Assembly: GCA_946183365.1 (NCBI GenBank)
Contig: CAMHAH010000008.1
Span: 1 to 64,000 of the forward strand
Direction of reading: 5' to 3'
Length of the DNA stretch: 64,000 bases
DNA from: an uncultured Clostridia bacterium
Lineage (GTDB): Bacteria; Bacillota; Clostridia; Oscillospirales; Acutalibacteraceae
The stretch's first letter is position 1. Each line of letters starts with the position of its first letter. Below are positions 1 through 64,000 of this stretch, piece after piece. A model generated the notes under the pieces. The model searched no databases, had not been told where the DNA came from, and saw only the letters and a program-made list of their open reading frames with translations. The position numbers and the translations under genes are program-made.

Positions 1-123
1 GCTCTCTATGATGCCTTTCTCTCCTACCCTCTATATTTCTCTTTTACACTCAAGGGTTCGGCGGCTGTCGGCGGCTGTTTTTTGAATATTTTTGAATATT
101 TTTTCAAAAACCTTTGTACCGTA

Positions 124-153
124 TTGATAAACCCGTATGCTTACTGCTATAAT
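124..153 (+). promoter_or_regulatory. Sigma-A type promoter of the 177-1073 gene
   Basis: A -35 TTGATA (124-129) and a -10 TATAAT (148-153) are separated by 18 bp. Transcription would start about 20 bp before the ribosome binding site of the following gene. Confidence 0.75.
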
Positions 154-176
154 AGAAGCGGAAACGAGGGGATGAT

Positions 177-1073
177 ATGTTTAATCCGTTCAAGAAGCGT
201 AAGTCGGCGCAGATCGCTCAGCCCGTTATTGAAAAAGCCGAAGAGCCGACCGCGGAGCATGAGCCCGAAAAGGATCATAAGCCCGAGCCCGAAGAAAAGA
301 GCAAAGCTCCCGCACAGACCTTCACCGAGTGGAGCCGCTCAAATATCCGCGGCGGCATAGAGCGCAGAGAGCGCAACGATATCTTTGAGGCGTACAGTGT
401 TTTCGGCGAGGACGGCGGCAGACTGACCGTCAGATACTTTCACCGCTATCCCGAGCACGAGCGGGATTTTGACCTGTCATATTCACGCGCGCTGAGCTTT
501 GACGAGTTCAACCGCAGGCTGCTCTCGGAGCTCGACAAGGGCGACCTGAAGCTCGGCGACTACAACAGCTGTATCATAAAAGCCGAGGAGCTCTCCGGTA
601 TCTCAGCCGCGCACAAGGAGTACAGCGGCTTTGACGAGGGAGAGATAAGCTCGCTGCACGGCTTCTGTGAAGCTATGGATACACTGACCGACAAGAGCTA
701 TCTGCACAGTGACGGCATATACCGCTGTGAGAGCGGCAGCGTGGTCGGCAACGAGAGGATAAATATATGGTTCCGCAAGCCCGTCACCCATGACGCCTAT
801 GACGCCGAGACAGCGGGCGTAAGCAGAGAGGACATCGCGGGCTATGATATAGAGAACCTGTGGATAATGAGCGTATACAACCGTCTGTACGACCGCTGCG
901 GCTCGTGTAAGGTCACAAGGCTCAGATCGGAATGGAGCATCGAGAAAGAGAGCCTGTTTATCATAGCGGCTGAGGGCTTTGACGGAATAGACGGCACCCT
1001 GCTGATAGCAGTGGGCGAGGCTGAGAGCTTCCGTCGCTTCGGCTTCTACTCTCTCGATTTCTCCAAAAAATAA
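177..1073 (+). CDS. Protein of unknown function, charged N-terminal segment
   Basis: Codes for 298 residues. I do not recognise the family. The first ~50 residues are a short basic stretch (FKKRKS) followed by a Pro/Glu/Lys-rich, probably disordered segment. The rest looks globular and acidic, with no signal peptide or membrane helix, so a cytoplasmic protein is likely. The start is supported by GAGGGG just upstream of the ATG and by a near-consensus promoter 24 bp before it. It is monocistronic, ends in its own hairpin terminator, and converges on the sensor kinase gene. It may be lineage specific; no function is proposed. Confidence 0.75.
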   Translation: MFNPFKKRKSAQIAQPVIEKAEEPTAEHEPEKDHKPEPEEKSKAPAQTFTEWSRSNIRGGIERRERNDIFEAYSVFGEDGGRLTVRYFHRYPEHERDFDLSYSRALSFDEFNRRLLSELDKGDLKLGDYNSCIIKAEELSGISAAHKEYSGFDEGEISSLHGFCEAMDTLTDKSYLHSDGIYRCESGSVVGNERINIWFRKPVTHDAYDAETAGVSREDIAGYDIENLWIMSVYNRLYDRCGSCKVTRLRSEWSIEKESLFIIAAEGFDGIDGTLLIAVGEAESFRRFGFYSLDFSKK

Positions 1074-1077
1074 AGAT

Positions 1078-1110
1078 CCCCTGTACGGCTTAGGCTGTAC
1101 AGGGGTTTGT
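1078..1110 (+). terminator. Rho-independent terminator
   Basis: A perfect 9-bp stem CCCCTGTAC/GTACAGGGG (1078-1086 with 1097-1105) has a 10-nt loop and is followed by a T-rich tract. It lies between two convergent genes. Confidence 0.85.
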
Positions 1111-1141
1111 TCTGTTATCCTATGTAGCTCAAAAATCGGGA

Positions 1142-4100
1142 TCAATCGCTTGCCGGTTCTGTGTGCTCAGCCTCCCAGATAAGCTCCTCGAGCGTCACAT
1201 ACAGGCGCTCGGGCTCGACGGGCTTTGACAGATGGGCGTTCATGCCGACCTGCAGCGAACGCTGGACGTCCTCGTCAAAGGCGTTGGCGGTCATGGCGAT
1301 GATCGGGATCGTCTCGGCGTTGGGGTGACTTAACAGACGGATAGCTGCCGTAGCCGCAAGGCCGTCCATCTCGGGCATACGGACGTCCATAAGGATAGCG
1401 TCATAGTAATCCTTCTCGCTGTTTTTGAACATATCTACGGCTATCCTGCCGTTCTCGGCGTGTTCGATGATACAGCCGCGCAAAGTGAGCAGCTCTTTTA
1501 TGATCTCGGCATTGATTAATACGTCCTCAGCCAAAAGGATACGGCGGCCCTTCAGCTCAGCCCGCTTCTTCTCCCTATAGAGCTCCATACGGTTCTTCCT
1601 CGCGATACGTTCAAACTCGCCTATCACGTTCGAGGCAAAAATAGGCTTAGCCAAGAAGCTGTCTACGCCGTTTTGCATCGCCTCTTCTATCGCCTCATCC
1701 AGGCTGAATGACGTCAGGATGATGACCGTTGTCTCTTTATCATAGCGCTTGCGTATCTTTTTAGCGGTCTCAATGCCGTCCATTCCGGGCATCTTACAGT
1801 CGAGCAGCACCAGGTTGTACGGCTCATGCTTGGTATAACTGACCTTGAGCATACGCAGGGCTTCTTTACCGCTGAAGCAGGTATCGGCCTTGACGCCGGC
1901 TTCGTCAAGCACTATGCGGGCGTGCTCGGCGGCGATCTCCTCATCATCCACGACAAGGACCCTCATCTCAGAGGGGTTGAAATCGCTGCTGCTGATGCCG
2001 CTGTGATTACTGTTCCTCAGCGTAACTATAACGGTGAACTCGGTACCGACGCCCTTCTCGGAGGTGACCGAGATCGTGCCGTTCATCAGCTCGACGATAT
2101 TCTTTGTTATCGCCATACCGAGACCCGTGCTGCCGTACTTGTTACTGCGGCGGCTGTCCTCCTGTGAGAAGGTATCGAATACCTTTGGCAAAAACTCGGG
2201 GTCCATGCCGATACCGGTATCTTTGACTGAGAATTTCAAGGTTGATTGTCCCTCATAGACAGCTGTCCTCTCGACCGTGAGAGTCACGCTGCCGGGGGCG
2301 TCAGTGAATTTGATAGCGTTGCTGAGGATATTTATAAGTATCTGCTTGAGCTTCATATCGTCGCCGATGTAGTAGTCGTTTACTCCGCCGACGACCTTGC
2401 ACTCGTATTTAAGGCCTTTCTCGTTGCACTGTGACATGACTATGGTATTGATCTGCTCGAGCATACCGCGGAACGAGAAATCCTCGCGCCGCAGCACCAT
2501 GCGGCCTGATTCGATCCGGCTCATATCGAGGATATCGTTTATCAGTCCCAGCAGGTGGCGCGCGCTCTCGCCGATCTTCTGCAAGTATTCACGCGTTTGA
2601 TCCGACAAGGTATCGTCGCGCAGGGCTAAGCTGTTGAGGCCGATGATAGCGTTCATGGGCGTGCGTATCTCGTGGCTCATATTTGAGAGGAACGCGGTCT
2701 TTGCTTTGTTTGCCTCTTTAGCCGACTCAAGCGCCTCGTTGAGAGCGTTGCTGCGAGCCATCGACTTTCGCATCTCGGCGTCGATGACCGTAAGACCCAG
2801 GCCCACCGCGTGAACCATATGATCGTCGCGATCCTCAGCGTGGCGAACGCCCGCCATACGGATCATCTCATAATACTCTCTGCCCCCGCGCTTCACAAGA
2901 TAACGAAAGGCTATGATAGGTTCGTTCAACAGCCTTCTCCTGATATTCTTGGGATCTATAAAATCAATGAAGTCGGCGCGGTATTCTTCATTGACGAAAT
3001 TGTTCGCGTAATACAGAAATCTTTCGTGAAACGGAAAAGCAGTGCCGTCGGGCAGCTTGTCGCTGTCCTCGGGGTCGCCGCGATAGCAGGTCGCTACGTT
3101 GGTGTCAAGATTGACATGGTACACGCTGCGGTAATCAGACGCGAGCGCCGTTATCATCTTATCCTGCTGATCGCGCACGAGCTCCTCTTCGAGCAGCTTT
3201 TGCTGAAGAAAAAGCCTTTGCTCAAGCTCCTGCTGCTTGGTCTCGGTCGCCTTGAGGTGCATCATCTGAGTAACGTCAACGCACATTCCGAGCAAACAGA
3301 GCTTTCCGTTAGTATCGGTGAACTTTGTCTTTGTCGTCTGGAGATTGCGTACCTCTTTGCCCGCGGCGTCGGTGACTTCCTCAAAGAAGATATAGGGCTT
3401 ATCCATATTAAGCGCCTTGCGGTCGTCACGGATAAAACGCTCAGCGGTCTCTTTGTCAAAGATATCATAGTCCGTAAGACCTATGACCTCATCGGGCGAG
3501 GATTTATCGGCATATTCGGCAAAGGACTGGTTACAGGCAAGATATATACCGGTCTCGGCGTCTTTGGAGAAGCTCATCGCGGGCATATTTGACAAAATCG
3601 ACGCCGCCGAGCCCATCAGCTCGGCAAGGTTCGCGGCTGAGCGTATCTCTTCAATGAGCTTGCGTCTATCCTCCTTAGCCCTATCGGCTTCTCTGATAGC
3701 GTCCTGCAGCGCAAGGCTCTCGCGCACCTCTTCGTCTACATCCTTGAAGCCGCATACTACGCCCATCTTGCCGTCAGGCATATCGAGCCTTACGAACTCG
3801 ATACGGAAAAAACGTTGGGTACCGTCGCCCATCTCACGCAGGTATACTACGTTATACATAGAGTGAGTTTTGAGGTGTTCGACTATGTTCTTCAAATCAA
3901 GCTCGCGGCGCGTACGCTCAGCGTCCTGCTCGGCTACGACCAGATCGACATACTTCTCCTTGGCGACGGTATAGGTCAGCCCGAACGCCTGTTTGTTCGC
4001 GGCTGAGTGGATGGTCTTGCCCATGGTATCGCCGCGGTACAGCTTGAAGCTCTCTGTCTCTATATCGTCGATAACCCAGACCGTGTGGTACGGCTTACAA

Positions 4101-4558
4101 AGGGCGTTGATGACCTCTTGACGAAAGGCGACGTCGGATTCCCTTAGCATATGCTGTTCGGTGATATCCGAGACAAAAGCATAGTATATACTGCCGAATT
4201 TTTCTGTCTCGGTGTAATGACCGCATTCATCTATCCAGCGCACCTCGCCATCACGGTTGATGATGCGATACTCGACGACATACTGATTGTCGTCGCTCTT
4301 ACTGATCTGTTCATCCATTGAATCATACACGGCGTCATAGTCATCGGGATGGATGATGCTCCTGAAATCGCACTCGGTCACCTTTTTGAACTCTTCACGA
4401 TCACGACAGTCAAAGACCTCTATCGCTGCGCTGTTCGCGTAGACAAGACCCCACGGCTCGACAGCTTTGTAGATGAAGAAACCTCTCGACATATGCCTGC
4501 CGATCTCTTCGATCACCGGCATTATTTCTTCGGTCAGATGAAATTGTTTGCCTTCCAT
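1142..4558 (-). CDS. Hybrid sensor histidine kinase with PAS domains and two receiver domains
   Basis: Codes for 1138 residues of a signalling kinase. In order: an N-terminal PAS domain (about 20-140, ending in a PAC-like WIDECGHY...DITEQ segment), a second PAS-like middle region, another PAS/PAC near 310-440, then HisKA with the phospho-acceptor His near 627 in NMSHEIRTPMN. The HATPase has its N box (NILSNAIKFTD) and G boxes (DTGIGM, GSTGLGM). Two REC domains start near 868 and 1003, with phospho-acceptor Asp in LLDCKMPGMDG and LMDVRMPEMDG. There is no membrane segment or signal peptide, so it should sense a cytoplasmic cue. AAAGGAGG precedes the ATG. No output domain or adjacent regulator is seen, so its target is unknown; the REC-GGDEF-like protein at 8976-9806 is one possible partner but this is speculative. 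Confidence 0.93.
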   Translation of the reverse strand: MEGKQFHLTEEIMPVIEEIGRHMSRGFFIYKAVEPWGLVYANSAAIEVFDCRDREEFKKVTECDFRSIIHPDDYDAVYDSMDEQISKSDDNQYVVEYRIINRDGEVRWIDECGHYTETEKFGSIYYAFVSDITEQHMLRESDVAFRQEVINALCKPYHTVWVIDDIETESFKLYRGDTMGKTIHSAANKQAFGLTYTVAKEKYVDLVVAEQDAERTRRELDLKNIVEHLKTHSMYNVVYLREMGDGTQRFFRIEFVRLDMPDGKMGVVCGFKDVDEEVRESLALQDAIREADRAKEDRRKLIEEIRSAANLAELMGSAASILSNMPAMSFSKDAETGIYLACNQSFAEYADKSSPDEVIGLTDYDIFDKETAERFIRDDRKALNMDKPYIFFEEVTDAAGKEVRNLQTTKTKFTDTNGKLCLLGMCVDVTQMMHLKATETKQQELEQRLFLQQKLLEEELVRDQQDKMITALASDYRSVYHVNLDTNVATCYRGDPEDSDKLPDGTAFPFHERFLYYANNFVNEEYRADFIDFIDPKNIRRRLLNEPIIAFRYLVKRGGREYYEMIRMAGVRHAEDRDDHMVHAVGLGLTVIDAEMRKSMARSNALNEALESAKEANKAKTAFLSNMSHEIRTPMNAIIGLNSLALRDDTLSDQTREYLQKIGESARHLLGLINDILDMSRIESGRMVLRREDFSFRGMLEQINTIVMSQCNEKGLKYECKVVGGVNDYYIGDDMKLKQILINILSNAIKFTDAPGSVTLTVERTAVYEGQSTLKFSVKDTGIGMDPEFLPKVFDTFSQEDSRRSNKYGSTGLGMAITKNIVELMNGTISVTSEKGVGTEFTVIVTLRNSNHSGISSSDFNPSEMRVLVVDDEEIAAEHARIVLDEAGVKADTCFSGKEALRMLKVSYTKHEPYNLVLLDCKMPGMDGIETAKKIRKRYDKETTVIILTSFSLDEAIEEAMQNGVDSFLAKPIFASNVIGEFERIARKNRMELYREKKRAELKGRRILLAEDVLINAEIIKELLTLRGCIIEHAENGRIAVDMFKNSEKDYYDAILMDVRMPEMDGLAATAAIRLLSHPNAETIPIIAMTANAFDEDVQRSLQVGMNAHLSKPVEPERLYVTLEELIWEAEHTEPASD

Positions 4559-4626
4559 AGGATAACCTCCTTTGCCGCTTTTTATCAGTAAAACAACAGA
4601 TCGTTCTGATAGTTGTATTTATGTAA

Positions 4627-4635
4627 AGTATAACA
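4627..4635 (-). promoter_or_regulatory. Extended -10 promoter candidate for the sensor kinase
   Basis: On the minus strand TG-T-TATACT (4635-4627) lies about 70 bp upstream of the kinase start in an AT-rich gap. No good -35 box is seen. Confidence 0.4.
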
Positions 4636-4842
4636 TAGAATTGTGCAATAATCTACCCCTATTATCGATTATTTACCCTATTTATCACTATTTATTTTTA
4701 TTGTCGTCAAACTTCCCTATCCTCCTTAAAAGTGTTAGTATTTAGAGATTATTCCAATAGTATTTGCGCTTTTTTGTCAGGCTATAGACAAGACGGCGGA
4801 TTTATGGCACAATAAGATAGATCAATAATGCGAGGTATAATT

Positions 4843-5673
4843 ATGATATACATTGGCTGTCACCTGAGCGTGACCGACGGATATGAGGCTATGGGCAGGA
4901 CTATGAAGCGTTTCGGCGGGAACACCTTCGCGTATTTCACGCGCAACCCCCGCGGAGGCAGGAGCAGGGATATAATCCCCGAGGACGCTCAGGCGCTGAA
5001 CACCCTCTTAAATGAAAAAGGCTTCGGGCCTTTGGTGGCTCACGGCAGCTATACCATGAACCTGTGCGCCGCTAATCCCGCCACCAGAGAGAACGGACTT
5101 GATATGTTCGCTAAGGATATGGAGCGTATGTCGTATTTCCCGGACAGCTATTACAACTTCCACCCCGGAGCGCATACCGGTCAAGGGATCGAGAAGGGCA
5201 TCGAGCTCATAGCCGACGCGCTCAACTCGACCCTTACACCCGACACAAAGACCACCGTTCTGCTCGAGACGATGGCGGGCAAGGGCACTGAGATGGGCAG
5301 GAGCTTTGAGGAGCTCAGAGAGATAATAGACCGCGTTGAGCTAAGCGATAAGATAGGGGTGTGTCTCGACACCTGCCATATCTGGGACGCGGGCTATGAT
5401 ATAGTCAACGACCTTGACGGAGTATTAAACAGCTTCGACGATATTATCGGGCTCAGGCGCTTATATGCCGTACATTTCAACGACAGCAAAAACCCCTGCG
5501 GCTCTCATAAGGACCGCCACGAGAAGCTCGGACAGGGCTATATCGGCATGGAGGCGATGAAGAATATCGCCCTCCACCCCGCCCTGCAAAACAAACCCTT
5601 CATCCTCGAGACCCCGAACGATGACAACGGATATATAAAAGAGATACATACCGTGCTGAGCTGGTTTGAATAA
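4843..5673 (+). CDS. nfo: Endonuclease IV (AP endonuclease)
   Basis: Codes for 276 residues, the usual length for the Nfo/APN1 family, which cleaves 5' to abasic sites and oxidised 3' ends in base excision repair using three metal ions in a TIM barrel. Metal-binding motifs are visible: NFHPGAH, LLETMAG, CLDTCHIWDAGYD, VHFNDS and GSHKDRHEKLGQG, and the C-terminal LETPND. I place the start at the second in-frame ATG (4843) because GAGGT is 6 nt upstream, and the product then begins MIYIGCHLSV as is typical. Cytoplasmic. It is convergent with the spoVAD 3' fragment and shares a terminator with it. Confidence 0.96.
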   Translation: MIYIGCHLSVTDGYEAMGRTMKRFGGNTFAYFTRNPRGGRSRDIIPEDAQALNTLLNEKGFGPLVAHGSYTMNLCAANPATRENGLDMFAKDMERMSYFPDSYYNFHPGAHTGQGIEKGIELIADALNSTLTPDTKTTVLLETMAGKGTEMGRSFEELREIIDRVELSDKIGVCLDTCHIWDAGYDIVNDLDGVLNSFDDIIGLRRLYAVHFNDSKNPCGSHKDRHEKLGQGYIGMEAMKNIALHPALQNKPFILETPNDDNGYIKEIHTVLSWFE

Positions 5674-5741
5674 TATTCAATCACGGTTGATCGGCTGCTG
5701 TTTTCATCGGAACAAACAACAAATACATTTTAAGGATATAC

Positions 5742-5778
5742 AAAAAGCGCTTCTGATATGCTCAGGAGCGCTCTTTAT
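5742..5778. terminator. Bidirectional terminator between nfo and spoVAD 3' end
   Basis: AGCGCT (5746-5751) pairs with AGCGCT (5767-5772), extended by CTGA/TCAG, around a GCATA loop. T tracts flank it on both strands. This is the native terminator of spoVAD and shows that the 3' fragment keeps its original downstream end. Confidence 0.8.
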
Positions 5779-5785
5779 TATTAAC

Positions 5786-6177
5786 TCACTTATCTATTCG
5801 GATGTTCACCAGATGGGCTATGGACGGTATAGTCTCTTTCTGCATAACGGTAGTGGGGCTGAGCAGAGCGCCGGTCGGAACAAAGAGGATGTTGCTGTAT
5901 CTGCCCTCTATCATAGAACTCAGTATATGACCGCACAGTACCGAAGCGCAGCACCCGCACCCCGAGCCGCCGGCGTGAACGTCCTGATCCTCACCGAAGA
6001 TCAAAACACCGCAGTCATTGTGCCGCGTGCCGAGATCTATGCCCTTCTCGAGAAGCAGATCTCTCAAAAGCCGTGTGCCGACCCGTCCCAGATCGCCTGT
6101 GAATATCATATCGTAATCATAAGGCTCGGTACCGCTGTCGCTCAAAAAGCCGTATATGGTGTCCGCCGCAGCAGGTG
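5786..6177 (-). pseudogene. spoVAD: spoVAD, 3' fragment (C-terminal third), separated from its 5' part
   Basis: Reading on the minus strand from the junction gives A-A-D-T-I-Y-G-F-L and then YDYDMIFTGDLGRVG, HNDCGVLIF, HAGGSGCGCCASV, GALLSPTTVMQKETIPSIAH. This is the C-terminal part of stage V sporulation protein AD, the thiolase-fold SpoVA subunit that binds dipicolinic acid for loading into spores. It has no plausible start codon or ribosome site of its own at the junction. The 5' part is at 35500-36180 in the same orientation, and joining the two at the shared 9 bp restores one 344-residue frame (Bacillus SpoVAD is about 338). It is intact downstream, including its terminator, so it has not decayed. 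Confidence 0.95.
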
Positions 6178-6199
6178 TTAGTGGTATACTGGGAACAAA
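6154..6199 (-). other. Attachment site at the spoVAD 3' fragment
   Basis: Core CAGCAGGTG on the plus strand at 6169-6177 is repeated at 35529-35537. The gene-side half site is 6154-6174 (outer ATATGG at 6154-6159, inner CCGC at 6163-6166). The element-side half site is 6175-6199 (outer GGAACAAA at 6192-6199). The presumed crossover dinucleotide is at 6174-6175. This is seen in the sequence; naming it an attachment site is inference from the split gene and the adjacent recombinase. Confidence 0.88.
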
Positions 6200-6223
6200 T
6201 CCGAGGGTAGCGGAGCAAAAACA

Positions 6224-6370
6224 AGGCTCCCTTTCCTAAGGGAGCTGTCAGCGTAAGCTGAATGAGGGTTGAAAACACTTTAGATATTTCTGCAAAGCAT
6301 TGCACAGAAATACAGTTCACAAAACAACCCTCCGGCACTTCGTGCCACCTCGCTTAGAAAAGGGAGGCAG
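6224..6370. repeat. MITE-like imperfect inverted repeat
   Basis: About 147 bp with long terminal inverted repeats: the left arm starts GGCTCCCTTT and ends GAGGGTTG, and the right arm starts CAACCCTCC and ends AAAAGGGAGGC. A second inner inverted repeat (TATTTCTG with CAGAAATA) lets the whole unit fold back. It has no coding capacity. Elements of this look are scattered in gut Firmicute genomes. It sits between the attachment site and the antitoxin-like gene. Confidence 0.7.
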
Positions 6371-6386
6371 ATACCATCTTGAATCC
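6366..6386 (+). repeat. Direct repeat, copy 1
   Basis: GGCAG-ATACCATCTTG-AATCC recurs at 8472-8493 with one inserted base and one substitution. The two copies flank the antitoxin-like gene and the recombinase gene. Confidence 0.55.
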
Positions 6387-6463
6387 AAAATCCGCTTGAG
6401 AGGAGGCGCCCTGTCCGCACCCTCGGACTGATGTAGAATACTTATTCAGAAAGGAACTGTACC

Positions 6464-6730
6464 ATGCCCGAAACAAAACTTACGATCAACTCTAAAACGC
6501 TGTTCCCGATCGAACACCTCAAAGACCAACTCAAAGAAGCGCTGAAAATCGCTCACGACCTCTCCCCCGCCATCATTACTCAGCATAACCGCCCAGCCTA
6601 CGCGATCGTTCGCTTGGATGAAGCGTATGAGACAGGTGAAAGCGACCTGCTCGCCGATCAGATCAGGGCAGCGCGGAACACGGCGAACGGAAAGATCACC
6701 TTTGAGCCGTATTGGTGGGAGAAGCCTTAG
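6464..6730 (+). CDS. Phd/YefM-like antitoxin, apparently orphan
   Basis: Codes for 88 residues. The middle segment HLKDQLKEALKIAHDLSPAI followed by ITQHNRPAYAIVRLDEAYE resembles the N-terminal DNA-binding part of Phd/YefM antitoxins, with its turn-strand pattern of a polar residue, Pro-x-Ala-x-hydrophobic. AAAGGA lies 8 nt before the ATG and a terminator follows at once, so no toxin gene is co-transcribed. It is the only gene on the plus strand of the element. In a circularised element, the outward promoter at 35380-35408 would point at this gene across the joined attachment site, though a folded MITE lies between. A role in controlling the recombinase is possible but unproven. Confidence 0.55.
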   Translation: MPETKLTINSKTLFPIEHLKDQLKEALKIAHDLSPAIITQHNRPAYAIVRLDEAYETGESDLLADQIRAARNTANGKITFEPYWWEKP

Positions 6731-6757
6731 CCCGCAAATCTATACTATTATGAGAAT

Positions 6758-6790
6758 GACCCTGCTGACCTTTCAGCAGGGTCGCTCTTT
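6758..6790 (+). terminator. Terminator between antitoxin-like gene and recombinase
   Basis: An 11-bp perfect stem GACCCTGCTGA/TCAGCAGGGTC (6758-6768 with 6773-6783) is followed by a short T tract. It separates convergent genes. Confidence 0.8.
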
Positions 6791-6801
6791 TGAATTTGTA
6801 T

Positions 6802-8433
6802 TCACGCTGATCGCTTTTGCGTATCAGGGAAAGCGTCACAGAAGTTAAAGGCAATATCCAGCGTACCGTCATTGTGTACCGCGATCCTGTCGATAAGCTC
6901 GGTCATTATCGGGCGGGTAAGGTTCTTGATATTGCCGTGCTTTTTGAAATGCTCGATAAAGTCGTTGGTCACGGCGGTATCGTCGTCCGCTTGACCGAGA
7001 GACGCTTTGAGCTTTTTGATGCTTTGGGTCAAGTCCCTCTGCGCCTGCTCATACTTCTCTTTGTTGATACGATACTGGTCGGCGTTGATTATGCCGTCCT
7101 TGAAGTCGGGATATAGATCCGCCATAATGCGAAGCACCTTCTCGAGCTTTTCTTCCTGTTTTTTGAGCTGTTTTTTCAGCCCTTCATCCGCCGCCGAGGA
7201 CTGCTTATCTTTCATCCGGAGAAGCACCTCATCGGCGTTCACCGCGGCGTCAACCATCTGTTGAATACAGTACAAAACGCAGTAATACAGGCGCTCGTAA
7301 CGAATGGTATGCGCGGCGCAGGCTGTCTTACACTTGCAGTGTGAGGAACAGCGGTAGTAGACGTAGGTCTTGTCGGGATTATGATTTGTCTTTTTGATGA
7401 GCGCGTGACCGCAGTCGGCGCATTTGAGCAATCCCGCGAATAGGTCGATATTTCCATTCCGGACGGCGCCTTTTGCCCCTGTTTGCAGCATTTTCTGCAC
7501 GCGGTCAAAATCGGCTTTGTCGATGATCGGATCGTGAGTCCCCTCTACCCGTATCCACTCGTCGGGCGTACAACTGCGTATCGCCTTGCTCTTATAGTTG
7601 ATCTTTTGGTTTTTGCCCTGCACCATCGTACCGATATACATCTCGTCGCGCAAGATACGGCGCACGGTCTTGTCACACCACAGGCTTGAATCACCGACGG
7701 TGCGGGCTTTGAAATTCAGCCCCTGCGTCCGCTTATAGGTAGAGGGATTCGGGATCCCGTGCTCGTTGAGATGGCGCACGATACCGCGGATGCCAACGCC
7801 GTTCAAGTAAAGACTGTAGATCATCCGCACGACCTCGGCGGCGGGCTCGTCGATCACCAGCTTGTGGCGGTCGGTCGGGTCTTTTTTGTAACCGAATTTC
7901 GCGAACGATCCGATAAAATCGCCCTTGCGGCGCTCCATATTCAGCGTTGAACGGATCGACTCTGAGTTTGCGGCTACATAGTATTCGTTGATCATGCCGC
8001 GCATAGAATTATTGAGAAAGTCGATCGCGACGCTCTGGCTTTTACCCGAGTCGATCAGATCATTGACAGCAATATAGCGAACTCGGAGCTTCGGGAATAT
8101 CTCGCCGATGTATCTGCCGCTCTCGCTGGCGTTACGCCCGAAACGAGAGCTGTCCTTGACGATGACGCAATTGACTATTCCCGCATAGACATCCGCTATC
8201 ATCCGCAAAAAGGCAGGGCGGTCAAAGGTCGCTCCGGAGTAGCCGTCATCGACGTAACAGTCACTAAATTCTATGTCAGGCTGAGAAGCGATATAGTTCT
8301 TTAGAATACGCTTCTGGTTCACGACCGAGTCGGACTCGGGCTTGTCGCCGTCCTCACGCGACAGGCGAATATAAAGAGCAGCCTTGTAGGTGCGTAAGAC
8401 CTGTGGAGACTGCTCAAAAGTATCATATCTCAT
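6802..8433 (-). CDS. Large serine recombinase (integrase/excisionase of the spoVAD element)
   Basis: Codes for 543 residues. The N-terminal resolvase domain holds the catalytic Ser25 in YIRLSRED and the conserved Arg in KDSSRFGRN. The recombinase domain follows (about 190-300, FGYKKD...IVRHLNEHGIPNP), then a zinc-ribbon (CADCGHAL ... CSSHCKCKTAC) and a coiled coil (KKQLKKQEEKLEKVLRI) near 400-500. This is the full architecture of large serine integrases and of SpoIVCA/SprA-type developmental recombinases. The start at 8433 is chosen because AGGAGG (8445-8440) is 6 nt upstream; an in-frame codon 17 residues earlier lacks a site. The gene lies about 0.6 kb from one attachment site, as expected for an enzyme that recombines its own ends. 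No disruption is seen. Confidence 0.96.
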   Translation of the reverse strand: MRYDTFEQSPQVLRTYKAALYIRLSREDGDKPESDSVVNQKRILKNYIASQPDIEFSDCYVDDGYSGATFDRPAFLRMIADVYAGIVNCVIVKDSSRFGRNASESGRYIGEIFPKLRVRYIAVNDLIDSGKSQSVAIDFLNNSMRGMINEYYVAANSESIRSTLNMERRKGDFIGSFAKFGYKKDPTDRHKLVIDEPAAEVVRMIYSLYLNGVGIRGIVRHLNEHGIPNPSTYKRTQGLNFKARTVGDSSLWCDKTVRRILRDEMYIGTMVQGKNQKINYKSKAIRSCTPDEWIRVEGTHDPIIDKADFDRVQKMLQTGAKGAVRNGNIDLFAGLLKCADCGHALIKKTNHNPDKTYVYYRCSSHCKCKTACAAHTIRYERLYYCVLYCIQQMVDAAVNADEVLLRMKDKQSSAADEGLKKQLKKQEEKLEKVLRIMADLYPDFKDGIINADQYRINKEKYEQAQRDLTQSIKKLKASLGQADDDTAVTNDFIEHFKKHGNIKNLTRPIMTELIDRIAVHNDGTLDIAFNFCDAFPDTQKRSA

Positions 8434-8471
8434 GGTATACCTCCTAATACTATTCCTTGATACTATCACGC

Positions 8472-8493
8472 GGCAGTATACCATCTTGGATCC
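8472..8493 (+). repeat. Direct repeat, copy 2, over the recombinase promoter candidate
   Basis: GGCAGT-ATACCATCTTG-GATCC matches 6366-6386 and covers the recombinase -10 candidate. Confidence 0.55.
8475..8483 (-). promoter_or_regulatory. Candidate extended -10 promoter for the recombinase
   Basis: TG-G-TATACT on the minus strand (8483-8475) is 42 bp upstream of the recombinase ATG. It has no good -35 box. It overlaps the 22-bp sequence that recurs at 6366-6386, so the repeat could be an operator. Tentative. Confidence 0.35.
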
Positions 8494-8547
8494 GTTTTAA
8501 GTTTATCACACTGACGCTCGGATAGCAACTGACAAATCATGGCAAAA

Positions 8548-8754
8548 TCAATTCAGCATCGTTTGGAACGCGTTCGCGAGCTGTGTACTGAGATCGCCGT
8601 TGTCACTGAAGCTCAGTCGAACGGTAATATCTCCGATCATCATAGTGTGGAAACTTGACACGGTCGATACGCTCTTTTCGTTATGTTCATTTTCCCCTTG
8701 TCTTAATGCCGAAGCGTTGTTAAATATTTGCTTGTTATTTTTTATGTCGTTCAT
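8548..8754 (-). CDS. Small protein beside the recombinase; TnpW-like or directionality-factor candidate
   Basis: Codes for 68 residues starting MNDIKNNKQIF. The start at 8754 is chosen because AGGTGG lies 4 nt upstream; a longer reading (from 8820) lacks a site. The C-terminal half (IGDITVRLSFSDNGDLSTQL) has the pattern of small TnpW-like proteins found beside serine recombinases of clostridial elements. Its position directly upstream of the recombinase, same strand and 114 bp away, is also where small recombination directionality factors can lie. Neither family is certain and no catalytic motif is visible. Confidence 0.55.
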   Translation of the reverse strand: MNDIKNNKQIFNNASALRQGENEHNEKSVSTVSSFHTMMIGDITVRLSFSDNGDLSTQLANAFQTMLN

Positions 8755-8877
8755 CGATCCACCTGCTTTGGGGTATTCGATATTAGTATCGGCAGGATTT
8801 TCCTGCTTAGTCATACGCAAGCGCCTTGATCGGTTGGTTTCTGATTCATACTAACCAATGACGACTTATATAATCAC

Positions 8878-8912
8878 AAAGCCGGTATCCGCTAATCCGG
8901 ATACCGGCTTTT
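8878..8912. terminator. Strong bidirectional terminator ending the polysaccharide/stator unit
   Basis: A 14-bp perfect stem AAAGCCGGTATCCG (8878-8891) pairs with CGGATACCGGCTTT (8898-8911). It stands just downstream of the REC-GGDEF-like gene on the minus strand and insulates the recombinase module from the long operon. Confidence 0.9.
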
Positions 8913-8975
8913 CAGCGCATAACGCTTTCTTTTGCTTCAATAGAAAAGACTGAAACCTGATCTTTGCCGATCTTC

Positions 8976-9806
8976 TTATCTGACGTAAACGACCGCGCCG
9001 TTCGCTGTACCGCAGGCGGCTTCTGCCGCTTTGAACCAGCTGTCAACAGGCGCTTTGAGGTCGACATTCTTGAAAACTCCCGCTTTTATGCGAACATTGC
9101 CGCTGCGCGAAAGCTCCCCCTGCATATGACCTATCAGCTTATCGTAATCATCCTGATGGCGGCAAAAAGCGTAGAAGGTGAAATCATCTGCGCGGCAGGC
9201 AAGGCCGTCGTCGTTGAAAACGATATCACTGAAGAGCCGTGCCGCTTCAGAGAGCATACCTTCATCAGCGCCGCTGAGCTTCAAAACCACCGCGTCCATA
9301 GAGCAGTTCAGACTCGGAAGCAGACGCTTGATATACGCGTCAAAGAAAACCTTGATATACAGCCCTGTCGCCCTGTCCTTTTCGATCGAGCGGATAAGGC
9401 GTTTTTCTTCGCTGAGCTCGATGATGCGCTCACAGCGCGCGAGGATGACCTCGGGCATACGGTAAGGCTTAGTGATAAAATCAGACGCGCCCATACGGAT
9501 GCTGCGCACCTCGGCGCTCTTTTCTGATGTCATTACTATTATCGGGATATTGCGAAGTTTCTCATCCGCCTTGCAGGCTTCGATCACCTGAAAGCCGCTC
9601 ATCTGCGGCATCAAAAGGTCAAGCAGGATCAATGAATACGGCTCCTCGGCAGCGTAAAGCGCCTCCATCGCCTCTTTACCGTTTGTAACAGATGTGACGT
9701 CATAATTCATAGACAGGATAGCCTGCAGCAGTTCTCGGTTGATCTTCTCATCATCGACCGCCAAAACTCTTCGTTTAAGACGGCCGTACTGTAGAAAATG
9801 GTTCAT
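8976..9806 (-). CDS. Response regulator with receiver domain and degenerate GGDEF-like domain
   Basis: Codes for 276 residues. The receiver domain (about 12-130) has the acidic pair in VLAVDDEKINRE, the phospho-acceptor Asp in LILLDLLMPQMSG, the Thr in VMTSEK and the Lys in FITKPYRM. After a linker, EKDRATGLYIKVFFDAYIK copies the start of diguanylate cyclase domains (usual D-x-LTGLxNRRxF), but the GGDEF signature is replaced by ADDFTFY, so cyclase activity is unlikely. It is the last gene of the unit that begins at 14763, 13 bp after the BY-kinase gene. It probably tunes polysaccharide output by protein contact. No cognate kinase is adjacent within the element. Confidence 0.85.
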   Translation of the reverse strand: MNHFLQYGRLKRRVLAVDDEKINRELLQAILSMNYDVTSVTNGKEAMEALYAAEEPYSLILLDLLMPQMSGFQVIEACKADEKLRNIPIIVMTSEKSAEVRSIRMGASDFITKPYRMPEVILARCERIIELSEEKRLIRSIEKDRATGLYIKVFFDAYIKRLLPSLNCSMDAVVLKLSGADEGMLSEAARLFSDIVFNDDGLACRADDFTFYAFCRHQDDYDKLIGHMQGELSRSGNVRIKAGVFKNVDLKAPVDSWFKAAEAACGTANGAVVYVR

Positions 9807-9819
9807 GATACGCTCCTTA

Positions 9820-11598
9820 TCAATTCAGATCATCATCGCTGATTTCATTATATTCGGGATATTCGTCAAGCCCGGGATACTCATCGGTACGCTGCTCGTT
9901 ATCCGTTACGGCCTTTCTTTTGTTATCTTCTTCCTTATCCTTGCGGGTCTTTTTCTCTTCGGCTTTTCTCTTCTTCTCTTCAGCCTTGAGCTTCTTTTCC
10001 TCAGCCTTTTTCTTCTTCTCTTCGTCCTTGAGCTTTCTCTTATCGATCTTGACCTTCTTACCGTCGGTCAAGCTCATATCTTCATCGGGCTCGATATCTA
10101 AGGAGAAATCCTGAGCCGTGAACCTTGGAGCAGCAGGCTTAGCTGAGCCTGACATTTTGTTTGCCTTCTCTCGTTTCTCACGGTAAGCGCTGCGCTTCTT
10201 CTCTTCCTTCTCAATGCGTTTCTTCTCACGCTTGATTGAATTAGCCAAACGTTTAGGCGTGTTGATGATAGTCTGGCGCCAGTTAACAACACAGTTGAAG
10301 ATCGCGCCTACGACAGGGATACCGGACTTTGCTATTCGCAGCATAGCGCGCTTGATATCGTCTACCTTAGCGTGGTCAAAGCGCACTATACACAGCACGG
10401 TATCCGTGATCTCATTCAACCGCAATACCTCGGCGTCGGTGCCGACGGGAGCGGTATCTATCAAAACATAATCGTAGCCTTCCATGACCCTTTTCAGCTG
10501 AATAAGGAGAGCGTCGTTGAAGTTCTCGGGATTCCTCTCGAGGACGCTCGGCAGCAGATCAAGACAGCCGTTGATGCGTGAAACGGCGTCGAGCTTATCC
10601 GCGTCGCCTCGATAGAGAGCGTTTAGGGTCTTTTCATAGGGCAGTTCACCGATAAACAGCGCGCCGAGCATCGGGTTTTGGAAGTTGCAGTCGATGAGCA
10701 GCGTCCTCTTGCCCAGACGAGCCAGCTGCAGAGCTATATCGGCGATCAGTCGTGTCTTGCCCTCGTCATGCATGGTAGAGGTGACATATAGTTTATTAAC
10801 GCCCGCGTTCTCAAGATGACCGAGAAGCAGATGGGCGGAGGACTTTATATCGTCCATGATTGGCAGTTCGGACTTAGATAGCGGCTTTTGGCGCGCGTAC
10901 TGTTTATCAAACGGTAAGGAACCTAAGGTATCGATACCGAAAATAGCTGTGATATCGTCTTCATTAATAAGCGTCGGAGCAAAGATCAACTTAAGTATAC
11001 AAAAGCCTATTCCTATAAAAAATCCGACGATAGCGGCGTATATCCATACCGAAAGGTTGATATTACCGCCTACGATAAATGTTGCTTTAGGCTCGTTGAT
11101 AACCGACAGGTAGCCCATCTTTAAGGTATCCTTCATCACAGATGATGTGACCTTGTTGATTGCGCTCACTATAGAGAGGCCTTCTTTTTCAGAACGCCAT
11201 AAAAGGGTGATCTCTATGATCTCGGTATCGCCGCTTCTCGACACGGTGAGGTTGCGCGTGATATCGTTGTCGGATACTCCCTGCAGCCCCAGGTCTGAGA
11301 TAACAGCGTTTATATTCCGCTGGCTTTTGATAACATAGATAGCGGATTCAGTCAGAGTGCGCGCGGCATTAAGGTTGGTCTCGGACGGAGTTGCGGTTTT
11401 ATACTCTTTGCCCGAGGTGATAACGGCAACAGAGGTACTGATCCTGTACTCTCTGGAAACCTCGCCGCGGATATATCCCGCGCCGATGACCGTAACTCCG
11501 ATTATCAAACCGACCACAGTGCAGATCAGCACTATCTTCCAGCCTTTGACGATATGAAAAAGAATATCGCTTTTTTTGAAAGTTCTTGATTTGTTCAT
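9820..11598 (-). CDS. Fused Wzz chain-length regulator and BY-type tyrosine kinase (Wzc/CpsCD-like)
   Basis: Codes for 592 residues. An N-terminal Wzz domain is bounded by membrane helices near 20-45 and 175-200. The kinase follows: a Walker A variant STMHDEGKTRL near 275, Walker A' LLIDCNFQNP, and Walker B YDYVLIDTAPVG. Most Firmicutes split these into two proteins (CpsC/CpsD); here they are one chain, as in Proteobacterial Wzc. The C-terminus is unusual: about 150 residues of Lys/Glu-rich, coiled-coil-like sequence ending in an acidic tail with only three tyrosines (DEYPGLDEYPEYNE). It likely controls chain length or export of the polysaccharide made by the upstream operon. It starts one base within the stop of the gene upstream. 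Confidence 0.9.
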   Translation of the reverse strand: MNKSRTFKKSDILFHIVKGWKIVLICTVVGLIIGVTVIGAGYIRGEVSREYRISTSVAVITSGKEYKTATPSETNLNAARTLTESAIYVIKSQRNINAVISDLGLQGVSDNDITRNLTVSRSGDTEIIEITLLWRSEKEGLSIVSAINKVTSSVMKDTLKMGYLSVINEPKATFIVGGNINLSVWIYAAIVGFFIGIGFCILKLIFAPTLINEDDITAIFGIDTLGSLPFDKQYARQKPLSKSELPIMDDIKSSAHLLLGHLENAGVNKLYVTSTMHDEGKTRLIADIALQLARLGKRTLLIDCNFQNPMLGALFIGELPYEKTLNALYRGDADKLDAVSRINGCLDLLPSVLERNPENFNDALLIQLKRVMEGYDYVLIDTAPVGTDAEVLRLNEITDTVLCIVRFDHAKVDDIKRAMLRIAKSGIPVVGAIFNCVVNWRQTIINTPKRLANSIKREKKRIEKEEKKRSAYREKREKANKMSGSAKPAAPRFTAQDFSLDIEPDEDMSLTDGKKVKIDKRKLKDEEKKKKAEEKKLKAEEKKRKAEEKKTRKDKEEDNKRKAVTDNEQRTDEYPGLDEYPEYNEISDDDLN

Positions 11599-13190
11599 CA
11601 GACTTTATTCCTTTTAATCCTGCGTATCAATGCTACGATAAGCGCAACGATTATTGATAACAGTACTGCCGCTCCGATAATCATAATGGTATCCCACAGC
11701 GTCCAATACTTTGTAGAGATTGTCTGTATACCGCCCTCATCCATAAGCTCAATGCTAACGCGTGAGGACGCGCGTCCGCCTGCTTCAAGCGTATATTTAC
11801 CTGGGTTGATGTTCTTGAGCTCACGGGCAACTCCTGTGCCCTCCCACTCATCAACCAGATTATTCTGACTGTCATAAACGCGTATCGTTGTGCCGGTTAT
11901 ATCGTTGCCAAACAGCATATCTTTGACAGAAGCAGACAATCTGATGATATACGCGGACATACTAAGCTCGGTTTTAGCCTTTCCGTTTATAAAACCGTTA
12001 TCATCTACAGTAAATGACGCTGTGTCTATCTTGGCTCGGTAGGGCTCCGGCAGAGCCTTGAGCTCCATTTTATATACAGCGTCCTTATCAAGATCGGTCA
12101 GAACGATCTTGCCGTTGCTGTCGGTAACAGCGTCCTCTCTGCCGGTAATCGCTATAGTTGCTCCGGCAATGGGCTCTTCGCTGTAATCGTCGATCAGCGC
12201 CAACTCAGCAATCGTCTTCTGACAATTGATCTCATATGTCTGCGGCTCATTCTCCGTATACTCAATTGTAACGCTCAAAGGAGTTTTATTGAGAGCATAA
12301 TATGCAGCGGCAGTTTTCTGAGTAACGGTATAATCACCGTAATACAGCTTCTTTGAGGCGCCCTTGCCGCCTTCACCGGTAGTGAATTCATCTACCTTTT
12401 CGCCCTTCTTATATCTTAAGGTACCGTCAAGGGTAATGATGTCATTTGCCGCATAGACCTCATATACGGTCCCCGTGACATTCACGCCGGTATCGGCGTC
12501 GATGTCATGAATATATATGATGCCTTTTGAAGGAGACATAGGCACCTGGACCCTGAACGGATCGTGCCAGTCGAGCGACTCGTCGATCTCAAAATTAACG
12601 TCTTCAGCAAAGGAATAGCCCTTAGGCGCCTTCAGATTATGAAGAGAATACCATCCGTTTGTTATCTTCTCGGGCAAATAGAAGGTTCCGTCCTCGGTGG
12701 TCTCAAACTGCTTGAACTCTATCTTCTCAGGATAGTAGGTGTGTAAGGTCTGTAAACCGCCCTTAGCGTCGCGGTCGGTATACAGTTCAAACAATATGCC
12801 CGCCTTCTTGATTACGTTTCCGGTCTCTTCATCGACAACCGTAACGAATACCGCCGTCTTATCATGACCGACGTCGTTATAGATGCCTTCATTGTCGTTA
12901 TCTCCGGGGTCATCTATGCCGCCACCGCCGCCTGCGCCGCTATCCTGGGGCGGACGATCATACAGCTCATCAGCTAAGTGGTTGCTGATATTGTTATTAT
13001 TGTTGTTATCGCTGTAATTATATTCATACTTATAATCTTCCAGATGTTCTTCTTTATTGAGCTGGGTCACATATAACAGCAGGAGCATCATGATAAGCAG
13101 AATAATAAGCAGCAAGCCTGACATTATATCGGTAAACGACTTCCAGTAGCTCTCGTCACCGTTTCTCTGTTTTTTTATAAGTTTCATCAC
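11598..13190 (-). CDS. MotB/ExbD-like membrane anchor fused to SpaA-like surface domains
   Basis: Codes for 530 residues. A short basic N-terminus is followed by SFTDIMSGLLLIILLIMMLL near 17-40, which copies the single stator helix of MotB/ExbD/ZorB with an Asp in place for proton binding. Then comes a low-complexity Asn/Gly stretch and three to four prealbumin-like domains of the SpaA/Cna-B kind (FVTVVDEETGNVIKKAG, GWYSLHNLKAPKGYSF, IYIHDIDADTGVNVTGTVYE). A second membrane helix (about 500-522) and a basic tail close it. Classic MotB ends in an OmpA peptidoglycan-binding domain, which is absent. It lies 40 bp downstream of a MotA/ExbB-like gene, so the pair probably forms an ion-driven complex that acts on the cell surface. 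Function unproven. Confidence 0.75.
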   Translation of the reverse strand: MMKLIKKQRNGDESYWKSFTDIMSGLLLIILLIMMLLLLYVTQLNKEEHLEDYKYEYNYSDNNNNNNISNHLADELYDRPPQDSGAGGGGGIDDPGDNDNEGIYNDVGHDKTAVFVTVVDEETGNVIKKAGILFELYTDRDAKGGLQTLHTYYPEKIEFKQFETTEDGTFYLPEKITNGWYSLHNLKAPKGYSFAEDVNFEIDESLDWHDPFRVQVPMSPSKGIIYIHDIDADTGVNVTGTVYEVYAANDIITLDGTLRYKKGEKVDEFTTGEGGKGASKKLYYGDYTVTQKTAAAYYALNKTPLSVTIEYTENEPQTYEINCQKTIAELALIDDYSEEPIAGATIAITGREDAVTDSNGKIVLTDLDKDAVYKMELKALPEPYRAKIDTASFTVDDNGFINGKAKTELSMSAYIIRLSASVKDMLFGNDITGTTIRVYDSQNNLVDEWEGTGVARELKNINPGKYTLEAGGRASSRVSIELMDEGGIQTISTKYWTLWDTIMIIGAAVLLSIIVALIVALIRRIKRNKV

Positions 13191-13230
13191 AACCCCCTTA
13201 TCAGCTCATTGAACGGGTCGGTCATCCGAA

Positions 13231-14763
13231 TCAAGCGGATGTATACTGCATCAGGTTCTCATATTCGGCTCGCGTCATTTCGGGATAAAGATGGATTCCG
13301 CGTCCTATCTGACAACCGTATCTCTTAATATCGGCAAGCTCTCTGGCGGAAGATACTCCCGCGCAGGAGAGGTTAAGATGTATTTTAGAGGCCTGCGTGA
13401 AGATGCTCTCTAAATCTCCGTTGTCCGCAACAGCATCCAGATCAAGACAGATCTCATCAGCCTTTGAATCTACAAGGCTGACGAGGTTGCCGTTGCAGTT
13501 GCCTACAGATACTCTGTAGCCGCTTTGAATAAACTTCTGCTCAGCCTTTTGAGCTTCTTCATGGCATACCAGATAGGCCGATTCGTCAATAGCTACTTCA
13601 ATATAGCGCGGCTCGATCCGATACTGCTCCGCCAAAGAACGGATGGTATCAAACGCGTCTATAGCAAGCAGGTCGGTCTTGCGTATGTTCAAAATAGCGG
13701 GCAACGGGTGTAATCCACTCTGTATCCACTCATGCATAGTAGAACAGATCTGCTCCCACAGATGCTGGTCAAGCTTAGCGATAAAGCCGTCCGCCTCTAC
13801 TATAGGCAGGTAGACCGACGGCTGTACAGCGCCGAGCACCGGATGATTCCAATGCAGTCTGGTGTTCACCTTTATTACGCTGCGGTCGGCAAGACTGCAG
13901 ACCGGCTCGAGCAGATAACTGAATTCTCCGCGGTTGAGGCCCGAGAGGATATCTATCATCATGCGCTGCTCCTGAGCGGGATCCGACGGAGCGTTGCTCA
14001 GGCTGATACTGCTGTTTGCTCTCAGTACGTTCAGCGTCTCTATCATCTTCTCGGTATTGAGATACTGCTTCGCTCTTATCTGCTCATCAGCCGAGGGCTG
14101 GATAAACATATGAAATCGTTCCGTGAAAAGTCCCATCTCGCGGAGCATGATATTCCATACCAGACGATAGCAGATATTGAAAAGAATAGAAAGTATAACG
14201 CCGACGATAGAGGTATAGAATGCTGTACCGATACCCTTGAGAAGGGTCTCGATACTTTCCATCGTTGCCTCGGCGGTACTGAACTCAACCGTGCTTATAC
14301 CCATGATCAGACCGAGGAAGGTGCCTAACAGACCCAGACCGGTCATGATACCGGATATCTGCAGTACTACTCCGCGCCAACTGCGGATCGCGATGGTCTC
14401 TTCGTTGATGGAATCTTCTATATCGCTTATTACTACACCCTTATCATTCTGCTCAATAACATTATTCAGATATGTTTCAAAGATATCGTCGAGCACTCTT
14501 TCATCAAAGAAAGGCGTTACCTTTCTTACAGCTGTCCAGATATAATCGGCGTTGACCTCCAGAGCGTCATCAATGCTTCTCTGTCCTCTGCGAAAGCCGT
14601 TGCTGAACCTCATCAACGGCATTATACCGAATATGAAGCCCAGAGCTATCGCCGCTGTCATGATGCCTACGATCAGCATAGAGAGATAATCAGGAGACAG
14701 TACGATCAATATCACACAGATCGTCGCAAAAAAAGCGATCAGAAAAATAATGGTCTTTCTCAT
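13231..14763 (-). CDS. MotA/TolQ/ExbB-type channel protein fused to a degenerate EAL domain
   Basis: Codes for 510 residues. Two helices near the N-terminus (5-50) are followed by a cytoplasmic segment and the characteristic MotA/TolQ/ExbB block near 130-210 (ISGIMTGLGLLGTFLGLIMG ... GIGTAFYTSIVGVILSILFN). Residues about 270-505 have the layout of an EAL domain (FSYLLEPVCSLADRSVIKVN ... PIVEADGFI ... IEVAIDES), but the EAL and other metal-binding motifs are missing, so phosphodiesterase activity is unlikely while c-di-GMP or protein binding is possible. It has its own consensus promoter and AGGAGG site. The next gene encodes its probable MotB-like partner. The fusion would link an ion-driven stator to second-messenger-type control. 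Confidence 0.8.
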   Translation of the reverse strand: MRKTIIFLIAFFATICVILIVLSPDYLSMLIVGIMTAAIALGFIFGIMPLMRFSNGFRRGQRSIDDALEVNADYIWTAVRKVTPFFDERVLDDIFETYLNNVIEQNDKGVVISDIEDSINEETIAIRSWRGVVLQISGIMTGLGLLGTFLGLIMGISTVEFSTAEATMESIETLLKGIGTAFYTSIVGVILSILFNICYRLVWNIMLREMGLFTERFHMFIQPSADEQIRAKQYLNTEKMIETLNVLRANSSISLSNAPSDPAQEQRMMIDILSGLNRGEFSYLLEPVCSLADRSVIKVNTRLHWNHPVLGAVQPSVYLPIVEADGFIAKLDQHLWEQICSTMHEWIQSGLHPLPAILNIRKTDLLAIDAFDTIRSLAEQYRIEPRYIEVAIDESAYLVCHEEAQKAEQKFIQSGYRVSVGNCNGNLVSLVDSKADEICLDLDAVADNGDLESIFTQASKIHLNLSCAGVSSARELADIKRYGCQIGRGIHLYPEMTRAEYENLMQYTSA

Positions 14764-14806
14764 CTTTCCTCCTAAATCTGTACAAGGATATAAAATTCAA
14801 TACTTT

Positions 14807-14835
14807 ATTATACTAAAATAAACCACATTAGTCAA
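14807..14835 (-). promoter_or_regulatory. Promoter of the stator/BY-kinase/REC unit
   Basis: On the minus strand TTGACT (14835-14830), a 17-bp spacer and TATAAT (14812-14807) lie 44 bp upstream of the 14763 start. This gives the last four genes of the cluster their own sigma-A start. Confidence 0.82.
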
Positions 14836-14877
14836 TATAGATCTATTGTTATATAAAATGATAAAATATAGAATTTT

Positions 14878-16149
14878 TCAGATCTTCTTCATATCGGTGA
14901 GCCGTACGGCACCCCATTTGCGCGCGTTCCAATTGTATTCCATCAGGGGATGCTTCAATTCAAAGAAGAAAGCTTCTAAAACGATATCGTACTCCATGAT
15001 AGTTCCGTAATCATTGTTGTCAAAGACGATCAGCTCACCACGGTAGGTACCCTCAGCCAAACCCTCAAAGCTGATATCCAGCGTCACCTCATTACCGCCT
15101 TTGTGAATGCTACCGACATTATCACAAATAGCTGATGCGATCTTTCTGTTATATATATCATATATACCTAAGCGGATCTTTGCTCTGTGAATATCGATCT
15201 TAGAATCAAGCGTCAATTTCAGACGCACTGTCTCATCGACATCAAATACGGTTTCTTCCTTATCGAGAAATTCAGCAGTCAGGAAAGATACCTGACGCAT
15301 CATCTTTAAATCCTTATATCGTATTGCGTTACGCAGATCGATCTTTGGCTTTTTTTCGCCCTTTCTGATATCTGAATAGATCGCGATAGCGTTCTCGACC
15401 TCGCCGTCATAGACCAACTTGCCGTGATCAAGCACGACACAGCGGCTGCACAGCTGGCGTATAGTGCTCATGTTGTGGCTGACGTATAGTACCGTTCTGC
15501 CCTCAGAGCTGGACACATCACTCATTTTCCCGAGACACTTCTGCTGGAATTTCATATCGCCGACCGCGAGCACCTCGTCCATAACAAGGATCTCGGAATC
15601 AAGATGAGCCGCTACGGCGAACGCCAGCTTTACATACATACCGGAGGAATATCGCTTGACAGGCGTGTCAATGAACTGGGCGCACTCCGAGAACTCGATG
15701 ATCTGATCGATCTTACTTGTTACCTCTGCTCGGGTCATGCCGAGTATCGCTCCGTTCAGGTAAATGTTCTCACGCCCGGTCAGCTCACCGCTGAAGCCCG
15801 TGCCGACCTCGAGCATTGAGGAGATCCTGCCGTCGATACAGATCCTTCCCTCGGTAGGAGCGGTCACGCGGGAAAGTATCTTGAGCAGGGTGGATTTACC
15901 CGCGCCGTTATGACCGATAATACCGAGGCGCTCGCCCTTATTGACCGTCAGATTGATACCGTCGAGCGCCATAAAGGTCTCGTTTTTCTCATAGGTCTTT
16001 GATCCGAGCTTGCTGTTAGGATCGTCCTTTCCGCGTTTTTTCGCTAACCAGCTCTCGATATCTCCCTTTAACGTTCCGCCGCCGATAACACCGAGGCGGT
16101 ATTTCTTTTTTAGTCCTGTTATTTTGATTGCAATATCTCTTTCGTCCAT
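14878..16149 (-). CDS. wzt: Polysaccharide ABC exporter ATPase with carbohydrate-binding tail (Wzt-like)
   Basis: Codes for 423 residues. The ATPase (about 5-250) has Walker A GHNGAGKSTLL, signature YSSGMYVKLA, Walker B ILVMDEVLAVGD and switch His (VLYVSHN). Residues about 290-420 form a Wzt C-terminal-like beta-sandwich, which in O-antigen exporters recognises the capped end of the glycan. It energises export of an undecaprenyl-linked polymer together with the permease encoded just upstream. The start at 16149 is taken because GAGG lies 6 nt upstream; a GTG at 16161 overlaps the permease stop and is less likely. TagH-like teichoic-acid export is the main alternative. Confidence 0.93.
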   Translation of the reverse strand: MDERDIAIKITGLKKKYRLGVIGGGTLKGDIESWLAKKRGKDDPNSKLGSKTYEKNETFMALDGINLTVNKGERLGIIGHNGAGKSTLLKILSRVTAPTEGRICIDGRISSMLEVGTGFSGELTGRENIYLNGAILGMTRAEVTSKIDQIIEFSECAQFIDTPVKRYSSGMYVKLAFAVAAHLDSEILVMDEVLAVGDMKFQQKCLGKMSDVSSSEGRTVLYVSHNMSTIRQLCSRCVVLDHGKLVYDGEVENAIAIYSDIRKGEKKPKIDLRNAIRYKDLKMMRQVSFLTAEFLDKEETVFDVDETVRLKLTLDSKIDIHRAKIRLGIYDIYNRKIASAICDNVGSIHKGGNEVTLDISFEGLAEGTYRGELIVFDNNDYGTIMEYDIVLEAFFFELKHPLMEYNWNARKWGAVRLTDMKKI

Positions 16150-16157
16150 CCTATACC

Positions 16158-17000
16158 TCACACCGTATCCATAAAGGTTTTTTCCACTTTGTTAAAGATT
16201 ATGATGCCGATGAACAAAACAATGAATGTCGTGATCAAGCTGATGCCCCAATACAGAAGCGGCAACGTACCTGAGCCGAGCCATCCGTAACGCAACAGTT
16301 CAATGATCGGCGCCATCGGGTTCAGCATCATGAGCGAATAGAGCTTCGGCGAGAGGGTCGAGCCGGAGTAGATGACCGGGGTAGCGTACATCCACAGCGA
16401 GACGCCGAAGCCGACCAGAACCTGCAGGTCACGATACTTTGTCGTCAGAGATGAGATGATGATACCGAAACCCATGCCGAGTATCGCCATCTGAGCGATA
16501 AACAGCGGCGTCAAAGCGGCGACCCATGTTATATGGATATTCGCGCCCGTCAGGAAGAAATACAATGTAAATCCCAAAAACATCACGAATTGAACAATAA
16601 AGTTGAAAAGCGATGAGATAACGGTGGCGATCGGCGTAGTCAGACGCGGAAAATAAACCTTACCGAAGACGCTTGCGTTGCCGACAAATGTATTGGACGT
16701 AGACTGCAGACACGATGAAAAATATGCCCACGGAACGTTGCCCGCCATATAGAACAAGAACTGAGGAACACCGTCTGTCGGCAGCTTCGCGATATTGCCG
16801 AATACGAAGGTCTGGACGATCGTCGTGAACAGCGGCTGGATTATATACCACAAGGGACCAAGGATCGTTTGCTTGAACTTTGTCGTGAAGTCGCGCTTAA
16901 CAAAGAGCCAAATCAAATCTTTGTACTGCCAAACCTCCTTTAGATTTAAGTCAAATATTCTTTTCTGCGGTTCGATGATCGCAGTCCATTTCTTTTCCAT
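16158..17000 (-). CDS. wzm: Polysaccharide ABC exporter permease (Wzm/TagG-like)
   Basis: Codes for 280 residues of the ABC-2 permease family, with a short amphipathic N-terminus (DLNLKEVWQYKDLIWLFVKR) and six predicted membrane helices. The pattern FKQTILGPLWYIIQPLFTT is typical for O-antigen and teichoic-acid exporters. GGAG lies 6 nt before the ATG. It forms the channel with the Wzt-like ATPase downstream and moves the glycan across the cytoplasmic membrane. Confidence 0.93.
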   Translation of the reverse strand: MEKKWTAIIEPQKRIFDLNLKEVWQYKDLIWLFVKRDFTTKFKQTILGPLWYIIQPLFTTIVQTFVFGNIAKLPTDGVPQFLFYMAGNVPWAYFSSCLQSTSNTFVGNASVFGKVYFPRLTTPIATVISSLFNFIVQFVMFLGFTLYFFLTGANIHITWVAALTPLFIAQMAILGMGFGIIISSLTTKYRDLQVLVGFGVSLWMYATPVIYSGSTLSPKLYSLMMLNPMAPIIELLRYGWLGSGTLPLLYWGISLITTFIVLFIGIIIFNKVEKTFMDTV

Positions 17001-17046
17001 GTGAATCTCCTACGATTTATTTCTTTTATGATGCGGTTCGCATACT

Positions 17047-18114
17047 TCAGTTGTCGGGAGCTCCCTTTAACTTATGATATAGAGCAACGATCGGTTTAGG
17101 GGTATGCGCCAAAATACTTTCTTTAGCGGTGTTTCTTTTGCGCTGTCGTTCTCTCTGCGAGAGGTAGCTTTCTCCCGATTGGGGCGCTATCGCGTCAAAG
17201 CCGAAGTTTCTTAAGTTATCCTTTTGCCTTTGATACGCCTGAACATAATGTTCGTTGTTCAGTATCTCCGTTATCTGGGCGGCTTTGGTTTCTTTATCGG
17301 AGTCGGATGATATGATTTTGTCGATGACCCATGACGCGGATTGGAGTATGCGCGAATCGATGACTTTTCTCATTTCATCGAAAAGGATACCCATTTCTTT
17401 TGCGCTGTTTTCGATAAACAGATTGATCCTGAGAATCCTTTGATAAGCGTCTTCACCCTGATACGAGGTGATAGAACGTTTATTATAGCGTATATAATGA
17501 TAATCAAGGTCATCAATCAGAACGATGGATCCGGTGCGGGGAAGGTACATGAAATTGATCATGGTGTCCATCCCCTGTTTAACGTCGTCCTCCACCCTGA
17601 TATCCTTCAGCAAAGAAGAACGGTATACCTTGCCGTATACATAATTCAGTCTTCTGTCATCCAGGAGCATGGGGAGTTTTTCGCTGAATTCATCTTTTTG
17701 GATGATCAACTCGCCTCTGCTGCGAAAAGAACCCTCGATATGACCGTTCTCGAGATGATATTGTACCCGTGAGATCGCCAGATCGGCATTGTATTTTTCG
17801 ATCGCTGTCATCAGATGCATCAGATAATCGGGCTCGACATAGTCGTCGCCGTCGGCGTAGGCGGTATACTCGGTGTCGATATATTCCATCGCCGCGTTTT
17901 TGATCCCGGCGATACCGACGTGCTCATGCTCAACGACCTTGATCCTGTTGTCTTTTGAAGCGAACTGACGGCACACCTCAAGACTGTTATCCTCTGAGCC
18001 GTCGTCCAGAACGAGAAGAGTAAAGTCCGTAAAGGTTTGGTTCATCATCGCTTCGAAGAATCTCGGAAGATATTCGGCAATATTAAAAACCGTGACTATT
18101 ACTGTGAGTTTCAT
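17047..18114 (-). CDS. Family 2 glycosyltransferase (copy A of a duplicated pair)
   Basis: Codes for 355 residues. A GT-A fold starts at residue 1 (KLTVIVTVFNIAEYLPRFFE), with the nucleotide-binding LVLDDGSEDNS and the metal-binding DXD-type motif ADGDDYV near 90. The C-terminal 150 residues are helical and basic. It is paralogous along its length to the product at 19308-20423 (shared QGxDTMINFMYL, YxxxRSITSY). Its start overlaps the stop of the GT4 gene upstream by ATGA, so the two are translationally coupled. Donor and acceptor sugars cannot be read from sequence. Confidence 0.9.
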   Translation of the reverse strand: MKLTVIVTVFNIAEYLPRFFEAMMNQTFTDFTLLVLDDGSEDNSLEVCRQFASKDNRIKVVEHEHVGIAGIKNAAMEYIDTEYTAYADGDDYVEPDYLMHLMTAIEKYNADLAISRVQYHLENGHIEGSFRSRGELIIQKDEFSEKLPMLLDDRRLNYVYGKVYRSSLLKDIRVEDDVKQGMDTMINFMYLPRTGSIVLIDDLDYHYIRYNKRSITSYQGEDAYQRILRINLFIENSAKEMGILFDEMRKVIDSRILQSASWVIDKIISSDSDKETKAAQITEILNNEHYVQAYQRQKDNLRNFGFDAIAPQSGESYLSQRERQRKRNTAKESILAHTPKPIVALYHKLKGAPDN

Positions 18115-19274
18115 GTTCGATCATTCCTTTCAAACAAAGCGGTGATCTGTTTGAGAAGCTTGCTTTCATCAAAGAAGCTTTGTCTTTCAAGGGCTTTTGC
18201 CCGATAATAATCCAGGATTTGAGGATCGTCGGCAACGTTTTTCAGTCCGTTATATAATGCGGATTCATCGTTATTGACGATCATGCCGTACTTTCCGTTA
18301 TCGAGTATCTCGTTCGGACCGGTACATTTGGTGCTGAGTACCGGAACGCCCAGGATCAGCGCTTCGGCAACTGTGAGGTTGTAGCCTTCATAGTAGGACG
18401 CGCATATCAAAAGATCGGCGTTTTTGATATACGGGTAGGGATTGCGCTTCTCTCCGAGAAGGTCGATAAAGTCGGAGGCGTTGTTGTCGAGAATCCTTTT
18501 TCGGATCGCATCATAGTCGGCGCCGCCGCCGATGATCGCCAGAGAGATGTCGGCGCCTTCGTTATGCAGACGGGACACCGTTTCGATCAGCCTAAGCTGT
18601 CCCTTCGCCTTGTCCTCGAGCCTTGCGACGATCACAAGATGCAGTATTGCTCTTTGGATATCCAGCGGCGCGTCTTCTTTTGCCATCTCTTTGATCTCTT
18701 CGACCGGGAGCATATTATACACGGTCGTCGTGTTGCCTGTATCGCCGATGGTTTTGATAAAACCTTTACGCGCCTGATCGGAAACGCAGACGACGCTATC
18801 AAAGGAGGCGTAAGCGTCAAAAACCTGCTGCATACTCCTGAAGTTGTTTTTGTAGCCCCTTGCTTTTCTGAAGTCGTTGTGTACCCATGCGAGCTTTACG
18901 GCTTTTTTGTTGGTAGAGCCGCTGATGATCTTGATGGGCAGTCCTCTGAAAAAGGCGATTTCAACGTCAAATTTTTTATCGCCTACATAGTAACGATACA
19001 GCTTTTCGGGCGTAGTGCGTGTCTCCCACATACCGTCGTCATACAGCTTATGACGAATATAGGGGATCTTGCTGGCGCGATGTGTTTTTGGTTTCTTATA
19101 TATCAGACGGATCCCGCTGTCGAGCATATATCCCATGTCGTTTTTTTTGTTAAGTGTTATGACGGTCACTTTATGACCTGCGCGGCATTGACTGTTAGCA
19201 AGCGCAACTAACATTTTTTCCATGCCGCCGATCACCAGAGAAGGTACGATGAACAGGATTTTTTTCTTTTGCAT
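18111..19274 (-). CDS. Family 4 glycosyltransferase (copy A of a duplicated pair)
   Basis: Codes for 387 residues, GT-B fold. The N-terminal domain begins ILFIVPSLVIGGMEKMLVAL; the C-terminal donor domain has the E-x7-E region EGYNLTVAEALILGVPVLST and the conserved turn EILDNGKYGM. It is a clear paralogue of 20430-21563 (both have IPYIRHK, SGSTNKKA, AWVHxxx). It is coupled by ATGA overlap to the GT2 gene downstream. Cytoplasmic or membrane-associated retaining transferase in repeat-unit assembly. Confidence 0.92.
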   Translation of the reverse strand: MQKKKILFIVPSLVIGGMEKMLVALANSQCRAGHKVTVITLNKKNDMGYMLDSGIRLIYKKPKTHRASKIPYIRHKLYDDGMWETRTTPEKLYRYYVGDKKFDVEIAFFRGLPIKIISGSTNKKAVKLAWVHNDFRKARGYKNNFRSMQQVFDAYASFDSVVCVSDQARKGFIKTIGDTGNTTTVYNMLPVEEIKEMAKEDAPLDIQRAILHLVIVARLEDKAKGQLRLIETVSRLHNEGADISLAIIGGGADYDAIRKRILDNNASDFIDLLGEKRNPYPYIKNADLLICASYYEGYNLTVAEALILGVPVLSTKCTGPNEILDNGKYGMIVNNDESALYNGLKNVADDPQILDYYRAKALERQSFFDESKLLKQITALFERNDRT

Positions 19275-19307
19275 TTCTATCCATCTCCTTTAGCGGTAGA
19301 TATATCA

Positions 19308-20423
19308 TTAGTCTTTTCGTTCGGTTCCCGTAATAGTTCTTAGTTTGTGCCAGATATTGAAAACAGGATCCGGACATTTTAATCTGAGCTGTTTGAGTCT
19401 GTCGTTCATTTTGGTTTCTTTTTCAAGGCTGCTCACATGATCGATATATGTTTTTTCTTCGCCAGGAGCGATCGGGTCATCGTTATATCTGTCGCGATAG
19501 CTGTCGAGCTGATCGCGATTTTTCAGGCGATGATAGGAACACAGGTATTCTTCACTGTTGGTGACGTCACTCGCGCGCAGATATTTATTCTGCTTTGAAT
19601 CCTGTGATTTTGCGATACGGAGAAGCGTATTTCTGCCGACATGGAGGATCCTGCAGTCGATGACGCGCAGCATCTCGTCGTTCAGCCAGCCGTATTCTTC
19701 TGTTTTATCCAAAAGGAATTGATTGATGCGGTAGAGTCTTTTGAAATAATCAGCTCCCGTATATGAGGTGACGGAGCGTTTTTGGTACTGTACATAATAG
19801 TAATCGTAGTTTTCGGTTATCGCGATACTTCGGGCGTTTTTGAGATACATGAAGTTGATCATGGTATCGCTGCCCTGCATGACGTCCGGCTCAACGCGCA
19901 CATTCTTCAGAAGTTCGGTCTTATACAGTTTTGCGTACAGATAATTCATACGTTCTTCAATCAGCAGCGCGGGCAGTATCCGCGGAAAATCCTTCGCCTC
20001 ATAGAAGCCTTCTTCGCGGGGCGCAAAACGGTTTCTTTCCGTGCCGTCTTCATAAACAAGTATGACGTTGGAGAGCACCAGATCGGCGTTATACTTTTTC
20101 TGAGCGTCCATCAGATGCTTGAGATAATCCTTGTCAAAGTAGTCGTCGCCGTCCAGAGAGGTCGCAAAAGGTGTATCAAGCTTCGATAACACTAGGTTTC
20201 TTGCGGCGGATATGCCGATATGATCAACGGAAATCACCCGTATCCTGTCGTCAGTCTTCGCGTGTTCCTCGCAGATCGCGCGGCTGTTGTCTGTTGATCC
20301 GTCGTCGATGATTAACACCTCATAGTCTGTATAGGTCTGCGCTTTCAGATATGCAAAAAAACGATCCAGATGCTTTTCAATATTATATACCGTTACAAAG
20401 ATCGTAACTTTTCTGTCGTTCAT
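19308..20423 (-). CDS. Family 2 glycosyltransferase (copy B of a duplicated pair)
   Basis: Codes for 371 residues. The GT-A core has VTIFVTVYNIEKHLDRFFAY, IIDDGSTDNS and SLDGDDYFD, followed by a helical tail. It is paralogous to 17047-18114 and followed, as that gene is preceded, by a matching GT4 gene, so a two-gene block appears to have been duplicated. It has a GGATG site before the ATG. Confidence 0.9.
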   Translation of the reverse strand: MNDRKVTIFVTVYNIEKHLDRFFAYLKAQTYTDYEVLIIDDGSTDNSRAICEEHAKTDDRIRVISVDHIGISAARNLVLSKLDTPFATSLDGDDYFDKDYLKHLMDAQKKYNADLVLSNVILVYEDGTERNRFAPREEGFYEAKDFPRILPALLIEERMNYLYAKLYKTELLKNVRVEPDVMQGSDTMINFMYLKNARSIAITENYDYYYVQYQKRSVTSYTGADYFKRLYRINQFLLDKTEEYGWLNDEMLRVIDCRILHVGRNTLLRIAKSQDSKQNKYLRASDVTNSEEYLCSYHRLKNRDQLDSYRDRYNDDPIAPGEEKTYIDHVSSLEKETKMNDRLKQLRLKCPDPVFNIWHKLRTITGTERKD

Positions 20424-20429
20424 GATGGT

Positions 20430-21563
20430 TCATCCTTCAAATAATGCGGTGATTTGTTTCAATATGGCGTCTTCATCAAAAAAGTCCTGTCGTTTGATCG
20501 CCTTTTTGCGGTACTCCTCTAACAGATCGGGAGATTCGTACAGCGTTTTCAGGCCTTCATATAAGCCTTTCTCGCTGTTTTCGACCAGCATCCCGTACTT
20601 GCCGTTGTCGAGGATCTCTCTCGGTCCCGCGCAGTCGGTGCTGAGGACCGGTACGCCTAAGATCAGCGCCTCGGCAACGGTGAGGTTATATCCCTCCGTA
20701 AAGGAGGAACACACCAGTAGATCGGCGGCTTTGATATAGGGGTAGGGATTATTGCCGCCGTTCACGACAAAGATATAATCCTCGGCGTTGTTCTCCCGGA
20801 TCAATTCGAGGATCTGCGGCTTTTCATCGCCTTCGCCTACCAAGGAGAGCGAGATATCTTTTCCTTCCCGGCGCAGCTTCACGATCGACTCGATCAGTCT
20901 TTTGTAGCCCTTCGGCGCGTGAAAGCGCGCTAACATGACAGTGTGAAAGCCGGAATGGGGGATCGGCTGCTGCGCAGGCTCTTGCGCTTTTGATCTGATT
21001 TCTTCGATCGGGAGCATATTGTAAATGACGTTGATGTTCCCGGTGTCTCCGAAGACCCGCAGAAAGCTGTCGCGGGCGGATTGGCTGACGCAGACGATAT
21101 TGTGGATCTGATGATACATCTTTTTCGCTTTTTCAGCCTCTCGCTCGATGCCTCTTTTTTCGACGTTATGGTGTACCCAAGCGATTTTCTTCGCTTTTTT
21201 GTTGGTGGAACCCGAAACGATATCCAGAGCGATGCCGTGGAAGAAGGCGATCTCCACATCATAATGCTTTTTTCCGACATAGTATTTGTAGAGCTGTTTC
21301 GGAGTCGCTCTTAACTCCCACATACAATCATCGTAGAACTTGTGTCGGATATAGGGGATTTTGTTGCCGAGATGCTCATCCGGAGCTTTATAGATCAAGC
21401 GGACGCGTTCATCTAGATTGTCACGAAAAGTAAAATACGGTTTCCAGATCAGGATCGTTACGTCATAACCGGCTTGCACCAGCTTGTTTGCAATGGTGAC
21501 CTGGACTCTTTCGGCGCCGCCCATTCTCAAAGACTGTAAAACAAACAAAATGCTTTTGCTCAT
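20430..21563 (-). CDS. Family 4 glycosyltransferase (copy B of a duplicated pair)
   Basis: Codes for 377 residues, GT-B. N-terminal ILFVLQSLRMGGAERVQVTI (GG-A-E motif common in GT4); donor-site EGYNLTVAEALILGVPVLST is nearly identical to that of 18111-19274. The start overlaps the stop of the upstream GT2 gene (ATGA). Substrates unknown. Confidence 0.92.
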   Translation of the reverse strand: MSKSILFVLQSLRMGGAERVQVTIANKLVQAGYDVTILIWKPYFTFRDNLDERVRLIYKAPDEHLGNKIPYIRHKFYDDCMWELRATPKQLYKYYVGKKHYDVEIAFFHGIALDIVSGSTNKKAKKIAWVHHNVEKRGIEREAEKAKKMYHQIHNIVCVSQSARDSFLRVFGDTGNINVIYNMLPIEEIRSKAQEPAQQPIPHSGFHTVMLARFHAPKGYKRLIESIVKLRREGKDISLSLVGEGDEKPQILELIRENNAEDYIFVVNGGNNPYPYIKAADLLVCSSFTEGYNLTVAEALILGVPVLSTDCAGPREILDNGKYGMLVENSEKGLYEGLKTLYESPDLLEEYRKKAIKRQDFFDEDAILKQITALFEG

Positions 21564-22642
21564 GTAATCCCTCTCAGCTTTCGGTAAATCCCGATCAGCA
21601 GCTTATTCTGTCGGATGGCTTCTTTACGTCGCTCTTTTTTATGCAGACGCATTATCTTGTCAATATCCTTAGCTTGCAGGATCCCGAGCGTCGGCTTGAC
21701 GTCATCACGAACTATCGCTGTCGGCAAAAAGTCGATGATCTCTTTGCGGTTCAGGATATCTTCTATATACTCGTACTGTTGCTCACGGCTTAGTCCCCAA
21801 ACGGGGTTGTCATATCGATCGGCGCAGCCATATATGCTCAACACAAAAGACGAATCATAATGAACACGGATATTGTCTTCATAAATTCCCCAGCCGCGGA
21901 GGATCTCCATCAAATGTGTATAATAATAAATATTGATATCAATATAATTCTTAGGGAACTTACGCCGCACATCGGCGACGGTGTTCTCCATATAGTTATA
22001 ATACGCTTTGTCAACCGACGCGGCGCTGTTGATACAGTTATAAAAATCGATGTTGAATACCGCGTCCTGACAGCGGCGAATATCAGTGAAACGAATATTA
22101 TTCTCAGTAACGATACTGCGCTTATACAGCTTGTTCCACGGTACATCGAAGATCGTTGTTGTCGGAAAGAATTCCATGATATTCTGACGGCACTGTTCTC
22201 TGTCGGTAAACGCCATCTCCTTGATATTCTGCATTCTCGAGTAGCTGAGGCTGCCGTCCGGCTGTTGTTGGTAATACTTCACACCGCTGAACACCATGTC
22301 ATAATCGCCGCTCTCGGCAAGCGCATATAAGTCAGCGTACATCTCCGGATCAAATAAGTCGTCAACATCCGGAAAGGCAAGATACTTGCCGCGCGCGGCA
22401 TCCATGCCGGCGTTTCTTGCCGAGCCCGCGCCGCCGTTCTCCTTTTTGATATAGGTCACACGGCTGTCCTCAGCTTGATATTTTCTGCATATAGCGTCGC
22501 TGTTATCGGTAGAGCCGTCGTTTACAAGGATGATCTCGTAATCGGTGAAGGTCTGGGCGACAATCGAGCGCATACAGTTATCTATATATTTTTCGGCGTT
22601 GTATATCGGAACGATAATACTCAGCCTCGGTTTATTTTCCAT
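21560..22642 (-). CDS. Family 2 glycosyltransferase
   Basis: Codes for 360 residues. GT-A core: LSIIVPIYNAEKYIDNCMRS, LVNDGSTDNS, NGGAGSARNAGM and PDVDDLF as the DXD motif. The C-terminal half has aromatic-rich helices of the kind seen in EpsJ/WfgS-like enzymes. It overlaps the upstream GT2 gene by 11 bp. Confidence 0.9.
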   Translation of the reverse strand: MENKPRLSIIVPIYNAEKYIDNCMRSIVAQTFTDYEIILVNDGSTDNSDAICRKYQAEDSRVTYIKKENGGAGSARNAGMDAARGKYLAFPDVDDLFDPEMYADLYALAESGDYDMVFSGVKYYQQQPDGSLSYSRMQNIKEMAFTDREQCRQNIMEFFPTTTIFDVPWNKLYKRSIVTENNIRFTDIRRCQDAVFNIDFYNCINSAASVDKAYYNYMENTVADVRRKFPKNYIDINIYYYTHLMEILRGWGIYEDNIRVHYDSSFVLSIYGCADRYDNPVWGLSREQQYEYIEDILNRKEIIDFLPTAIVRDDVKPTLGILQAKDIDKIMRLHKKERRKEAIRQNKLLIGIYRKLRGIT

Positions 22643-23633
22643 ATCTCAGTCCTATGATCTTTACAGTGGTTTTTATGCCAAGCATCTTGAACATCAGCCC
22701 CATCAAGCGGCGGTTCCTGCTTTTGAGATAGCGTCGGCTGTCAAAGAAGCTGAGGTCCTTTTTCAACTCTTGATATATTTTATCTTTGTTTTCACGCGAT
22801 TGGAGCATACAGCACATTACGCAGGCGTCAGTAAGATAATCCCAGTAGTAGGTCGTGATCAGATCCATTGTATCGGGATGTAGGTTCTTTTTCTCCATAT
22901 ACGGGACTCCGGTCGACGCGATCTTGATCTTTGAACAGGACCGACGCGCTTTTATTTCGTCAGAAGTGACTTGAGAGAGTGAGTCGGGGTGGTTGCGTAC
23001 CTTATAATAGACGCCCTTATCAAAATAAACATGATGAGCGCAGGAGATCACACGCGGCAGCCACTCGTCCTCTTCATGGTCAAGTCCCTCAACAAAGAAC
23101 AGATCGTTTTCGATCAGAAAATCTCTCTGAAAAATCTTATTGACCGGACAGGTCATCGTAAGCTGATAACGCTTACTGAGGACGTGGTTCAGCACATCGC
23201 CGCTGAAATCTCCGTCAACCTCATACTCGGGCTGTACGGCGTCGATACGATCCTCTCCGTCTATGAAACGTTCTCTGCGAAAGAAGATGATCTCAGGCGA
23301 GTATGCTTCCGCCTTTGTCATCAACTCAGCGTGGACGGTATCTCGGCTGAGCATATCATCGCTGTCAATAAAGTGGACATAGTCGCCGCAAGCGGCTCTC
23401 AAACCGCTGTTGCGCGCAGAAGAAGCGCCGCCGTTTTCCTGATGGATCACACGAATGATATCTCTGTGCTTTGCGAAAAGTTCATCACAAAGCTGATCAC
23501 TTCCGTCGCTTGAACCATCATCGACAAGAATGATCTCGGTATCATGAAAGGTCTGCGCGAGAACAGAGTCTACACATTCCGACAGGTATTTTATTGAATT
23601 ATATACGGGAATAACAACGCTGAGCTTCGGCAT
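22632..23633 (-). CDS. Family 2 glycosyltransferase
   Basis: Codes for 333 residues. The GT-A core shows LSVVIPVYNSIKYLSECVDS, LVDDGSSDGS, ENGGASSARNSG and the DXD motif FIDSDDM near 90. Membrane helices are absent, so it acts at the inner membrane face on a lipid-linked acceptor. It lies 7 bp after the GT8 gene. Confidence 0.9.
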   Translation of the reverse strand: MPKLSVVIPVYNSIKYLSECVDSVLAQTFHDTEIILVDDGSSDGSDQLCDELFAKHRDIIRVIHQENGGASSARNSGLRAACGDYVHFIDSDDMLSRDTVHAELMTKAEAYSPEIIFFRRERFIDGEDRIDAVQPEYEVDGDFSGDVLNHVLSKRYQLTMTCPVNKIFQRDFLIENDLFFVEGLDHEEDEWLPRVISCAHHVYFDKGVYYKVRNHPDSLSQVTSDEIKARRSCSKIKIASTGVPYMEKKNLHPDTMDLITTYYWDYLTDACVMCCMLQSRENKDKIYQELKKDLSFFDSRRYLKSRNRRLMGLMFKMLGIKTTVKIIGLRYGK

Positions 23634-23640
23634 ATTTCAA

Positions 23641-24582
23641 TCACTTTCTGAACTTTGATAAAACTTTATCGATGCGATTATACAACGCTTTATGCCTTGT
23701 GAACAACCGATGAGCTAAATGGAATTGTGAGCCCTGCATAACCTGATACTCTACTGAATCATCCGCATAAAAATGGAACGGTTTGAACTGCTTTTCGGGA
23801 TGAGTGATTATCTCATTGATCTCATCATCCGTCAGATCCTTTCGCATCAGGCCGATATCGTTCAAACGGTATATTCCGTTTTCCTGAATACTTAGATAAT
23901 GGAGTATTTTAACATTTCTAAGAAATGAAAAAGCTTTGTCATTTACAGTCACCTGACAGTTCCAGGTGCCGTCCAGTTCATTGATACAATCCATTTCCAT
24001 GTTCACGGAATTGAGCGAAAACTGATCCTGGTGCATACCGGGCTTTCTTGTACTCTCCCATTTCTCATACCAACGACGAAAAAACTCATGAGCCGTCTCG
24101 TCATCCTTAACGAGAAAAACACCGCCGTTATAATAGCGGGTGCACCCCTCAAGAGATATCCCAACCTTCTCAGCACCGGAGAGGATCCTTGATCCGCTGT
24201 TCTCCTGCATATAGAGCGGAACGTGTTCATCGAGCACAAGGCTCACCGAAGCCTCCGGCTTGATTTCGGAAAAATCGGCACAGACTATGGTATCGGAATC
24301 AATATACAAAAAGTCTCCCTCTACCAACTGACGCAGATTGGTTTTCAGAAATCTGCTTTTTTCAACGGTCGTAAATCCGTCGGGGGTTTTTTCGCTGTTA
24401 ATTGTGACAACGTCTTTATCGAAAATATGATTTGAGAGTATGTACTCACCCGTATCGACGTCTGTAACGATCTCAATATCGACCGAAGGCATCTGCAAAC
24501 GAGCAGACGCAACAGAGATACGCAACATATTCAGATATTCGGGCTTTTCTGTGCCTGTCATAACATAAACAATTTTAATCAT
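23641..24582 (-). CDS. Family 8-like glycosyltransferase
   Basis: Codes for 313 residues. The sequence has the GT8 layout: N-terminal VYVMTGTEKPEYLNMLRISV, metal-binding DXD as LYIDSDTIVC near 98, YYNGGVFLV, HQDQFSLN and KILHYLS near the end. GT8 members include LPS galactosyl/glucosyl transferases and glycogenin, all retaining. It is the only family 8 enzyme of the cluster, set among GT2 and GT4 genes, 25 bp after the GT4 gene upstream. Confidence 0.87.
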   Translation of the reverse strand: MIKIVYVMTGTEKPEYLNMLRISVASARLQMPSVDIEIVTDVDTGEYILSNHIFDKDVVTINSEKTPDGFTTVEKSRFLKTNLRQLVEGDFLYIDSDTIVCADFSEIKPEASVSLVLDEHVPLYMQENSGSRILSGAEKVGISLEGCTRYYNGGVFLVKDDETAHEFFRRWYEKWESTRKPGMHQDQFSLNSVNMEMDCINELDGTWNCQVTVNDKAFSFLRNVKILHYLSIQENGIYRLNDIGLMRKDLTDDEINEIITHPEKQFKPFHFYADDSVEYQVMQGSQFHLAHRLFTRHKALYNRIDKVLSKFRK

Positions 24583-24607
24583 AATCGGTTTTCATCACTC
24601 CGTCTGT

Positions 24608-25741
24608 TCAGCATCTGCTGCACGGTCCGTCGGTATAGGGGCTGTCTTCTCCCCTTTGTATACAATCTATCAAATGAAGTAAACGTTCTGCCGCTGCTTC
24701 GGCGTTCCAGACGTTCTTTATCGTATCATAAGCGTTTTTCTGCAAACGCTCTCTGAATTTATCATCCCGTATCAACACTTTGACATTGTTATATAAAGAG
24801 TTGTTTCCTTTTTTATCATATATAAGTCCGTTTTCACCGTGATTGATCAGAAACGGTACCGAGCCGATCTCACGGCAGGCAACGACAGCACAGGCAGAGC
24901 TCATCGCTTCGTTCAGCACAGCGCCCCAGCCCTCGTTTTTGTCCGAGGTAAAGAGGAAGATATCCGCTTTTTGCATATTTTTAAGCACCTGTGCGGGTGC
25001 GAACGGTCCTGTAAAGGAGATTTGTTTATCTAACCCTTCCTCCGCTGCGATACTCTCATATTCATCCCTCAGTGCACCGATACCCAGCATCTCGATATTA
25101 AAGTCAAGGCGGTCTTTTTTGAGCTGTTTTGCTAAGCGGATAATCTCCTCAGGGTGCTTGAGCTTGATGAATCGGCTGACCCAGATGATGTTGATACGCC
25201 CATCCTGCGATTTTTGCTCACGCAGAGATTCATAGGGAACCTCCTCCAGCTCGGGGAAGTAGCCCCATTTATAGGTCTTGTTCGGGTAGGAAAAGATAAA
25301 GCGGCAGTCGGGCGCGGTATAGGCGGAGGAGCAAAGCATATGCAGGTTCTTCTTGCGATAGCGGATATCTTTTTTGTATCTCATGCGCCATGCGCGCGGG
25401 TCAAACCGCCAGCGGAACTTCTTGAAGAACCGTTCGCTGTAGCGAAAAGTCAGCTTGTTTTCGGCGAGGCGCTTTTCAATGAAAACATCGGGCGCGGAGC
25501 CGATAATGACTACATCGCTCTCATAGCCTAAGCGCATCGCCTCTTGATAAGACGCGTCGTCTTTATAGGAATTAACGGCATATGGAGCGCTCTCAAGATT
25601 ACTGTAGCCCATTTCGAGACGCTCATTCGGTACAGGCTCAGTCGCGACGAAGCGAAACCCGTCGCCGATACGGCGTATCATCGCCTCACAGAACGGCGTT
25701 TGATGATGTAATAAAAAATTGGAAAAGAAAGTGATCGTCAT
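24608..25741 (-). CDS. Family 4 glycosyltransferase
   Basis: Codes for 377 residues, GT-B. The C-terminal donor domain has IIWVSRFIKLKHPEEIIRLA, EGWGAVLNEAMSSACAVVAC (E-x7-E) and SVPFLINHGENGLIYD. The N-terminal half starts with TITFFSNFLLHHQTPFCEAM. It lies 4 bp downstream of another GT4 gene. Confidence 0.9.
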   Translation of the reverse strand: MTITFFSNFLLHHQTPFCEAMIRRIGDGFRFVATEPVPNERLEMGYSNLESAPYAVNSYKDDASYQEAMRLGYESDVVIIGSAPDVFIEKRLAENKLTFRYSERFFKKFRWRFDPRAWRMRYKKDIRYRKKNLHMLCSSAYTAPDCRFIFSYPNKTYKWGYFPELEEVPYESLREQKSQDGRINIIWVSRFIKLKHPEEIIRLAKQLKKDRLDFNIEMLGIGALRDEYESIAAEEGLDKQISFTGPFAPAQVLKNMQKADIFLFTSDKNEGWGAVLNEAMSSACAVVACREIGSVPFLINHGENGLIYDKKGNNSLYNNVKVLIRDDKFRERLQKNAYDTIKNVWNAEAAAERLLHLIDCIQRGEDSPYTDGPCSRC

Positions 25742-25745
25742 GTTG

Positions 25746-26969
25746 TCAGCTCTTTTTCGATATCATTCTGAATGCCTGTTCCAGCGCTGCGGTATTCATT
25801 GCTCGGTCATAGTCGATCTTTGCCCGCTTCTTTGCGTTTTCTCCGAGGCGGGACGCCTGTTCATGATCGGAGAAAACCGTATCCAAATAATAGGCAAGCA
25901 GATGAGCAGAGGACGCGGGATAGAGAAACGCCTCTTTTCTGTGATCGGCAAAGTCACTCACGCCCCCTACATCGGAAGCGATACACGGAACGCCCAGCAT
26001 CATCGCCTCGGCAAGCGAATTGGGCGAGTTTTCTATTGTAGAGGGCAGGACAAAAACGTTTGCCTTTAAATACTCTTCCTTCATCCGTTCCTCAGATAAT
26101 ACCCCCGTGAATTCCACATTATCGGCTAAGCCAAGTTGTTTGGTCAGAGACTTGATATAGCGGATATAGGAGCTGTCCTTAAGCTCACGCTGTAAGACGG
26201 ATTTTTTGATCGGGTTATAGCCCGCGGCAACGATCTTAAGCTCCGGGTATTTATCCTTTATCAGAGCAGCCGCTTTCAGCAGATAGTGAAAGCCCTTGAG
26301 CGGATAATAATATTGGCTTATAAAGATCCTGTACGGTTCACAAGCCTCATACCGCCATTCGCCTTTATAAAAACTGCTCCTGAGTATATCGTTGCAGTGA
26401 TAGTACGCGGCAGTAGGGTTGTACGATCTGAGCACAGCCTTATCCAGCGTCGATCTGCCGATAAAGTGCCGAGTCTCGATGATCGCTTCTTTTTCATTGA
26501 CAGCCGCCTTGTACATATTTTTGATCTCTTTACAAAGATTGGTTCTTCTTAAAATATCACGCAACGTCCAATGCTTTATGACCTTTTCCGGCACGCCCTC
26601 GGCGTAGTGCTCGGCACAGGCGCAGGCAAGACCCTGAGCGAACAGAACGGTTTTATCCATCAGATTTGCCTGTACACATAACCTGACAGCAGAGAGTGAA
26701 TAGTTCAGTTCAGTGCCGAAGATCACGATAACATCCGGATCTTCTTTTTTCATCAGCTCAGAAAACAGAACGGGATCGGTATATGAGGCCGCGTCGATCC
26801 AGCCGATCACGTTGTTCTCAAAAGTAACTGTATCGGAATCAGTCTTTCCGTAGGAAAACAGAGTGATATCATGCTTAGAAACAAGCTGAGAGATCATGCC
26901 CTTGATCCAAGAGGGACAGTTCAGTGTGTTGTTTTCAAAAGCCGCGCTGCATATCAGCATCAATTTCAT
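25746..26969 (-). CDS. Family 4 glycosyltransferase
   Basis: Codes for 407 residues. N-terminal domain MKLMLICSAAFENNTLNCPS; donor domain YYPLKGFHYLLKAAALI, FVLPSTIENSPNSLAEAMML and GVPCIASDVGGVSDF. The start overlaps the stop of the polymerase gene by 4 bp, so both are translated together. Donor unknown. Confidence 0.92.
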   Translation of the reverse strand: MKLMLICSAAFENNTLNCPSWIKGMISQLVSKHDITLFSYGKTDSDTVTFENNVIGWIDAASYTDPVLFSELMKKEDPDVIVIFGTELNYSLSAVRLCVQANLMDKTVLFAQGLACACAEHYAEGVPEKVIKHWTLRDILRRTNLCKEIKNMYKAAVNEKEAIIETRHFIGRSTLDKAVLRSYNPTAAYYHCNDILRSSFYKGEWRYEACEPYRIFISQYYYPLKGFHYLLKAAALIKDKYPELKIVAAGYNPIKKSVLQRELKDSSYIRYIKSLTKQLGLADNVEFTGVLSEERMKEEYLKANVFVLPSTIENSPNSLAEAMMLGVPCIASDVGGVSDFADHRKEAFLYPASSAHLLAYYLDTVFSDHEQASRLGENAKKRAKIDYDRAMNTAALEQAFRMISKKS

Positions 26970-28258
26970 TCGTTTCTCACCTTGCTCTGCAATACGTTCA
27001 TTTTCACCAGCGGAGAGGGGCTTTCATCCATATCAGTTTGATAGATTTCATTACCGTATATGAAGCACAACAGGATCGGCGTGTACAAACACAGGTTATC
27101 CAGCCACATACCGGTGTTGATCAACGACAGAATGAGAGGCTGTATAAACGCCCAGAAAACCAGACAATAGCCCGGGTGACCTTTTATCGGTCTGAAAAAA
27201 GTGCGCCAGATCCCGCGATACATCAATATCATCGGAATACCGCCGAGCAGACCATAGTTCGCAAAAGTATCTAAGATAAAGGAATGACCACCCGTCACAA
27301 ATCTGCCTTTTGCCAGATTTCCGAACAACGGATTACTCAAGAAAGCATTTATAGACAGCATATACAATGCGCCGCGGTCATCATCAAAGCCCTCTATAGC
27401 GTCCTTTCCGAGAAAGATCGCGTTGATCTTATCGGTCATTGTACTGTTCCCGAGGAAATTTCCTAAGGCGCTGACGATAGCCGCTACGGTCGTGCGAAAG
27501 AGAATTACCGCCAGCAAAAGAACAAGTATAAGTACGATAAATCTCTTTACTGTAATATCACGCGGGATAACGAGCATCAGCAAAGAGATCATCAGCAGCA
27601 TGAAAGCATAGGTATACTCCGCGGCGATCGCGGTAGCAAACACTAATACGGTGATCAGTATCATTGGCACAATATGCAGTCGTTTCATCTTGAACGCTAT
27701 AACGACAAACGGATAAAGCAGCACCATAGAGTATACAAAGCCGTAGCCGCCTATATTCATCCAGTTATACATTACGGCAATCGGATCCTGTGAGGTCGCA
27801 GTAGTAGCCAACACACGCGCCGCGTTTGGAAATATCATACAACCTATGATCGTGGTGAACGCGGTTATGACAAAAGCGATCACTATTACAGATGTATACA
27901 ATCCGCAAAAAAAGATATTTGATACCAGGTAAAAGCCGATACATACAGGCAGCAAAAACAGCAGGACCTGATATCCCGACAGCAGCACATCACTGTTCTG
28001 ATTTGCTATCAGCACGATCATTTCATAAATGATAAAAGGAAGTAAAAGCAGTATAAACTCTTTGATGTCAGTCATGCGGCAAGTGATAAACGTAAACAAT
28101 ACCGCTGCCACCACTAAAGCCATATAGGAGTAGGTGGTCAGATAAGTGCTCACCGCTCTGGGGATGATCGGCATGATCCCGAACAAAAGCAGAAAAATCA
28201 GGACAAAGCACTTATAATTCAGTTTTTTAAAGAATACTTTTACTTTGTCCAGATACAT
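26966..28258 (-). CDS. Wzy/O-antigen ligase-like membrane protein
   Basis: Codes for 430 residues with about ten to twelve hydrophobic helices. A longer polar loop sits between late helices, with GGHSFILDTFANYGLLGG, the pattern shared by Wzy polymerases and WaaL ligases. It probably joins repeat units or transfers a finished glycan outside the membrane. Its presence beside a Wzm/Wzt exporter is unusual, because ABC-exported glycans are usually fully polymerised inside the cell. Sequence alone cannot tell polymerase from ligase. Confidence 0.83.
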   Translation of the reverse strand: MYLDKVKVFFKKLNYKCFVLIFLLLFGIMPIIPRAVSTYLTTYSYMALVVAAVLFTFITCRMTDIKEFILLLLPFIIYEMIVLIANQNSDVLLSGYQVLLFLLPVCIGFYLVSNIFFCGLYTSVIVIAFVITAFTTIIGCMIFPNAARVLATTATSQDPIAVMYNWMNIGGYGFVYSMVLLYPFVVIAFKMKRLHIVPMILITVLVFATAIAAEYTYAFMLLMISLLMLVIPRDITVKRFIVLILVLLLAVILFRTTVAAIVSALGNFLGNSTMTDKINAIFLGKDAIEGFDDDRGALYMLSINAFLSNPLFGNLAKGRFVTGGHSFILDTFANYGLLGGIPMILMYRGIWRTFFRPIKGHPGYCLVFWAFIQPLILSLINTGMWLDNLCLYTPILLCFIYGNEIYQTDMDESPSPLVKMNVLQSKVRNE

Positions 28259-28283
28259 ACCGAATTCTCGCTTTATCGTTCAG

Positions 28284-29462
28284 TTAATTATCAAAAAACT
28301 CCCGACTGAGAAAATCTAAGATCTTCCTCGCCTGGATTATATTAGACTTGTTTTCAAGCACAAACCGCCTTGCGTCGGCAGCCTTTTTCTTTCGCTCTTC
28401 AAAGGGCTGTGAGAAAATCTCTCTCAGCTTGTTCGCTACGCCGTCCGACGTTTCGTCCTCCAAAAGATACACATAAGGGTAATACTCCGCCGGCATACCC
28501 GGCAGTTTAGTAGTCATAGTCGGCGTTCCCGACACCATATATTCCATATTTTTGGACGGGAATGAATACTTCGTATACTCGGGCGCTGTCGGACGGGGAT
28601 TGACGAGAAGAGACGCCTTTTGCTCCTCTCTTACGATCACTTCGTTGCCGGATCTTCCCATATACCGGATATTAGGGTGTTTTTCACACAGGCTTTTCAA
28701 TCGTTCTCTATAATCACCGTCACCGTATACTTTTAATATTGCGTCAGGGATATCCGCCAAAGCAAATCCCTCTGCCAATGTCCCGATACCGTATTTAGTG
28801 TGGATATTGCCGGCATACAGTACGATCTTCTCTCCTGTCTGTTCTTCATAAGAAGCCTCCGGATTCGGATCGCAGACCGTAGGGTCAACGTGGCCCTCCA
28901 GAACGATATAGGGCTTGTTTTTACCAAGGTATTCGTTCATGTACTCTGTCAGAAAAACATAACCGTCAAAGCGTCTCAGCAGGAAGTTGCTTGCTTTTTT
29001 TCTCAGCCTGCCCGAATCGAACATTTCGGGAAGATCGGTAACGATAGCGATACAGGGGATCCTTCTAAGACGGCACGCAAAGGAAAACGCCGCAGCGATC
29101 GCCGCGTTGAGTCCGTCACATACTGCAAAGGTCTCTTTGTCCTTTTTTATCCTCATTATCCCGAAAAAAGCGCCGAAGAAGATCATCAGTTGGCGAACAC
29201 CGGGATAATTCAAGGTAGTGATATAATGAAAATACGCGTTTCCTTCCTTCTCATCCTTCTCCCGAACCAGCTTTCTCGACGTAACAGCACGGTTGATCGG
29301 CAATCCGGAAAAGGCGCGAACTTCTGCTCCGTTTTGAGAAAAGCCTTTTATCATCAGACTGTGGTACTTCTGGTCCGGAACCATAGTAGGTACATTTCTC
29401 TCACTGACTATTCTGTTATAGGTCTTATCGGTACAATTAGAGTACCCGTAAAGAATACGCAT
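28284..29462 (-). CDS. Family 4 glycosyltransferase
   Basis: Codes for 392 residues, GT-B. N-terminal ILYGYSNCTDKTYNRIVSER; donor half with IVLYAGNIHTKYGIGTLAEG, IRYMGRSGNEVIVREEQKAS and YSFPSKNMEYMVSGTPTMTT. The latter matches the variant donor site of capsular GT4 enzymes. It abuts the deacetylase gene with a one-base overlap of stop and start. Confidence 0.88.
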   Translation of the reverse strand: MRILYGYSNCTDKTYNRIVSERNVPTMVPDQKYHSLMIKGFSQNGAEVRAFSGLPINRAVTSRKLVREKDEKEGNAYFHYITTLNYPGVRQLMIFFGAFFGIMRIKKDKETFAVCDGLNAAIAAAFSFACRLRRIPCIAIVTDLPEMFDSGRLRKKASNFLLRRFDGYVFLTEYMNEYLGKNKPYIVLEGHVDPTVCDPNPEASYEEQTGEKIVLYAGNIHTKYGIGTLAEGFALADIPDAILKVYGDGDYRERLKSLCEKHPNIRYMGRSGNEVIVREEQKASLLVNPRPTAPEYTKYSFPSKNMEYMVSGTPTMTTKLPGMPAEYYPYVYLLEDETSDGVANKLREIFSQPFEERKKKAADARRFVLENKSNIIQARKILDFLSREFFDN

Positions 29463-30214
29463 TACAGCTCTTTGTATCCTCTCAAAACTATATTCGGTTG
29501 AGCGCCGTACGGCGGGATCGGATTACCTATAGGATAACCGTCCTCCATCCCTCGTCTGTCGACAAGTTTACCGTCCTTATCATAATCGGGATGGATCATG
29601 ATCTCTGTATTATCGGGAACATTGAAACCGTCGATATCCATAACATAAGCAAAATATTTGGTGGTTACAAATCCCTGATCTCTCAGCCAGTTATTATAGC
29701 GCTCTTTTACCAACCTTTTAATAAAGTTGATATTACCCACATTGCGGTGGAGCCTGATCTTATTGATACCGTGTTCCTTACAAACCTTCACGGCTATGGG
29801 AGCGACAAAAATCCCTGTATGAATATGATGGTGCGAATCGGCATGAGTAATGGTGATGCCCGCTCTCTGTATTTTATCTGCCTGTGCCGAAAGCTCCTTA
29901 TAGATCGCGGCACTTTCTTCGGCGGTCAGTCTCTTTGTGCGGTCATACTTCTTATTGAAGCGTCCCTCAGTCACAAAACGCGGACAGCTTTTAATATCGT
30001 CTGTAAGTGGAATCCCCTCTGTCAAATTAAGGTGGATACCGATCTTATCTATGAACCCGCGCTCCTTTGCCAGAGTGACCGCCTCATCAAAGTATTCGCC
30101 CGTCGCCATCATGGTGGTATCGGTGACGAGTCCCTGTTCAAAGGTTTCTGCGATCGCCTTGGAGCAATGCTCGTTCAAGCCGAAGTCATCGGCATTGACA
30201 ATGATACTGTTCAT
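29462..30214 (-). CDS. ChbG/YdjC-family carbohydrate deacetylase
   Basis: Codes for 250 residues. Metal-binding motifs are present: NADDFGLNEH at the start (Asp pair), GIHLNLTEG and HADSHHHIHTG. The family removes an N-acetyl group from chito-oligosaccharide-like substrates with a TIM-barrel metal site. Inside a polysaccharide cluster it likely trims an N-acetylhexosamine of a glycan or precursor. The start at 30214 is chosen because it forms a TAATG overlap with the upstream gene; a longer reading from 30244 lies wholly inside that gene. No signal peptide, so cytoplasmic. Confidence 0.9.
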   Translation of the reverse strand: MNSIIVNADDFGLNEHCSKAIAETFEQGLVTDTTMMATGEYFDEAVTLAKERGFIDKIGIHLNLTEGIPLTDDIKSCPRFVTEGRFNKKYDRTKRLTAEESAAIYKELSAQADKIQRAGITITHADSHHHIHTGIFVAPIAVKVCKEHGINKIRLHRNVGNINFIKRLVKERYNNWLRDQGFVTTKYFAYVMDIDGFNVPDNTEIMIHPDYDKDGKLVDRRGMEDGYPIGNPIPPYGAQPNIVLRGYKEL

Positions 30215-31272
30215 TATTTCATTCTCTTTCTGATAATTTGCCATAAGCCGTCAAATGTATTTCGCGCCCACAGCATTGTTCGGTAGTAATGATCCATTCT
30301 TCGGGCTGAGCCCTTCTTATATAAACGGATAAACCGTTGATGAAGCTTATTATCAGGTGTTGTATTATTTACCCAAAGCGCAACATCTTCGCTGTCAAGA
30401 ATTTCACGGTAGAAAGCCATTCTCCTGCTTTTCGAAAAAATGTGTCCCCTGCGGTACATATTCGGAACACATGAAAAAATATAGGCGAGGTTTCCTTTTG
30501 AAAGCAAGGAAAACTGAGAGTCATAGATCCCGAGCCCCTGATATAAACAGTTGCGATAGTCAATAAACATCAGATTCTTCTCATACAAATCATTTCGAAA
30601 TCGGTTGGCGAGAGTGTCCTCTCCCCGGCGTACCCAGTGATAAAACGTCTCGTTTACCAGTGAAATGGATTTTGCTTTCATAAAGCACTCGCAGTTAAAG
30701 ATCAGATCTTCTCCCGGCTCTGTATGGGGAGCAAAAAGCGTTTGCGGTTGTTCTTGAAGCAGCCGTGTTCTGTACACCTTCGCCCATACCATATTGAATC
30801 CGCCTTTTTCTTCCAACTCCCTTACAGCGGATGCGGAGTCTGCGGACGGCATTTCCGTAAGCTGCGTTTTACGGATCTGCTGTTTTTGGGTATACTCCAC
30901 CTTGTAACCGTAAACAATAATATCGTCATTACTCTTGATGCGCTTCAGCACAGAGTCGGCATAACCCGCATCCACGGTATCGTCGGAATCCACAAAGGTC
31001 AAGTGTGTTCCTACGGCACTTTTGATTCCCGCATTTCTCGCGTTTGCCGGCCCCGCGTTTTTTTGATGGATCACTCGGATATTATCGAACCTTTCCGCGT
31101 ATCGGTCACACAAGACGGGGCTTGAGTCCGATGAGCCGTCATCCACCAGAATGATCTCATATTGATTTGTCTTACTGTCCAGAAGGCTGTCCAGACATTC
31201 CGAAAGGTACTTTTCAGTATTATATACGGGAACAATGATACTCAGCTTTATTTCTGTGCTGATAGCGATCAC
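30214..31272 (-). CDS. Family 2 glycosyltransferase
   Basis: Codes for 352 residues. GT-A core KLSIIVPVYNTEKYLSECLD, ILVDDGSSDSS, NAGPANARNAGIKS and FVDSDDTVD. The C-terminus is helical. It starts at a GTG, and the only nearby ribosome-site-like sequence (GGTGAG) is very close, so the exact start is uncertain and translation may depend on coupling to the gene upstream. Confidence 0.88.
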   Translation of the reverse strand: MIAISTEIKLSIIVPVYNTEKYLSECLDSLLDSKTNQYEIILVDDGSSDSSPVLCDRYAERFDNIRVIHQKNAGPANARNAGIKSAVGTHLTFVDSDDTVDAGYADSVLKRIKSNDDIIVYGYKVEYTQKQQIRKTQLTEMPSADSASAVRELEEKGGFNMVWAKVYRTRLLQEQPQTLFAPHTEPGEDLIFNCECFMKAKSISLVNETFYHWVRRGEDTLANRFRNDLYEKNLMFIDYRNCLYQGLGIYDSQFSLLSKGNLAYIFSCVPNMYRRGHIFSKSRRMAFYREILDSEDVALWVNNTTPDNKLHQRFIRLYKKGSARRMDHYYRTMLWARNTFDGLWQIIRKRMK

Positions 31273-31273
31273 C

Positions 31274-32392
31274 TCACCGGGCTAATATATTGCGGAAAAT
31301 ACGCAGATGCGTATCCGCCAGATTCTCATAGGTAAAGGGCTCAATAGTTTTGACGGCATTATTCATCATCTTCTCTCTGAACAGATCATTAAATAATACC
31401 TCACACATTTTTTTACGGAGCTGTTCGACATCTCCTACCTTGATGATAAAGCCGTTCTCTCCGTCTGTGATCAGTTCTATCGCAGCAACACAGCGATCGG
31501 TCGAAATAACGGGACAGCCCTTCGCCATCGCCTCGTTGATCACCAACCCCCATGTCTCGGTAGATGAAGGATGCACAAACATATCCGCGGCGCAAAAATA
31601 CTCGCTGAGCTTTTCGGGAAGCATAAAGTCCATTAGCACAATATTCTTTACGCCCGATTCTTTGATCAAACGCTCATAGCTTTCTTTCTCTTCTCCTCCG
31701 CCGATGATATAAAGGACACAATTATCCGGCATATCCTTCCACGCTTTGATCAGAACATCATATTTTTTTAACTGAATAAACCTTCCGACTGCCAACGCGA
31801 CCTTCTTGCCGCTCAAGTTCAGTTTTTCTTTATATTTCTTTTGAAGGGTACTCTTTTGGTTCGGAAGAATGATATCCTCTTTGTGCAGCGATGTAAACGG
31901 ATGAACAAAGACTTTGTCCTCCTCAGCGCCGCCCTTGATCACAGTCCTTTGCGCGATCTCAGAGCCGCAGAGAAAATACGCTCCCGAACGAAAGACCCAA
32001 CGCTTTACAGCATCCTTGATGATATCGGCTTTAGTCTTTTCTCTCCATATGTCGATACCGTCGATATTTATAAATACTTTTTTATGGTTTTTCAGGAGCG
32101 TGCTGATGGTTTTCAGTTTTATTAAAGACGAATAACCGTCAATGATATAAATATCAAATCCACCTGATAACGCTTCAGATAAAAAGCTCCTGGCAGGAAG
32201 CTCTCTTAATAATTTACTTCTCGCAGCCTTTTTTGTCGAAAAACAAGGTTCTTGAGAGTTCAGCCAATCCTTTTCTCTTGTTTTCTCATCTGAGGAAATA
32301 TAATAAGCAAATATATCGTTTTCTTTAGAGAGGGCGTTCATCCATTCGATTCTATAAGGAGACAGCAAACCGGTAAGATAAAAGATTTTCAA
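31274..32392 (-). CDS. Family 4 glycosyltransferase
   Basis: Codes for 372 residues. GT-B with N-terminal MKIFYLTGLLSPYRIEWMNA and donor domain ALAVGRFIQLKKYDVLIKAW, FVHPSSTETWGLVINEAMAK and GCPVISTDRC. It lies 26 bp after a GT2 gene. Confidence 0.92.
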   Translation of the reverse strand: MKIFYLTGLLSPYRIEWMNALSKENDIFAYYISSDEKTREKDWLNSQEPCFSTKKAARSKLLRELPARSFLSEALSGGFDIYIIDGYSSLIKLKTISTLLKNHKKVFINIDGIDIWREKTKADIIKDAVKRWVFRSGAYFLCGSEIAQRTVIKGGAEEDKVFVHPFTSLHKEDIILPNQKSTLQKKYKEKLNLSGKKVALAVGRFIQLKKYDVLIKAWKDMPDNCVLYIIGGGEEKESYERLIKESGVKNIVLMDFMLPEKLSEYFCAADMFVHPSSTETWGLVINEAMAKGCPVISTDRCVAAIELITDGENGFIIKVGDVEQLRKKMCEVLFNDLFREKMMNNAVKTIEPFTYENLADTHLRIFRNILAR

Positions 32393-32418
32393 CTACAGCC
32401 CTCCCTCAGGTGTTTCGA

Positions 32419-33360
32419 TCAATATTTTACAAATAGGGTATAAAGCGTTTTCTCTGATACAATTCCCAGAGTACAGAAAAGTTTTGATTTTGATGTCGGA
32501 ATCTTCATCGCCTCTTGATAAGAAAAGCCGATTTCCTCTCTCAAAGAACGAAACTCATCAAATGAAAGCAGCTTCGCAGAGGAATGAAGCACGCCTAACT
32601 TCCACCGGTCAATAAGGATCTCGCTGTCAAAAGGCAGATTCTCCAACGAACGGATCTCACGTGAGAAATTCTCAACACCGGAGAGCAGGTTTTCTTTTTT
32701 TGTCGCAGTCATTATTGAGCCTTCGTGAGGATAATAGTGGTAAAGCTGTGAATAATTGATAGATATCCTGTTTGATACATCAATTACTTTCCAGATAAAG
32801 GCTCTGTCTACAGAAAACTTTACCTGCTTATTGAAACGAAACTTATTCTTATCCAGCAAGCTTTTCTTCACAAGCATACACCAGCACGCTGTTAAGAATT
32901 TTTTCCTCGGCAACAGCAACCGCATCAATTCCTGCTTGTCGATCAGCTCACCGCCGAATGTATCTTCAAAATCGAATAAAGTCTTTGAGTCGACATACTT
33001 AAACGAAGAGAAAGAAGCATCTGTATCAAAACGCTTCGCATCATCCATCAGGACTTCCAGATATTTCGGATGAATAACATCGTCTGAATCGACAAACACA
33101 ATATACTCGCCCTCGGCAATATCCAAAGCCGCATTTCGAGCATCTGCAAGACCGCCGTTTTCTTTTTTTATCAGCTTGATAGTAATATCCGAAGTATCCT
33201 GCGTTGCTTCTTCAAATATAGCTTCAGTGTTATCTGTTGAGCCGTCATTGACCGCGATAAGTTCAAAATCTCTGAACGTCTGATTCAAAACAGACGTCAC
33301 GCTGTCTTTCACATAAGCGGATACATTATACATCGGGAAGATAACAGAAACCTTAGGCAT
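32419..33360 (-). CDS. Family 2 glycosyltransferase
   Basis: Codes for 313 residues. GT-A core VSVIFPMYNVSAYVKDSVTS, AVNDGSTDNT, ENGGLADARNAAL and FVDSDDVIHPKYL. It is the second or third gene from the main promoter. The codon use and base composition here look more AT-rich than in the flanking housekeeping genes (not computed), consistent with acquired DNA. Confidence 0.9.
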   Translation of the reverse strand: MPKVSVIFPMYNVSAYVKDSVTSVLNQTFRDFELIAVNDGSTDNTEAIFEEATQDTSDITIKLIKKENGGLADARNAALDIAEGEYIVFVDSDDVIHPKYLEVLMDDAKRFDTDASFSSFKYVDSKTLFDFEDTFGGELIDKQELMRLLLPRKKFLTACWCMLVKKSLLDKNKFRFNKQVKFSVDRAFIWKVIDVSNRISINYSQLYHYYPHEGSIMTATKKENLLSGVENFSREIRSLENLPFDSEILIDRWKLGVLHSSAKLLSFDEFRSLREEIGFSYQEAMKIPTSKSKLFCTLGIVSEKTLYTLFVKY

Positions 33361-33381
33361 ATCGTTTCTTCCTTTCCTTTA

Positions 33382-34608
33382 TTATTCTTTATATGTTGCG
33401 CTCTCAATACATTCCGTATATTTTTGAACGGATATTTCCTTTGACGCGTGCTCAACAGCATATTCTCTTGCGCTGTTCTTACCTAAGCTAAGAGTGTCTC
33501 CTGAAACCTCCTTTATTGCTTTTGCAAGCATATCAGCGTTCTCGGGTTCTACACAAATACCCGCGCCGGATTTATCCAGTACCTGAGCAAGCTCACTGTC
33601 GGTATCGAACGACGCGATGATGGGCGTATCGCACGCCATGATACTCCACAGCTTACTCGGGACAGCCGACTTGCCGACGCCCTTTTTGCAGGTGATCAGC
33701 GCTACGTCTCCGAGACTGTATACCTGAGCTGTTCTCTCAACAGGCAAAAGATCAAAAAGCTTAACGTTATCAAGCTCCAGCTCCTTCGCAAGAGCTTTTG
33801 CGCTGTCAAATTCTGTGCCGCCGCCGAAGATGACAAACGAAATATCACGGTTATTTTTTAGCATATCAGCCGCGCGCAGAATAATATCGGCTCCCTGAGA
33901 AGCGCCGAAATTACCGGCGTATACCACGTTAAAGCTGTTTTTGACTATATTATATTCCTCAAACAGAGGGTTTTTGTCTTTGGGCACAGGAGCTACCGCG
34001 TCGGTATCTATCCAGTTGGATACGGCGATGACCTTGTCGGCGTCAGCGCCCCGGGAGACGACCTTGTCCCTCATAGCTTCGGACAGAGTTATTATCTTAG
34101 AGGCGCTGCGGTATGTCTTTTTCTCCATCCTCTCGCCTAAACGGAATAAAACAGAATTCTCACTCGCAAGACCGCTGGTCACCAATGAATCGGGAAAGAG
34201 ATCCTGGATCGAATAGACGAACGGAACGCCGAGCTTCTTTGCCGCTCTGCCCGCCATACGTCCCTGGGTAGGCGGCGTGCTGACCGCGAATATAACGTCA
34301 GCGTCCCTGCGGCGTTTCGCGATGCTGTACTGCCTTAAGTTGCACCAAAGGTATCTTACTGCGCGCATCAGTGGGTTTTTGCTCTCGCGAGGCGCTGAGA
34401 AACGCTGTATCTCTACACCATTGTGAGTTTCTTTTTTTATGTTTTTATATCGCTTTATCTCATTATCTGAAAGCCCGCGCGTCGGCGTCGGACAAATGAC
34501 GCTGACCGAGTGTCCTCTCGCGATCAGCCCATCGATTATATCTCGCTCAAGGTGACTGAACGCGATATTCTCAGGATAATAATAAGCGTCAAGTAGCAAG
34601 ATGTTCAT
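33382..34608 (-). CDS. Family 4 glycosyltransferase, WcaI/WbuB-like
   Basis: Codes for 408 residues. It starts MNILLLDAYYYPENIAFSHL, with FSAPRESKNPLMRAVRYLWC, STPPTQGRMAGRAAKKLGVP and IQDLFPDSLVTSG, a pattern shared by WcaI/WbuB-type transferases of capsule and O-antigen clusters. The donor domain has AGNFGASQGADIILRAADML and SAVPSKLWSIMACDTPIIAS. It overlaps the acetyltransferase gene by 20 bp. Confidence 0.9.
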   Translation of the reverse strand: MNILLLDAYYYPENIAFSHLERDIIDGLIARGHSVSVICPTPTRGLSDNEIKRYKNIKKETHNGVEIQRFSAPRESKNPLMRAVRYLWCNLRQYSIAKRRRDADVIFAVSTPPTQGRMAGRAAKKLGVPFVYSIQDLFPDSLVTSGLASENSVLFRLGERMEKKTYRSASKIITLSEAMRDKVVSRGADADKVIAVSNWIDTDAVAPVPKDKNPLFEEYNIVKNSFNVVYAGNFGASQGADIILRAADMLKNNRDISFVIFGGGTEFDSAKALAKELELDNVKLFDLLPVERTAQVYSLGDVALITCKKGVGKSAVPSKLWSIMACDTPIIASFDTDSELAQVLDKSGAGICVEPENADMLAKAIKEVSGDTLSLGKNSAREYAVEHASKEISVQKYTECIESATYKE

Positions 34609-35215
34609 GTTTTACCCGATAATGATATTTATTCATCCTTCTGCCTTCAAAGGTAATGAACTCCTGAGAGAGTTTGAAGCCGTTCTTGTTATAAAATATA
34701 TTGGCGTCATCGTTATCATCCGCGTCGGTTTCAAGAGTAATATAATCAAAATGAGTAAAGTCGACGCGCTTCTTCATTTCTTCGATCAATTTAGTACCTA
34801 AACCGTGCTTCTGGTATTCGGGGGCGACGCCGATGGAGAACACCTTGACATATTCCTCCTCACGCGTATGAGTATACGGCATACTCAAAGCGGAGAACAT
34901 CTTAAAGAAGATAGAGGGCTTCTTTAAGAAAGAAAGAAAAGAGTACCAAACAAAGGGGAAGAAACGCCTCCACAGCATATATCTGTACACTCCTGTCGTG
35001 TCGTAGGAATACGCGATGAAGCCGACAGGCTTATCGTCGTTTAAAGCTACCAACAGTTCAGACTTCTTATGTGTTACAAAAGCCTTATAGAGTTGACGAA
35101 GAAATCCCGGATGCAGTGTGGACAGGAAAAAACCCTTAAACGATTGTTGATGCAGCTCTACTATCTTGTCGAGCAGCTCTTTTTCGCGGATATCAACGCT
35201 TCGAATAACAAGCAC
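34589..35215 (-). CDS. GNAT-family N-acetyltransferase
   Basis: Codes for 208 residues. The acetyl-CoA site is visible as VFSIGVAPEYQKHGLGTKLI (Q-x-x-G-x-G) near 125-145. Start at the GTG 35215 is preferred because GGGGGAG is 5 nt upstream; an in-frame ATG at 35290 would place translation only ~10 nt after the likely transcription start and lacks a site. First gene of the polysaccharide operon; it may acetylate an amino-sugar precursor, but protein or small-molecule substrates cannot be excluded. Confidence 0.82.
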   Translation of the reverse strand: MLVIRSVDIREKELLDKIVELHQQSFKGFFLSTLHPGFLRQLYKAFVTHKKSELLVALNDDKPVGFIAYSYDTTGVYRYMLWRRFFPFVWYSFLSFLKKPSIFFKMFSALSMPYTHTREEEYVKVFSIGVAPEYQKHGLGTKLIEEMKKRVDFTHFDYITLETDADDNDDANIFYNKNGFKLSQEFITFEGRRMNKYHYRVKHEHLAT

Positions 35216-35307
35216 GGTTACTCCCCCTTGGATATGTGCAATGTCTTGTGCGAATGATGAGGCAAGCTTTAAAAAGCCACACTCCCCCATTTAAATTTTT
35301 TATGCTA

Positions 35308-35336
35308 ATTATATCACTATGATGAACTTTTGTCAA
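35308..35336 (-). promoter_or_regulatory. Main promoter of the polysaccharide operon
   Basis: A perfect sigma-A match on the minus strand: TTGACA (35336-35331), 17-bp spacer, TATAAT (35313-35308). It reads inward into the acetyltransferase and glycosyltransferase genes. The leader to the chosen start is about 85 nt. Confidence 0.92.
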
Positions 35337-35379
35337 TTAATTACATTTTTTCTCTAAAATTTTATTTATCACTCACAAA

Positions 35380-35408
35380 TTGACGTGCAAAAAAACAAAT
35401 CCTATAAT
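35380..35408 (+). promoter_or_regulatory. Outward-facing promoter at the element edge
   Basis: On the plus strand TTGACG (35380-35385), 17 bp, TATAAT (35403-35408). It is back to back with the operon promoter and reads out of the element across the attachment site, antisense to the 5' part of spoVAD. Only a six-codon reading frame follows before the junction, so the product would be an RNA. Confidence 0.75.
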
Positions 35409-35499
35409 GAATAGAGGATAATAACAGGTTCAAAAAGATCAGCAAAGCAGATAGCATCAGACATTATGATGCCCATATATAAGTAATCGGTCGATAACT

Positions 35500-36180
35500 T
35501 TAAATATTTTTTGTGCCTATCTTGACAACAGCAGGTGCCATAGCGGCGCCCATATTGTTTTGATCGGTCACGGAAAGGTCGGTTATTCTGCCTATTCGGG
35601 CAGCGTTGATATACGGTGATCTCAGCCTGTCGGCTCGGACGTTGAGCTTTGATTTTGTATTCTCAACTACGCAGGCGCCTGCGCCCGTCACGGTCCACTG
35701 GGCTGTCGGCGGACGCTGAGAACCGTATTCGAGCGGGAACCTGTATTGCCGCTCCGCCGTACAATAATGCGAGGACGCGGCGCAAAGCGCTCGCTCAAAC
35801 GCTCCGCCTTCAACGGATATCGCCGACATTATCAGCCCCAGTCCCATAGTTGAGCACGCTCCGTAGATACCCGCGTACGGGATATTGAAGCCCCTCATAG
35901 CGAAGCTTGATGCGACGCACTGATTGAGCAGATCGCCGCAATATGCGATATCGATATCTTCAGCCTTTGTGTCTGCTTTCTCTATAGCCTTGTTGACAGC
36001 GATCACCATCAGCTCGCTCTCAGCCTTTTCAAAGGTATCCTTTCCGACGTAGCTGTCATATATTATGGTGTCAAAGCTCTCTCTTAACGGCCCTTCGGCT
36101 TCTTTCTTACCTGCGACCGAGGCATAAGAAGTTATCACGGGCTTAGCTTCAAAATATATATTGTCTTTTTCTCTGTACAT
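35500..36180 (-). pseudogene. spoVAD: spoVAD, 5' fragment (N-terminal two thirds), truncated by the element
   Basis: Encodes 226 residues: YGACSTMGLGL, AASSHYCTAERQYRFP and TVTGAGACVV are the signature stretches of SpoVAD, ending at NNMGAAMAPA. The next codons (35528 to 35500) come from the element and give a foreign tail V-V-K-I-G-T-K-N-I and a stop. The C-terminal third is at 5786-6177. A good start is seen (AAAGGAGA 7 nt before ATG). The frame is intact up to the junction. No spoVAC or spoVAE is adjacent, so this may be a solitary copy. As it stands, the product would lack the C-terminal part of the thiolase fold and is probably non-functional until rejoined. Confidence 0.95.
35510..35555 (-). 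other. Attachment site at the spoVAD 5' fragment
   Basis: Core CAGCAGGTG (plus strand, 35529-35537). Gene-side half 35535-35555 has outer CCATAT (35550-35555) and inner GCGG (35543-35546), the inverse of the half site at 6154-6174. Element-side half 35510-35534 has outer TTTGTGCC (35510-35517), the inverse of GGAACAAA at 6192-6199. The crossover dinucleotide is at 35534-35535. Confidence 0.88.
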
Positions 36181-36319
36181 TTGCAGTCTCCTTTTGATGA
36201 ATATATAAACGGATATCGTAAGTCGAAGTCATTATAGTATTCGCAGTTATTTTCAAATTATCTCAAATTATAATTAATATCTGACTTTGAAAGGATAAAC
36301 AGCACATATTTCGCAAAGC

Positions 36320-36351
36320 AAAAAACTCCCCCTTCAATGATGAAGGGGGAG
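36320..36351 (-). terminator. Terminator of the cohesin-like/dockerin gene
   Basis: An 11-bp perfect stem CTCCCCCTTCA/TGAAGGGGGAG (36326-36336 with 36341-36351) is followed on the minus strand by a T tract. Confidence 0.9.
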
Positions 36352-36361
36352 AGAATGATAA

Positions 36362-38734
36362 TCAGCCTACTAATTCGCCTACGGGATAAGGAACAGCAGC
36401 ACGAGTCGCGTAACGCTGGATAAATGTAGCGTCAAGGATAGCGATCTCGCCGTCGCCGTCGATATCACCGCGCATCATCATCTCGTTCGAGTAAGGAACC
36501 GAAAGACGGGTAGCGACACGCTGAACCAGAGTAGCGTCTAAAGCGTCAACCTCGCCATCGCCGTTAACGTCGCCGAGCTTATACTTCTCGCCAACGGGAG
36601 GTGTGGGAGGATCGAAGGAAGCAGCGCCGCCGATAGTCTTGCCGGAAACGACCTTGCCGTCGGTTACGATACGGGTAATAGCTGTATCGGCAGCCGCGAC
36701 TGTGACCAGAGAGTCTCTGATTTCACCCTTACCTGCCGCAGTGACCTGATAGTTAGTTACCAGAAGTACACAGCTGTCGTTGCTGAAATCAAATCCGCCT
36801 GCGCCTACATAAGGTGTGCCGCTGTTGTATCTGACTTCGCCGCCGACTACACGACCGATAGCGGCATCCTTAAGGATCGGGAACATCGCTTTCTTATTGG
36901 TTACAACGCCATCTGAGTCAACAGCGTCTGTCTCTTTAAGAACAGATGTAGTGAAGGTCTGCTTGCCGTTGATAGCGCTGAGCATACCGTTGGTCGCAGC
37001 CTTGCTCGCGTTGAATGTAGAATAAACTGTGAATTTATCGCCTACGTTGAATGTCTTCTTAACAGACTTGCCGTCGATACCGTAGATGGTGATCTCTGCG
37101 GTCTTCTCAGGCTCGGGAGTGGGGTTACCGGGATCTGTGAACGATGAGAAGAGCTTGAAGCTCTGGCCGCTCTGGGTCTTGCCCTTAACAACGATCTTTG
37201 TAACAGCGCCGTCGGAGGCTGTCAGGGTCTTGAGCTGGGTGTTGATGGTAGCCTTGCCTGTACCTGTAGCCTTGTAATGGGTGACAATCAGCTTTGACTT
37301 ATCGCTGTTGAAGGGGAAGCCGTGGTTGATCTCAGGCTTTGAAGCGGAGAAAGTAATAGTATCGCCCTGTACGGTGGCCATAGCCTTGTCGCCGAGGATG
37401 GGGAACATAGCCTCGACATCATCTACCTCTCCGTACTCGCTGTCATAGCTGTCGGTTACCTTGAGCTTGCTTGATGTGAAGGTCTGAGTACCCTCTACGT
37501 TTGCGATCTTTCCGTCAGCAACAGAGGATGTGTTCAGAACTGTATATACGGTAAACTCAGCGTCCTTATCGAACTCTTTGTCTACAGACTTGCCGTCGGG
37601 TCCGATGATGGTAACGGTCAGAGTTGTAGGAGCGGGACCTGAAGGATCGGTAAAGGAAGCGGGCATGGTGAGCTGAACGCCGTCCTTGATAACGCCGTTG
37701 AATACAAGTCTGTTAACGGTGCTCTCAGCAGTAGCAAGGATTACGAGGTCGTTTGTGATATCCGCGTATCCGTTAGCCTTGACAGTGTATCTTGTGGTGA
37801 TGAGCTGGCTGTTGTCAGCAGAGAAATCAAACGCCTTATTGATATAAGGAGTAGAAGCGGAGTAAGTGATGGTACCCTTTGAGGAAGCGTTAGCCATGCA
37901 CTTGTCGCCCATGATCGGGAATACTGTCTCTACGTCCTCGATAAAGCCTTCTTCATCGAGGGTCTCGGCAAGAGTGAGGACAGAAGAGGTATACTTCTGA
38001 TTAGCTGTGACGGAGCCGATCATACCGTTAGCCTCGTTGACCTTCAGAGTAGTATAAACGGTGAAGGTATCGCCGATATTGAAGTTCATGGTCTCGGTCG
38101 TACCGTCGAGGCTGTGAACTGTGACCTCAGCGTGATCGATAGATACGGGATCCGTGAAAGAAGAAGCGATGCTGAAGCTCTTGCCTGTCTGGGTCTTGCC
38201 CTCGTATACGATACGGGTAAGATCATCGTCGGCGATCGCAAGGTTCTTGATAGCGTTCTTGATCTCAGCTGTGCCGGCTGCCGTTACCTTATAAGTGGTA
38301 ACCATCAGCTTTGAATCAGCGGAGTTGAATTTAAAAGCTTTGTCCTTATAAGGAGTAGAAGCATTGTAGGTGATCTTGCCTGCAGTAGCGGCATTAGCGA
38401 TAGTGTTATCGCGGGTAATGGGGAATACTGTGTTGAGATCAACAAATTCGCCGTATTCGCCTGCGACCTTATCCGTCAGAGCGAGAACAGACGAAGTATA
38501 TGTCTGGGAACCCTGAACAGAACCGATCATACCGGACGCAACAGAAGAGGATACGTCTAATGTGGTGTAAACGGTAAATTCTTCGCCTACATTATACTGC
38601 TCTGTAACGGCATTGCCGTTCAGATCATAGACCGTGACGGTAGCAGTCGCGGCGGCGCCGGTTGAAACTACACCGATAGCCGCCATCGCGACTACCATAG
38701 CAACAACCAAAAGCATACTGATAATCTTTTTCAT
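36362..38734 (-). CDS. Secreted protein with four cohesin-like repeats and a C-terminal dockerin
   Basis: Codes for 790 residues. A signal peptide (about 1-30, ends VVSTGAAA) is followed by four tandem repeats of about 175 residues starting near 32, 205, 375 and 560. Each has GD/GE-x-FTVYTT, SGMIGSVQG-like, a FPI motif, xITYSASTPY and a final strand near AAGTAEI. The layout of repeated strands and the LMVTTYKVTAAG step recall cohesin modules, but I could not confirm this. The C-terminus (about 737-790) is a type I dockerin with two Ca-binding repeats (GDVNGDGEVDALDATLVQR and GDIDGDGEIAILDATFIQR). It would be a cell-free or cell-wall scaffold or adaptor. Monocistronic with own promoter and terminator. 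A non-cohesin Ig-like adhesin is the alternative. Confidence 0.8.
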   Translation of the reverse strand: MKKIISMLLVVAMVVAMAAIGVVSTGAAATATVTVYDLNGNAVTEQYNVGEEFTVYTTLDVSSSVASGMIGSVQGSQTYTSSVLALTDKVAGEYGEFVDLNTVFPITRDNTIANAATAGKITYNASTPYKDKAFKFNSADSKLMVTTYKVTAAGTAEIKNAIKNLAIADDDLTRIVYEGKTQTGKSFSIASSFTDPVSIDHAEVTVHSLDGTTETMNFNIGDTFTVYTTLKVNEANGMIGSVTANQKYTSSVLTLAETLDEEGFIEDVETVFPIMGDKCMANASSKGTITYSASTPYINKAFDFSADNSQLITTRYTVKANGYADITNDLVILATAESTVNRLVFNGVIKDGVQLTMPASFTDPSGPAPTTLTVTIIGPDGKSVDKEFDKDAEFTVYTVLNTSSVADGKIANVEGTQTFTSSKLKVTDSYDSEYGEVDDVEAMFPILGDKAMATVQGDTITFSASKPEINHGFPFNSDKSKLIVTHYKATGTGKATINTQLKTLTASDGAVTKIVVKGKTQSGQSFKLFSSFTDPGNPTPEPEKTAEITIYGIDGKSVKKTFNVGDKFTVYSTFNASKAATNGMLSAINGKQTFTTSVLKETDAVDSDGVVTNKKAMFPILKDAAIGRVVGGEVRYNSGTPYVGAGGFDFSNDSCVLLVTNYQVTAAGKGEIRDSLVTVAAADTAITRIVTDGKVVSGKTIGGAASFDPPTPPVGEKYKLGDVNGDGEVDALDATLVQRVATRLSVPYSNEMMMRGDIDGDGEIAILDATFIQRYATRAAVPYPVGELVG

Positions 38735-38770
38735 GTTAATCCTCCTTGGGATATATTTTTAGACGATATA

Positions 38771-38799
38771 ATTTTAACATATTACAAAATAATATTCAA
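38771..38799 (-). promoter_or_regulatory. Promoter of the 36362-38734 gene
   Basis: TTGAAT (38799-38794), 17 bp, TAAAAT (38776-38771) on the minus strand, 37 bp upstream of the ATG. Similar in sequence to the promoters of the next two dockerin genes. Confidence 0.75.
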
Positions 38800-38929
38800 C
38801 GATAATCTAAAGATTTAATCATAAAATTTTTTGTTCGTTTTATGTGTAATTTGTCATAATTTTGTATCTTTCTTACAAACATACCGTCTTTATTTTGCCA
38901 CAGACGAGGGCAAAACAGGTAAAAATAAC

Positions 38930-38961
38930 TAAAAGCTCCCTCTGAGCAAATCAGAGGGAGC
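38930..38961 (-). terminator. Terminator of the 38978-42106 gene
   Basis: Stem GCTCCCTCTGA/TCAGAGGGAGC (38935-38945 with 38951-38961), followed on the minus strand by TTTTAG. Confidence 0.88.
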
Positions 38962-38977
38962 CAAAGTATATGATCTA

Positions 38978-41900
38978 TTACTTGATCTGTTCACCGATAG
39001 CGTAAACCGCGCTGAGTCCAACGAGATAACGCTGGATCAGTGTCGCGTCAACAGAGTTGAGTTCACCGTCGCCGTTGACGTCGCCGCGTAATACCATACC
39101 GGAATCGGGAGCGACCAGCTTGATAGCGGCACGCTGGATAAGTACGACGTCGATGATATCGACTTCGCCGCTGTTATCGAAATCACCGAGGATACCTTCT
39201 CTTACAACAGGGAGCTTGGGGATGACCAGAGAGGCCGCTGTGACCTCGGTCTTGCCCTCTGCGTCTGAGAAGAGCTTGTGACATACGGAGCACTCATAGT
39301 GAGCCTTGACGCCGGTAGCCTCTGTGGTAGCGGGAACCTCAGCAACGAAGCTGATGGTATGAGCCTTCTTAGCGATAGTGCCGTGTGTTCTGCTGAGCTC
39401 CTCACCGCATTCTGTACAGTATACAACATCGTCATAGCTGCCCCTTGTCGTGCAGGTAGACTTTACGATATTCTCACGAACAGCCTTGCCGGGTGTATGC
39501 TCGAGCTTAGTGATGGTCTTTGTTGTACGTGAGAGCTCCTCATGGCAGCCTGTGCAATAAACTACCTCGTCATAAGAGCCTGCCGCCTTGCAGGTAGCGG
39601 GCTTTACGTTCTCCTGAACAGCAGCGCCGGGTGTATGAGTATGAGCGAGCTTGGGGATGACCAGAGAAGCCGCTGTGACCTCGTTCTTGCCCGCCTTGTC
39701 CGAGAAGAGCTTGTGACATACAGAGCACTCATAGTGAGCCTTGACTCCGTCAGCCTTCTCTGTAGCGGGAACCTCAGCTACATATGAGATGGTATGAGCC
39801 TTCTTAGCGATAGTCTTGGTTGTTCTGCTGAGCTCTGCGCCGCAGGATGTGCAATATACGACCTCGTCGTATGAGCCTGCCGCTGTGCAGGTAGCAGCCT
39901 TTACGTTCTCACGTACGGCAGTAGCGGGAGTATGTGTATGAGCAAGCATGGGGATGATCAGCGAAGCCGCTGTGACCTCGTTCTTGCCTGCCTCATCCGA
40001 GAAGAGCTTTTTACATACAGAGCACTTATAGTGAGCCTTTGTACCTGTAGCGGTCTCGGTTGCGGGAACCTCAGCTACGTGTGAGAGTGTGTGAGCCTTC
40101 TTAGCGATGGTCTTGGTTGTTCTGCTGAGCTCCGTATTACATACTGTACAGTAAACTACAGCTTCATATGAGCCCGCGGCAGTACAGGTAGCTGCCTTAA
40201 CGTTCTCATTCACAGCCTTGCCGGGCTTATGGCCTTCAGCCTTGATGACCTTTGTCTCGCGGGAGAGCTCCTCGTTGCAGCCCGTGCAGTAAACAACCTC
40301 GTCGTATGAGCCGTCTACGGTGCAGGAAGCGGGCTTCTCGTTCTCACGAACAGGCTCGCCGGGTGTATGTGTATGAGCGGGTGTAACAGTACCGGGAAGT
40401 GTGGATACTGTCCAATCCCACGTGGTCTCGATCTCGTTATTTGTGAACGCGTCATAGACCTGCTGCTTAGTAAGACCTAAATCCTTACCGATATCATCGA
40501 TCATCTTCTGCTCGGTCTTGGTACCGGGCTCTACAACGTAATGATACGCGTTCGCGTACATGGTAGTTTCGGTCTTTTCGTTGATGACCGTAAGGAAGTC
40601 TACAAAAATATCTTCGGGGGTCTTGCCTGCCTCGGGACAGGTACCGACTACGTTACCGATAGAAGAAACCTGAAGAACGGGACCGTACTTAGATTCGTCC
40701 ATGCCCTTCCAGAACGCCGCAAGGGTCTTCTTTGAGCTGTCGACAGGGTTCTCGTACTGCTTGCCGGTACAATAAGCTACGTGACCGAGACAATCGACAG
40801 TGAAGAACAGATCAAATGTCTGGTTTGTCCAGTTATTACCTTCGGTACGTGCAAAGATGATCTTGTACTGCACGCCGGGATTAAGTGTATACTTTACCTT
40901 TGTGGGATCAAATGAGAATATACCGTCATAGCCCGATACCGCGGTACCAATAAGCTTTTTAGAGCCCCAATCAAGAGCATTGGTCAGATCGCCGCCGAAG
41001 ATATTGAACGCGATCTTGTTCTTGGCGCCCATCTCCCAACCTGTGGAATTTGCGTCAAAATACAGTAAGTTGGGGTCGGGAACGAACTTGGGGATAACGA
41101 GGTCAGCCGCTGTGACCTCCTGAGTGCACTCTTCGTCAAGGAAAAGCTTGTCGCAGCCTGTGCACTTGTAGTGAGCCTTAACGCCGTCAGCCTCAGTTGT
41201 AGCGGGTACTGCGGCTACAGTCTCGGGTGTATGAGTGTGGACGTCGCCGCCCTGATAACCTACGTGAACGCCGTTCTTGAAGTGGTCGGGGTTCTTGCAG
41301 ACATCCTGCATATCGTCGGACCAGTTGTCTGTGCCGTCGGGATAATCTGTGTCGCCTTTGCCCTCTTTGAATTCTCCGCCGTAGCAGCCGTTGCCGTAGT
41401 AAACATAGGGGTTAAGGCCGCAGGTCTGCTTATGAGAGAGCGGGTTGATATCGACATTGTTGGGGTCTACGATAAAGATACAGCCGTCAAAATAGTCGGG
41501 ATCGGGTGAGCCGTAGGGCAGAGTATCGAAATCGCCCTCATAAGCGCCCTCAACGTTGGTATCACCACTCTGAGCCGCCTCATAGTATATGGGCTGAGAC
41601 GAATCCATACCGCCGTCAACGCCGTTGTTCCAGATCATGATAACTACATCTTTGGGGAGATCTACATAGTAGATACCCTGTTCGTAATCTTCGATCTCAG
41701 CGCGGTAGCCGCACCATGTATCGGCAGCGCCGGGTCCGCCCCACCAGTAGGCGCCCGCGTAATGCTGACCGTCAACGATGTTGTAATCGCTGTACCAAGA
41801 AGGAGCCTTGTCGCCTGCATGAAGAACAAGCTCGTCATGGGTGCCGATGACCTCTCCCGTCTCGGGGTCTAACTCATCAACGCTGACATATACGTCCTTA

Positions 41901-42106
41901 TCTGCTGAAGAGCCGCGTTTGCCGTCGGGCATCTGGAAATAAATGCGCTGCTTCTCGAGCTCTTCTTCATTTTCTTCCTCATACGCTTTTACGACTTCGG
42001 CAGCAGAAGGAATGCCCTCATCCGATACGGAATAAGCGCTTACAGCTACAGTCATCATAGAAACGATCAGGAGGATAGCTAACAATAAACTGATTACTTT
42101 TTTCAT
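38978..42106 (-). CDS. Secreted dockerin protein with starch-binding-like modules and Cys-rich repeats
   Basis: Codes for 1042 residues. A signal peptide (1-24) is followed by a Trp/Tyr-rich module with QRIYFQMPDGKRG, GAYWWGG and VVIMIWNNGVDGG (about 55-260), then a second module (about 345-575, LYFDANSTGWEMG ... LAAFWKGMDESKYGPVLQVS) and a long block of repeats with two unit types: YCTxCxxELSRTTK (five) and HYxCSVCxKLFSD (four). These carry CxxC pairs and may be zinc-ribbon-like spacers. The C-terminal dockerin spans about 975-1042 (GDFDNSGEVDIIDVVLIQR, GDVNGDGELNSVDATLIQR). The first two modules are shared with the 42367-45960 protein and look like starch-binding CBM26-type units, not verified. 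Monocistronic. Probably a non-catalytic amylosome component. Confidence 0.82.
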   Translation of the reverse strand: MKKVISLLLAILLIVSMMTVAVSAYSVSDEGIPSAAEVVKAYEEENEEELEKQRIYFQMPDGKRGSSADKDVYVSVDELDPETGEVIGTHDELVLHAGDKAPSWYSDYNIVDGQHYAGAYWWGGPGAADTWCGYRAEIEDYEQGIYYVDLPKDVVIMIWNNGVDGGMDSSQPIYYEAAQSGDTNVEGAYEGDFDTLPYGSPDPDYFDGCIFIVDPNNVDINPLSHKQTCGLNPYVYYGNGCYGGEFKEGKGDTDYPDGTDNWSDDMQDVCKNPDHFKNGVHVGYQGGDVHTHTPETVAAVPATTEADGVKAHYKCTGCDKLFLDEECTQEVTAADLVIPKFVPDPNLLYFDANSTGWEMGAKNKIAFNIFGGDLTNALDWGSKKLIGTAVSGYDGIFSFDPTKVKYTLNPGVQYKIIFARTEGNNWTNQTFDLFFTVDCLGHVAYCTGKQYENPVDSSKKTLAAFWKGMDESKYGPVLQVSSIGNVVGTCPEAGKTPEDIFVDFLTVINEKTETTMYANAYHYVVEPGTKTEQKMIDDIGKDLGLTKQQVYDAFTNNEIETTWDWTVSTLPGTVTPAHTHTPGEPVRENEKPASCTVDGSYDEVVYCTGCNEELSRETKVIKAEGHKPGKAVNENVKAATCTAAGSYEAVVYCTVCNTELSRTTKTIAKKAHTLSHVAEVPATETATGTKAHYKCSVCKKLFSDEAGKNEVTAASLIIPMLAHTHTPATAVRENVKAATCTAAGSYDEVVYCTSCGAELSRTTKTIAKKAHTISYVAEVPATEKADGVKAHYECSVCHKLFSDKAGKNEVTAASLVIPKLAHTHTPGAAVQENVKPATCKAAGSYDEVVYCTGCHEELSRTTKTITKLEHTPGKAVRENIVKSTCTTRGSYDDVVYCTECGEELSRTHGTIAKKAHTISFVAEVPATTEATGVKAHYECSVCHKLFSDAEGKTEVTAASLVIPKLPVVREGILGDFDNSGEVDIIDVVLIQRAAIKLVAPDSGMVLRGDVNGDGELNSVDATLIQRYLVGLSAVYAIGEQIK
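39230..40370 (-). repeat. Cys-rich coding repeats in the dockerin protein
   Basis: Near-identical DNA blocks encode the alternating YCTxC and HYxCSVC units, with conserved ENVKAATC and AEVPAT segments. The high nucleotide identity suggests recent expansion or gene conversion. Confidence 0.8.
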
Positions 42107-42138
42107 CTTTAAGCCTCCTAATAGCTTTAGTTATTAAA

Positions 42139-42167
42139 ATTTTATCATATTTAGTCCGAACTTTCAA
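42139..42167 (-). promoter_or_regulatory. Promoter of the 38978-42106 gene
   Basis: TTGAAA (42167-42162), 17 bp, TAAAAT (42144-42139). AGGAGG follows just before the ATG. Confidence 0.78.
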
Positions 42168-42300
42168 TATTATTTTAGTAGAATATTAGGATTATTTTTT
42201 GTGATATGTGATAAGCTATTTCAAAGCGTTTTGTAAAAACGATAAAAATATCAGTCTATATTTAGACAACTCAACGAGAGAGCTGTTATTTATCATAACG

Positions 42301-42332
42301 CAAAAGCTCCCCCTTCAAGAAGAAGGGGGAGC
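42301..42332 (-). terminator. Terminator of the 42367-45960 gene
   Basis: Stem GCTCCCCCTTC/GAAGGGGGAGC (42306-42316 with 42322-42332), T tract downstream on the minus strand. Confidence 0.9.
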
Positions 42333-42366
42333 AAAGGCTATTCAGTTATACCGTTACGGTAAACTA

Positions 42367-45300
42367 TTATACCCATTCGCCTATAGCATAGGGAACAGCA
42401 ATATTGATAACGTAGCGCTGGATGAATGTAGCGTCAACGATAGTGAGCTCGCCGTCGCCGTCAACATCGCCCTGCATCAGTGTATCGGCATCATAAGGAA
42501 CAGGGAACTGAGCGTCGTATCTCTGGAGAACAGTAGCGTCAAGACTGTCGACCTCGCCGTCGCCGTTAGCGTCGCCGAGCTTATAGCCCTGGAGCTTCTC
42601 GACCTTGATGCAGCCGTAGAACCAATCGTCACCGCCTGCGATGTCGGGACGGAAGTAGATCTTGTATACGCCGTCCTCGGTGATCTCGCCGTTCTCGCCG
42701 TAGTTGTTGCCCATACCGTCGGGCAGCCATGTCTGCTGACCGTCCTTAACGAATACTACCTTGAACTGAGACTCTGTTGTCAGAGGCATTGTGAAGGTGT
42801 AAGCGTCAACACCGTCGCCGTAGGTTGTGGGGAGCATCTTATAATCATCGCTGGGAGCCCAACCGGTCATGTTGCCTACTACATAGTAGGTGCCGAAGTC
42901 GTGAGGCTCGACCTTGATCATATCATAGAACCAGCCGTCCTGAGGAGTGGTGCTGAAGGTGATATCATAAGCGCCGTCCTCGGTGATCTCGCCGTTCTCG
43001 CCGTAGTTGTTGCCCATACCGTCGGGCAGCCATGTCTGCTTGTCGCCGGAAACTGCAACGATCTTGAACTGAGACTCGGTCGTGAGATCGATGTTCTCAT
43101 AGGTGTAGGTACCGTCGCCGTTATCTGCCATAGCATAAGACTCGCTGGGAGCCCAACCGTTCATGTTGCCTACTACATAGTATACGGTAGGCTCTTCAAC
43201 CTCGGTGGGCTGTGTGGGCTGAGTGGGAGTATGACCGTGGTCGTGGTTCGGGTTCTGACACATATCCTCAACAGTTGTGAAGTTATCGCTGTCCTCAGCG
43301 TACATACCATAGTGACCGTCGCCGTAGTAGATGTACCAGTTACCGTCGATGGTGTCCTTACCGGAGAACTGGTTTACATCGAGAGTATCGGGATCGCAGA
43401 TGAAGATGCAGCCGTCGAAGTTATCTGTAGCTGTACCCTCGGGGATAGTATCGATCTCGCCGGCTTCTGCGCCCTGGCAGTTGAGGTTAGCTGTCTGGTG
43501 AGCTGCGGAATACTGAGGAGCATTCTTATCTGTACCGCCGTCGATAGCGTTGTTGAAGATGATGGTTGTGAGTACATCGGACTCATAAGGAATGTTAGCT
43601 GAGAAGATCTTCTGCTCAGCGTCAACCAGGGTCATCTTGAGGCCCGGCCAAGCAGCAGGGTTCAGACCCTGAGCGCTCTGCCACCAGTAGATGCCTGCCC
43701 AGTTTGTGCCGTCGGAGAGGTTGTATTCGTTCTCCCATGTGGGAACCTTGTTACCATCCTGGCCGTCAAAGCCGTTAGCGCCGTCGGGCATCTGGAAGTA
43801 AACTGTGAATGTATCTGCGCCTGATGTAAGATCGTCGATGAAGCCCATGTTGTCGATGGGTTTCTCATCGGAAGGCTCGGTATCGGGCTCTGTGGGGAGC
43901 TCGGGAGCGGGCATTCCGTCAACATAAATGCAGTTATAGAACCAGCCGTCGGTAGAGATAGCCGGATCAAAGTATACGTCATATACGCCGGGTACGGTAA
44001 CTTCGCCGTTCTCGCCGTAGTTGTTGCCCATACCGTCGGGCAGCCAAGTCTGAACTTCGTTCTCGACCTTGACTACCTTGAACTGTGTGGTAGCTGTGAT
44101 ATCGAGATCCTTGAATACATACTTACCGTCATCGGTAGCTGTCATCTTAAACTCAGCCTTGGGACCCCAATCGCTGATGGTACCGACTACATAGTACTCG
44201 GGACCTGCGGGAGCGGGCTCAGTGGGAGCCTCAGTGGGAGTCTCGGTGGGCTTGGGAGCTTCTGTGGGAGCTTCTGTGGGAGCCTCTGTAGGAGCCTCTG
44301 TGGGAGCCTCTGTAGGAGCCTCAGTGGGAGCCTCTGTGGGAGCCTCTGTAGCCTCTGTGGGGAGAATTACATCGCCGGGCAGAGTGGATACGGCGTAATC
44401 CCAAGTTGAAGTAACGCCTGTCTCGGCAATTGCGTCATAAGCCTCCTGCTTTGTAAGACCTAAGCCATTGCCAACGCTGTCGATGAGCTCCTGCTCAGTC
44501 ATTTCGCCTGTATCGACCTTGAACTGCTTAGCGTTCTCAAAGTTGTTCTTGAGGAAGTCCGCAAAGATCGTTGCGGGGGTCTTGCCCTCTTCAGGGCAGG
44601 TACCTACTACTGTACCGACGGAAGAAACCTGCAGAACAGGACCGTACTTAGAAGCGTCCATGCCCTTCCAGAATGCCGCGAGAGCCTTCTTGGAGCTGTC
44701 TACGGGGTTCTCATATTCGGTGCCGTCGCAGTAAGCGATGTGACCGAAGCAGTTTGTATCAAAGATAAGATCATAGGTCTGGTTGCCAGCGCCTGTGAAG
44801 ATTATCTTATACTGTTCGCCTTCTTTGATATTCATACCCTTGGCAGCGGGATCGTAAGACCAAATGCCGTTGCCTTCGTCAGTACCGTTGAGCTTCTTGC
44901 CGCCCCAGGGGAGGAGCTCGCCGTCTTTACCGAATACATAGAAGCCAATCTTATCCTTTGAGCCGAGTTCCCAGCCTGTGCCGTTTACGTCAAAGTAAAG
45001 CTTGGTGGAATCGAGCTCGGGAGCTGCCTCTGTGGGAGCCTCTGTGGGAGCTTCTGTAGGAGCCTCAGTGGGAGCCTCGGTAGGAGCCTCTGTGGGAGTA
45101 TCCTCGTGATAGCCTACGTGAACGCCGTTGACAAAGTGGTCGGGGTTCTTGCAGACGTCCTGCATATTGTCAGACCAGTTGTCTGTGCCGTCGGGATAAT
45201 CGGAGTCGCCTTTACCCTCGGCGTACTCTTCACCGTAGCAGCCGTTGCCGTAGTAAACATAGGGGTTAACGCCGCAGGTCTGCTTGTGAGAAAAAGCGTT

Positions 45301-45960
45301 CATTTCAAACTGGTTGGGATCTACTACAAGGATACAGCCGTCAAAAAGGTCGGGATCGGGCGAGCCGTAAGGCAGAGTATCGAAATCGCCCTCATAAGCG
45401 CCCTCGATGTTGAAGTCAACAGTCTGAGCAGCCTCATAGAAGATGGGCTGAGAGGAATCTGTGCCGCCGTCAACACCGTTGTTGAAGATCATGATAACAA
45501 CATCTGTAGGTACGTCTACATAATAGATGCCCTGGTCATAATCCTCGACCTCGATGCGGTAGCCGGCCCAGCTATCGCACGCAGCCGTGCCGCCCCACCA
45601 ATAGGCGCCGGCATAGTGCTGACCGTCAACAACGTTGTAATCGCTGTACCATGAAGGAGCCTTGTCGCCCTTATGGAGAACAAGCTCGTCATGAGTACCG
45701 ATGACCTCTCCCGTCTCGGGATCTGTCTCTTCAACAGTAATATAAACATCATGGTCGGCAGTTGCGCCGCGTTTACCGTCAGGCATCTGGAAATAGATGC
45801 GCTGTGTTTCGATTTCTTCACCGGCATCTTCAGCAGCAGCAGCTACTGCTTCTTTAGCGGAGATAACGCCCTCGTCCGATACGGACAGAGCAGACGCCGC
45901 TACAGTAAGCATAGAAGCGAGAAGAGTCAAAACTAAAAGTACGCTAATAAACTTTTTCAT
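42367..45960 (-). CDS. Secreted multi-module carbohydrate-binding dockerin protein
   Basis: Codes for 1197 residues. Order: signal peptide (1-24); CBM26-like unit with QRIYFQMPDGKRG and GAYWWGG (about 50-280); TEAP linker (about 287-315); a second unit LYFDVNGTGWELG ... STLPG (about 316-530); a longer TEAP linker (about 533-580); a YYVVGTISDWG unit with WLPDGMGNNYGENG (about 590-685); another FTVYFQMPDG unit with GIYWWQS (about 705-930); two more YYVVGNM-x-GWAPS units (about 945-1130); and a C-terminal dockerin (GDANGDGEVDSLDATVLQR, GDVDGDGELTIVDATFIQR). No catalytic domain is seen. The many surface Trp/Tyr motifs and the neighbouring amylase and mal genes point to starch or maltodextrin binding, as in Sas-type proteins of R. 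bromii. The YYVVG units have no family I can name with certainty. Confidence 0.84.
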   Translation of the reverse strand: MKKFISVLLVLTLLASMLTVAASALSVSDEGVISAKEAVAAAAEDAGEEIETQRIYFQMPDGKRGATADHDVYITVEETDPETGEVIGTHDELVLHKGDKAPSWYSDYNVVDGQHYAGAYWWGGTAACDSWAGYRIEVEDYDQGIYYVDVPTDVVIMIFNNGVDGGTDSSQPIFYEAAQTVDFNIEGAYEGDFDTLPYGSPDPDLFDGCILVVDPNQFEMNAFSHKQTCGVNPYVYYGNGCYGEEYAEGKGDSDYPDGTDNWSDNMQDVCKNPDHFVNGVHVGYHEDTPTEAPTEAPTEAPTEAPTEAPTEAAPELDSTKLYFDVNGTGWELGSKDKIGFYVFGKDGELLPWGGKKLNGTDEGNGIWSYDPAAKGMNIKEGEQYKIIFTGAGNQTYDLIFDTNCFGHIAYCDGTEYENPVDSSKKALAAFWKGMDASKYGPVLQVSSVGTVVGTCPEEGKTPATIFADFLKNNFENAKQFKVDTGEMTEQELIDSVGNGLGLTKQEAYDAIAETGVTSTWDYAVSTLPGDVILPTEATEAPTEAPTEAPTEAPTEAPTEAPTEAPTEAPKPTETPTEAPTEPAPAGPEYYVVGTISDWGPKAEFKMTATDDGKYVFKDLDITATTQFKVVKVENEVQTWLPDGMGNNYGENGEVTVPGVYDVYFDPAISTDGWFYNCIYVDGMPAPELPTEPDTEPSDEKPIDNMGFIDDLTSGADTFTVYFQMPDGANGFDGQDGNKVPTWENEYNLSDGTNWAGIYWWQSAQGLNPAAWPGLKMTLVDAEQKIFSANIPYESDVLTTIIFNNAIDGGTDKNAPQYSAAHQTANLNCQGAEAGEIDTIPEGTATDNFDGCIFICDPDTLDVNQFSGKDTIDGNWYIYYGDGHYGMYAEDSDNFTTVEDMCQNPNHDHGHTPTQPTQPTEVEEPTVYYVVGNMNGWAPSESYAMADNGDGTYTYENIDLTTESQFKIVAVSGDKQTWLPDGMGNNYGENGEITEDGAYDITFSTTPQDGWFYDMIKVEPHDFGTYYVVGNMTGWAPSDDYKMLPTTYGDGVDAYTFTMPLTTESQFKVVFVKDGQQTWLPDGMGNNYGENGEITEDGVYKIYFRPDIAGGDDWFYGCIKVEKLQGYKLGDANGDGEVDSLDATVLQRYDAQFPVPYDADTLMQGDVDGDGELTIVDATFIQRYVINIAVPYAIGEWV
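44219..44360 (-). repeat. 12-bp tandem repeat encoding a TEAP linker
   Basis: Tandem copies of a GGAGCCTCTGTG-like unit encode Thr-Glu-Ala-Pro repeats between modules of the 42367-45960 protein. Confidence 0.9.
45021..45098 (-). repeat. 12-bp tandem repeat encoding a second TEAP linker
   Basis: Same unit as 44219-44360, shorter array, nearer the N-terminus of the same protein. Confidence 0.88.
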
Positions 45961-45996
45961 AATTTCCTCCTTATAAATATTTTATTGCGTAGCTTA

Positions 45997-46025
45997 ATCA
46001 TATCACAAATATTTGCAATATTCAA
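45997..46025 (-). promoter_or_regulatory. Promoter of the 42367-45960 gene
   Basis: TTGAAT (46025-46020), 17 bp, TATGAT (46002-45997). An AGGAGG site lies before the ATG. Confidence 0.77.
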
Positions 46026-46285
46026 TAATAATTTTTTATTGAAAACGGTTTTTTTATTTACATCTTTTGTCATTTATTCTTTTCAATACGCGTGTTTGGA
46101 TGATTTGCATATATTTCAGTATGAGAATTATGCAATTCGACCATAATCATTGTCACACATCACAAATCCCCAGCCGCTTTTTGTCGGTTATTTCTATACA
46201 AGAAATCGCGCTTTGCGCGCATTTCGCATAGCCATCGCTCGTTGCCGCACAGCGGCAATCTGAGCGGGCATATAAATTATTTTTG

Positions 46286-46348
46286 CTTTACGGAAACGAG
46301 CAGTTTCCTGTAAAGTAAAAGAACTCCCCCGCATAAAACGGAGGAGTT
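46286..46348 (-). terminator. Terminator of the VanW-like gene, with a second hairpin beside it
   Basis: AACTCCCCCG (46322-46331) pairs with CGGAGGAGTT (46339-46348), one mismatch, followed by a T tract on the minus strand. Next to it CTTTACGGAAAC (46286-46297) pairs with GTTTCCTGTAAAG (46303-46315). The rest of the 400-bp gap holds the dockerin promoter and a GC-rich palindromic patch near 46205-46265, without a gene. Confidence 0.78.
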
Positions 46349-46362
46349 GGTATCACGGATCA

Positions 46363-48069
46363 TTACTCGGTGCTCTCAGCGGGTGTCTGCTGAGCGGGCT
46401 CTTCGGCAGTCTGCTGAGGAGCTGGTTCTTCAGCCGCGGGCTGTTCATTGCTTGACGTATCGCTGCCGGAATCGGAGTCGGATGACGATGAGCTGTTGTC
46501 GCTGTCGGACGAACCGCCCGAGGAGCCGCCCGACGAGGAGCCGCCCGATGACGGAGCCGATGTGTAATAGGTGGAAGAGGGCATCTCGTCTGAGCTGACC
46601 TTCTCGCCGTCCTTATAGAAGGTACGGGTGGTATGGACGGTATAACCGTTGCTGAAATAGGAGGGATCGGTGGTAGTTATCTTGACCTCGTCAAAATCGG
46701 GGTTTCTCAAACCGTACATCTCACAATTGAGCTCGGTGCCGTCCATCCAGCACTTCATAAACAGCTGATATTTGAAGGGGTTCTTCATCTTTAGGTCGAT
46801 ATTGCCGTAGTCGATAGTCGCGTCAAGACCCGCATCGACATAGGTCGACTTATAATAATGGCAGGCGCGCTCAACGACCTCCATGCCGCAAAGCATGGCA
46901 GCGTTATAGATAGTGGTAGACGACTGGCAGATACCGCCGCCGATACCGGTCTCGCTGCGTCCCTGGATGATAACGCCGGCGGGCTTGTAGCCGTTGGACT
47001 CGAGGTTGGAGTCGCCGGTGCAGTTGTTGAACGACCATGTCTCGCCGGGCTCGATAACAGAGCCGTTGCAGGCCTTGAGAGATATGCGCATATTCTCGTT
47101 GCCGTTGGAATTGTTGGTGGAATAGGTCGAGAAGGATGAGAGCTTGATTATATTTTCCTTAAGATAAGCCGCGGTATACTCGGGCTTGGTCTCTTCTACC
47201 TTGGCGTCGACCGTGCCTGAGATCTTGCCGCTCTTGATGAACTCCGACAGAGCGTTTGTACTCTCCTTTTTATTGAGAGTAAGACCGTTCTTTTCATCAG
47301 AGACGGTGAACATATTGTCGGCTGAGGGGTCAAAATCGGTGACCTGAGCGTCTTTGGCCTCGGTATCTACCTTATCGGCTATACCGTTGACGATGCTCTC
47401 GCAGGTGCTGTCGCTTACGGTCATCTTTATCTCATAGTTCTTATCCTCTTTTTTGATGCCTCTCTCCTCGGAGTAAGCCTTTGCCTCGGCGAGGACGGCG
47501 TCTGTATCAAAGGTGTATTTAAAATCATTCTTGCCGTAATCAAAGGTCTGATCCCCCGCCTTTACGGTCACCTTGATACCGTCGGCGAGCTCGTCCTCGA
47601 CAGAAGCCATGAGCTTCTTAGCGTCTGCCACGGTAAGGTCCTTGAGAGACTTGCCGTTTACATAGACATTATCGGAGAAAGTGCTGTCGGGACCTGTACC
47701 GGAACCCGAATTCAGATAAAACGTGACGCCCGCTATCGCGGCTACGAGCACCACACCGGTAATGCACGCTCCTACTATAAGACCTGTCTTTCTCTTTTTC
47801 TTAGGCTGAGCCGCGACTTTCTTCTGAGTTTGAGCCTTTTTCTTAGGGCTTTTCTGCTGAGGGGCCGAATACTCGGAGTAATCGTCGTTTGTTAGGACAA
47901 AGTTATCCGCAAAGGTTTTGTCCGGATCGGCATAGACCGCTTTGCTGCGTGATATATTAGCTTTTTGAGGAGCGGACGCGCTCTTGCCCGCAGCAGAACT
48001 CCTGCGGCTGCGCGCCTCGCTGAGTATCGAATCCAATTCCATTGTGTTTGAATTATTATTATTGCTCAT
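46363..48069 (-). CDS. VanW-family membrane protein with peptidoglycan-binding-like domain
   Basis: Codes for 568 residues. A cytoplasmic N-terminus of about 110 basic, Ser/Lys-rich residues is followed by one membrane helix (LIVGACITGVVLVAAIAGV), an extracellular PG-binding-4/YoaR-like part (VYVNGKSLKDLTVADAKKLM), and a VanW domain near 320-470 (SLKACNGSVIEPGETWSFNN, ETGIGGGICQSSTTIYNAAM). A Ser/Asp-rich tail ends in Glu/Pro/Gln repeats. The start at 48069 is chosen because GGAG lies 8 nt upstream; the frame stays open for 61 more codons, but that stretch is the structured leader. The role of VanW proteins is not known; cell-wall localisation is inferred. Confidence 0.85.
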   Translation of the reverse strand: MSNNNNSNTMELDSILSEARSRRSSAAGKSASAPQKANISRSKAVYADPDKTFADNFVLTNDDYSEYSAPQQKSPKKKAQTQKKVAAQPKKKRKTGLIVGACITGVVLVAAIAGVTFYLNSGSGTGPDSTFSDNVYVNGKSLKDLTVADAKKLMASVEDELADGIKVTVKAGDQTFDYGKNDFKYTFDTDAVLAEAKAYSEERGIKKEDKNYEIKMTVSDSTCESIVNGIADKVDTEAKDAQVTDFDPSADNMFTVSDEKNGLTLNKKESTNALSEFIKSGKISGTVDAKVEETKPEYTAAYLKENIIKLSSFSTYSTNNSNGNENMRISLKACNGSVIEPGETWSFNNCTGDSNLESNGYKPAGVIIQGRSETGIGGGICQSSTTIYNAAMLCGMEVVERACHYYKSTYVDAGLDATIDYGNIDLKMKNPFKYQLFMKCWMDGTELNCEMYGLRNPDFDEVKITTTDPSYFSNGYTVHTTRTFYKDGEKVSSDEMPSSTYYTSAPSSGGSSSGGSSGGSSDSDNSSSSSDSDSGSDTSSNEQPAAEEPAPQQTAEEPAQQTPAESTE

Positions 48070-48119
48070 ACAAACACTCCGTTCCGTAAAATTTATACAA
48101 TAAAGCGCGTTGTTACGCG

Positions 48120-48270
48120 TCGTTCGACCTCGTCCGCAGACGAGATACATTTTGAGCCTTTGCCCCGCGGGATAACAGTCTGACCGCAAAGCAAAGATAA
48201 CAGGTATCGGGCGGCTTGTCCGCCTATAGCTTGTTGCCGAAGCTACCTTCACATACTATACCTATTATAA
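48120..48270 (-). promoter_or_regulatory. Structured 5' leader of the VanW-like gene
   Basis: On the minus strand GGTA (48247-48244) and TACC (48206-48203) enclose two hairpins. Next, CTTTGC near 48190 can pair with GCAAAG (48163-48158), and CTCGTC/GACGAG (48144-48139 with 48134-48129) forms a tight hairpin. A -10-like TATAAT (48269-48264) sits just upstream with no clear -35. No riboswitch class is recognised. Confidence 0.45.
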
Positions 48271-48403
48271 TTAATTATATAATAACTTAGATAAAATTGA
48301 TTAATAATCTGTTAAGGAATTATAAAATAAAAAATATGATGATTTTACTACCGTTTCGGTTGGTATTATTATTTATTTTACACTAAGCGCATAAAAAAAC
48401 TTA

Positions 48404-48432
48404 TTGCTCTCTTTCAACAAATGTATTATAAT
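48404..48432 (+). promoter_or_regulatory. Promoter of the UgtP-like gene
   Basis: TTGCTC (48404-48409), 17 bp, TATAAT (48427-48432), 32 bp before the ATG. Confidence 0.6.
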
Positions 48433-48464
48433 GTATTTATACTAAATTTATACAGGTGATATAT

Positions 48465-49733
48465 ATGAATATTCTGATCCTAACAGCATCTACCGGAGGC
48501 GGACACAACCGCGCAGCCAACGCTCTCAAGGATTATATAACCACTCACGACCCTCAGGCGAAGGTAAACATAATGGACGCGATAGAAGAGTGCTCGTCTC
48601 TATTGAACTATACGGTCGTAAACGGATACAAGGCTCTTGTAACTTACGCTCCGTCGCTGTTCGGAGCCATGTACAAGGGCTCGGATAAAAAGTCGCCGCT
48701 ATCGGAAATGATTAATATTCTTTATCAGCAGTGCGCGAAGAAGCTGTATCCCATTATACTGGAATACGCTCCGGACGCGATAATCAGCTGTCACCCCTTC
48801 GCGGGAGCTATACTGGGCTGCATAAAGTCCGACTTCGGATATGAAGCGCCCCTTATCTCCATCGTCACCGATTTTTTGCCGCACAGAACGTATATCGCCG
48901 AGGGCATCGACGCTTATGTCACCGCCTCTGAGAAGGCTAAGGATATACTTGCCGATGAATACGGCATTGAACGCGAGCGCGTATTCGACTACGGCCACCC
49001 CGTTTATGAAAAGTTCTATGAGGGCAACGGCAGAAGCCGCGAAGAGGTTTTGACCGAGATAGGGTTCAGCCTTGATAAACGCACGGTGCTCATCATGGCA
49101 GGCAGCTTCGGCGTCACGGATATACTAAAGATATATGAGAACCTCACAAGTATAGATATCGATTACCAGATAATCGTTATCACAGGCAACAACAAAAAGC
49201 TGTATGACGCGTTTGAAGAGATGCTCAAGGGCAACGACGTAGTCACCGAGGAAGAACCCGAGTTCGTAGGCTGGTCATCGGAGGATAATATCCTGCGTAT
49301 ACTTTATGAAGCCGGCGAATCTGCGGTAGAGCGCATCACCGATACCTATAAGCCGACTATCAAGAATCATAAACCCACCAAGCTCTTCTTCTTTGTGGAT
49401 AATGTTGACGACTATATGCACGCCGCAGATCTGATTGTCACAAAGCCCGGCGGACTGACCACCTCTGAGAGCATAGCCTGCGCTCTGCCCATGGCGGTGT
49501 TCAAGGCGTATCCCGGACAGGAGACCCAGAACGCTGAGCTGCTTGAGGAAAACGACATCGGCGTTATAATCGAGAACAGCGCCGAAGCCGCCGATAAAGT
49601 CAGCGACCTGTTGGAGAACCCGGAAAAGCTGGATAAAATGCGTGAAAGCTGCCGCAAATATGTACGCAAAAACTCCTGCGGCAATATTTATGAGCTCGCA
49701 AAAAGGCTCGCCGAAGAAAAGCAAAGCAAATAA
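48465..49733 (+). CDS. MGDG synthase / UgtP-like processive lipid glycosyltransferase
   Basis: Codes for 422 residues, family GT28. The N-terminal MGDG-synthase domain starts ILILTASTGGGHNRAANALK, with ISCHPFAG near 110 and VTDFLPHRTYI near 140. The donor domain has VLIMAGSFGV, DNVDDYMHAADLIVTKPGGL and TTSESIACALPMAV. The family adds glucose or galactose to diacylglycerol to make glycolipid and lipoteichoic-acid anchors at the inner leaflet. The ATG at 48465 is chosen (AGGTG 6 nt upstream); a GTG three codons earlier overlaps that site. Residues about 275-310 hold an insert (EAGESAVERITDTYKPTIKN). Single-gene unit with its own terminator. Confidence 0.9.
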   Translation: MNILILTASTGGGHNRAANALKDYITTHDPQAKVNIMDAIEECSSLLNYTVVNGYKALVTYAPSLFGAMYKGSDKKSPLSEMINILYQQCAKKLYPIILEYAPDAIISCHPFAGAILGCIKSDFGYEAPLISIVTDFLPHRTYIAEGIDAYVTASEKAKDILADEYGIERERVFDYGHPVYEKFYEGNGRSREEVLTEIGFSLDKRTVLIMAGSFGVTDILKIYENLTSIDIDYQIIVITGNNKKLYDAFEEMLKGNDVVTEEEPEFVGWSSEDNILRILYEAGESAVERITDTYKPTIKNHKPTKLFFFVDNVDDYMHAADLIVTKPGGLTTSESIACALPMAVFKAYPGQETQNAELLEENDIGVIIENSAEAADKVSDLLENPEKLDKMRESCRKYVRKNSCGNIYELAKRLAEEKQSK

Positions 49734-49743
49734 AAGACCGTTC

Positions 49744-49780
49744 AACGCCGCTTCTGTTGCTAAACTGAGCGGCGTTTAGT
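49744..49780 (+). terminator. Terminator of the UgtP-like gene
   Basis: Stem AACGCCGCT/AGCGGCGTT (49744-49752 with 49768-49776), then TAGTTG. Confidence 0.72.
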
Positions 49781-49852
49781 TGTAAAAATACCCATATAAC
49801 AGCGCTCAAACAGAAAAAATATTAATTTTTCGTGAAACTTTCTGATTTTTTC

Positions 49853-49881
49853 TTTACACTGTCGGCAATTATATATATAAT
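49853..49881 (+). promoter_or_regulatory. Promoter of the ABC transporter gene
   Basis: TTTACA (49853-49858), 17 bp, TATAAT (49876-49881). Other TATA-like boxes lie downstream before the ATG at 49971. Confidence 0.55.
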
Positions 49882-49970
49882 TAGTTTACGCTGAATAATG
49901 AGATTATATAGATATAATGAATAAATATGCGTTTATGTAAAAACTATCCCATCATGATAAGGAGATAGCG

Positions 49971-52900
49971 ATGCTGCAGATAAAAGGTATAAGAAAAGTT
50001 TATAAGACAGGCTCGCTGGTACAGGAAGCGCTCAAGGGCGTTTCACTTAGCCTGCGCGATAATGAGTTTGTCGCCATACTCGGACAGAGCGGCTCGGGCA
50101 AGACCACCCTGCTCAATATCATCGGCGGTCTCGACCGCTACAATGACGGCGACCTCATCATCGACGGTATTTCGACAAAAAGATATACCGACCGCGATTG
50201 GGACAGCTACCGCAACCACTCGGTCGGCTTCGTGTTCCAGAGCTACAACCTCATCCCCCATCAAACTGTTCTGAAAAACGTAGAGCTCGCTCTGACCATA
50301 GGCGGCGTGAGCACTCAGGAGCGTACCGAACGAGCCAGAGAAGCTCTGATAAAGGTCGGTCTTGCCGATCATATCGATAAAAAGCCCTCTCAGCTCTCGG
50401 GCGGTCAGATGCAACGTGTGGCCATAGCCCGCGCGCTTGTGAACGACCCGAAGATACTGCTTGCCGACGAGCCTACCGGCGCTCTCGACAGCGATACCAG
50501 CCTGCAGGTAATGGACCTTTTAAAAGAGGTAGCCGAGGACAGACTGGTCGTAATGGTCACCCATAACCCCGAGCTTGCCGAAAAATACGCTACCCGTATA
50601 GTCACCTTGAAGGACGGTCAGATCACATCAGACTCCGACCCGTATAATCCTCAGGAGCAGGAAACCGTCCACAAGAACATGGGCAAGTCGTCGATGTCTC
50701 TGCTGACCTCGCTCTCGCTGTCATTCAACAACCTGTGGACAAAGAAGGCGCGCACCATCCTTGTATCCTTCGCGGGCTCAATAGGCATCATAGGCATAGC
50801 GCTGATCCTTGCGCTCTCAAACGGTGCGAATACGTATATCCGCTCGGTAGAGGAAGAAAGCCTCCAGGATTATCCTCTGCAGATAACCGATACAAACCTT
50901 AGCCTCACGTCAATGTATACCGGCGGAATGTCGCCGGCGGACAGCTCGGGCGCTACCTCCGACGAGAGAGAGGTCAAGGAATGGAACGCCATCACGAGCA
51001 TGATGTCGGGAATGACCAACAACGACCTCAAAGCCCTGAAGGAGTATTTTGAAAGCGATGAATGCGACATAGACGACTATGTCCAGAATATCGAATACTC
51101 ATATAAAATTACCCCGCGTATATATAAGGAAGACGGCGACAGCTTCAGACAGGTCAATCCCAGTACCGCGTTCCAGGCTCTCGGTTTTTCATCCGAGAAC
51201 GCAACAAGCAGCCTGTTCTCCTCATTTGCCAACGGCGACACCTTCTTCCCTATGTCAGAAAATGACGAGATAGCCCGCAAAGGCTTTGACCTTAAGGCCG
51301 GCAAATGGCCCGAAAGCTACAATGAATGCGTCGTTACACTGACCTCCTCCGGCAGGATATCAGACCTTACTCTGTATATCTTAGGCCTCAAAGACCCCAA
51401 GGAGCTCGATAATATCGTCAGCGCGTTTGCCGAAGGCTCTGAGATAGAGACCGACGACTCGCCGAAATCATACAGCTATGACGATATACTCGGGGCTGAG
51501 TTCAAGCTCGTGCCGACCTCATCCTTATACACCTATGACAAGAATTATAAAATATGGACCGACCGCAGCAGCGACAAGAAATTCGTAGGCAATCTGCTCA
51601 AGGACGCCGAGACGATCAAAATAGTGGGTATCGCGCAGCCTAACGGAGAAAGCTCCGGTAACGCGCATATAGGTATCGGCTATTCCGGCGCGATGGTAAA
51701 GCACATTATGGGGATCGCCGCGAAATCCGATATAGTCAAAGCACAGCTCGAGAACCCCGATATCAACGTTTTGACCGGCAAAAGCTTTGACGATGAGAAC
51801 AAGGACGACCTCTCGCCCGATCTCTCAAAAATGTTCTCGGTCGACACCGACGCGATCGGCGATATGTTCAAGCTCGACAATATAGATACCGACCTCTCGA
51901 AGCTCGATCTGAGCGGTCTGGACCTCTCCGGTATAGATATGAGCTCAGCCATATCGGCTGACGACTTCAGCGGACTTATGCCTCAGCTGAGCAAGAAGGA
52001 TATCGAAGAACTGCTCGGCGGCATAAATATGAAGATGACAGAAGGAACGCTCGAGAAGCTCTTCAACGATATCCTCAGCGGCTTCCAGAGCTATATAAAG
52101 GACGATAAGCAGGCGGATATCTCGGCTCTTCCCATGTCGATATTTAATTATCTCGGCACCGATGAAGCAAAATCGATAATCCGCAGCAATCTGCAAAAGC
52201 TGCTGCAAAGCAGGCTCTCTGAGCTTGTCACCTATGACGATCTCTCCGAGATAGCCGAGAGCTATATTGCCGGCTACTCTGTATGGCTTATAGCTAACGG
52301 ATATGACGAAAACGATTTCAGTCATATAAACGAGTATGTAAACTCCGCCGAGGCTAAAAGCATACTTGAAGATGGCTTAGCTTCTATTCGCGCCGAGCTT
52401 AACAAGCTCAGTCTCACCGACGAAGAGCTCAACGCTCTGGTCAAGGATATCATGAACGGTTATGAGAAATACGCCGAAGCTGAGAAGCTGCCCACCATAT
52501 CCTATCTGCTCAAGGCGTTCGGTAAGTATCTGTCTACCGACGAGGCTCAGAAGCTCATCGGCGCGACCATAGCAGAGTCGATAGATACCTCAGGTCTCGA
52601 AAAGAGCGTATCAAAGTACTCTGATATTATTCAGGCGCAGATGGGCTCTGTGATGCAGGGCATATTCTCATCGGTCGGTTCACAAGTGAGCGCTGCTCTG
52701 CAGAGCAGTATGGCCGGCATGATGAACGGATTATCAAACGATCTGTTCAGCGGCTTCAACTTCGACGCCTCATCTCTCGCGGATATATTCAAGTCAGAGA
52801 TGACCGCCGAGGAGCTGAGGGATCTGATGACCTCTCTGCTCTCGACCCAGAAGACCACCTATGACAGCAACCTCAAAAAGCTGGGCTACGCGGATATCAA

Positions 52901-53480
52901 CAAACCATCAAGCATAACCATTTATCCGCTCGACTTTGACAGCAAGACCCATATCAAAGGTATCATCAACGACTATAACAAGCGTATGGAAGCCGCGGGT
53001 GAAGAGGATAAGATCATTGAGTATACCGATATCGTAGACGCTCTGATGGGCTCTGTCACGACAATCATTGACGCTATCAGCTATATCCTTATCGCGTTCG
53101 TCGCGATATCGCTGATAGTCTCGTCGATAATGATAGGAGTCATCACCTATATCAGTGTTCTCGAACGCCGCAAGGAGATCGGTATACTGAGAGCTATAGG
53201 CGCGTCAAAGCACAATATCTCGACCGTATTTAACGCAGAGACATTCATTATCGGAGCTCTCGCGGGCATATTGGGTATAGTTATATCTGAGATAATCATA
53301 TTGATCGCGAACCCGATACTGCACTCGCTGACCGGGCAGGAGAATATAAACGCTATCCTGCCTCCTTTAGGGGCGATCATCTTGATCGTACTCAGCATCA
53401 TACTGACCCTGATAGGCGGCATCATCCCCTCGCGCAAGGCGGCGTCCAGCGACCCCGTAGCCGCGCTGAGATCGGAATAA
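49971..53480 (+). CDS. Fused ATPase/permease ABC transporter of the MacB/FtsX type
   Basis: Codes for 1169 residues. The ATPase (about 1-230) has Walker A GQSGSGKTTLLNIIGGLD, signature LSGGQMQRVAIARAL and Walker B ILLADEPTGALD. A first membrane helix (about 262-285, ILVSFAGSIGIIGIALILAL) leads to a very long extracytoplasmic region of about 740 residues, with Leu/Ser/Asp-rich helical stretches near 630-960. The last three helices (about 1025-1160) carry the FtsX signature GVITYISVLERRKEIGILRA. MacB-type pumps move or sense lipids, peptides or toxins at the cell surface; substrate unknown. GGAG lies 6 nt before the ATG. Single gene, own promoter and terminator. No partner two-component system is adjacent. 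Confidence 0.9.
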   Translation: MLQIKGIRKVYKTGSLVQEALKGVSLSLRDNEFVAILGQSGSGKTTLLNIIGGLDRYNDGDLIIDGISTKRYTDRDWDSYRNHSVGFVFQSYNLIPHQTVLKNVELALTIGGVSTQERTERAREALIKVGLADHIDKKPSQLSGGQMQRVAIARALVNDPKILLADEPTGALDSDTSLQVMDLLKEVAEDRLVVMVTHNPELAEKYATRIVTLKDGQITSDSDPYNPQEQETVHKNMGKSSMSLLTSLSLSFNNLWTKKARTILVSFAGSIGIIGIALILALSNGANTYIRSVEEESLQDYPLQITDTNLSLTSMYTGGMSPADSSGATSDEREVKEWNAITSMMSGMTNNDLKALKEYFESDECDIDDYVQNIEYSYKITPRIYKEDGDSFRQVNPSTAFQALGFSSENATSSLFSSFANGDTFFPMSENDEIARKGFDLKAGKWPESYNECVVTLTSSGRISDLTLYILGLKDPKELDNIVSAFAEGSEIETDDSPKSYSYDDILGAEFKLVPTSSLYTYDKNYKIWTDRSSDKKFVGNLLKDAETIKIVGIAQPNGESSGNAHIGIGYSGAMVKHIMGIAAKSDIVKAQLENPDINVLTGKSFDDENKDDLSPDLSKMFSVDTDAIGDMFKLDNIDTDLSKLDLSGLDLSGIDMSSAISADDFSGLMPQLSKKDIEELLGGINMKMTEGTLEKLFNDILSGFQSYIKDDKQADISALPMSIFNYLGTDEAKSIIRSNLQKLLQSRLSELVTYDDLSEIAESYIAGYSVWLIANGYDENDFSHINEYVNSAEAKSILEDGLASIRAELNKLSLTDEELNALVKDIMNGYEKYAEAEKLPTISYLLKAFGKYLSTDEAQKLIGATIAESIDTSGLEKSVSKYSDIIQAQMGSVMQGIFSSVGSQVSAALQSSMAGMMNGLSNDLFSGFNFDASSLADIFKSEMTAEELRDLMTSLLSTQKTTYDSNLKKLGYADINKPSSITIYPLDFDSKTHIKGIINDYNKRMEAAGEEDKIIEYTDIVDALMGSVTTIIDAISYILIAFVAISLIVSSIMIGVITYISVLERRKEIGILRAIGASKHNISTVFNAETFIIGALAGILGIVISEIIILIANPILHSLTGQENINAILPPLGAIILIVLSIILTLIGGIIPSRKAASSDPVAALRSE

Positions 53481-53498
53481 CATCAATATAATAAAACG

Positions 53499-53532
53499 AC
53501 AGAGACGGTTATCATAATCGTCTCTGTTTTTT
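53499..53532 (+). terminator. Terminator of the ABC transporter gene
   Basis: CAGAGACGGTTAT pairs with the inverse copy ending CGTCTCTG (about 53500-53526), followed by six T. Confidence 0.85.
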
Positions 53533-53620
53533 AACTGAAAATCCTTGACAAAGTCTGTTCTCTGCCTCATACTAATATTAAGATTTTGAATTTGGATATC
53601 ACATATAAAAGGAGGTTTTT

Positions 53621-54538
53621 ATGATAAAGATCATCGATAAAGAATATCTCTCGTCTGACAAAAAGCATATGCTCAAGGGCAAGATCTATATTCCCGAGGG
53701 CGAACCTAAGGGACTGCTCCATGTGGTACACGGCATGACAGAATACATAGGCAGGTTTGACCCTTTCATGCGCGAGATGTGCGAGGATGGATATATAGTA
53801 TTCGGATACGACCATCTCGGTCACGGTCATACCGCTAAAGATGAGAGCGAGCTGGGCTTCATAGCCGAGAAGGACGGCTGGAGACTGCTGATAGACGATG
53901 TATATATCTTCGGTACTCATGTCAGAGAGGAATACGGCAAAAATCTGCCGTTCATCCTCATGGGTCACAGCATGGGCTCGTTCATCGTGCGTCTGGCGGC
54001 TGCCCAGTACGATCACTACGACAAGCTGATCGTCATGGGCACGGGCGGCTCAAATCCCGCCTCAAGGATTGGACTTACGCTCTGTAAAAGAGAGATCGCG
54101 CGCAAGGGTACGCACGGCTACTCCAATCTGATACAGACAGCGGCGTTCGGCTCTTACAACAACAAATTCAAAAAAGAGAATGACCGTTACGCGTGGCTCT
54201 CTGTAAAAAAAGAGAACCGCGATAAATACCGTAATGACAAGCTGTGCACATATATGTTCACCAACTCGGCGATGTATGACCTGATAATGCTCAACAGGCT
54301 TTGTAACGAGAAAACATGGTTCTGGGGCATGAACAAGGTCAAGCCCATTCTACTTGTATCGGGATCGGACGACCCTGTCGGCGATTACGGCAAAGGCGTG
54401 ACTAAAGTATACGACAGACTTAAAGCGGTCGACGCCAATGTAAGCATAAAGCTGTACGAGGGATATCGCCACGAGATACTCAATGACTATTGCCGTGATA
54501 AGGTAATAGCCGATATCAAGAGCTTTATAGAAAAATAA
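53621..54538 (+). CDS. Alpha/beta hydrolase, monoacylglycerol lipase-like
   Basis: Codes for 305 residues, family S33/hydrolase_4. The nucleophile elbow GHSMGSFIVR is near residue 115, after FGYDHLGHGHT; Asp in SGSDDPVGDYG (about 248) and His in GYRHEILND (about 288) complete the triad. The family hydrolyses monoacylglycerols or similar esters. No signal peptide, so cytoplasmic. AAAGGAGG before the ATG. A TTGACA is seen near 53545 but its -10 is poorly spaced. Confidence 0.9.
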   Translation: MIKIIDKEYLSSDKKHMLKGKIYIPEGEPKGLLHVVHGMTEYIGRFDPFMREMCEDGYIVFGYDHLGHGHTAKDESELGFIAEKDGWRLLIDDVYIFGTHVREEYGKNLPFILMGHSMGSFIVRLAAAQYDHYDKLIVMGTGGSNPASRIGLTLCKREIARKGTHGYSNLIQTAAFGSYNNKFKKENDRYAWLSVKKENRDKYRNDKLCTYMFTNSAMYDLIMLNRLCNEKTWFWGMNKVKPILLVSGSDDPVGDYGKGVTKVYDRLKAVDANVSIKLYEGYRHEILNDYCRDKVIADIKSFIEK

Positions 54539-54547
54539 GATACGAAA

Positions 54548-54582
54548 AGAGAGGCTGTCAGGTGACAGCCTCTTAGCTTTTT
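54548..54582. terminator. Bidirectional terminator between hydrolase and amylase genes
   Basis: Stem AGAGGCTGTCA/TGACAGCCTCT (54550-54560 with 54563-54573); T tracts on both strands. Confidence 0.88.
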
Positions 54583-54593
54583 CTCGTATTATA

Positions 54594-56183
54594 TTACTTA
54601 TTCTCTTTAATAACTACCGAGGTCTTAGCGGGCAGGGTGAGCTTTGTGCCGCTGAGCTTGGGAGTTTCCTTTGAGGGTTCTTTAGCGAGATCAGCAACCG
54701 ACCATCCGCGCAGCTCGGGCTTGGTGACCATATCAACGGTCAGCTCGACAGCCTCTTTCTTGCCGTTGTGGATGATGAGCACGCGGGAACCGTCATACTC
54801 GGTGATATAAGCGCCGATCTCGGTATCGCCGAAATCAACTACCTCGCTGATGCTGCCGCGGGCGATCTCGGGGTTCTGCTGACGGAGCTTTATCAGCTTG
54901 CGGTAGGTATTGAGCAGGCTGTGATCATCGCTGAGCTGCTGCTTCACGCCGCCGAGCCAGTTCTGTTCTACGCTCGCAACGCCCGGAACGTAGATATCCG
55001 GCAGACTGTCGTTGTCCCAGATCATCGCCGTACGGTAAGAGGCGTCGTTTGAAGTATTGGGAGCCTCGATACCGATCTCCTCGCCGTAATAGGTGAAGGT
55101 GTTGCCGGGAGCAAGCATATACAGAGCCGCCGCCATCTTGTAATCATCCTCGTCGAGCATATTGGCAAGACGCACCATATCATGGTTAGTAAGGAAGTTA
55201 GCGTCGATAGCCTTCTCGTTATGCTTCTTGATATTGTCGTCATACTTCTTGAGCTTAGTGACAAATTCACCTACAAGACCGTGGCTTGCTACGACGAACT
55301 CGCCGCCGCTGTTGCCGAACTTGAAGTTGAACAGGCTGTCGATACCGCTCTCGTACATGGTATAGATGCTGCCGGCGTCATCCCAGTCCTCGCCGACCAT
55401 ATAGACGTCGGGGTTATACTTCTGAGCCATGGTGTAGAACCATTTGAGGAACTCTACGGCGTCGGTCTTACCGTCGTCAAAATACTTGACTGCGTCAAGG
55501 CGGAAGCCGTCGACGCCCTTTTCGAGCCAGAACTTGGTGACCTCTTCAAAATACTCGCGCGTACCCTCATAGCTTAAATTCCAGTCGGGCATATCGGTCG
55601 AGAAAGGTCCCTCATAGAAATAGTCGGAGCCGCTTATCGGGCGGTTATAGGTATCGTTTGAGGTCTTGGATACATTATAGTAGCGAGCGTAGCCGTCCTC
55701 TTTGCCCTCTCTAAGCTCATCACAAGCCTTGATGAAGAACTCATGGTCGTCGCCGCTGTGGTTGAGCACGAGGTCGATGATGACCTTTATGCCCCTGTCA
55801 TGACACTCCTTTATCAGCTTGTCAAAATCCTCAAGCGTGCCGAAAGCAGGGTCGATATTGAAATAATCTCTTACATTATATTTATGGTAAGATTTTGAGG
55901 GCATCATCGGAGAGAGCCAGATACCGTCGGCGCCGAGGTCGTCACCCTTGTTTGGGTCGCCGTCGTTGATATAATCAAGCTTTGAGATAACGCCCGGCAG
56001 ATCGCCCGTCTGGTCATTGTTGGAATCACAGAACGAACCGATCCATACCTGATAGAAGCTGCGGTATTTGTCAGAGGATCTCTCAGCCTTGATGTTTTGA
56101 GTAGGATCTCCGGAGCCGCCGCAGGCAGCGAGCAGAGACGCAAGTATACATACAACGAGCAAAACAGATAATACTTTCTTCAT
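54594..56183 (-). CDS. Lipoprotein alpha-amylase, glycoside hydrolase family 13
   Basis: Codes for 529 residues. A lipobox is visible (LASLLAACGGSG, Cys about 21), so it is anchored outside the membrane. GH13 motifs: region I VIIDLVLNHSGDD, region II GFRLDAVKYF (nucleophile Asp), region III VGEDWDD (acid/base Glu), region IV FLTNHDMVR. A C-terminal beta domain begins near 440. Length and order fit alpha-amylase or neopullulanase-like enzymes that cut maltodextrins at the surface. No dockerin or CBM, unlike the secreted proteins upstream. Own leader; separated from the mal operon upstream by a strong terminator. It would feed the adjacent maltodextrin importer. Confidence 0.95.
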   Translation of the reverse strand: MKKVLSVLLVVCILASLLAACGGSGDPTQNIKAERSSDKYRSFYQVWIGSFCDSNNDQTGDLPGVISKLDYINDGDPNKGDDLGADGIWLSPMMPSKSYHKYNVRDYFNIDPAFGTLEDFDKLIKECHDRGIKVIIDLVLNHSGDDHEFFIKACDELREGKEDGYARYYNVSKTSNDTYNRPISGSDYFYEGPFSTDMPDWNLSYEGTREYFEEVTKFWLEKGVDGFRLDAVKYFDDGKTDAVEFLKWFYTMAQKYNPDVYMVGEDWDDAGSIYTMYESGIDSLFNFKFGNSGGEFVVASHGLVGEFVTKLKKYDDNIKKHNEKAIDANFLTNHDMVRLANMLDEDDYKMAAALYMLAPGNTFTYYGEEIGIEAPNTSNDASYRTAMIWDNDSLPDIYVPGVASVEQNWLGGVKQQLSDDHSLLNTYRKLIKLRQQNPEIARGSISEVVDFGDTEIGAYITEYDGSRVLIIHNGKKEAVELTVDMVTKPELRGWSVADLAKEPSKETPKLSGTKLTLPAKTSVVIKENK

Positions 56184-56315
56184 ATAATCACAACCTTATT
56201 GATTAATAGCAGTATTCTTCTCAGCGTGTATAAACATCGCTGATTTATTCCTACGCGCTGAGCGTTATTTATCACCAATCCGCTCTAAACGCTGTTATTC
56301 TCAAGGTTATATCAC

Positions 56316-56345
56316 AAAAGGGCGGAGAAGAGTCTCCGCCCTTTT
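56316..56345. terminator. Terminator of the malEFG operon
   Basis: A 13-bp perfect stem AAAAGGGCGGAGA/TCTCCGCCCTTTT (56316-56328 with 56333-56345) lies just past the end of malG. The next 130 bp to the amylase start hold no clear promoter. Confidence 0.92.
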
Positions 56346-56358
56346 AATAATTGTTCTA

Positions 56359-57222
56359 TTAGCCCTTTACGCCGCCGGCGGTAACGCCTTCAACATAATA
56401 TCTCTGTAAGAACAGGAACAGAGTGGTGATCGGTACGGCAACTACTACGGAGCCTGCCAGGAAGTTCTTGAAGTTGTTCAGAACGTGGTCAGAGTCGATG
56501 AGCATCTGCAGACCGATAGCAACGGTGTAGTTGGGGATATCCTTACCAACGATGATCTTAGCGAGGATGAAGTCTGTCCAGGGACCGATGAATGATGTCA
56601 GGACGGTATAAACTATGATCGGCTTAGACATCGGGAGGATGATCTTCCAGAAGATCTGGTTACGCGTAGCGCCGTCGATGGTAGCAGCCTCGTCGAGCGC
56701 TCGCGGGATAGTATCAAAGAAGCCTTTACTTATCTGGTAGCCAAGTCCGGCGCCCGCTGAGTAGCAGATGATAAGAGCAACCAGAGGCAGCTCGAGCAGA
56801 CCCATAGCCTTTAACAGATAGTAGATAGCGATCATGGTCATGAAGCCGGGGAACATACCCAGGATCATACCGATGTTGATGAGGGGCTTTCTTGCCTTGA
56901 ATCTCAGACGGCTGAACGCGTAAGAGACCATCATAACGGCAAGAGTAGAGATAATGCAACTGAAGATAGCTACGATAAAGGTGTTCAGGAACCATCTCGG
57001 GAAGTTCAGAGAGCTCTCAGAGGTAACAGTGAACAGGTCGATATAGTTCTTGAAGCTGAGCTTCTGCGGAATAAGGTAGGATACATACGCGAGACCCTCG
57101 TCACGGAACGAGTGCAGTACGAGGTAAACCAACGGAGATATCCAGATAAGACCGAGACCGGCGAGAAGGATGTAGACAAAGAAATTAACAACGCCTCTGC
57201 GTAATTTATAACTTTTGATCAT
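56359..57222 (-). CDS. malG: Maltodextrin ABC importer permease, MalG-like
   Basis: Codes for 287 residues with six membrane helices. The EAA motif that contacts the ATPase is present as EAATIDGATRNQIFWKIILP near 190-215. The start overlaps the stop of malF (ATGA). The C-terminus ends YYVEGVTAGGVKG as in maltose permeases. It forms the import channel with MalF. Confidence 0.95.
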   Translation of the reverse strand: MIKSYKLRRGVVNFFVYILLAGLGLIWISPLVYLVLHSFRDEGLAYVSYLIPQKLSFKNYIDLFTVTSESSLNFPRWFLNTFIVAIFSCIISTLAVMMVSYAFSRLRFKARKPLINIGMILGMFPGFMTMIAIYYLLKAMGLLELPLVALIICYSAGAGLGYQISKGFFDTIPRALDEAATIDGATRNQIFWKIILPMSKPIIVYTVLTSFIGPWTDFILAKIIVGKDIPNYTVAIGLQMLIDSDHVLNNFKNFLAGSVVVAVPITTLFLFLQRYYVEGVTAGGVKG

Positions 57223-58781
57223 GAGAATTCCTCCTCGTTCTTAGCGGACTTGGTAAGGTTGAAGGTCAGCAGCGATACGGTCGCGCAGACGATGAATACC
57301 AAGATACCGATAGCCGCGGCGTAGTTATAGTCCTGAGAGTTCATGGTCAGCTTGAACAGCCATGTAACAAGCAGGTCGGTATAACCCGCCTGGTATAGGT
57401 CGTTGGAGTTTTGCAGGTTCGACGTCAACAGGTAGATAACGTTGAAGTTATTGATGTTGCCGACGAAGCTTGTGATGAGGTAAGGCGTGGTAACGAACAG
57501 CATATAGGGCAGTGTGATCTTGAAGAAAGATTTAACAGGGCCCGCGCCGTCGATAGTAGCGCTCTCATACAGGTCTGCGGGGATATTCATCAGAATACCT
57601 GATGTGATAAGGATGGTATACGGGATACCTACCCAGATATTGACGATGATTACGGTCGCACGAGCTACCCACGGATCGCCGCCGAGGAAGTCGATGTACT
57701 GCGGTGTGACATGGAGCACGTCATGCAGAAGTACGTTGATAGCACCGCCGTTAACGTCGAGCATCTGGCTCATGAGAAGCAGAGATACGAACTGAGGTAC
57801 CGCAACGGTAACAACGAACAGTGTTCTCCATAAAGCCTTGAGCTTGATGCCCTTCTTATTGATCAACAGGGCGACAACCATACCGAGGATATAGTTGAGT
57901 ACTGTAGCCAGTACCGCCCAGATAAGAGTCCATTTAACGAGCTCTACGAAAGTCTTGCCCATGGAGGCGGCACCGGTATTTGAGAATACCTTGCCGAAGG
58001 TCTCGAGACCTACCCATGAGAACAGCTTGCCTATATGCGAGTGGTCATAGCTGGTAAAGGCTATGAGGATCATGAACAGCAGAGGCAGGATGGTGAAGAT
58101 CGAGATAGTAAGGGTCGGGAACGCAAGCAGAGTGATATGGAACTTGCTGTCCAGGAATTCCTTTATCTCGTCAGTGAACTTGGGCAGTTTCTCGCCCGCG
58201 GCCTTCATCTGCTGAGCCTTATAGGCGGACTTGGTATTTGCAATATAGATAACGAAGAATATCGCTATAATGATGAGAGTCATAACTCCGTAAAGGAGAA
58301 GCTTCATCGAGTCGTCGCCTTCTACACGGCCCATACGACCGTTGGGAAGCTGACCCCAGCCCTCTTCATTGAAACCGATGGTTCCGTGATTGAAGAAACC
58401 AAGATTATAGATCTTGTCCCAACCGAAACCGACCATATAAAGAATGAAGAGAACCTCTGTAGCAAGGAACAATAATCCCTTGATGATCTGGCCTCTGACG
58501 ATATTGCCGAAGCCCATAATAACGTAAGAAAGCTTGGTAGCCCAATCGCCCTTTACAAATCTGGAGAAATAACCGGCGAAGCCTTTGCCTATACCTACGA
58601 ACATATTCTTGAAGAAGCGTCCGATGGCCTTGAATATCTTACCGATATTCGAGGGAAGGGCAACGATAAAATTCTTCAGGTTATACCAGAACTTCTGGAA
58701 CGGGTTGAGCTGCACATAATCAATATATTTCATCAGTTCAACTCCCGGTGAGTTTTGCGTCTGCGGTGTTACTGTATCCAC
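57219..58781 (-). CDS. malF: Maltodextrin ABC importer permease, MalF-like
   Basis: Codes for 520 residues. A long N-terminal part (about 1-235) with helices near 110 and 170 and a periplasm-type loop precedes the six-helix permease core, giving about eight helices like E. coli MalF (514 residues). EAA motif ESATIDGAGPVKSFFKITLP near 420. Cotranscribed with malG. No ATPase gene lies in the operon, so a shared MsmX/MalK-type ATPase encoded elsewhere is expected. Confidence 0.94.
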   Translation of the reverse strand: MDTVTPQTQNSPGVELMKYIDYVQLNPFQKFWYNLKNFIVALPSNIGKIFKAIGRFFKNMFVGIGKGFAGYFSRFVKGDWATKLSYVIMGFGNIVRGQIIKGLLFLATEVLFILYMVGFGWDKIYNLGFFNHGTIGFNEEGWGQLPNGRMGRVEGDDSMKLLLYGVMTLIIIAIFFVIYIANTKSAYKAQQMKAAGEKLPKFTDEIKEFLDSKFHITLLAFPTLTISIFTILPLLFMILIAFTSYDHSHIGKLFSWVGLETFGKVFSNTGAASMGKTFVELVKWTLIWAVLATVLNYILGMVVALLINKKGIKLKALWRTLFVVTVAVPQFVSLLLMSQMLDVNGGAINVLLHDVLHVTPQYIDFLGGDPWVARATVIIVNIWVGIPYTILITSGILMNIPADLYESATIDGAGPVKSFFKITLPYMLFVTTPYLITSFVGNINNFNVIYLLTSNLQNSNDLYQAGYTDLLVTWLFKLTMNSQDYNYAAAIGILVFIVCATVSLLTFNLTKSAKNEEEFS

Positions 58782-58817
58782 AGACGCTCGGTTAGATACA
58801 GTATATCAAACTACTAC

Positions 58818-58847
58818 GGTCGGGCGGCGCGGGGGCACCGCCCGACC
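58818..58847 (-). promoter_or_regulatory. Intercistronic hairpin between malE and malF
   Basis: A perfect 10-bp GC-rich stem GGTCGGGCGG/CCGCCCGACC (58818-58827 with 58838-58847) lies in the 123-bp gap. On the minus strand no T tract follows, so it is more likely an mRNA 3'-end stabiliser or partial attenuator that raises malE over malF than a full terminator. Confidence 0.7.
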
Positions 58848-58904
58848 AAAAAACAATCCTAAAGCTTAGATGGGAGCGTACTCCCTAAAAACAAATCTAA
58901 TAGA

Positions 58905-60185
58905 TTACTGATCGAGGATGTTGAGCATAGCCTTGTCGAACTCTTTCTTGATAGCTTCGCGGCTGTAATCGTCATCCTTGAAGAGCTTGTTGCCCAGTGT
59001 GCCCATCGGTGACCAGAATGTATCAGCGATGTTGATCTGAGGAACAGAGAACTTGGACTGCTCGAGAAGAGCGGACAGAGCCTTGTTGTTCTTTACGAGA
59101 TCAGACTCGGCAGCAGCCTTGTTGGAGGGCAGCCATGAGAGTTCCTTAAGTCTTGCGGTCTGAGCAGCCTCGTCTGTGAGGTAGTTAGCCAGAAGCTGAG
59201 CAGCCTCGGGGAACTTGGAGTGAGAGTTAACGCCGATGAGCTTGGAGCCGTTCATGGAGATGATCTGCTTGTCTGTGCCCTTGATGTTGATTGTGGGCAG
59301 CTTAGCAGCGCCGTAGTTGTCGCCCAGGACCTGAGCAACTGTAGCGGAGTTCCAGGAACCGTCAACGCCTGCGGCTACGGTTGAGGGGTTCTCAGCCATA
59401 CCGGAACCGATACGGGTAGCGTCAGCGCTCATGAAGATGTCGCTGTAGTCATGGAACAGCTTAGCGAATGCCTCGAGAGAATCGAGAACCTCGTCTTCTT
59501 TGTACTCATTGAACTTCTGTGTGCCGTCCTCGGTCAGACCCTCGATGGTCATACCGCCGGTGAATGTGAACATGCAGGAGAAGAAGCCGTTACCTGCGTC
59601 GATGACGAACTTCTTGTTAGCAGCCTTACAAGCCTCGAAGATGCCCTCGAGAGTCTTAGCCTGCTCGTCGGATACAACGCTCTTGTCGTATGCGAGATAG
59701 TAGCCGTTCTCACCTGTCTCGGGGTAAGCCAGCAGAGTGCCGTCCAGAGTAGCTGTAGAAACAGAGAACTCTGTGTTGCGGCTTGTTACGCTCTCTTTGT
59801 AATCGTCGATTACGGGAGCCAGAGCCTTACCTTTGTTAAGACGGTTGATCTGGTCGCAGGCGAAGCTGAATACGTCAGCAGCCTTGTCAGCGTCGTTAAG
59901 AACCTGAGCGGCAGCGTCGCCCTCGCCCTGGGTCTGAACGTCGATGGTGATCTTCTTGTTGGGATACTGAGCGATGAAGTCGTCGCACAGCTGCTTTGTG
60001 GTGGTTACAGCGTTATCAGCTGCCCATACCAGCATGGTGATGTTGTCTTCACCGTAGAACGGATCTTCAACATTACCGCTCTGCTTTGTGTCGTTGTTGC
60101 CTTCTTCTTTCTTCTGGCCGCCGCAAGCTACGAGCACGGAAGCGATCATAAGAACTGCCAGCAACAGAGCAATTAACTTTTTCAT
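58905..60185 (-). CDS. malE: Maltodextrin-binding lipoprotein, MalE-like
   Basis: Codes for 426 residues. Signal peptide with lipobox (LMIASVLVACGGQ), then a family 1 solute-binding protein: ITMLVWAADNAVTTTKQLCD, VFSFACDQINRLNKGKALAP, and the conserved AAGVDGSWNSATV region near 290. Anchored outside the membrane, it delivers maltodextrins to MalFG. The start at 60185 is chosen because GAAGGA is 8 nt upstream and it opens directly into the signal peptide; the frame extends 21 codons further without a site. Confidence 0.93.
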   Translation of the reverse strand: MKKLIALLLAVLMIASVLVACGGQKKEEGNNDTKQSGNVEDPFYGEDNITMLVWAADNAVTTTKQLCDDFIAQYPNKKITIDVQTQGEGDAAAQVLNDADKAADVFSFACDQINRLNKGKALAPVIDDYKESVTSRNTEFSVSTATLDGTLLAYPETGENGYYLAYDKSVVSDEQAKTLEGIFEACKAANKKFVIDAGNGFFSCMFTFTGGMTIEGLTEDGTQKFNEYKEDEVLDSLEAFAKLFHDYSDIFMSADATRIGSGMAENPSTVAAGVDGSWNSATVAQVLGDNYGAAKLPTINIKGTDKQIISMNGSKLIGVNSHSKFPEAAQLLANYLTDEAAQTARLKELSWLPSNKAAAESDLVKNNKALSALLEQSKFSVPQINIADTFWSPMGTLGNKLFKDDDYSREAIKKEFDKAMLNILDQ

Positions 60186-60265
60186 TGGAGAATTCCTTCT
60201 TTCCAAAAAATATTTTTGGACAGATGTACCGAGAATCCGGACCGGCACACCTAATCACTGTATAA

Positions 60266-60295
60266 ATTTTACCATATGTACATAGCTGATTTCAA
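60266..60295 (-). promoter_or_regulatory. Promoter of the malEFG operon
   Basis: TTGAAA (60295-60290), 18 bp, TAAAAT (60271-60266) on the minus strand, 80 bp upstream of malE. No clear catabolite-response palindrome was found. The remaining 340 bp to the murE promoter is AT-rich and without a recognisable gene. Confidence 0.68.
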
Positions 60296-60637
60296 CTCCT
60301 TTTGTACTTTTTATCTAAAACATTAATTTTAAACCTGCATTTTAGTTGTTTTGCCGATTGATTTTTTTATTTCTGGTTATTATGCTGAATAATAGCTCTT
60401 GTTTTTGTGCGGTTTTACGAATTTGCTTTTGTGCAAGTTGTCAAGTATCTTAAAAAAACTTGGTGCATAGTATAGTCAGAGCGAGGAGTTTTAATTCTAA
60501 TACAGAACTAAAGCCATATATATGTGATTTTCTGTTCTTTTTTCGTCTATTTTCACTAAATATTGTGATTTGGGTCGTATCCCGCTCTTTTTTCTTATCA
60601 TATCTCACTTGTTTTTTGCCTTAAGCAAAAAGACGCA

Positions 60638-60667
60638 TTGACATTCGCTCTGTTTTATATGTATAAT
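60638..60667 (+). promoter_or_regulatory. Promoter of murE
   Basis: TTGACA (60638-60643), 18 bp, TATAAT (60662-60667). Confidence 0.85.
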
Positions 60668-60717
60668 ATAAAAGTATTTTTAGAACCGATATGAGAACCC
60701 ATACAGGAGGATTTGAT

Positions 60718-62202
60718 ATGAAACTTGCAGATTTACTGGTGAACAGCGAATACATACTCGACAGCGGCAGTGTCGACGTCGATATCAAGGACGTCATATA
60801 TGACAGCCGCAAGGTAATAAAGGGCTGCGCCTTTGTCGCGCTTAAGGGCTATAACGTAGACGGCCACAAGTTCATCCCCGACGCTGTCGAGCGCGGCGCG
60901 AGGGCGCTGATCGTTGAGGATGAGGGCATAAGCTACGACGGCGTTACCGTAGTGCGCGTCAAGGACGCGAGGGCTACTCTCGCCCTGATGTCCGTTGAGT
61001 TCTTCGGCAGACCCGCCGAGGAGCTGACCACCATAGCCGTCACCGGTACCAAGGGCAAGACCACCACGGTAGCCATGATCCGCTCTATCCTCGAGACAGC
61101 GGGCATCAAGACCGGCACCATAGGCACTCTCGGCATACTTATAGACAACCAGATCTATAAGACCAACAATACCACTCCCGAGAGCTATGAGATACAGCAG
61201 GCTATGCGCCGCATGATAAACGAGGGCTGCAAGGCTATGGTCATCGAAGCTTCTTCTCTCGGTCTAAAATGGCACCGCACTGACGGCATAATGTTCGACT
61301 ACGGCGTATTCACAAACTTCTCGAGCGATCATATCGGCGACAGCGAGCACAAGGATATGGCTGAATACCTCGCCTGCAAATCGCTGCTGTTCAAGCGCTG
61401 CAAGACCGGCATCATCAATATCGACGACGAAAACGCGAACGGAGTTATCGAGGGTCATACCTGTGATATCGAGACCTACGGCTACAGCGAGAAGGCGGAC
61501 CTCGTCGCCCACGGAGATGAGCTCGTCGCGAAATCCGGCTTCATCGGCGTACACTTCAAGACCACCGGCGCTGAGGAGCTCAGCGTAGACGTCGCTATCC
61601 CGGGGCGCTTCTCGGTATATAACGCGCTCGCCGCTATCGCGGTCTGCCGCCACTTTGATATAGATAAAGAAAGCATCATCAAGGGTCTCAAGAACGTCAA
61701 GGTCAAGGGCAGGGTCGAGGTCGTTCCCGTACCCGGCAGATATACCATGCTGATCGACTACGCTCACAACGCCGTATCGATGGAGAACGTGCTGAGCACC
61801 CTGCGCGAGTATAAGCCCCACAGACTTATCACCATGTTCGGCGCGGGCGGCAACCGTCCCAAGAGCCGCCGCTTTGAGATGGGCGAGGTATCGGGCAGAC
61901 TGTCTGACCTCTCGGTAGTCACAGAGGACAACAGCCGATTTGAGGACGTCATGGACATCATCGCAGATATCAAGGTAGGTCTCGACAAGGTTGGCGGTAA
62001 ATATATCGTCATCCCCAACCGTATAGACGCTATCCGCTACTGTATAGAGAACGCCGAGGCGGGCGATATCATCGTGCTCGCGGGCAAGGGTCACGAGGAC
62101 TATCAGGAGATACGCGGCGTCAAATACCATATGGACGAGAGAGAGATAATCGCCGATATCCTCGACGATAATCTTGAAGCAGAGGACGAGAACCCCAACT
62201 GA
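60718..62202 (+). CDS. murE: UDP-MurNAc-tripeptide synthetase MurE
   Basis: Codes for 494 residues, Mur ligase family. The N-terminal uridine-binding domain has DSRKVIKGCAFVALKG; the ATP loop is VTGTKGKTTTVAMIRS; TTPESYEIQ and EASSLGLK follow; the C-terminal domain has LIDYAHNAVSMENVL and TEDNSRFED. The DN-x-R motif at the last position matches enzymes that add meso-diaminopimelate rather than lysine (usually DNPR; here DNSR). Cytoplasmic step of peptidoglycan synthesis. The start at 60718 is taken because AGGAGG lies 7 nt upstream; the frame opens 9 codons earlier. Not in a dcw cluster here. Confidence 0.94.
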   Translation: MKLADLLVNSEYILDSGSVDVDIKDVIYDSRKVIKGCAFVALKGYNVDGHKFIPDAVERGARALIVEDEGISYDGVTVVRVKDARATLALMSVEFFGRPAEELTTIAVTGTKGKTTTVAMIRSILETAGIKTGTIGTLGILIDNQIYKTNNTTPESYEIQQAMRRMINEGCKAMVIEASSLGLKWHRTDGIMFDYGVFTNFSSDHIGDSEHKDMAEYLACKSLLFKRCKTGIINIDDENANGVIEGHTCDIETYGYSEKADLVAHGDELVAKSGFIGVHFKTTGAEELSVDVAIPGRFSVYNALAAIAVCRHFDIDKESIIKGLKNVKVKGRVEVVPVPGRYTMLIDYAHNAVSMENVLSTLREYKPHRLITMFGAGGNRPKSRRFEMGEVSGRLSDLSVVTEDNSRFEDVMDIIADIKVGLDKVGGKYIVIPNRIDAIRYCIENAEAGDIIVLAGKGHEDYQEIRGVKYHMDEREIIADILDDNLEAEDENPN

Positions 62203-62210
62203 TAACGCAC

Positions 62211-62241
62211 AGCGCTCATGGCTTTGTCATGGGCGCTTTTT
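62211..62241 (+). terminator. Terminator of murE
   Basis: Stem AGCGCTCATG/CATGGGCGCT (62211-62220 with 62228-62237, one mismatch), then TTTTA. Confidence 0.82.
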
Positions 62242-62291
62242 ACTGTGTGAACCGACCTTTAAAAAAGAAAGTAAAATTGTAAAAATATATC

Positions 62292-62320
62292 TTGACAAAT
62301 TATATTTGATAAAATATAAT
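62292..62320 (+). promoter_or_regulatory. Promoter of the DtxR-like regulator
   Basis: A perfect TTGACA (62292-62297), 17 bp, TATAAT (62315-62320). Confidence 0.88.
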
Positions 62321-62347
62321 ATTGACCAAAGGGTGATTGATTTTTGA

Positions 62348-62363
62348 ATTAGTTTATGCTAAT
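62348..62363 (+). promoter_or_regulatory. Candidate operator of the DtxR-like regulator
   Basis: ATTAG (62348-62352) and CTAAT (62359-62363) form a dyad with a 6-bp spacer, located 28 bp after the -10. Operators of DtxR/IdeR-type regulators also carry TTAG/CTAA arms. Autoregulation is inferred. Confidence 0.45.
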
Positions 62364-62411
62364 ATAATGGTAGCCTGAGACAGACACAGGCTGCAAAAGG
62401 AGGAATATCCA

Positions 62412-62777
62412 ATGCGCTTACAGGAATCGGGAGAGATGTATCTCGAAACTATTTTGATATTATCGCAGAAGAAGAGCTTCGTGCGCGCTATAGACGTAGG
62501 CGAGCACATGGGTTTTTCAAAGCCCTCTGTAAGCCGCGCCATCGGTCTGCTGCGTAACGGCGGCTTCGTTGAGGTCGGCGACGGCGGCGGTCTGATGCTG
62601 ACAGACGCGGGCAGAGAGGTAGCCGAGAAGATATATGAGCGCCACACATATCTCACCAAGATACTCATGGATATGGGCGTGAGCGAAGAGACGGCAACCG
62701 ACGACGCCTGCCGCATGGAGCACGTTATATCGGACGAGTCCTTCGCAGCTATCAAAAAGTATTTTCATTATGAATAA
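62412..62777 (+). CDS. DtxR/MntR-family metal-dependent regulator
   Basis: Codes for 121 residues. Winged helix: SGEMYLETILILSQKKSFVR, with FSKPSVSRAIGLLRNGGFVE as the recognition part, then a short dimerisation domain with YERHTYLTKILMDMGVSEET and RMEHVISDESF. The Glu near the start and the E-x-x-H-type residues fit the metal sites of MntR (manganese) or DtxR (iron). The SH3-like third domain of DtxR is absent, as in MntR. AAAGGAGG precedes the ATG. Metal not determinable. Confidence 0.9.
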   Translation: MRLQESGEMYLETILILSQKKSFVRAIDVGEHMGFSKPSVSRAIGLLRNGGFVEVGDGGGLMLTDAGREVAEKIYERHTYLTKILMDMGVSEETATDDACRMEHVISDESFAAIKKYFHYE

Positions 62778-62780
62778 GAG

Positions 62781-62817
62781 ATCACCCACTGCAAACAGTC
62801 GCAGTGGGTGATTTTAT
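62781..62817. terminator. Bidirectional terminator
   Basis: 12-bp stem ATCACCCACTGC/GCAGTGGGTGAT (62781-62792 with 62801-62812) and TTTTAT. It serves the convergent regulator and thioredoxin genes. Confidence 0.9.
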
Positions 62818-62826
62818 AAGATAAAC

Positions 62827-63141
62827 TTATTTTGCGCTGTTGATCGCGTTGAGGATAGCGGTCTTGGGCTGAACGCCGATCATTCGTGAAACCTCGGCTC
62901 CGTCCTTGAATACGACAAGCGTCGGAACGCTCATGATACCGAAGTCCATCGCGGTATCCTCACACTCGTCGATATCGACCTTATAGACCTTGAATGAACC
63001 GTCGCACTCGGCGCCTATCTCCTCGATAGTCGGGCCGAGCATCTTGCACGGGCCGCACCATGTAGCGAAGAAGTCTACAAGCGTGACGCCCTGAGCTACT
63101 GCCTGAGCAAAAGTATTATCTGTTAAATGTTCAACTGCCAT
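62827..63141 (-). CDS. trxA: Thioredoxin
   Basis: Codes for 104 residues, the normal length. Active site TWCGPCKMLGP near 30; cis-Pro in IMSVPTLVVFK near 73. It reduces disulfides in cytoplasmic proteins and is recycled by the reductase encoded divergently next to it. AGGAGG precedes the ATG. A TG-T-TATAAT extended -10 (63179-63171) is its probable promoter. Confidence 0.96.
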   Translation of the reverse strand: MAVEHLTDNTFAQAVAQGVTLVDFFATWCGPCKMLGPTIEEIGAECDGSFKVYKVDIDECEDTAMDFGIMSVPTLVVFKDGAEVSRMIGVQPKTAILNAINSAK

Positions 63142-63170
63142 ATTATTACCTCCTGTTTTTTATTTACACG

Positions 63171-63179
63171 ATTATAACA
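63171..63179 (-). promoter_or_regulatory. Extended -10 promoter of thioredoxin
   Basis: TG (63179-63178), one base, TATAAT (63176-63171) on the minus strand, 30 bp before the start. Confidence 0.62.
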
Positions 63180-63251
63180 CATAAACTTCGCAAAAGCTAT
63201 AATAATATATGAATATTTTAAAACATTATCAAAAAAGAAAGGAAGATGAAT

Positions 63252-64000
63252 ATGCATGACCTCATTATCATAGGCGGAGGAGTAGCGGGAATGACGGCGG
63301 CGATATACGCCGCGCGCTCGGGACTTTCCACCGTTATCATCGAGAAAGGCGGCTTCGGCGGACAGGCGGCGCTCACCGCAAAGATCGAGAACTATCCGTC
63401 GTATAAAGAGATCGACGGCTTTCAGCTTGCCGCCGATATAAAGGCTCAGGTCGATGCTTTAGGAGTTGAGAGCTACTCGGCGGACGTTACGAGCCTCAAA
63501 AAGGACGGAGATATCTTCACCGTCACAACAAGCGGAGAGAGCTTCAGCGCTCCGTCGGTCATCATTGCGAACGGCGTCAAGCGCCGTGAGCTGGGGATAA
63601 AGGGCGAGGACGCTTTAAGAGGCAGGGGCATAAGCTGGTGCGCGGTATGCGACGGCGGCTTCTTCCGCAAGAAGAAGGTCGCGGTGATAGGCGCGGGCAA
63701 CTCAGCCCTCGGAGACGCTATCTATCTCGCGAACTTATGCGAGGAGGTCTATCTCATCTTCCGCAGAGATCATCCCACCGCGACAAAAAGCTATATGGAT
63801 CAGCTCAAGAATTTTGACAACATCAAACTTATGCCGCGTCATATCCCGCTCGAGATCAAGGGCGAGAAGCGAGTATCGGCTCTGACAGTCAAAAGCCTTG
63901 ATACAGACGAAGAATATGATATAGAGGTAAACGGCGTTTTCGAGGCTATCGGTCTCATACCCGACAATGATATATTCGGAGAACTCGCCGAGCTTGACGA
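63252..64000 (+). CDS. trxB: Thioredoxin reductase, partial (runs off the window)
   Basis: The first 249 codons are present and open to the end. FAD-binding Rossmann motif LIIIGGGVAGMTAAIYAAR at the start; redox pair CAVCDGGFF near 135 (the usual form is CATCDG); NADPH-binding VAVIGAGNSALGDAI near 155; TKSYMDQLKNFDNIKLM and FEAIGLIPDN follow. It transfers electrons from NADPH via FAD to thioredoxin. The start at 63252 is set by AAGGA 8 nt upstream; an ATG two codons earlier is too close to that site. The C-terminal part is outside the window. Confidence 0.95.
   Translation, partial: MHDLIIIGGGVAGMTAAIYAARSGLSTVIIEKGGFGGQAALTAKIENYPSYKEIDGFQLAADIKAQVDALGVESYSADVTSLKKDGDIFTVTTSGESFSAPSVIIANGVKRRELGIKGEDALRGRGISWCAVCDGGFFRKKKVAVIGAGNSALGDAIYLANLCEEVYLIFRRDHPTATKSYMDQLKNFDNIKLMPRHIPLEIKGEKRVSALTVKSLDTDEEYDIEVNGVFEAIGLIPDNDIFGELAELD

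What the first reader, a model, noticed from the sequence alone, without database searches (positions are those of the whole stretch)
5786..36180. spoVAD is split by a 29.4-kb element and can be restored exactly in frame
The C-terminal third of SpoVAD (5786-6177) and the N-terminal two thirds (35500-36180) lie on the same strand, separated by 29,360 bp. The same 9 bp (CACCTGCTG, minus strand) occurs at both junctions. Joining at it gives 1035 nt = 344 codons plus stop, reading NNMGAAMAPAAADTI across the junction, which is the pattern of intact SpoVAD. Neither half shows decay. Known relatives of this arrangement are skin in sigK and SP-beta in spsM; an element in spoVAD with polysaccharide cargo is not one I know.
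Basis: partly seen in the sequence, partly recalled or inferred. Interest (0 to 1): 0.95.

Follow-up and report, generated by a model that had tools for sequence, protein, structure and literature searches.

The report
Mobile sugar-coat island inside spoVAD
In this gut Ruminococcus genome a 29-kb island that encodes a predicted recombinase and sugar-coat genes sits inside the only copy of spoVAD, a gene that likely has to work in the future spore itself, so the island would have to be cut out exactly, and probably put back later, for normal spores to form.

Summary
The only spoVAD found in this 98.5%-complete genome is split by 29,360 bp with the same 9 bp (CACCTGCTG) at both joints; joining there gives a 344-codon SpoVAD. 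In 43 of 150 genomes of the genus that hold the gene, the match breaks at the same codons, and in 26 I read a junction into element DNA. Two recombinase/att families hit the same codons; all 12 genomes with a close recombinase relative are split. A sister species has the intact gene at the same locus. Detached C-halves stay open in 20 of 21 genomes, with dN/dS like intact genes. Polysaccharide cargo recurs.

New: spoVAD is a forespore gene in C. difficile, whereas known intervening elements sit almost always in mother-cell genes. In 16 of 16 elements with both ends read, circularisation would complete a sigma-A-type promoter across attP that attL and attR lack. A second forespore-type gene, ssp, is also split in this genome, and sigG in a relative.

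Not shown: excision, its timing, a directionality factor, re-integration. Best reading: an excisable, likely re-integrating island (0.55). Main rival: a mobile island without developmental control (0.30).

The parts
35529..36180 (-). N-terminal part of spoVAD up to and including the core (codons 1-217); the ORF runs on to 35500 through 9 element codons (VVKIGTKNI) and stops
   Evidence: PF07451 model 3-208
5786..6177 (-). C-terminal part of spoVAD from the core to the stop
   Evidence: PF07451 model 201-328
35529..35537 (-). 9-bp core CACCTGCTG in attL
6169..6177 (-). 9-bp core CACCTGCTG in attR
35511..35528 (-). element arm of attL (TTGTCAAGATAGGCACA); on the plus strand it holds TTGACA at 35522-35527, the -35-like box of the attP promoter
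6178..6198 (-). element arm of attR (GTTCCCAGTATACCACTAA); on the plus strand it holds TATACT at 6185-6190, the -10-like box of the attP promoter
6178..35528 (.). the integrated element between the two cores (29,360 bp counting one core)
   Evidence: GC 0.465 against 0.516 and 0.496 in the flanks
6464..6730 (+). orf88, small Phd/YefM-like protein, first gene downstream of the attP promoter in the circle; family found at this place in 8 of 13 family I elements examined
   Evidence: (PF02604 E 3.7e-5, 23.9 bits, below the 29.8-bit cut-off)
6802..8433 (-). large serine recombinase, 543 aa from the ATG with AGGAGG (the open frame extends to 8484)
8474..8482 (-). GGTATACTG upstream of the recombinase start, same word as in the attR arm; possible self-control site (inferred)
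   Evidence: 3 in the window, 0.36 expected, 0 of 100 shuffles reach 3
8976..35290 (-). cargo: response regulator, Wzz/ParA-like, SpaA-fold surface protein, MotA-EAL, Wzt/Wzm-type ABC exporter, 14 glycosyltransferases, YdjC, GNAT
   Evidence: 25 minus-strand ORFs of the element scanned, recombinase included
4828..5673 (+). nfo (deoxyribonuclease IV), chromosomal neighbour downstream of spoVAD
36362..38734 (-). dockerin-type protein gene, chromosomal neighbour upstream of spoVAD

Best explanation
A 29.4-kb island that encodes a large serine recombinase and a polysaccharide gene cluster is integrated in the middle of the only spoVAD found in this Ruminococcus genome, and it is predicted to be excised exactly by that recombinase so that an intact spoVAD is restored in cells that go on to make spores. 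Shown: the split, the 9-bp core, the attL and attR arms, the open joined frame, the recombinase gene, the recurrence at the same codons across the genus, intact alleles in relatives, and constraint on the detached C-half. Inferred: the recombinase with an unidentified directionality factor recombines attL with attR. Because SpoVAD is a forespore protein in the models, excision has to reach the chromosome that the spore inherits, unlike skin or SP-beta. The circle then likely re-enters attB by recombinase alone; the sigma-A-type promoter that only attP completes (TTGACA-N17-TATACT) would mark the circular state by switching on orf88, or, in four relatives, also the recombinase on the same strand, and would shut off on re-integration.
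For: Exact 9-bp core and intact joined frame. Same break in 43 of 150 genomes; junction into element DNA read in 26 (20, 6 more). Two att families at the same codons, each with its own recombinase group. 12 of 12 genomes with a recombinase at least 64% identical have split spoVAD, 10 of 12 with recombinase and a half on one contig; in the 60-genome genus sample 5 of 5 against 14 of 60 split, p 0.0004. Intact allele at the same locus in G017. C-halves open in 20 of 21; C-half dN/dS 0.021-0.091 in 13 split-split pairs, 0.020-0.111 in 10 intact-intact pairs. In G198 the N-half contig ends on the last core base and another contig starts with the same 55 bases and carries the joined gene. attP promoter in 16 of 16 elements, best match elsewhere (attL, attR, attB) 6-9 of 12 against 11-12. 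Spo0A, SpoIVA, SpoVAC, SpoVAEb and a sigma-G-like gene are present in the genome.
Against: No reads or RNA: excision, timing, directionality factor and re-integration are unseen. The recombinase promoter looks vegetative by eye. Recombinase tree and SpoVAD tree do not agree (Mantel r 0.12, p 0.18, 11 genomes), so insertions may be young and constraint may predate them. N-half dN/dS is higher in split-split pairs (0.060-0.219, 11 pairs) than in intact pairs (0.016-0.110, 11 pairs); one split-intact pair (G005-G018) has C-half dN/dS 0.148. G048 has a truncated C-half. The genome's ssp is interrupted as well, which also fits loss of sporulation. The sigma-G-like box was found in 9 of 52 spoVAD upstreams only, not in G000 by the stricter pattern. 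The sigma-G match of the genome (381.7 bits) is below the NCBIfam cut-off of 457, as in all 59 relatives. In G198 no contig with the other branch was found in the bin. No circle was found in viral contigs.
Confidence: 0.55

Rival explanations
1. An ordinary mobile polysaccharide island that uses a conserved gene, dispensable in growth, as its landing site. It leaves and enters at random; occupied cells cannot complete normal spores, and spoVAD is kept intact by selection on the empty fraction of the population. There is no developmental control.
For: Recombinase and host trees disagree; gains and losses recur (at least 4 changes for family I, 5 for family II); the recombinase promoter looks vegetative by eye; no directionality factor under sporulation control was found; other conserved spore genes are targets too.
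Against: 13 of 16 rows of the family I clade are split, a high load if each split blocks sporulation; in G012-G099, G103-G105 and G105-G106 recombinase dS and C-half dS are about equal, which fits long co-residence, while the C-half stayed constrained.
Confidence: 0.3
2. A permanently broken gene in a lineage that is losing sporulation; the island landed where it does no harm.
For: spoVAD and ssp are both interrupted in this genome and in G012; higher N-half dN/dS in the split species; G048 with a truncated C-half.
Against: C-halves open in 20 of 21 and under strong constraint; other spore genes present and open; 150 of 161 genomes of the genus keep SpoVAD.
Confidence: 0.11
3. The two halves are made as separate polypeptides that work together, and no excision is needed.
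For: Both halves are open and constrained.
Against: At the attR joint the sequence upstream of the C-half differs between families and carries no conserved start or ribosome site that I could see; intact genes encode one chain.
Confidence: 0.03
4. Assembly artefact at 6.17 or 35.53 kb.
For: Most of the genomes compared are metagenome bins, and some contigs end at the core.
Against: Same codons, same arms and an adjacent recombinase in many assemblies, with both halves on one contig in G000, G012 and G105.
Confidence: 0.01

Closest known systems
gin element in gerE of Bacillus cereus ATCC 10987 (PMC5595907, passages seen)
   Same: Non-prophage island of similar size (28.6 kb) in a sporulation gene, insertion site of 9 nt (138-146), serine recombinase, restorable gene.
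   Different: gin has three serine recombinases and a known excision factor (GirX), shown to rearrange during sporulation, in a mother-cell gene. Here one recombinase, no factor known, excision untested, forespore gene, polysaccharide cargo, circle-completed promoter.
skin (sigK), SP-beta (spsM), vfbin (spoVFB), spoVR and kamA elements (PMC6957869 and PMC10747680, passages seen)
   Same: Serine recombinase, gene halves on one strand, precise rejoining at a short core.
   Different: They lie in mother-cell genes and several are prophages or prophage remnants; excision there does not touch the spore's genome.
Tn4451/Tn4453 with TnpX (title in a reference list seen; the rest recalled)
   Same: Large serine recombinase; the circle forms a promoter; family II has a TnpV-like small protein (below Pfam's cut-off).
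   Different: Fixed target codons in spoVAD and polysaccharide cargo; in this window the promoter points at orf88, not at the recombinase.
SCC elements with Ccr recombinases, including capsule-bearing ones (recalled)
   Same: Recombinase plus cargo island, no phage or conjugation family among the ORFs scanned; weak CcrB similarity (118 bits).
   Different: The CcrB cut-off of 900 bits is not met; SCC leaves its target gene working (recalled).

Membership tests
sporulation-gene intervening elements (skin / SP-beta / gin kind) | splits a sporulation gene, halves on one strand, short shared core, rejoinable in frame | tested here: met
sporulation-gene intervening elements (skin / SP-beta / gin kind) | carries a serine recombinase gene near an attachment site | tested here: met
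sporulation-gene intervening elements (skin / SP-beta / gin kind) | carries a directionality factor under sporulation control | tested here: inconclusive
   small conserved ORFs found, function unknown
sporulation-gene intervening elements (skin / SP-beta / gin kind) | excision during sporulation restores a working gene | not testable with these tools
   no reads or cultures; one assembly forks at the core with a joined branch
sporulation-gene intervening elements (skin / SP-beta / gin kind) | host gene belongs to the mother cell (common to almost all, not a strict rule) | tested here: inconclusive
   spoVAD is in the sigma-G regulon in C. difficile (PMC3789822); sigma-G-like box in 9 of 52 upstreams here
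Tn4451-type (TnpX) elements | circle completes a promoter across the joint | tested here: met
   sequence prediction only, 16 of 16 elements
Tn4451-type (TnpX) elements | that promoter drives the recombinase gene | tested here: not met
   in this window it points at orf88; in G035, G102, G104 and G106 the recombinase is on that strand
SCC (Ccr) elements | recombinase passes the CcrA, CcrB or CcrC family cut-off | tested here: not met
   52 of 700, 118.1 of 900, 88.9 of 900 bits
prophage or conjugative element | phage structural or conjugation genes | tested here: not met
   none among 25 minus-strand ORFs of the element; smaller and nested ORFs were not all scanned

The most novel reading that the evidence does not exclude
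Germ-line DNA rearrangement in spore formers. Serine-recombinase islands colonise genes of the future spore itself (spoVAD, ssp, sigG), are cut out of the chromosome that the spore inherits, travel as circles inside the spore, and are put back after germination with the help of a promoter that exists only while the island is circular. Sporulation thus becomes a checkpoint at which swappable surface-polysaccharide islands leave and re-enter the genome.
Probability: 0.28. Interest if true: 0.93.

Novelty: new variant of a known kind. Interest (0 to 1): 0.82.

Why it matters
Known intervening elements persist because excision is confined to the mother cell, which dies. An element in a forespore gene breaks that logic: excision must be inherited and followed by re-integration, or sporulation must be given up. 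The two att families, the promoter completed only in the circle and the intact sister allele make this testable by junction PCR. It also means that broken-looking spore genes in gut Ruminococcus bins should not be read as loss of sporulation before att cores are checked, and that one codon site serves as a port for surface-polysaccharide islands across a genus.

Tried and rejected
Prophage or conjugative element: no such family among the 25 ORFs scanned. Assembly artefact: rejected by recurrence. Pure vertical descent of the element: rejected, trees disagree, though some pairs fit co-residence. G174 as a genome holding both joined and split alleles: rejected, its extra C-half is 82% alike over 84 bp only, so probably another species. 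G014 as a joined/split pair: unclear, two variants 96.8% alike over 284 bp, one contig starting inside the core. Circular form in viral contigs: 0 matches for family I attP and attR and for family II attP (exact patterns), and no recombinase relative there.

How counts were made: 43 of 150 (counted by hand) is 38 genomes whose N match ends at model position 204-217 plus 5 with a C match alone (G004, G027, G049, G175, G178; the range of G178 was not listed and is judged by its E-value). G024 and G198 are among the 38 although their contigs simply end at the core. 7 other partial matches (G006, G011, G057, G151, G156, G158, G177) were not counted as split; the other 100 genomes span the joint. 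Some genomes carry two handles (G098=G012, G101=G035, G107=G023; G099=G194, G100=G200, G102=G117, G103=G143, G104=G118, G105=G168, G106=G148, by identical coordinates) and are counted once. The 32 dN/dS pairs were picked by hand. In the tree, G004, G027 and G049 entered with the C-half alone and G021, G024, G042 and G048 with the N-half alone; 27 of 30 order-level relatives fetched or listed outside the genus were left out or not used. The attP promoter was noticed by eye before it was scored, and the arms of one family are related, so the 16 are not 16 independent tests. Searches list only the first 25 families each.

Literature: searches showed no report of an element inside spoVAD, ssp or sigG; most subscription papers and all preprints are outside that library. 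Seen as passages only: PMC5595907, PMC10747680, PMC6957869, PMC3789822, PMC13023037, PMC5814915, PMC6907783, PMC10083194, PMC13059800; all others as listing with the start of the abstract. PMC6907783 describes spoVA genes as cargo of islands, not as their target.
Full report
Observation. The window lies in a 2.84-Mb, 48-contig genome (98.5% complete). SpoVAD (PF07451) is found there only as two pieces on the minus strand, model 3-208 and 201-328. They join at exactly nine shared bases, CACCTGCTG, into a 344-residue SpoVAD without stops, which matches solved SpoVAD (3lma, E 4.5e-92). In the present state the N-half runs nine codons into the element (VVKIGTKNI) and stops.

Element. Between the joints lie a large serine recombinase (6802-8433; Resolvase, Recombinase, zinc ribbon, DUF4368), a small plus-strand ORF (orf88, 6464-6730) and a surface-polysaccharide cluster with 14 glycosyltransferases, an ABC exporter, a Wzz/ParA-like protein and a SpaA-fold protein. 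No phage structural or conjugation family turned up among the 25 minus-strand ORFs scanned. GC is 0.465 against 0.516 and 0.496 in the flanks.

Recurrence. Of 161 genomes of the genus, 150 have SpoVAD; in 43 the match breaks at the same place, 7 are otherwise partial and 100 span the joint (counted by hand). I read a junction into element DNA in 26 genomes: 20, and G137, G164, G175, G182, G184 and G191. The arms fall into two families at the same codons. Family I, this window's, has GTTCCCAGTATACC on the attR side and TGTCAAG...GGAACA on the attL side. Family II has TTTATGGTT...CTTGACA on the attR side and TATAATAGAACCATA on the attL side. Each pair has outer inverted repeats, as attP sites of serine integrases do (recalled). 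The recombinases match this division: relatives at least 64% identical occur in 12 different genomes (this one included), all 12 split, and 10 of 12 carry the recombinase on the contig of a spoVAD half. Recombinases at 44-45% occur in G005 and G045 (family II) and as a second copy in G049. The named relatives are Ruminococcus or uncultured Clostridia bins, among them goat-ileum and reindeer ones. Elements read from end to end measure about 8 kb (G105), 29 kb (this window) and 74 kb (G012). Polysaccharide families lead the list for G012 (61 ORFs) and recur among 85 ORFs of other family I elements and 35 ORFs of family II.

Empty allele. G017, sister of G012 in the SpoVAD tree, has an uninterrupted spoVAD between a dockerin gene and nfo, in the order and orientation of the window. 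Inside the family I clade 13 of 16 rows are split and 3 intact; the tree needs at least 4 changes for family I and 5 for family II. G048 carries a family I attL outside that clade.

Constraint. The detached C-half is open to its stop in 20 of 21 split genomes read, and in an orphan contig binned with G174; G048 is truncated. C-half dN/dS is 0.021-0.091 in 13 split-split pairs, 0.013-0.148 in 7 split-intact pairs and 0.020-0.111 in 10 intact-intact pairs (two more pairs saturated; many dS values near saturation). G012 (split) and G017 (intact) differ there by 1 of 124 residues. Against this, N-half dN/dS is higher in split-split pairs (0.060-0.219) than in intact pairs (0.016-0.110), and the recombinase tree does not follow the SpoVAD tree (Mantel r 0.12, p 0.18), so some constraint may predate young insertions. 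In some pairs recombinase dS is about that of the C-half (G012-G099, G103-G105, G105-G106), in others much lower (G012-G049, G012-G100): both co-residence and lateral transfer occur.

Coexistence. In G198 the N-half contig ends on the last base of the core, and another contig begins with the same 55 bases and carries the joined gene. 55 is a usual top k of SPAdes (recalled), so the assembly graph probably forked where attB and attL part. No contig with the other branch was found in the bin, and strain mixture cannot be told from excision.

Promoter completed by the circle. Rebuilding attP from the two arms gives TTGACA-N17-TATACT in 11 of 11 family I elements (strand opposite to spoVAD) and TTGACA-N17-TATAAT in 5 of 5 family II elements (spoVAD strand). 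The boxes lie on opposite arms, and shuffled arms score as well in 0 or 1 of 500. The best match in attL, attR and attB is 6-9 of 12 against 11-12 in attP (14 elements, G137 and G164 left out). In this window the boxes are 35522-35527 and 6185-6190 on the plus strand. Next downstream in the circle is orf88 in 8 of 13 family I elements examined and a protein of 61-66 aa in 4 of 7 family II elements; the pieces of G023 and G164 were short. orf88 resembles Phd/YefM, and three of three of the family II proteins tested resemble TnpV, all below Pfam's cut-offs. In G035, G102, G104 and G106 the recombinase follows on that strand. The arm word GGTATACTG recurs upstream of the recombinase start. A promoter made by the circle is known for Tn4451 (title only), so this is a known device in a new place.

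Why the gene matters. In C. [quoted passage not shown] PMC6957869 states that almost all intervening elements are in mother-cell genes and that this keeps the element in the spore's genome. An element in spoVAD cannot use that route. A sigma-G-like box was found upstream of 9 of 52 spoVAD genes of the genus against 0.43 in shuffles.

Other forespore-type genes. The only SASP gene found in this genome is interrupted too: its N part runs into another tail on contig C9, and its last 12 residues follow in frame on a second type of serine recombinase on contig C38. G012 and G017 show the same with both parts on one contig, about 28 and 25 kb apart. ssp is split at another codon in G015, with 12 shared bases, and in G033 only the C part was seen; each C part has a recombinase beside it. 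G075, of another family, has both parts and a recombinase beside the C part, but I saw no shared core there. sigG is split in G060 with 11 shared bases and a recombinase on the N-part contig; in G024 its N part runs into other sequence.

Mechanism. Most likely (0.55): recombinase plus an unknown factor excises the island exactly in cells that sporulate, restoring spoVAD, and the circle re-integrates by recombinase alone. Main rival (0.30): a mobile island that uses spoVAD as a landing site without developmental control. Permanent loss of sporulation is less likely (0.11). Excision, timing, directionality factor and re-integration are all untested.

Noticed in passing
own genome C9:20585-20728 (L174) and C38 about 8797-10491 (L203:3798-5492): The only SASP gene found is also interrupted: the N part gains a 33-residue in-frame tail, and the last 12 SASP residues are fused in frame to the end of a second type of serine recombinase. 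Similar N tails occur in G012, G017 and G018.
   Followed up: partly
C38 end (L201 from about 1440 to the contig end): A 98-bp unit holding the SASP tail and a terminator-like hairpin is repeated head to tail up to the end of the contig.
   Followed up: no
G015 (L170, L171), G033 (L177), G075 (L172, L173): ssp interrupted at an earlier codon (EVGV|NLKQ) by another recombinase family; in G075 no shared core was seen.
   Followed up: partly
G060 (L180, L181) and G024 (L182): sigG is interrupted at TYAVPMII|GEIRRYL in G060; in G024 the N part runs into other sequence at nearly the same codons.
   Followed up: partly
upstream of spoVAD in many genomes of the genus: A strong dyad (CTCCCTTTTGC ... 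GCAAAAGGGAG) is centred on a -10-like GATAATA just before the start codon, its right arm forming the ribosome site.
   Followed up: no
G000 C17, C8, C13: spoVAC, spoVAD and spoVAEb lie at three separate loci in this genus, whereas several other families of the order keep them adjacent.
   Followed up: no
G105 (L127:10535-11371) and G104 (L125:3690-4526): nfo, normally just downstream of spoVAD, lies between attL and the recombinase in G105 and beside the N-half in G104, as if moved with the element.
   Followed up: no
G014, G020, G069, G079, G081: Extra fragments of only the last part of SpoVAC/SpoVAEb (model about 71-117), three in a row in G081.
   Followed up: no
G057 (L115): spoVAD is whole across the joint, but its first third is replaced by a membrane-transporter-like start; true fusion or chimeric contig.
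   Followed up: no
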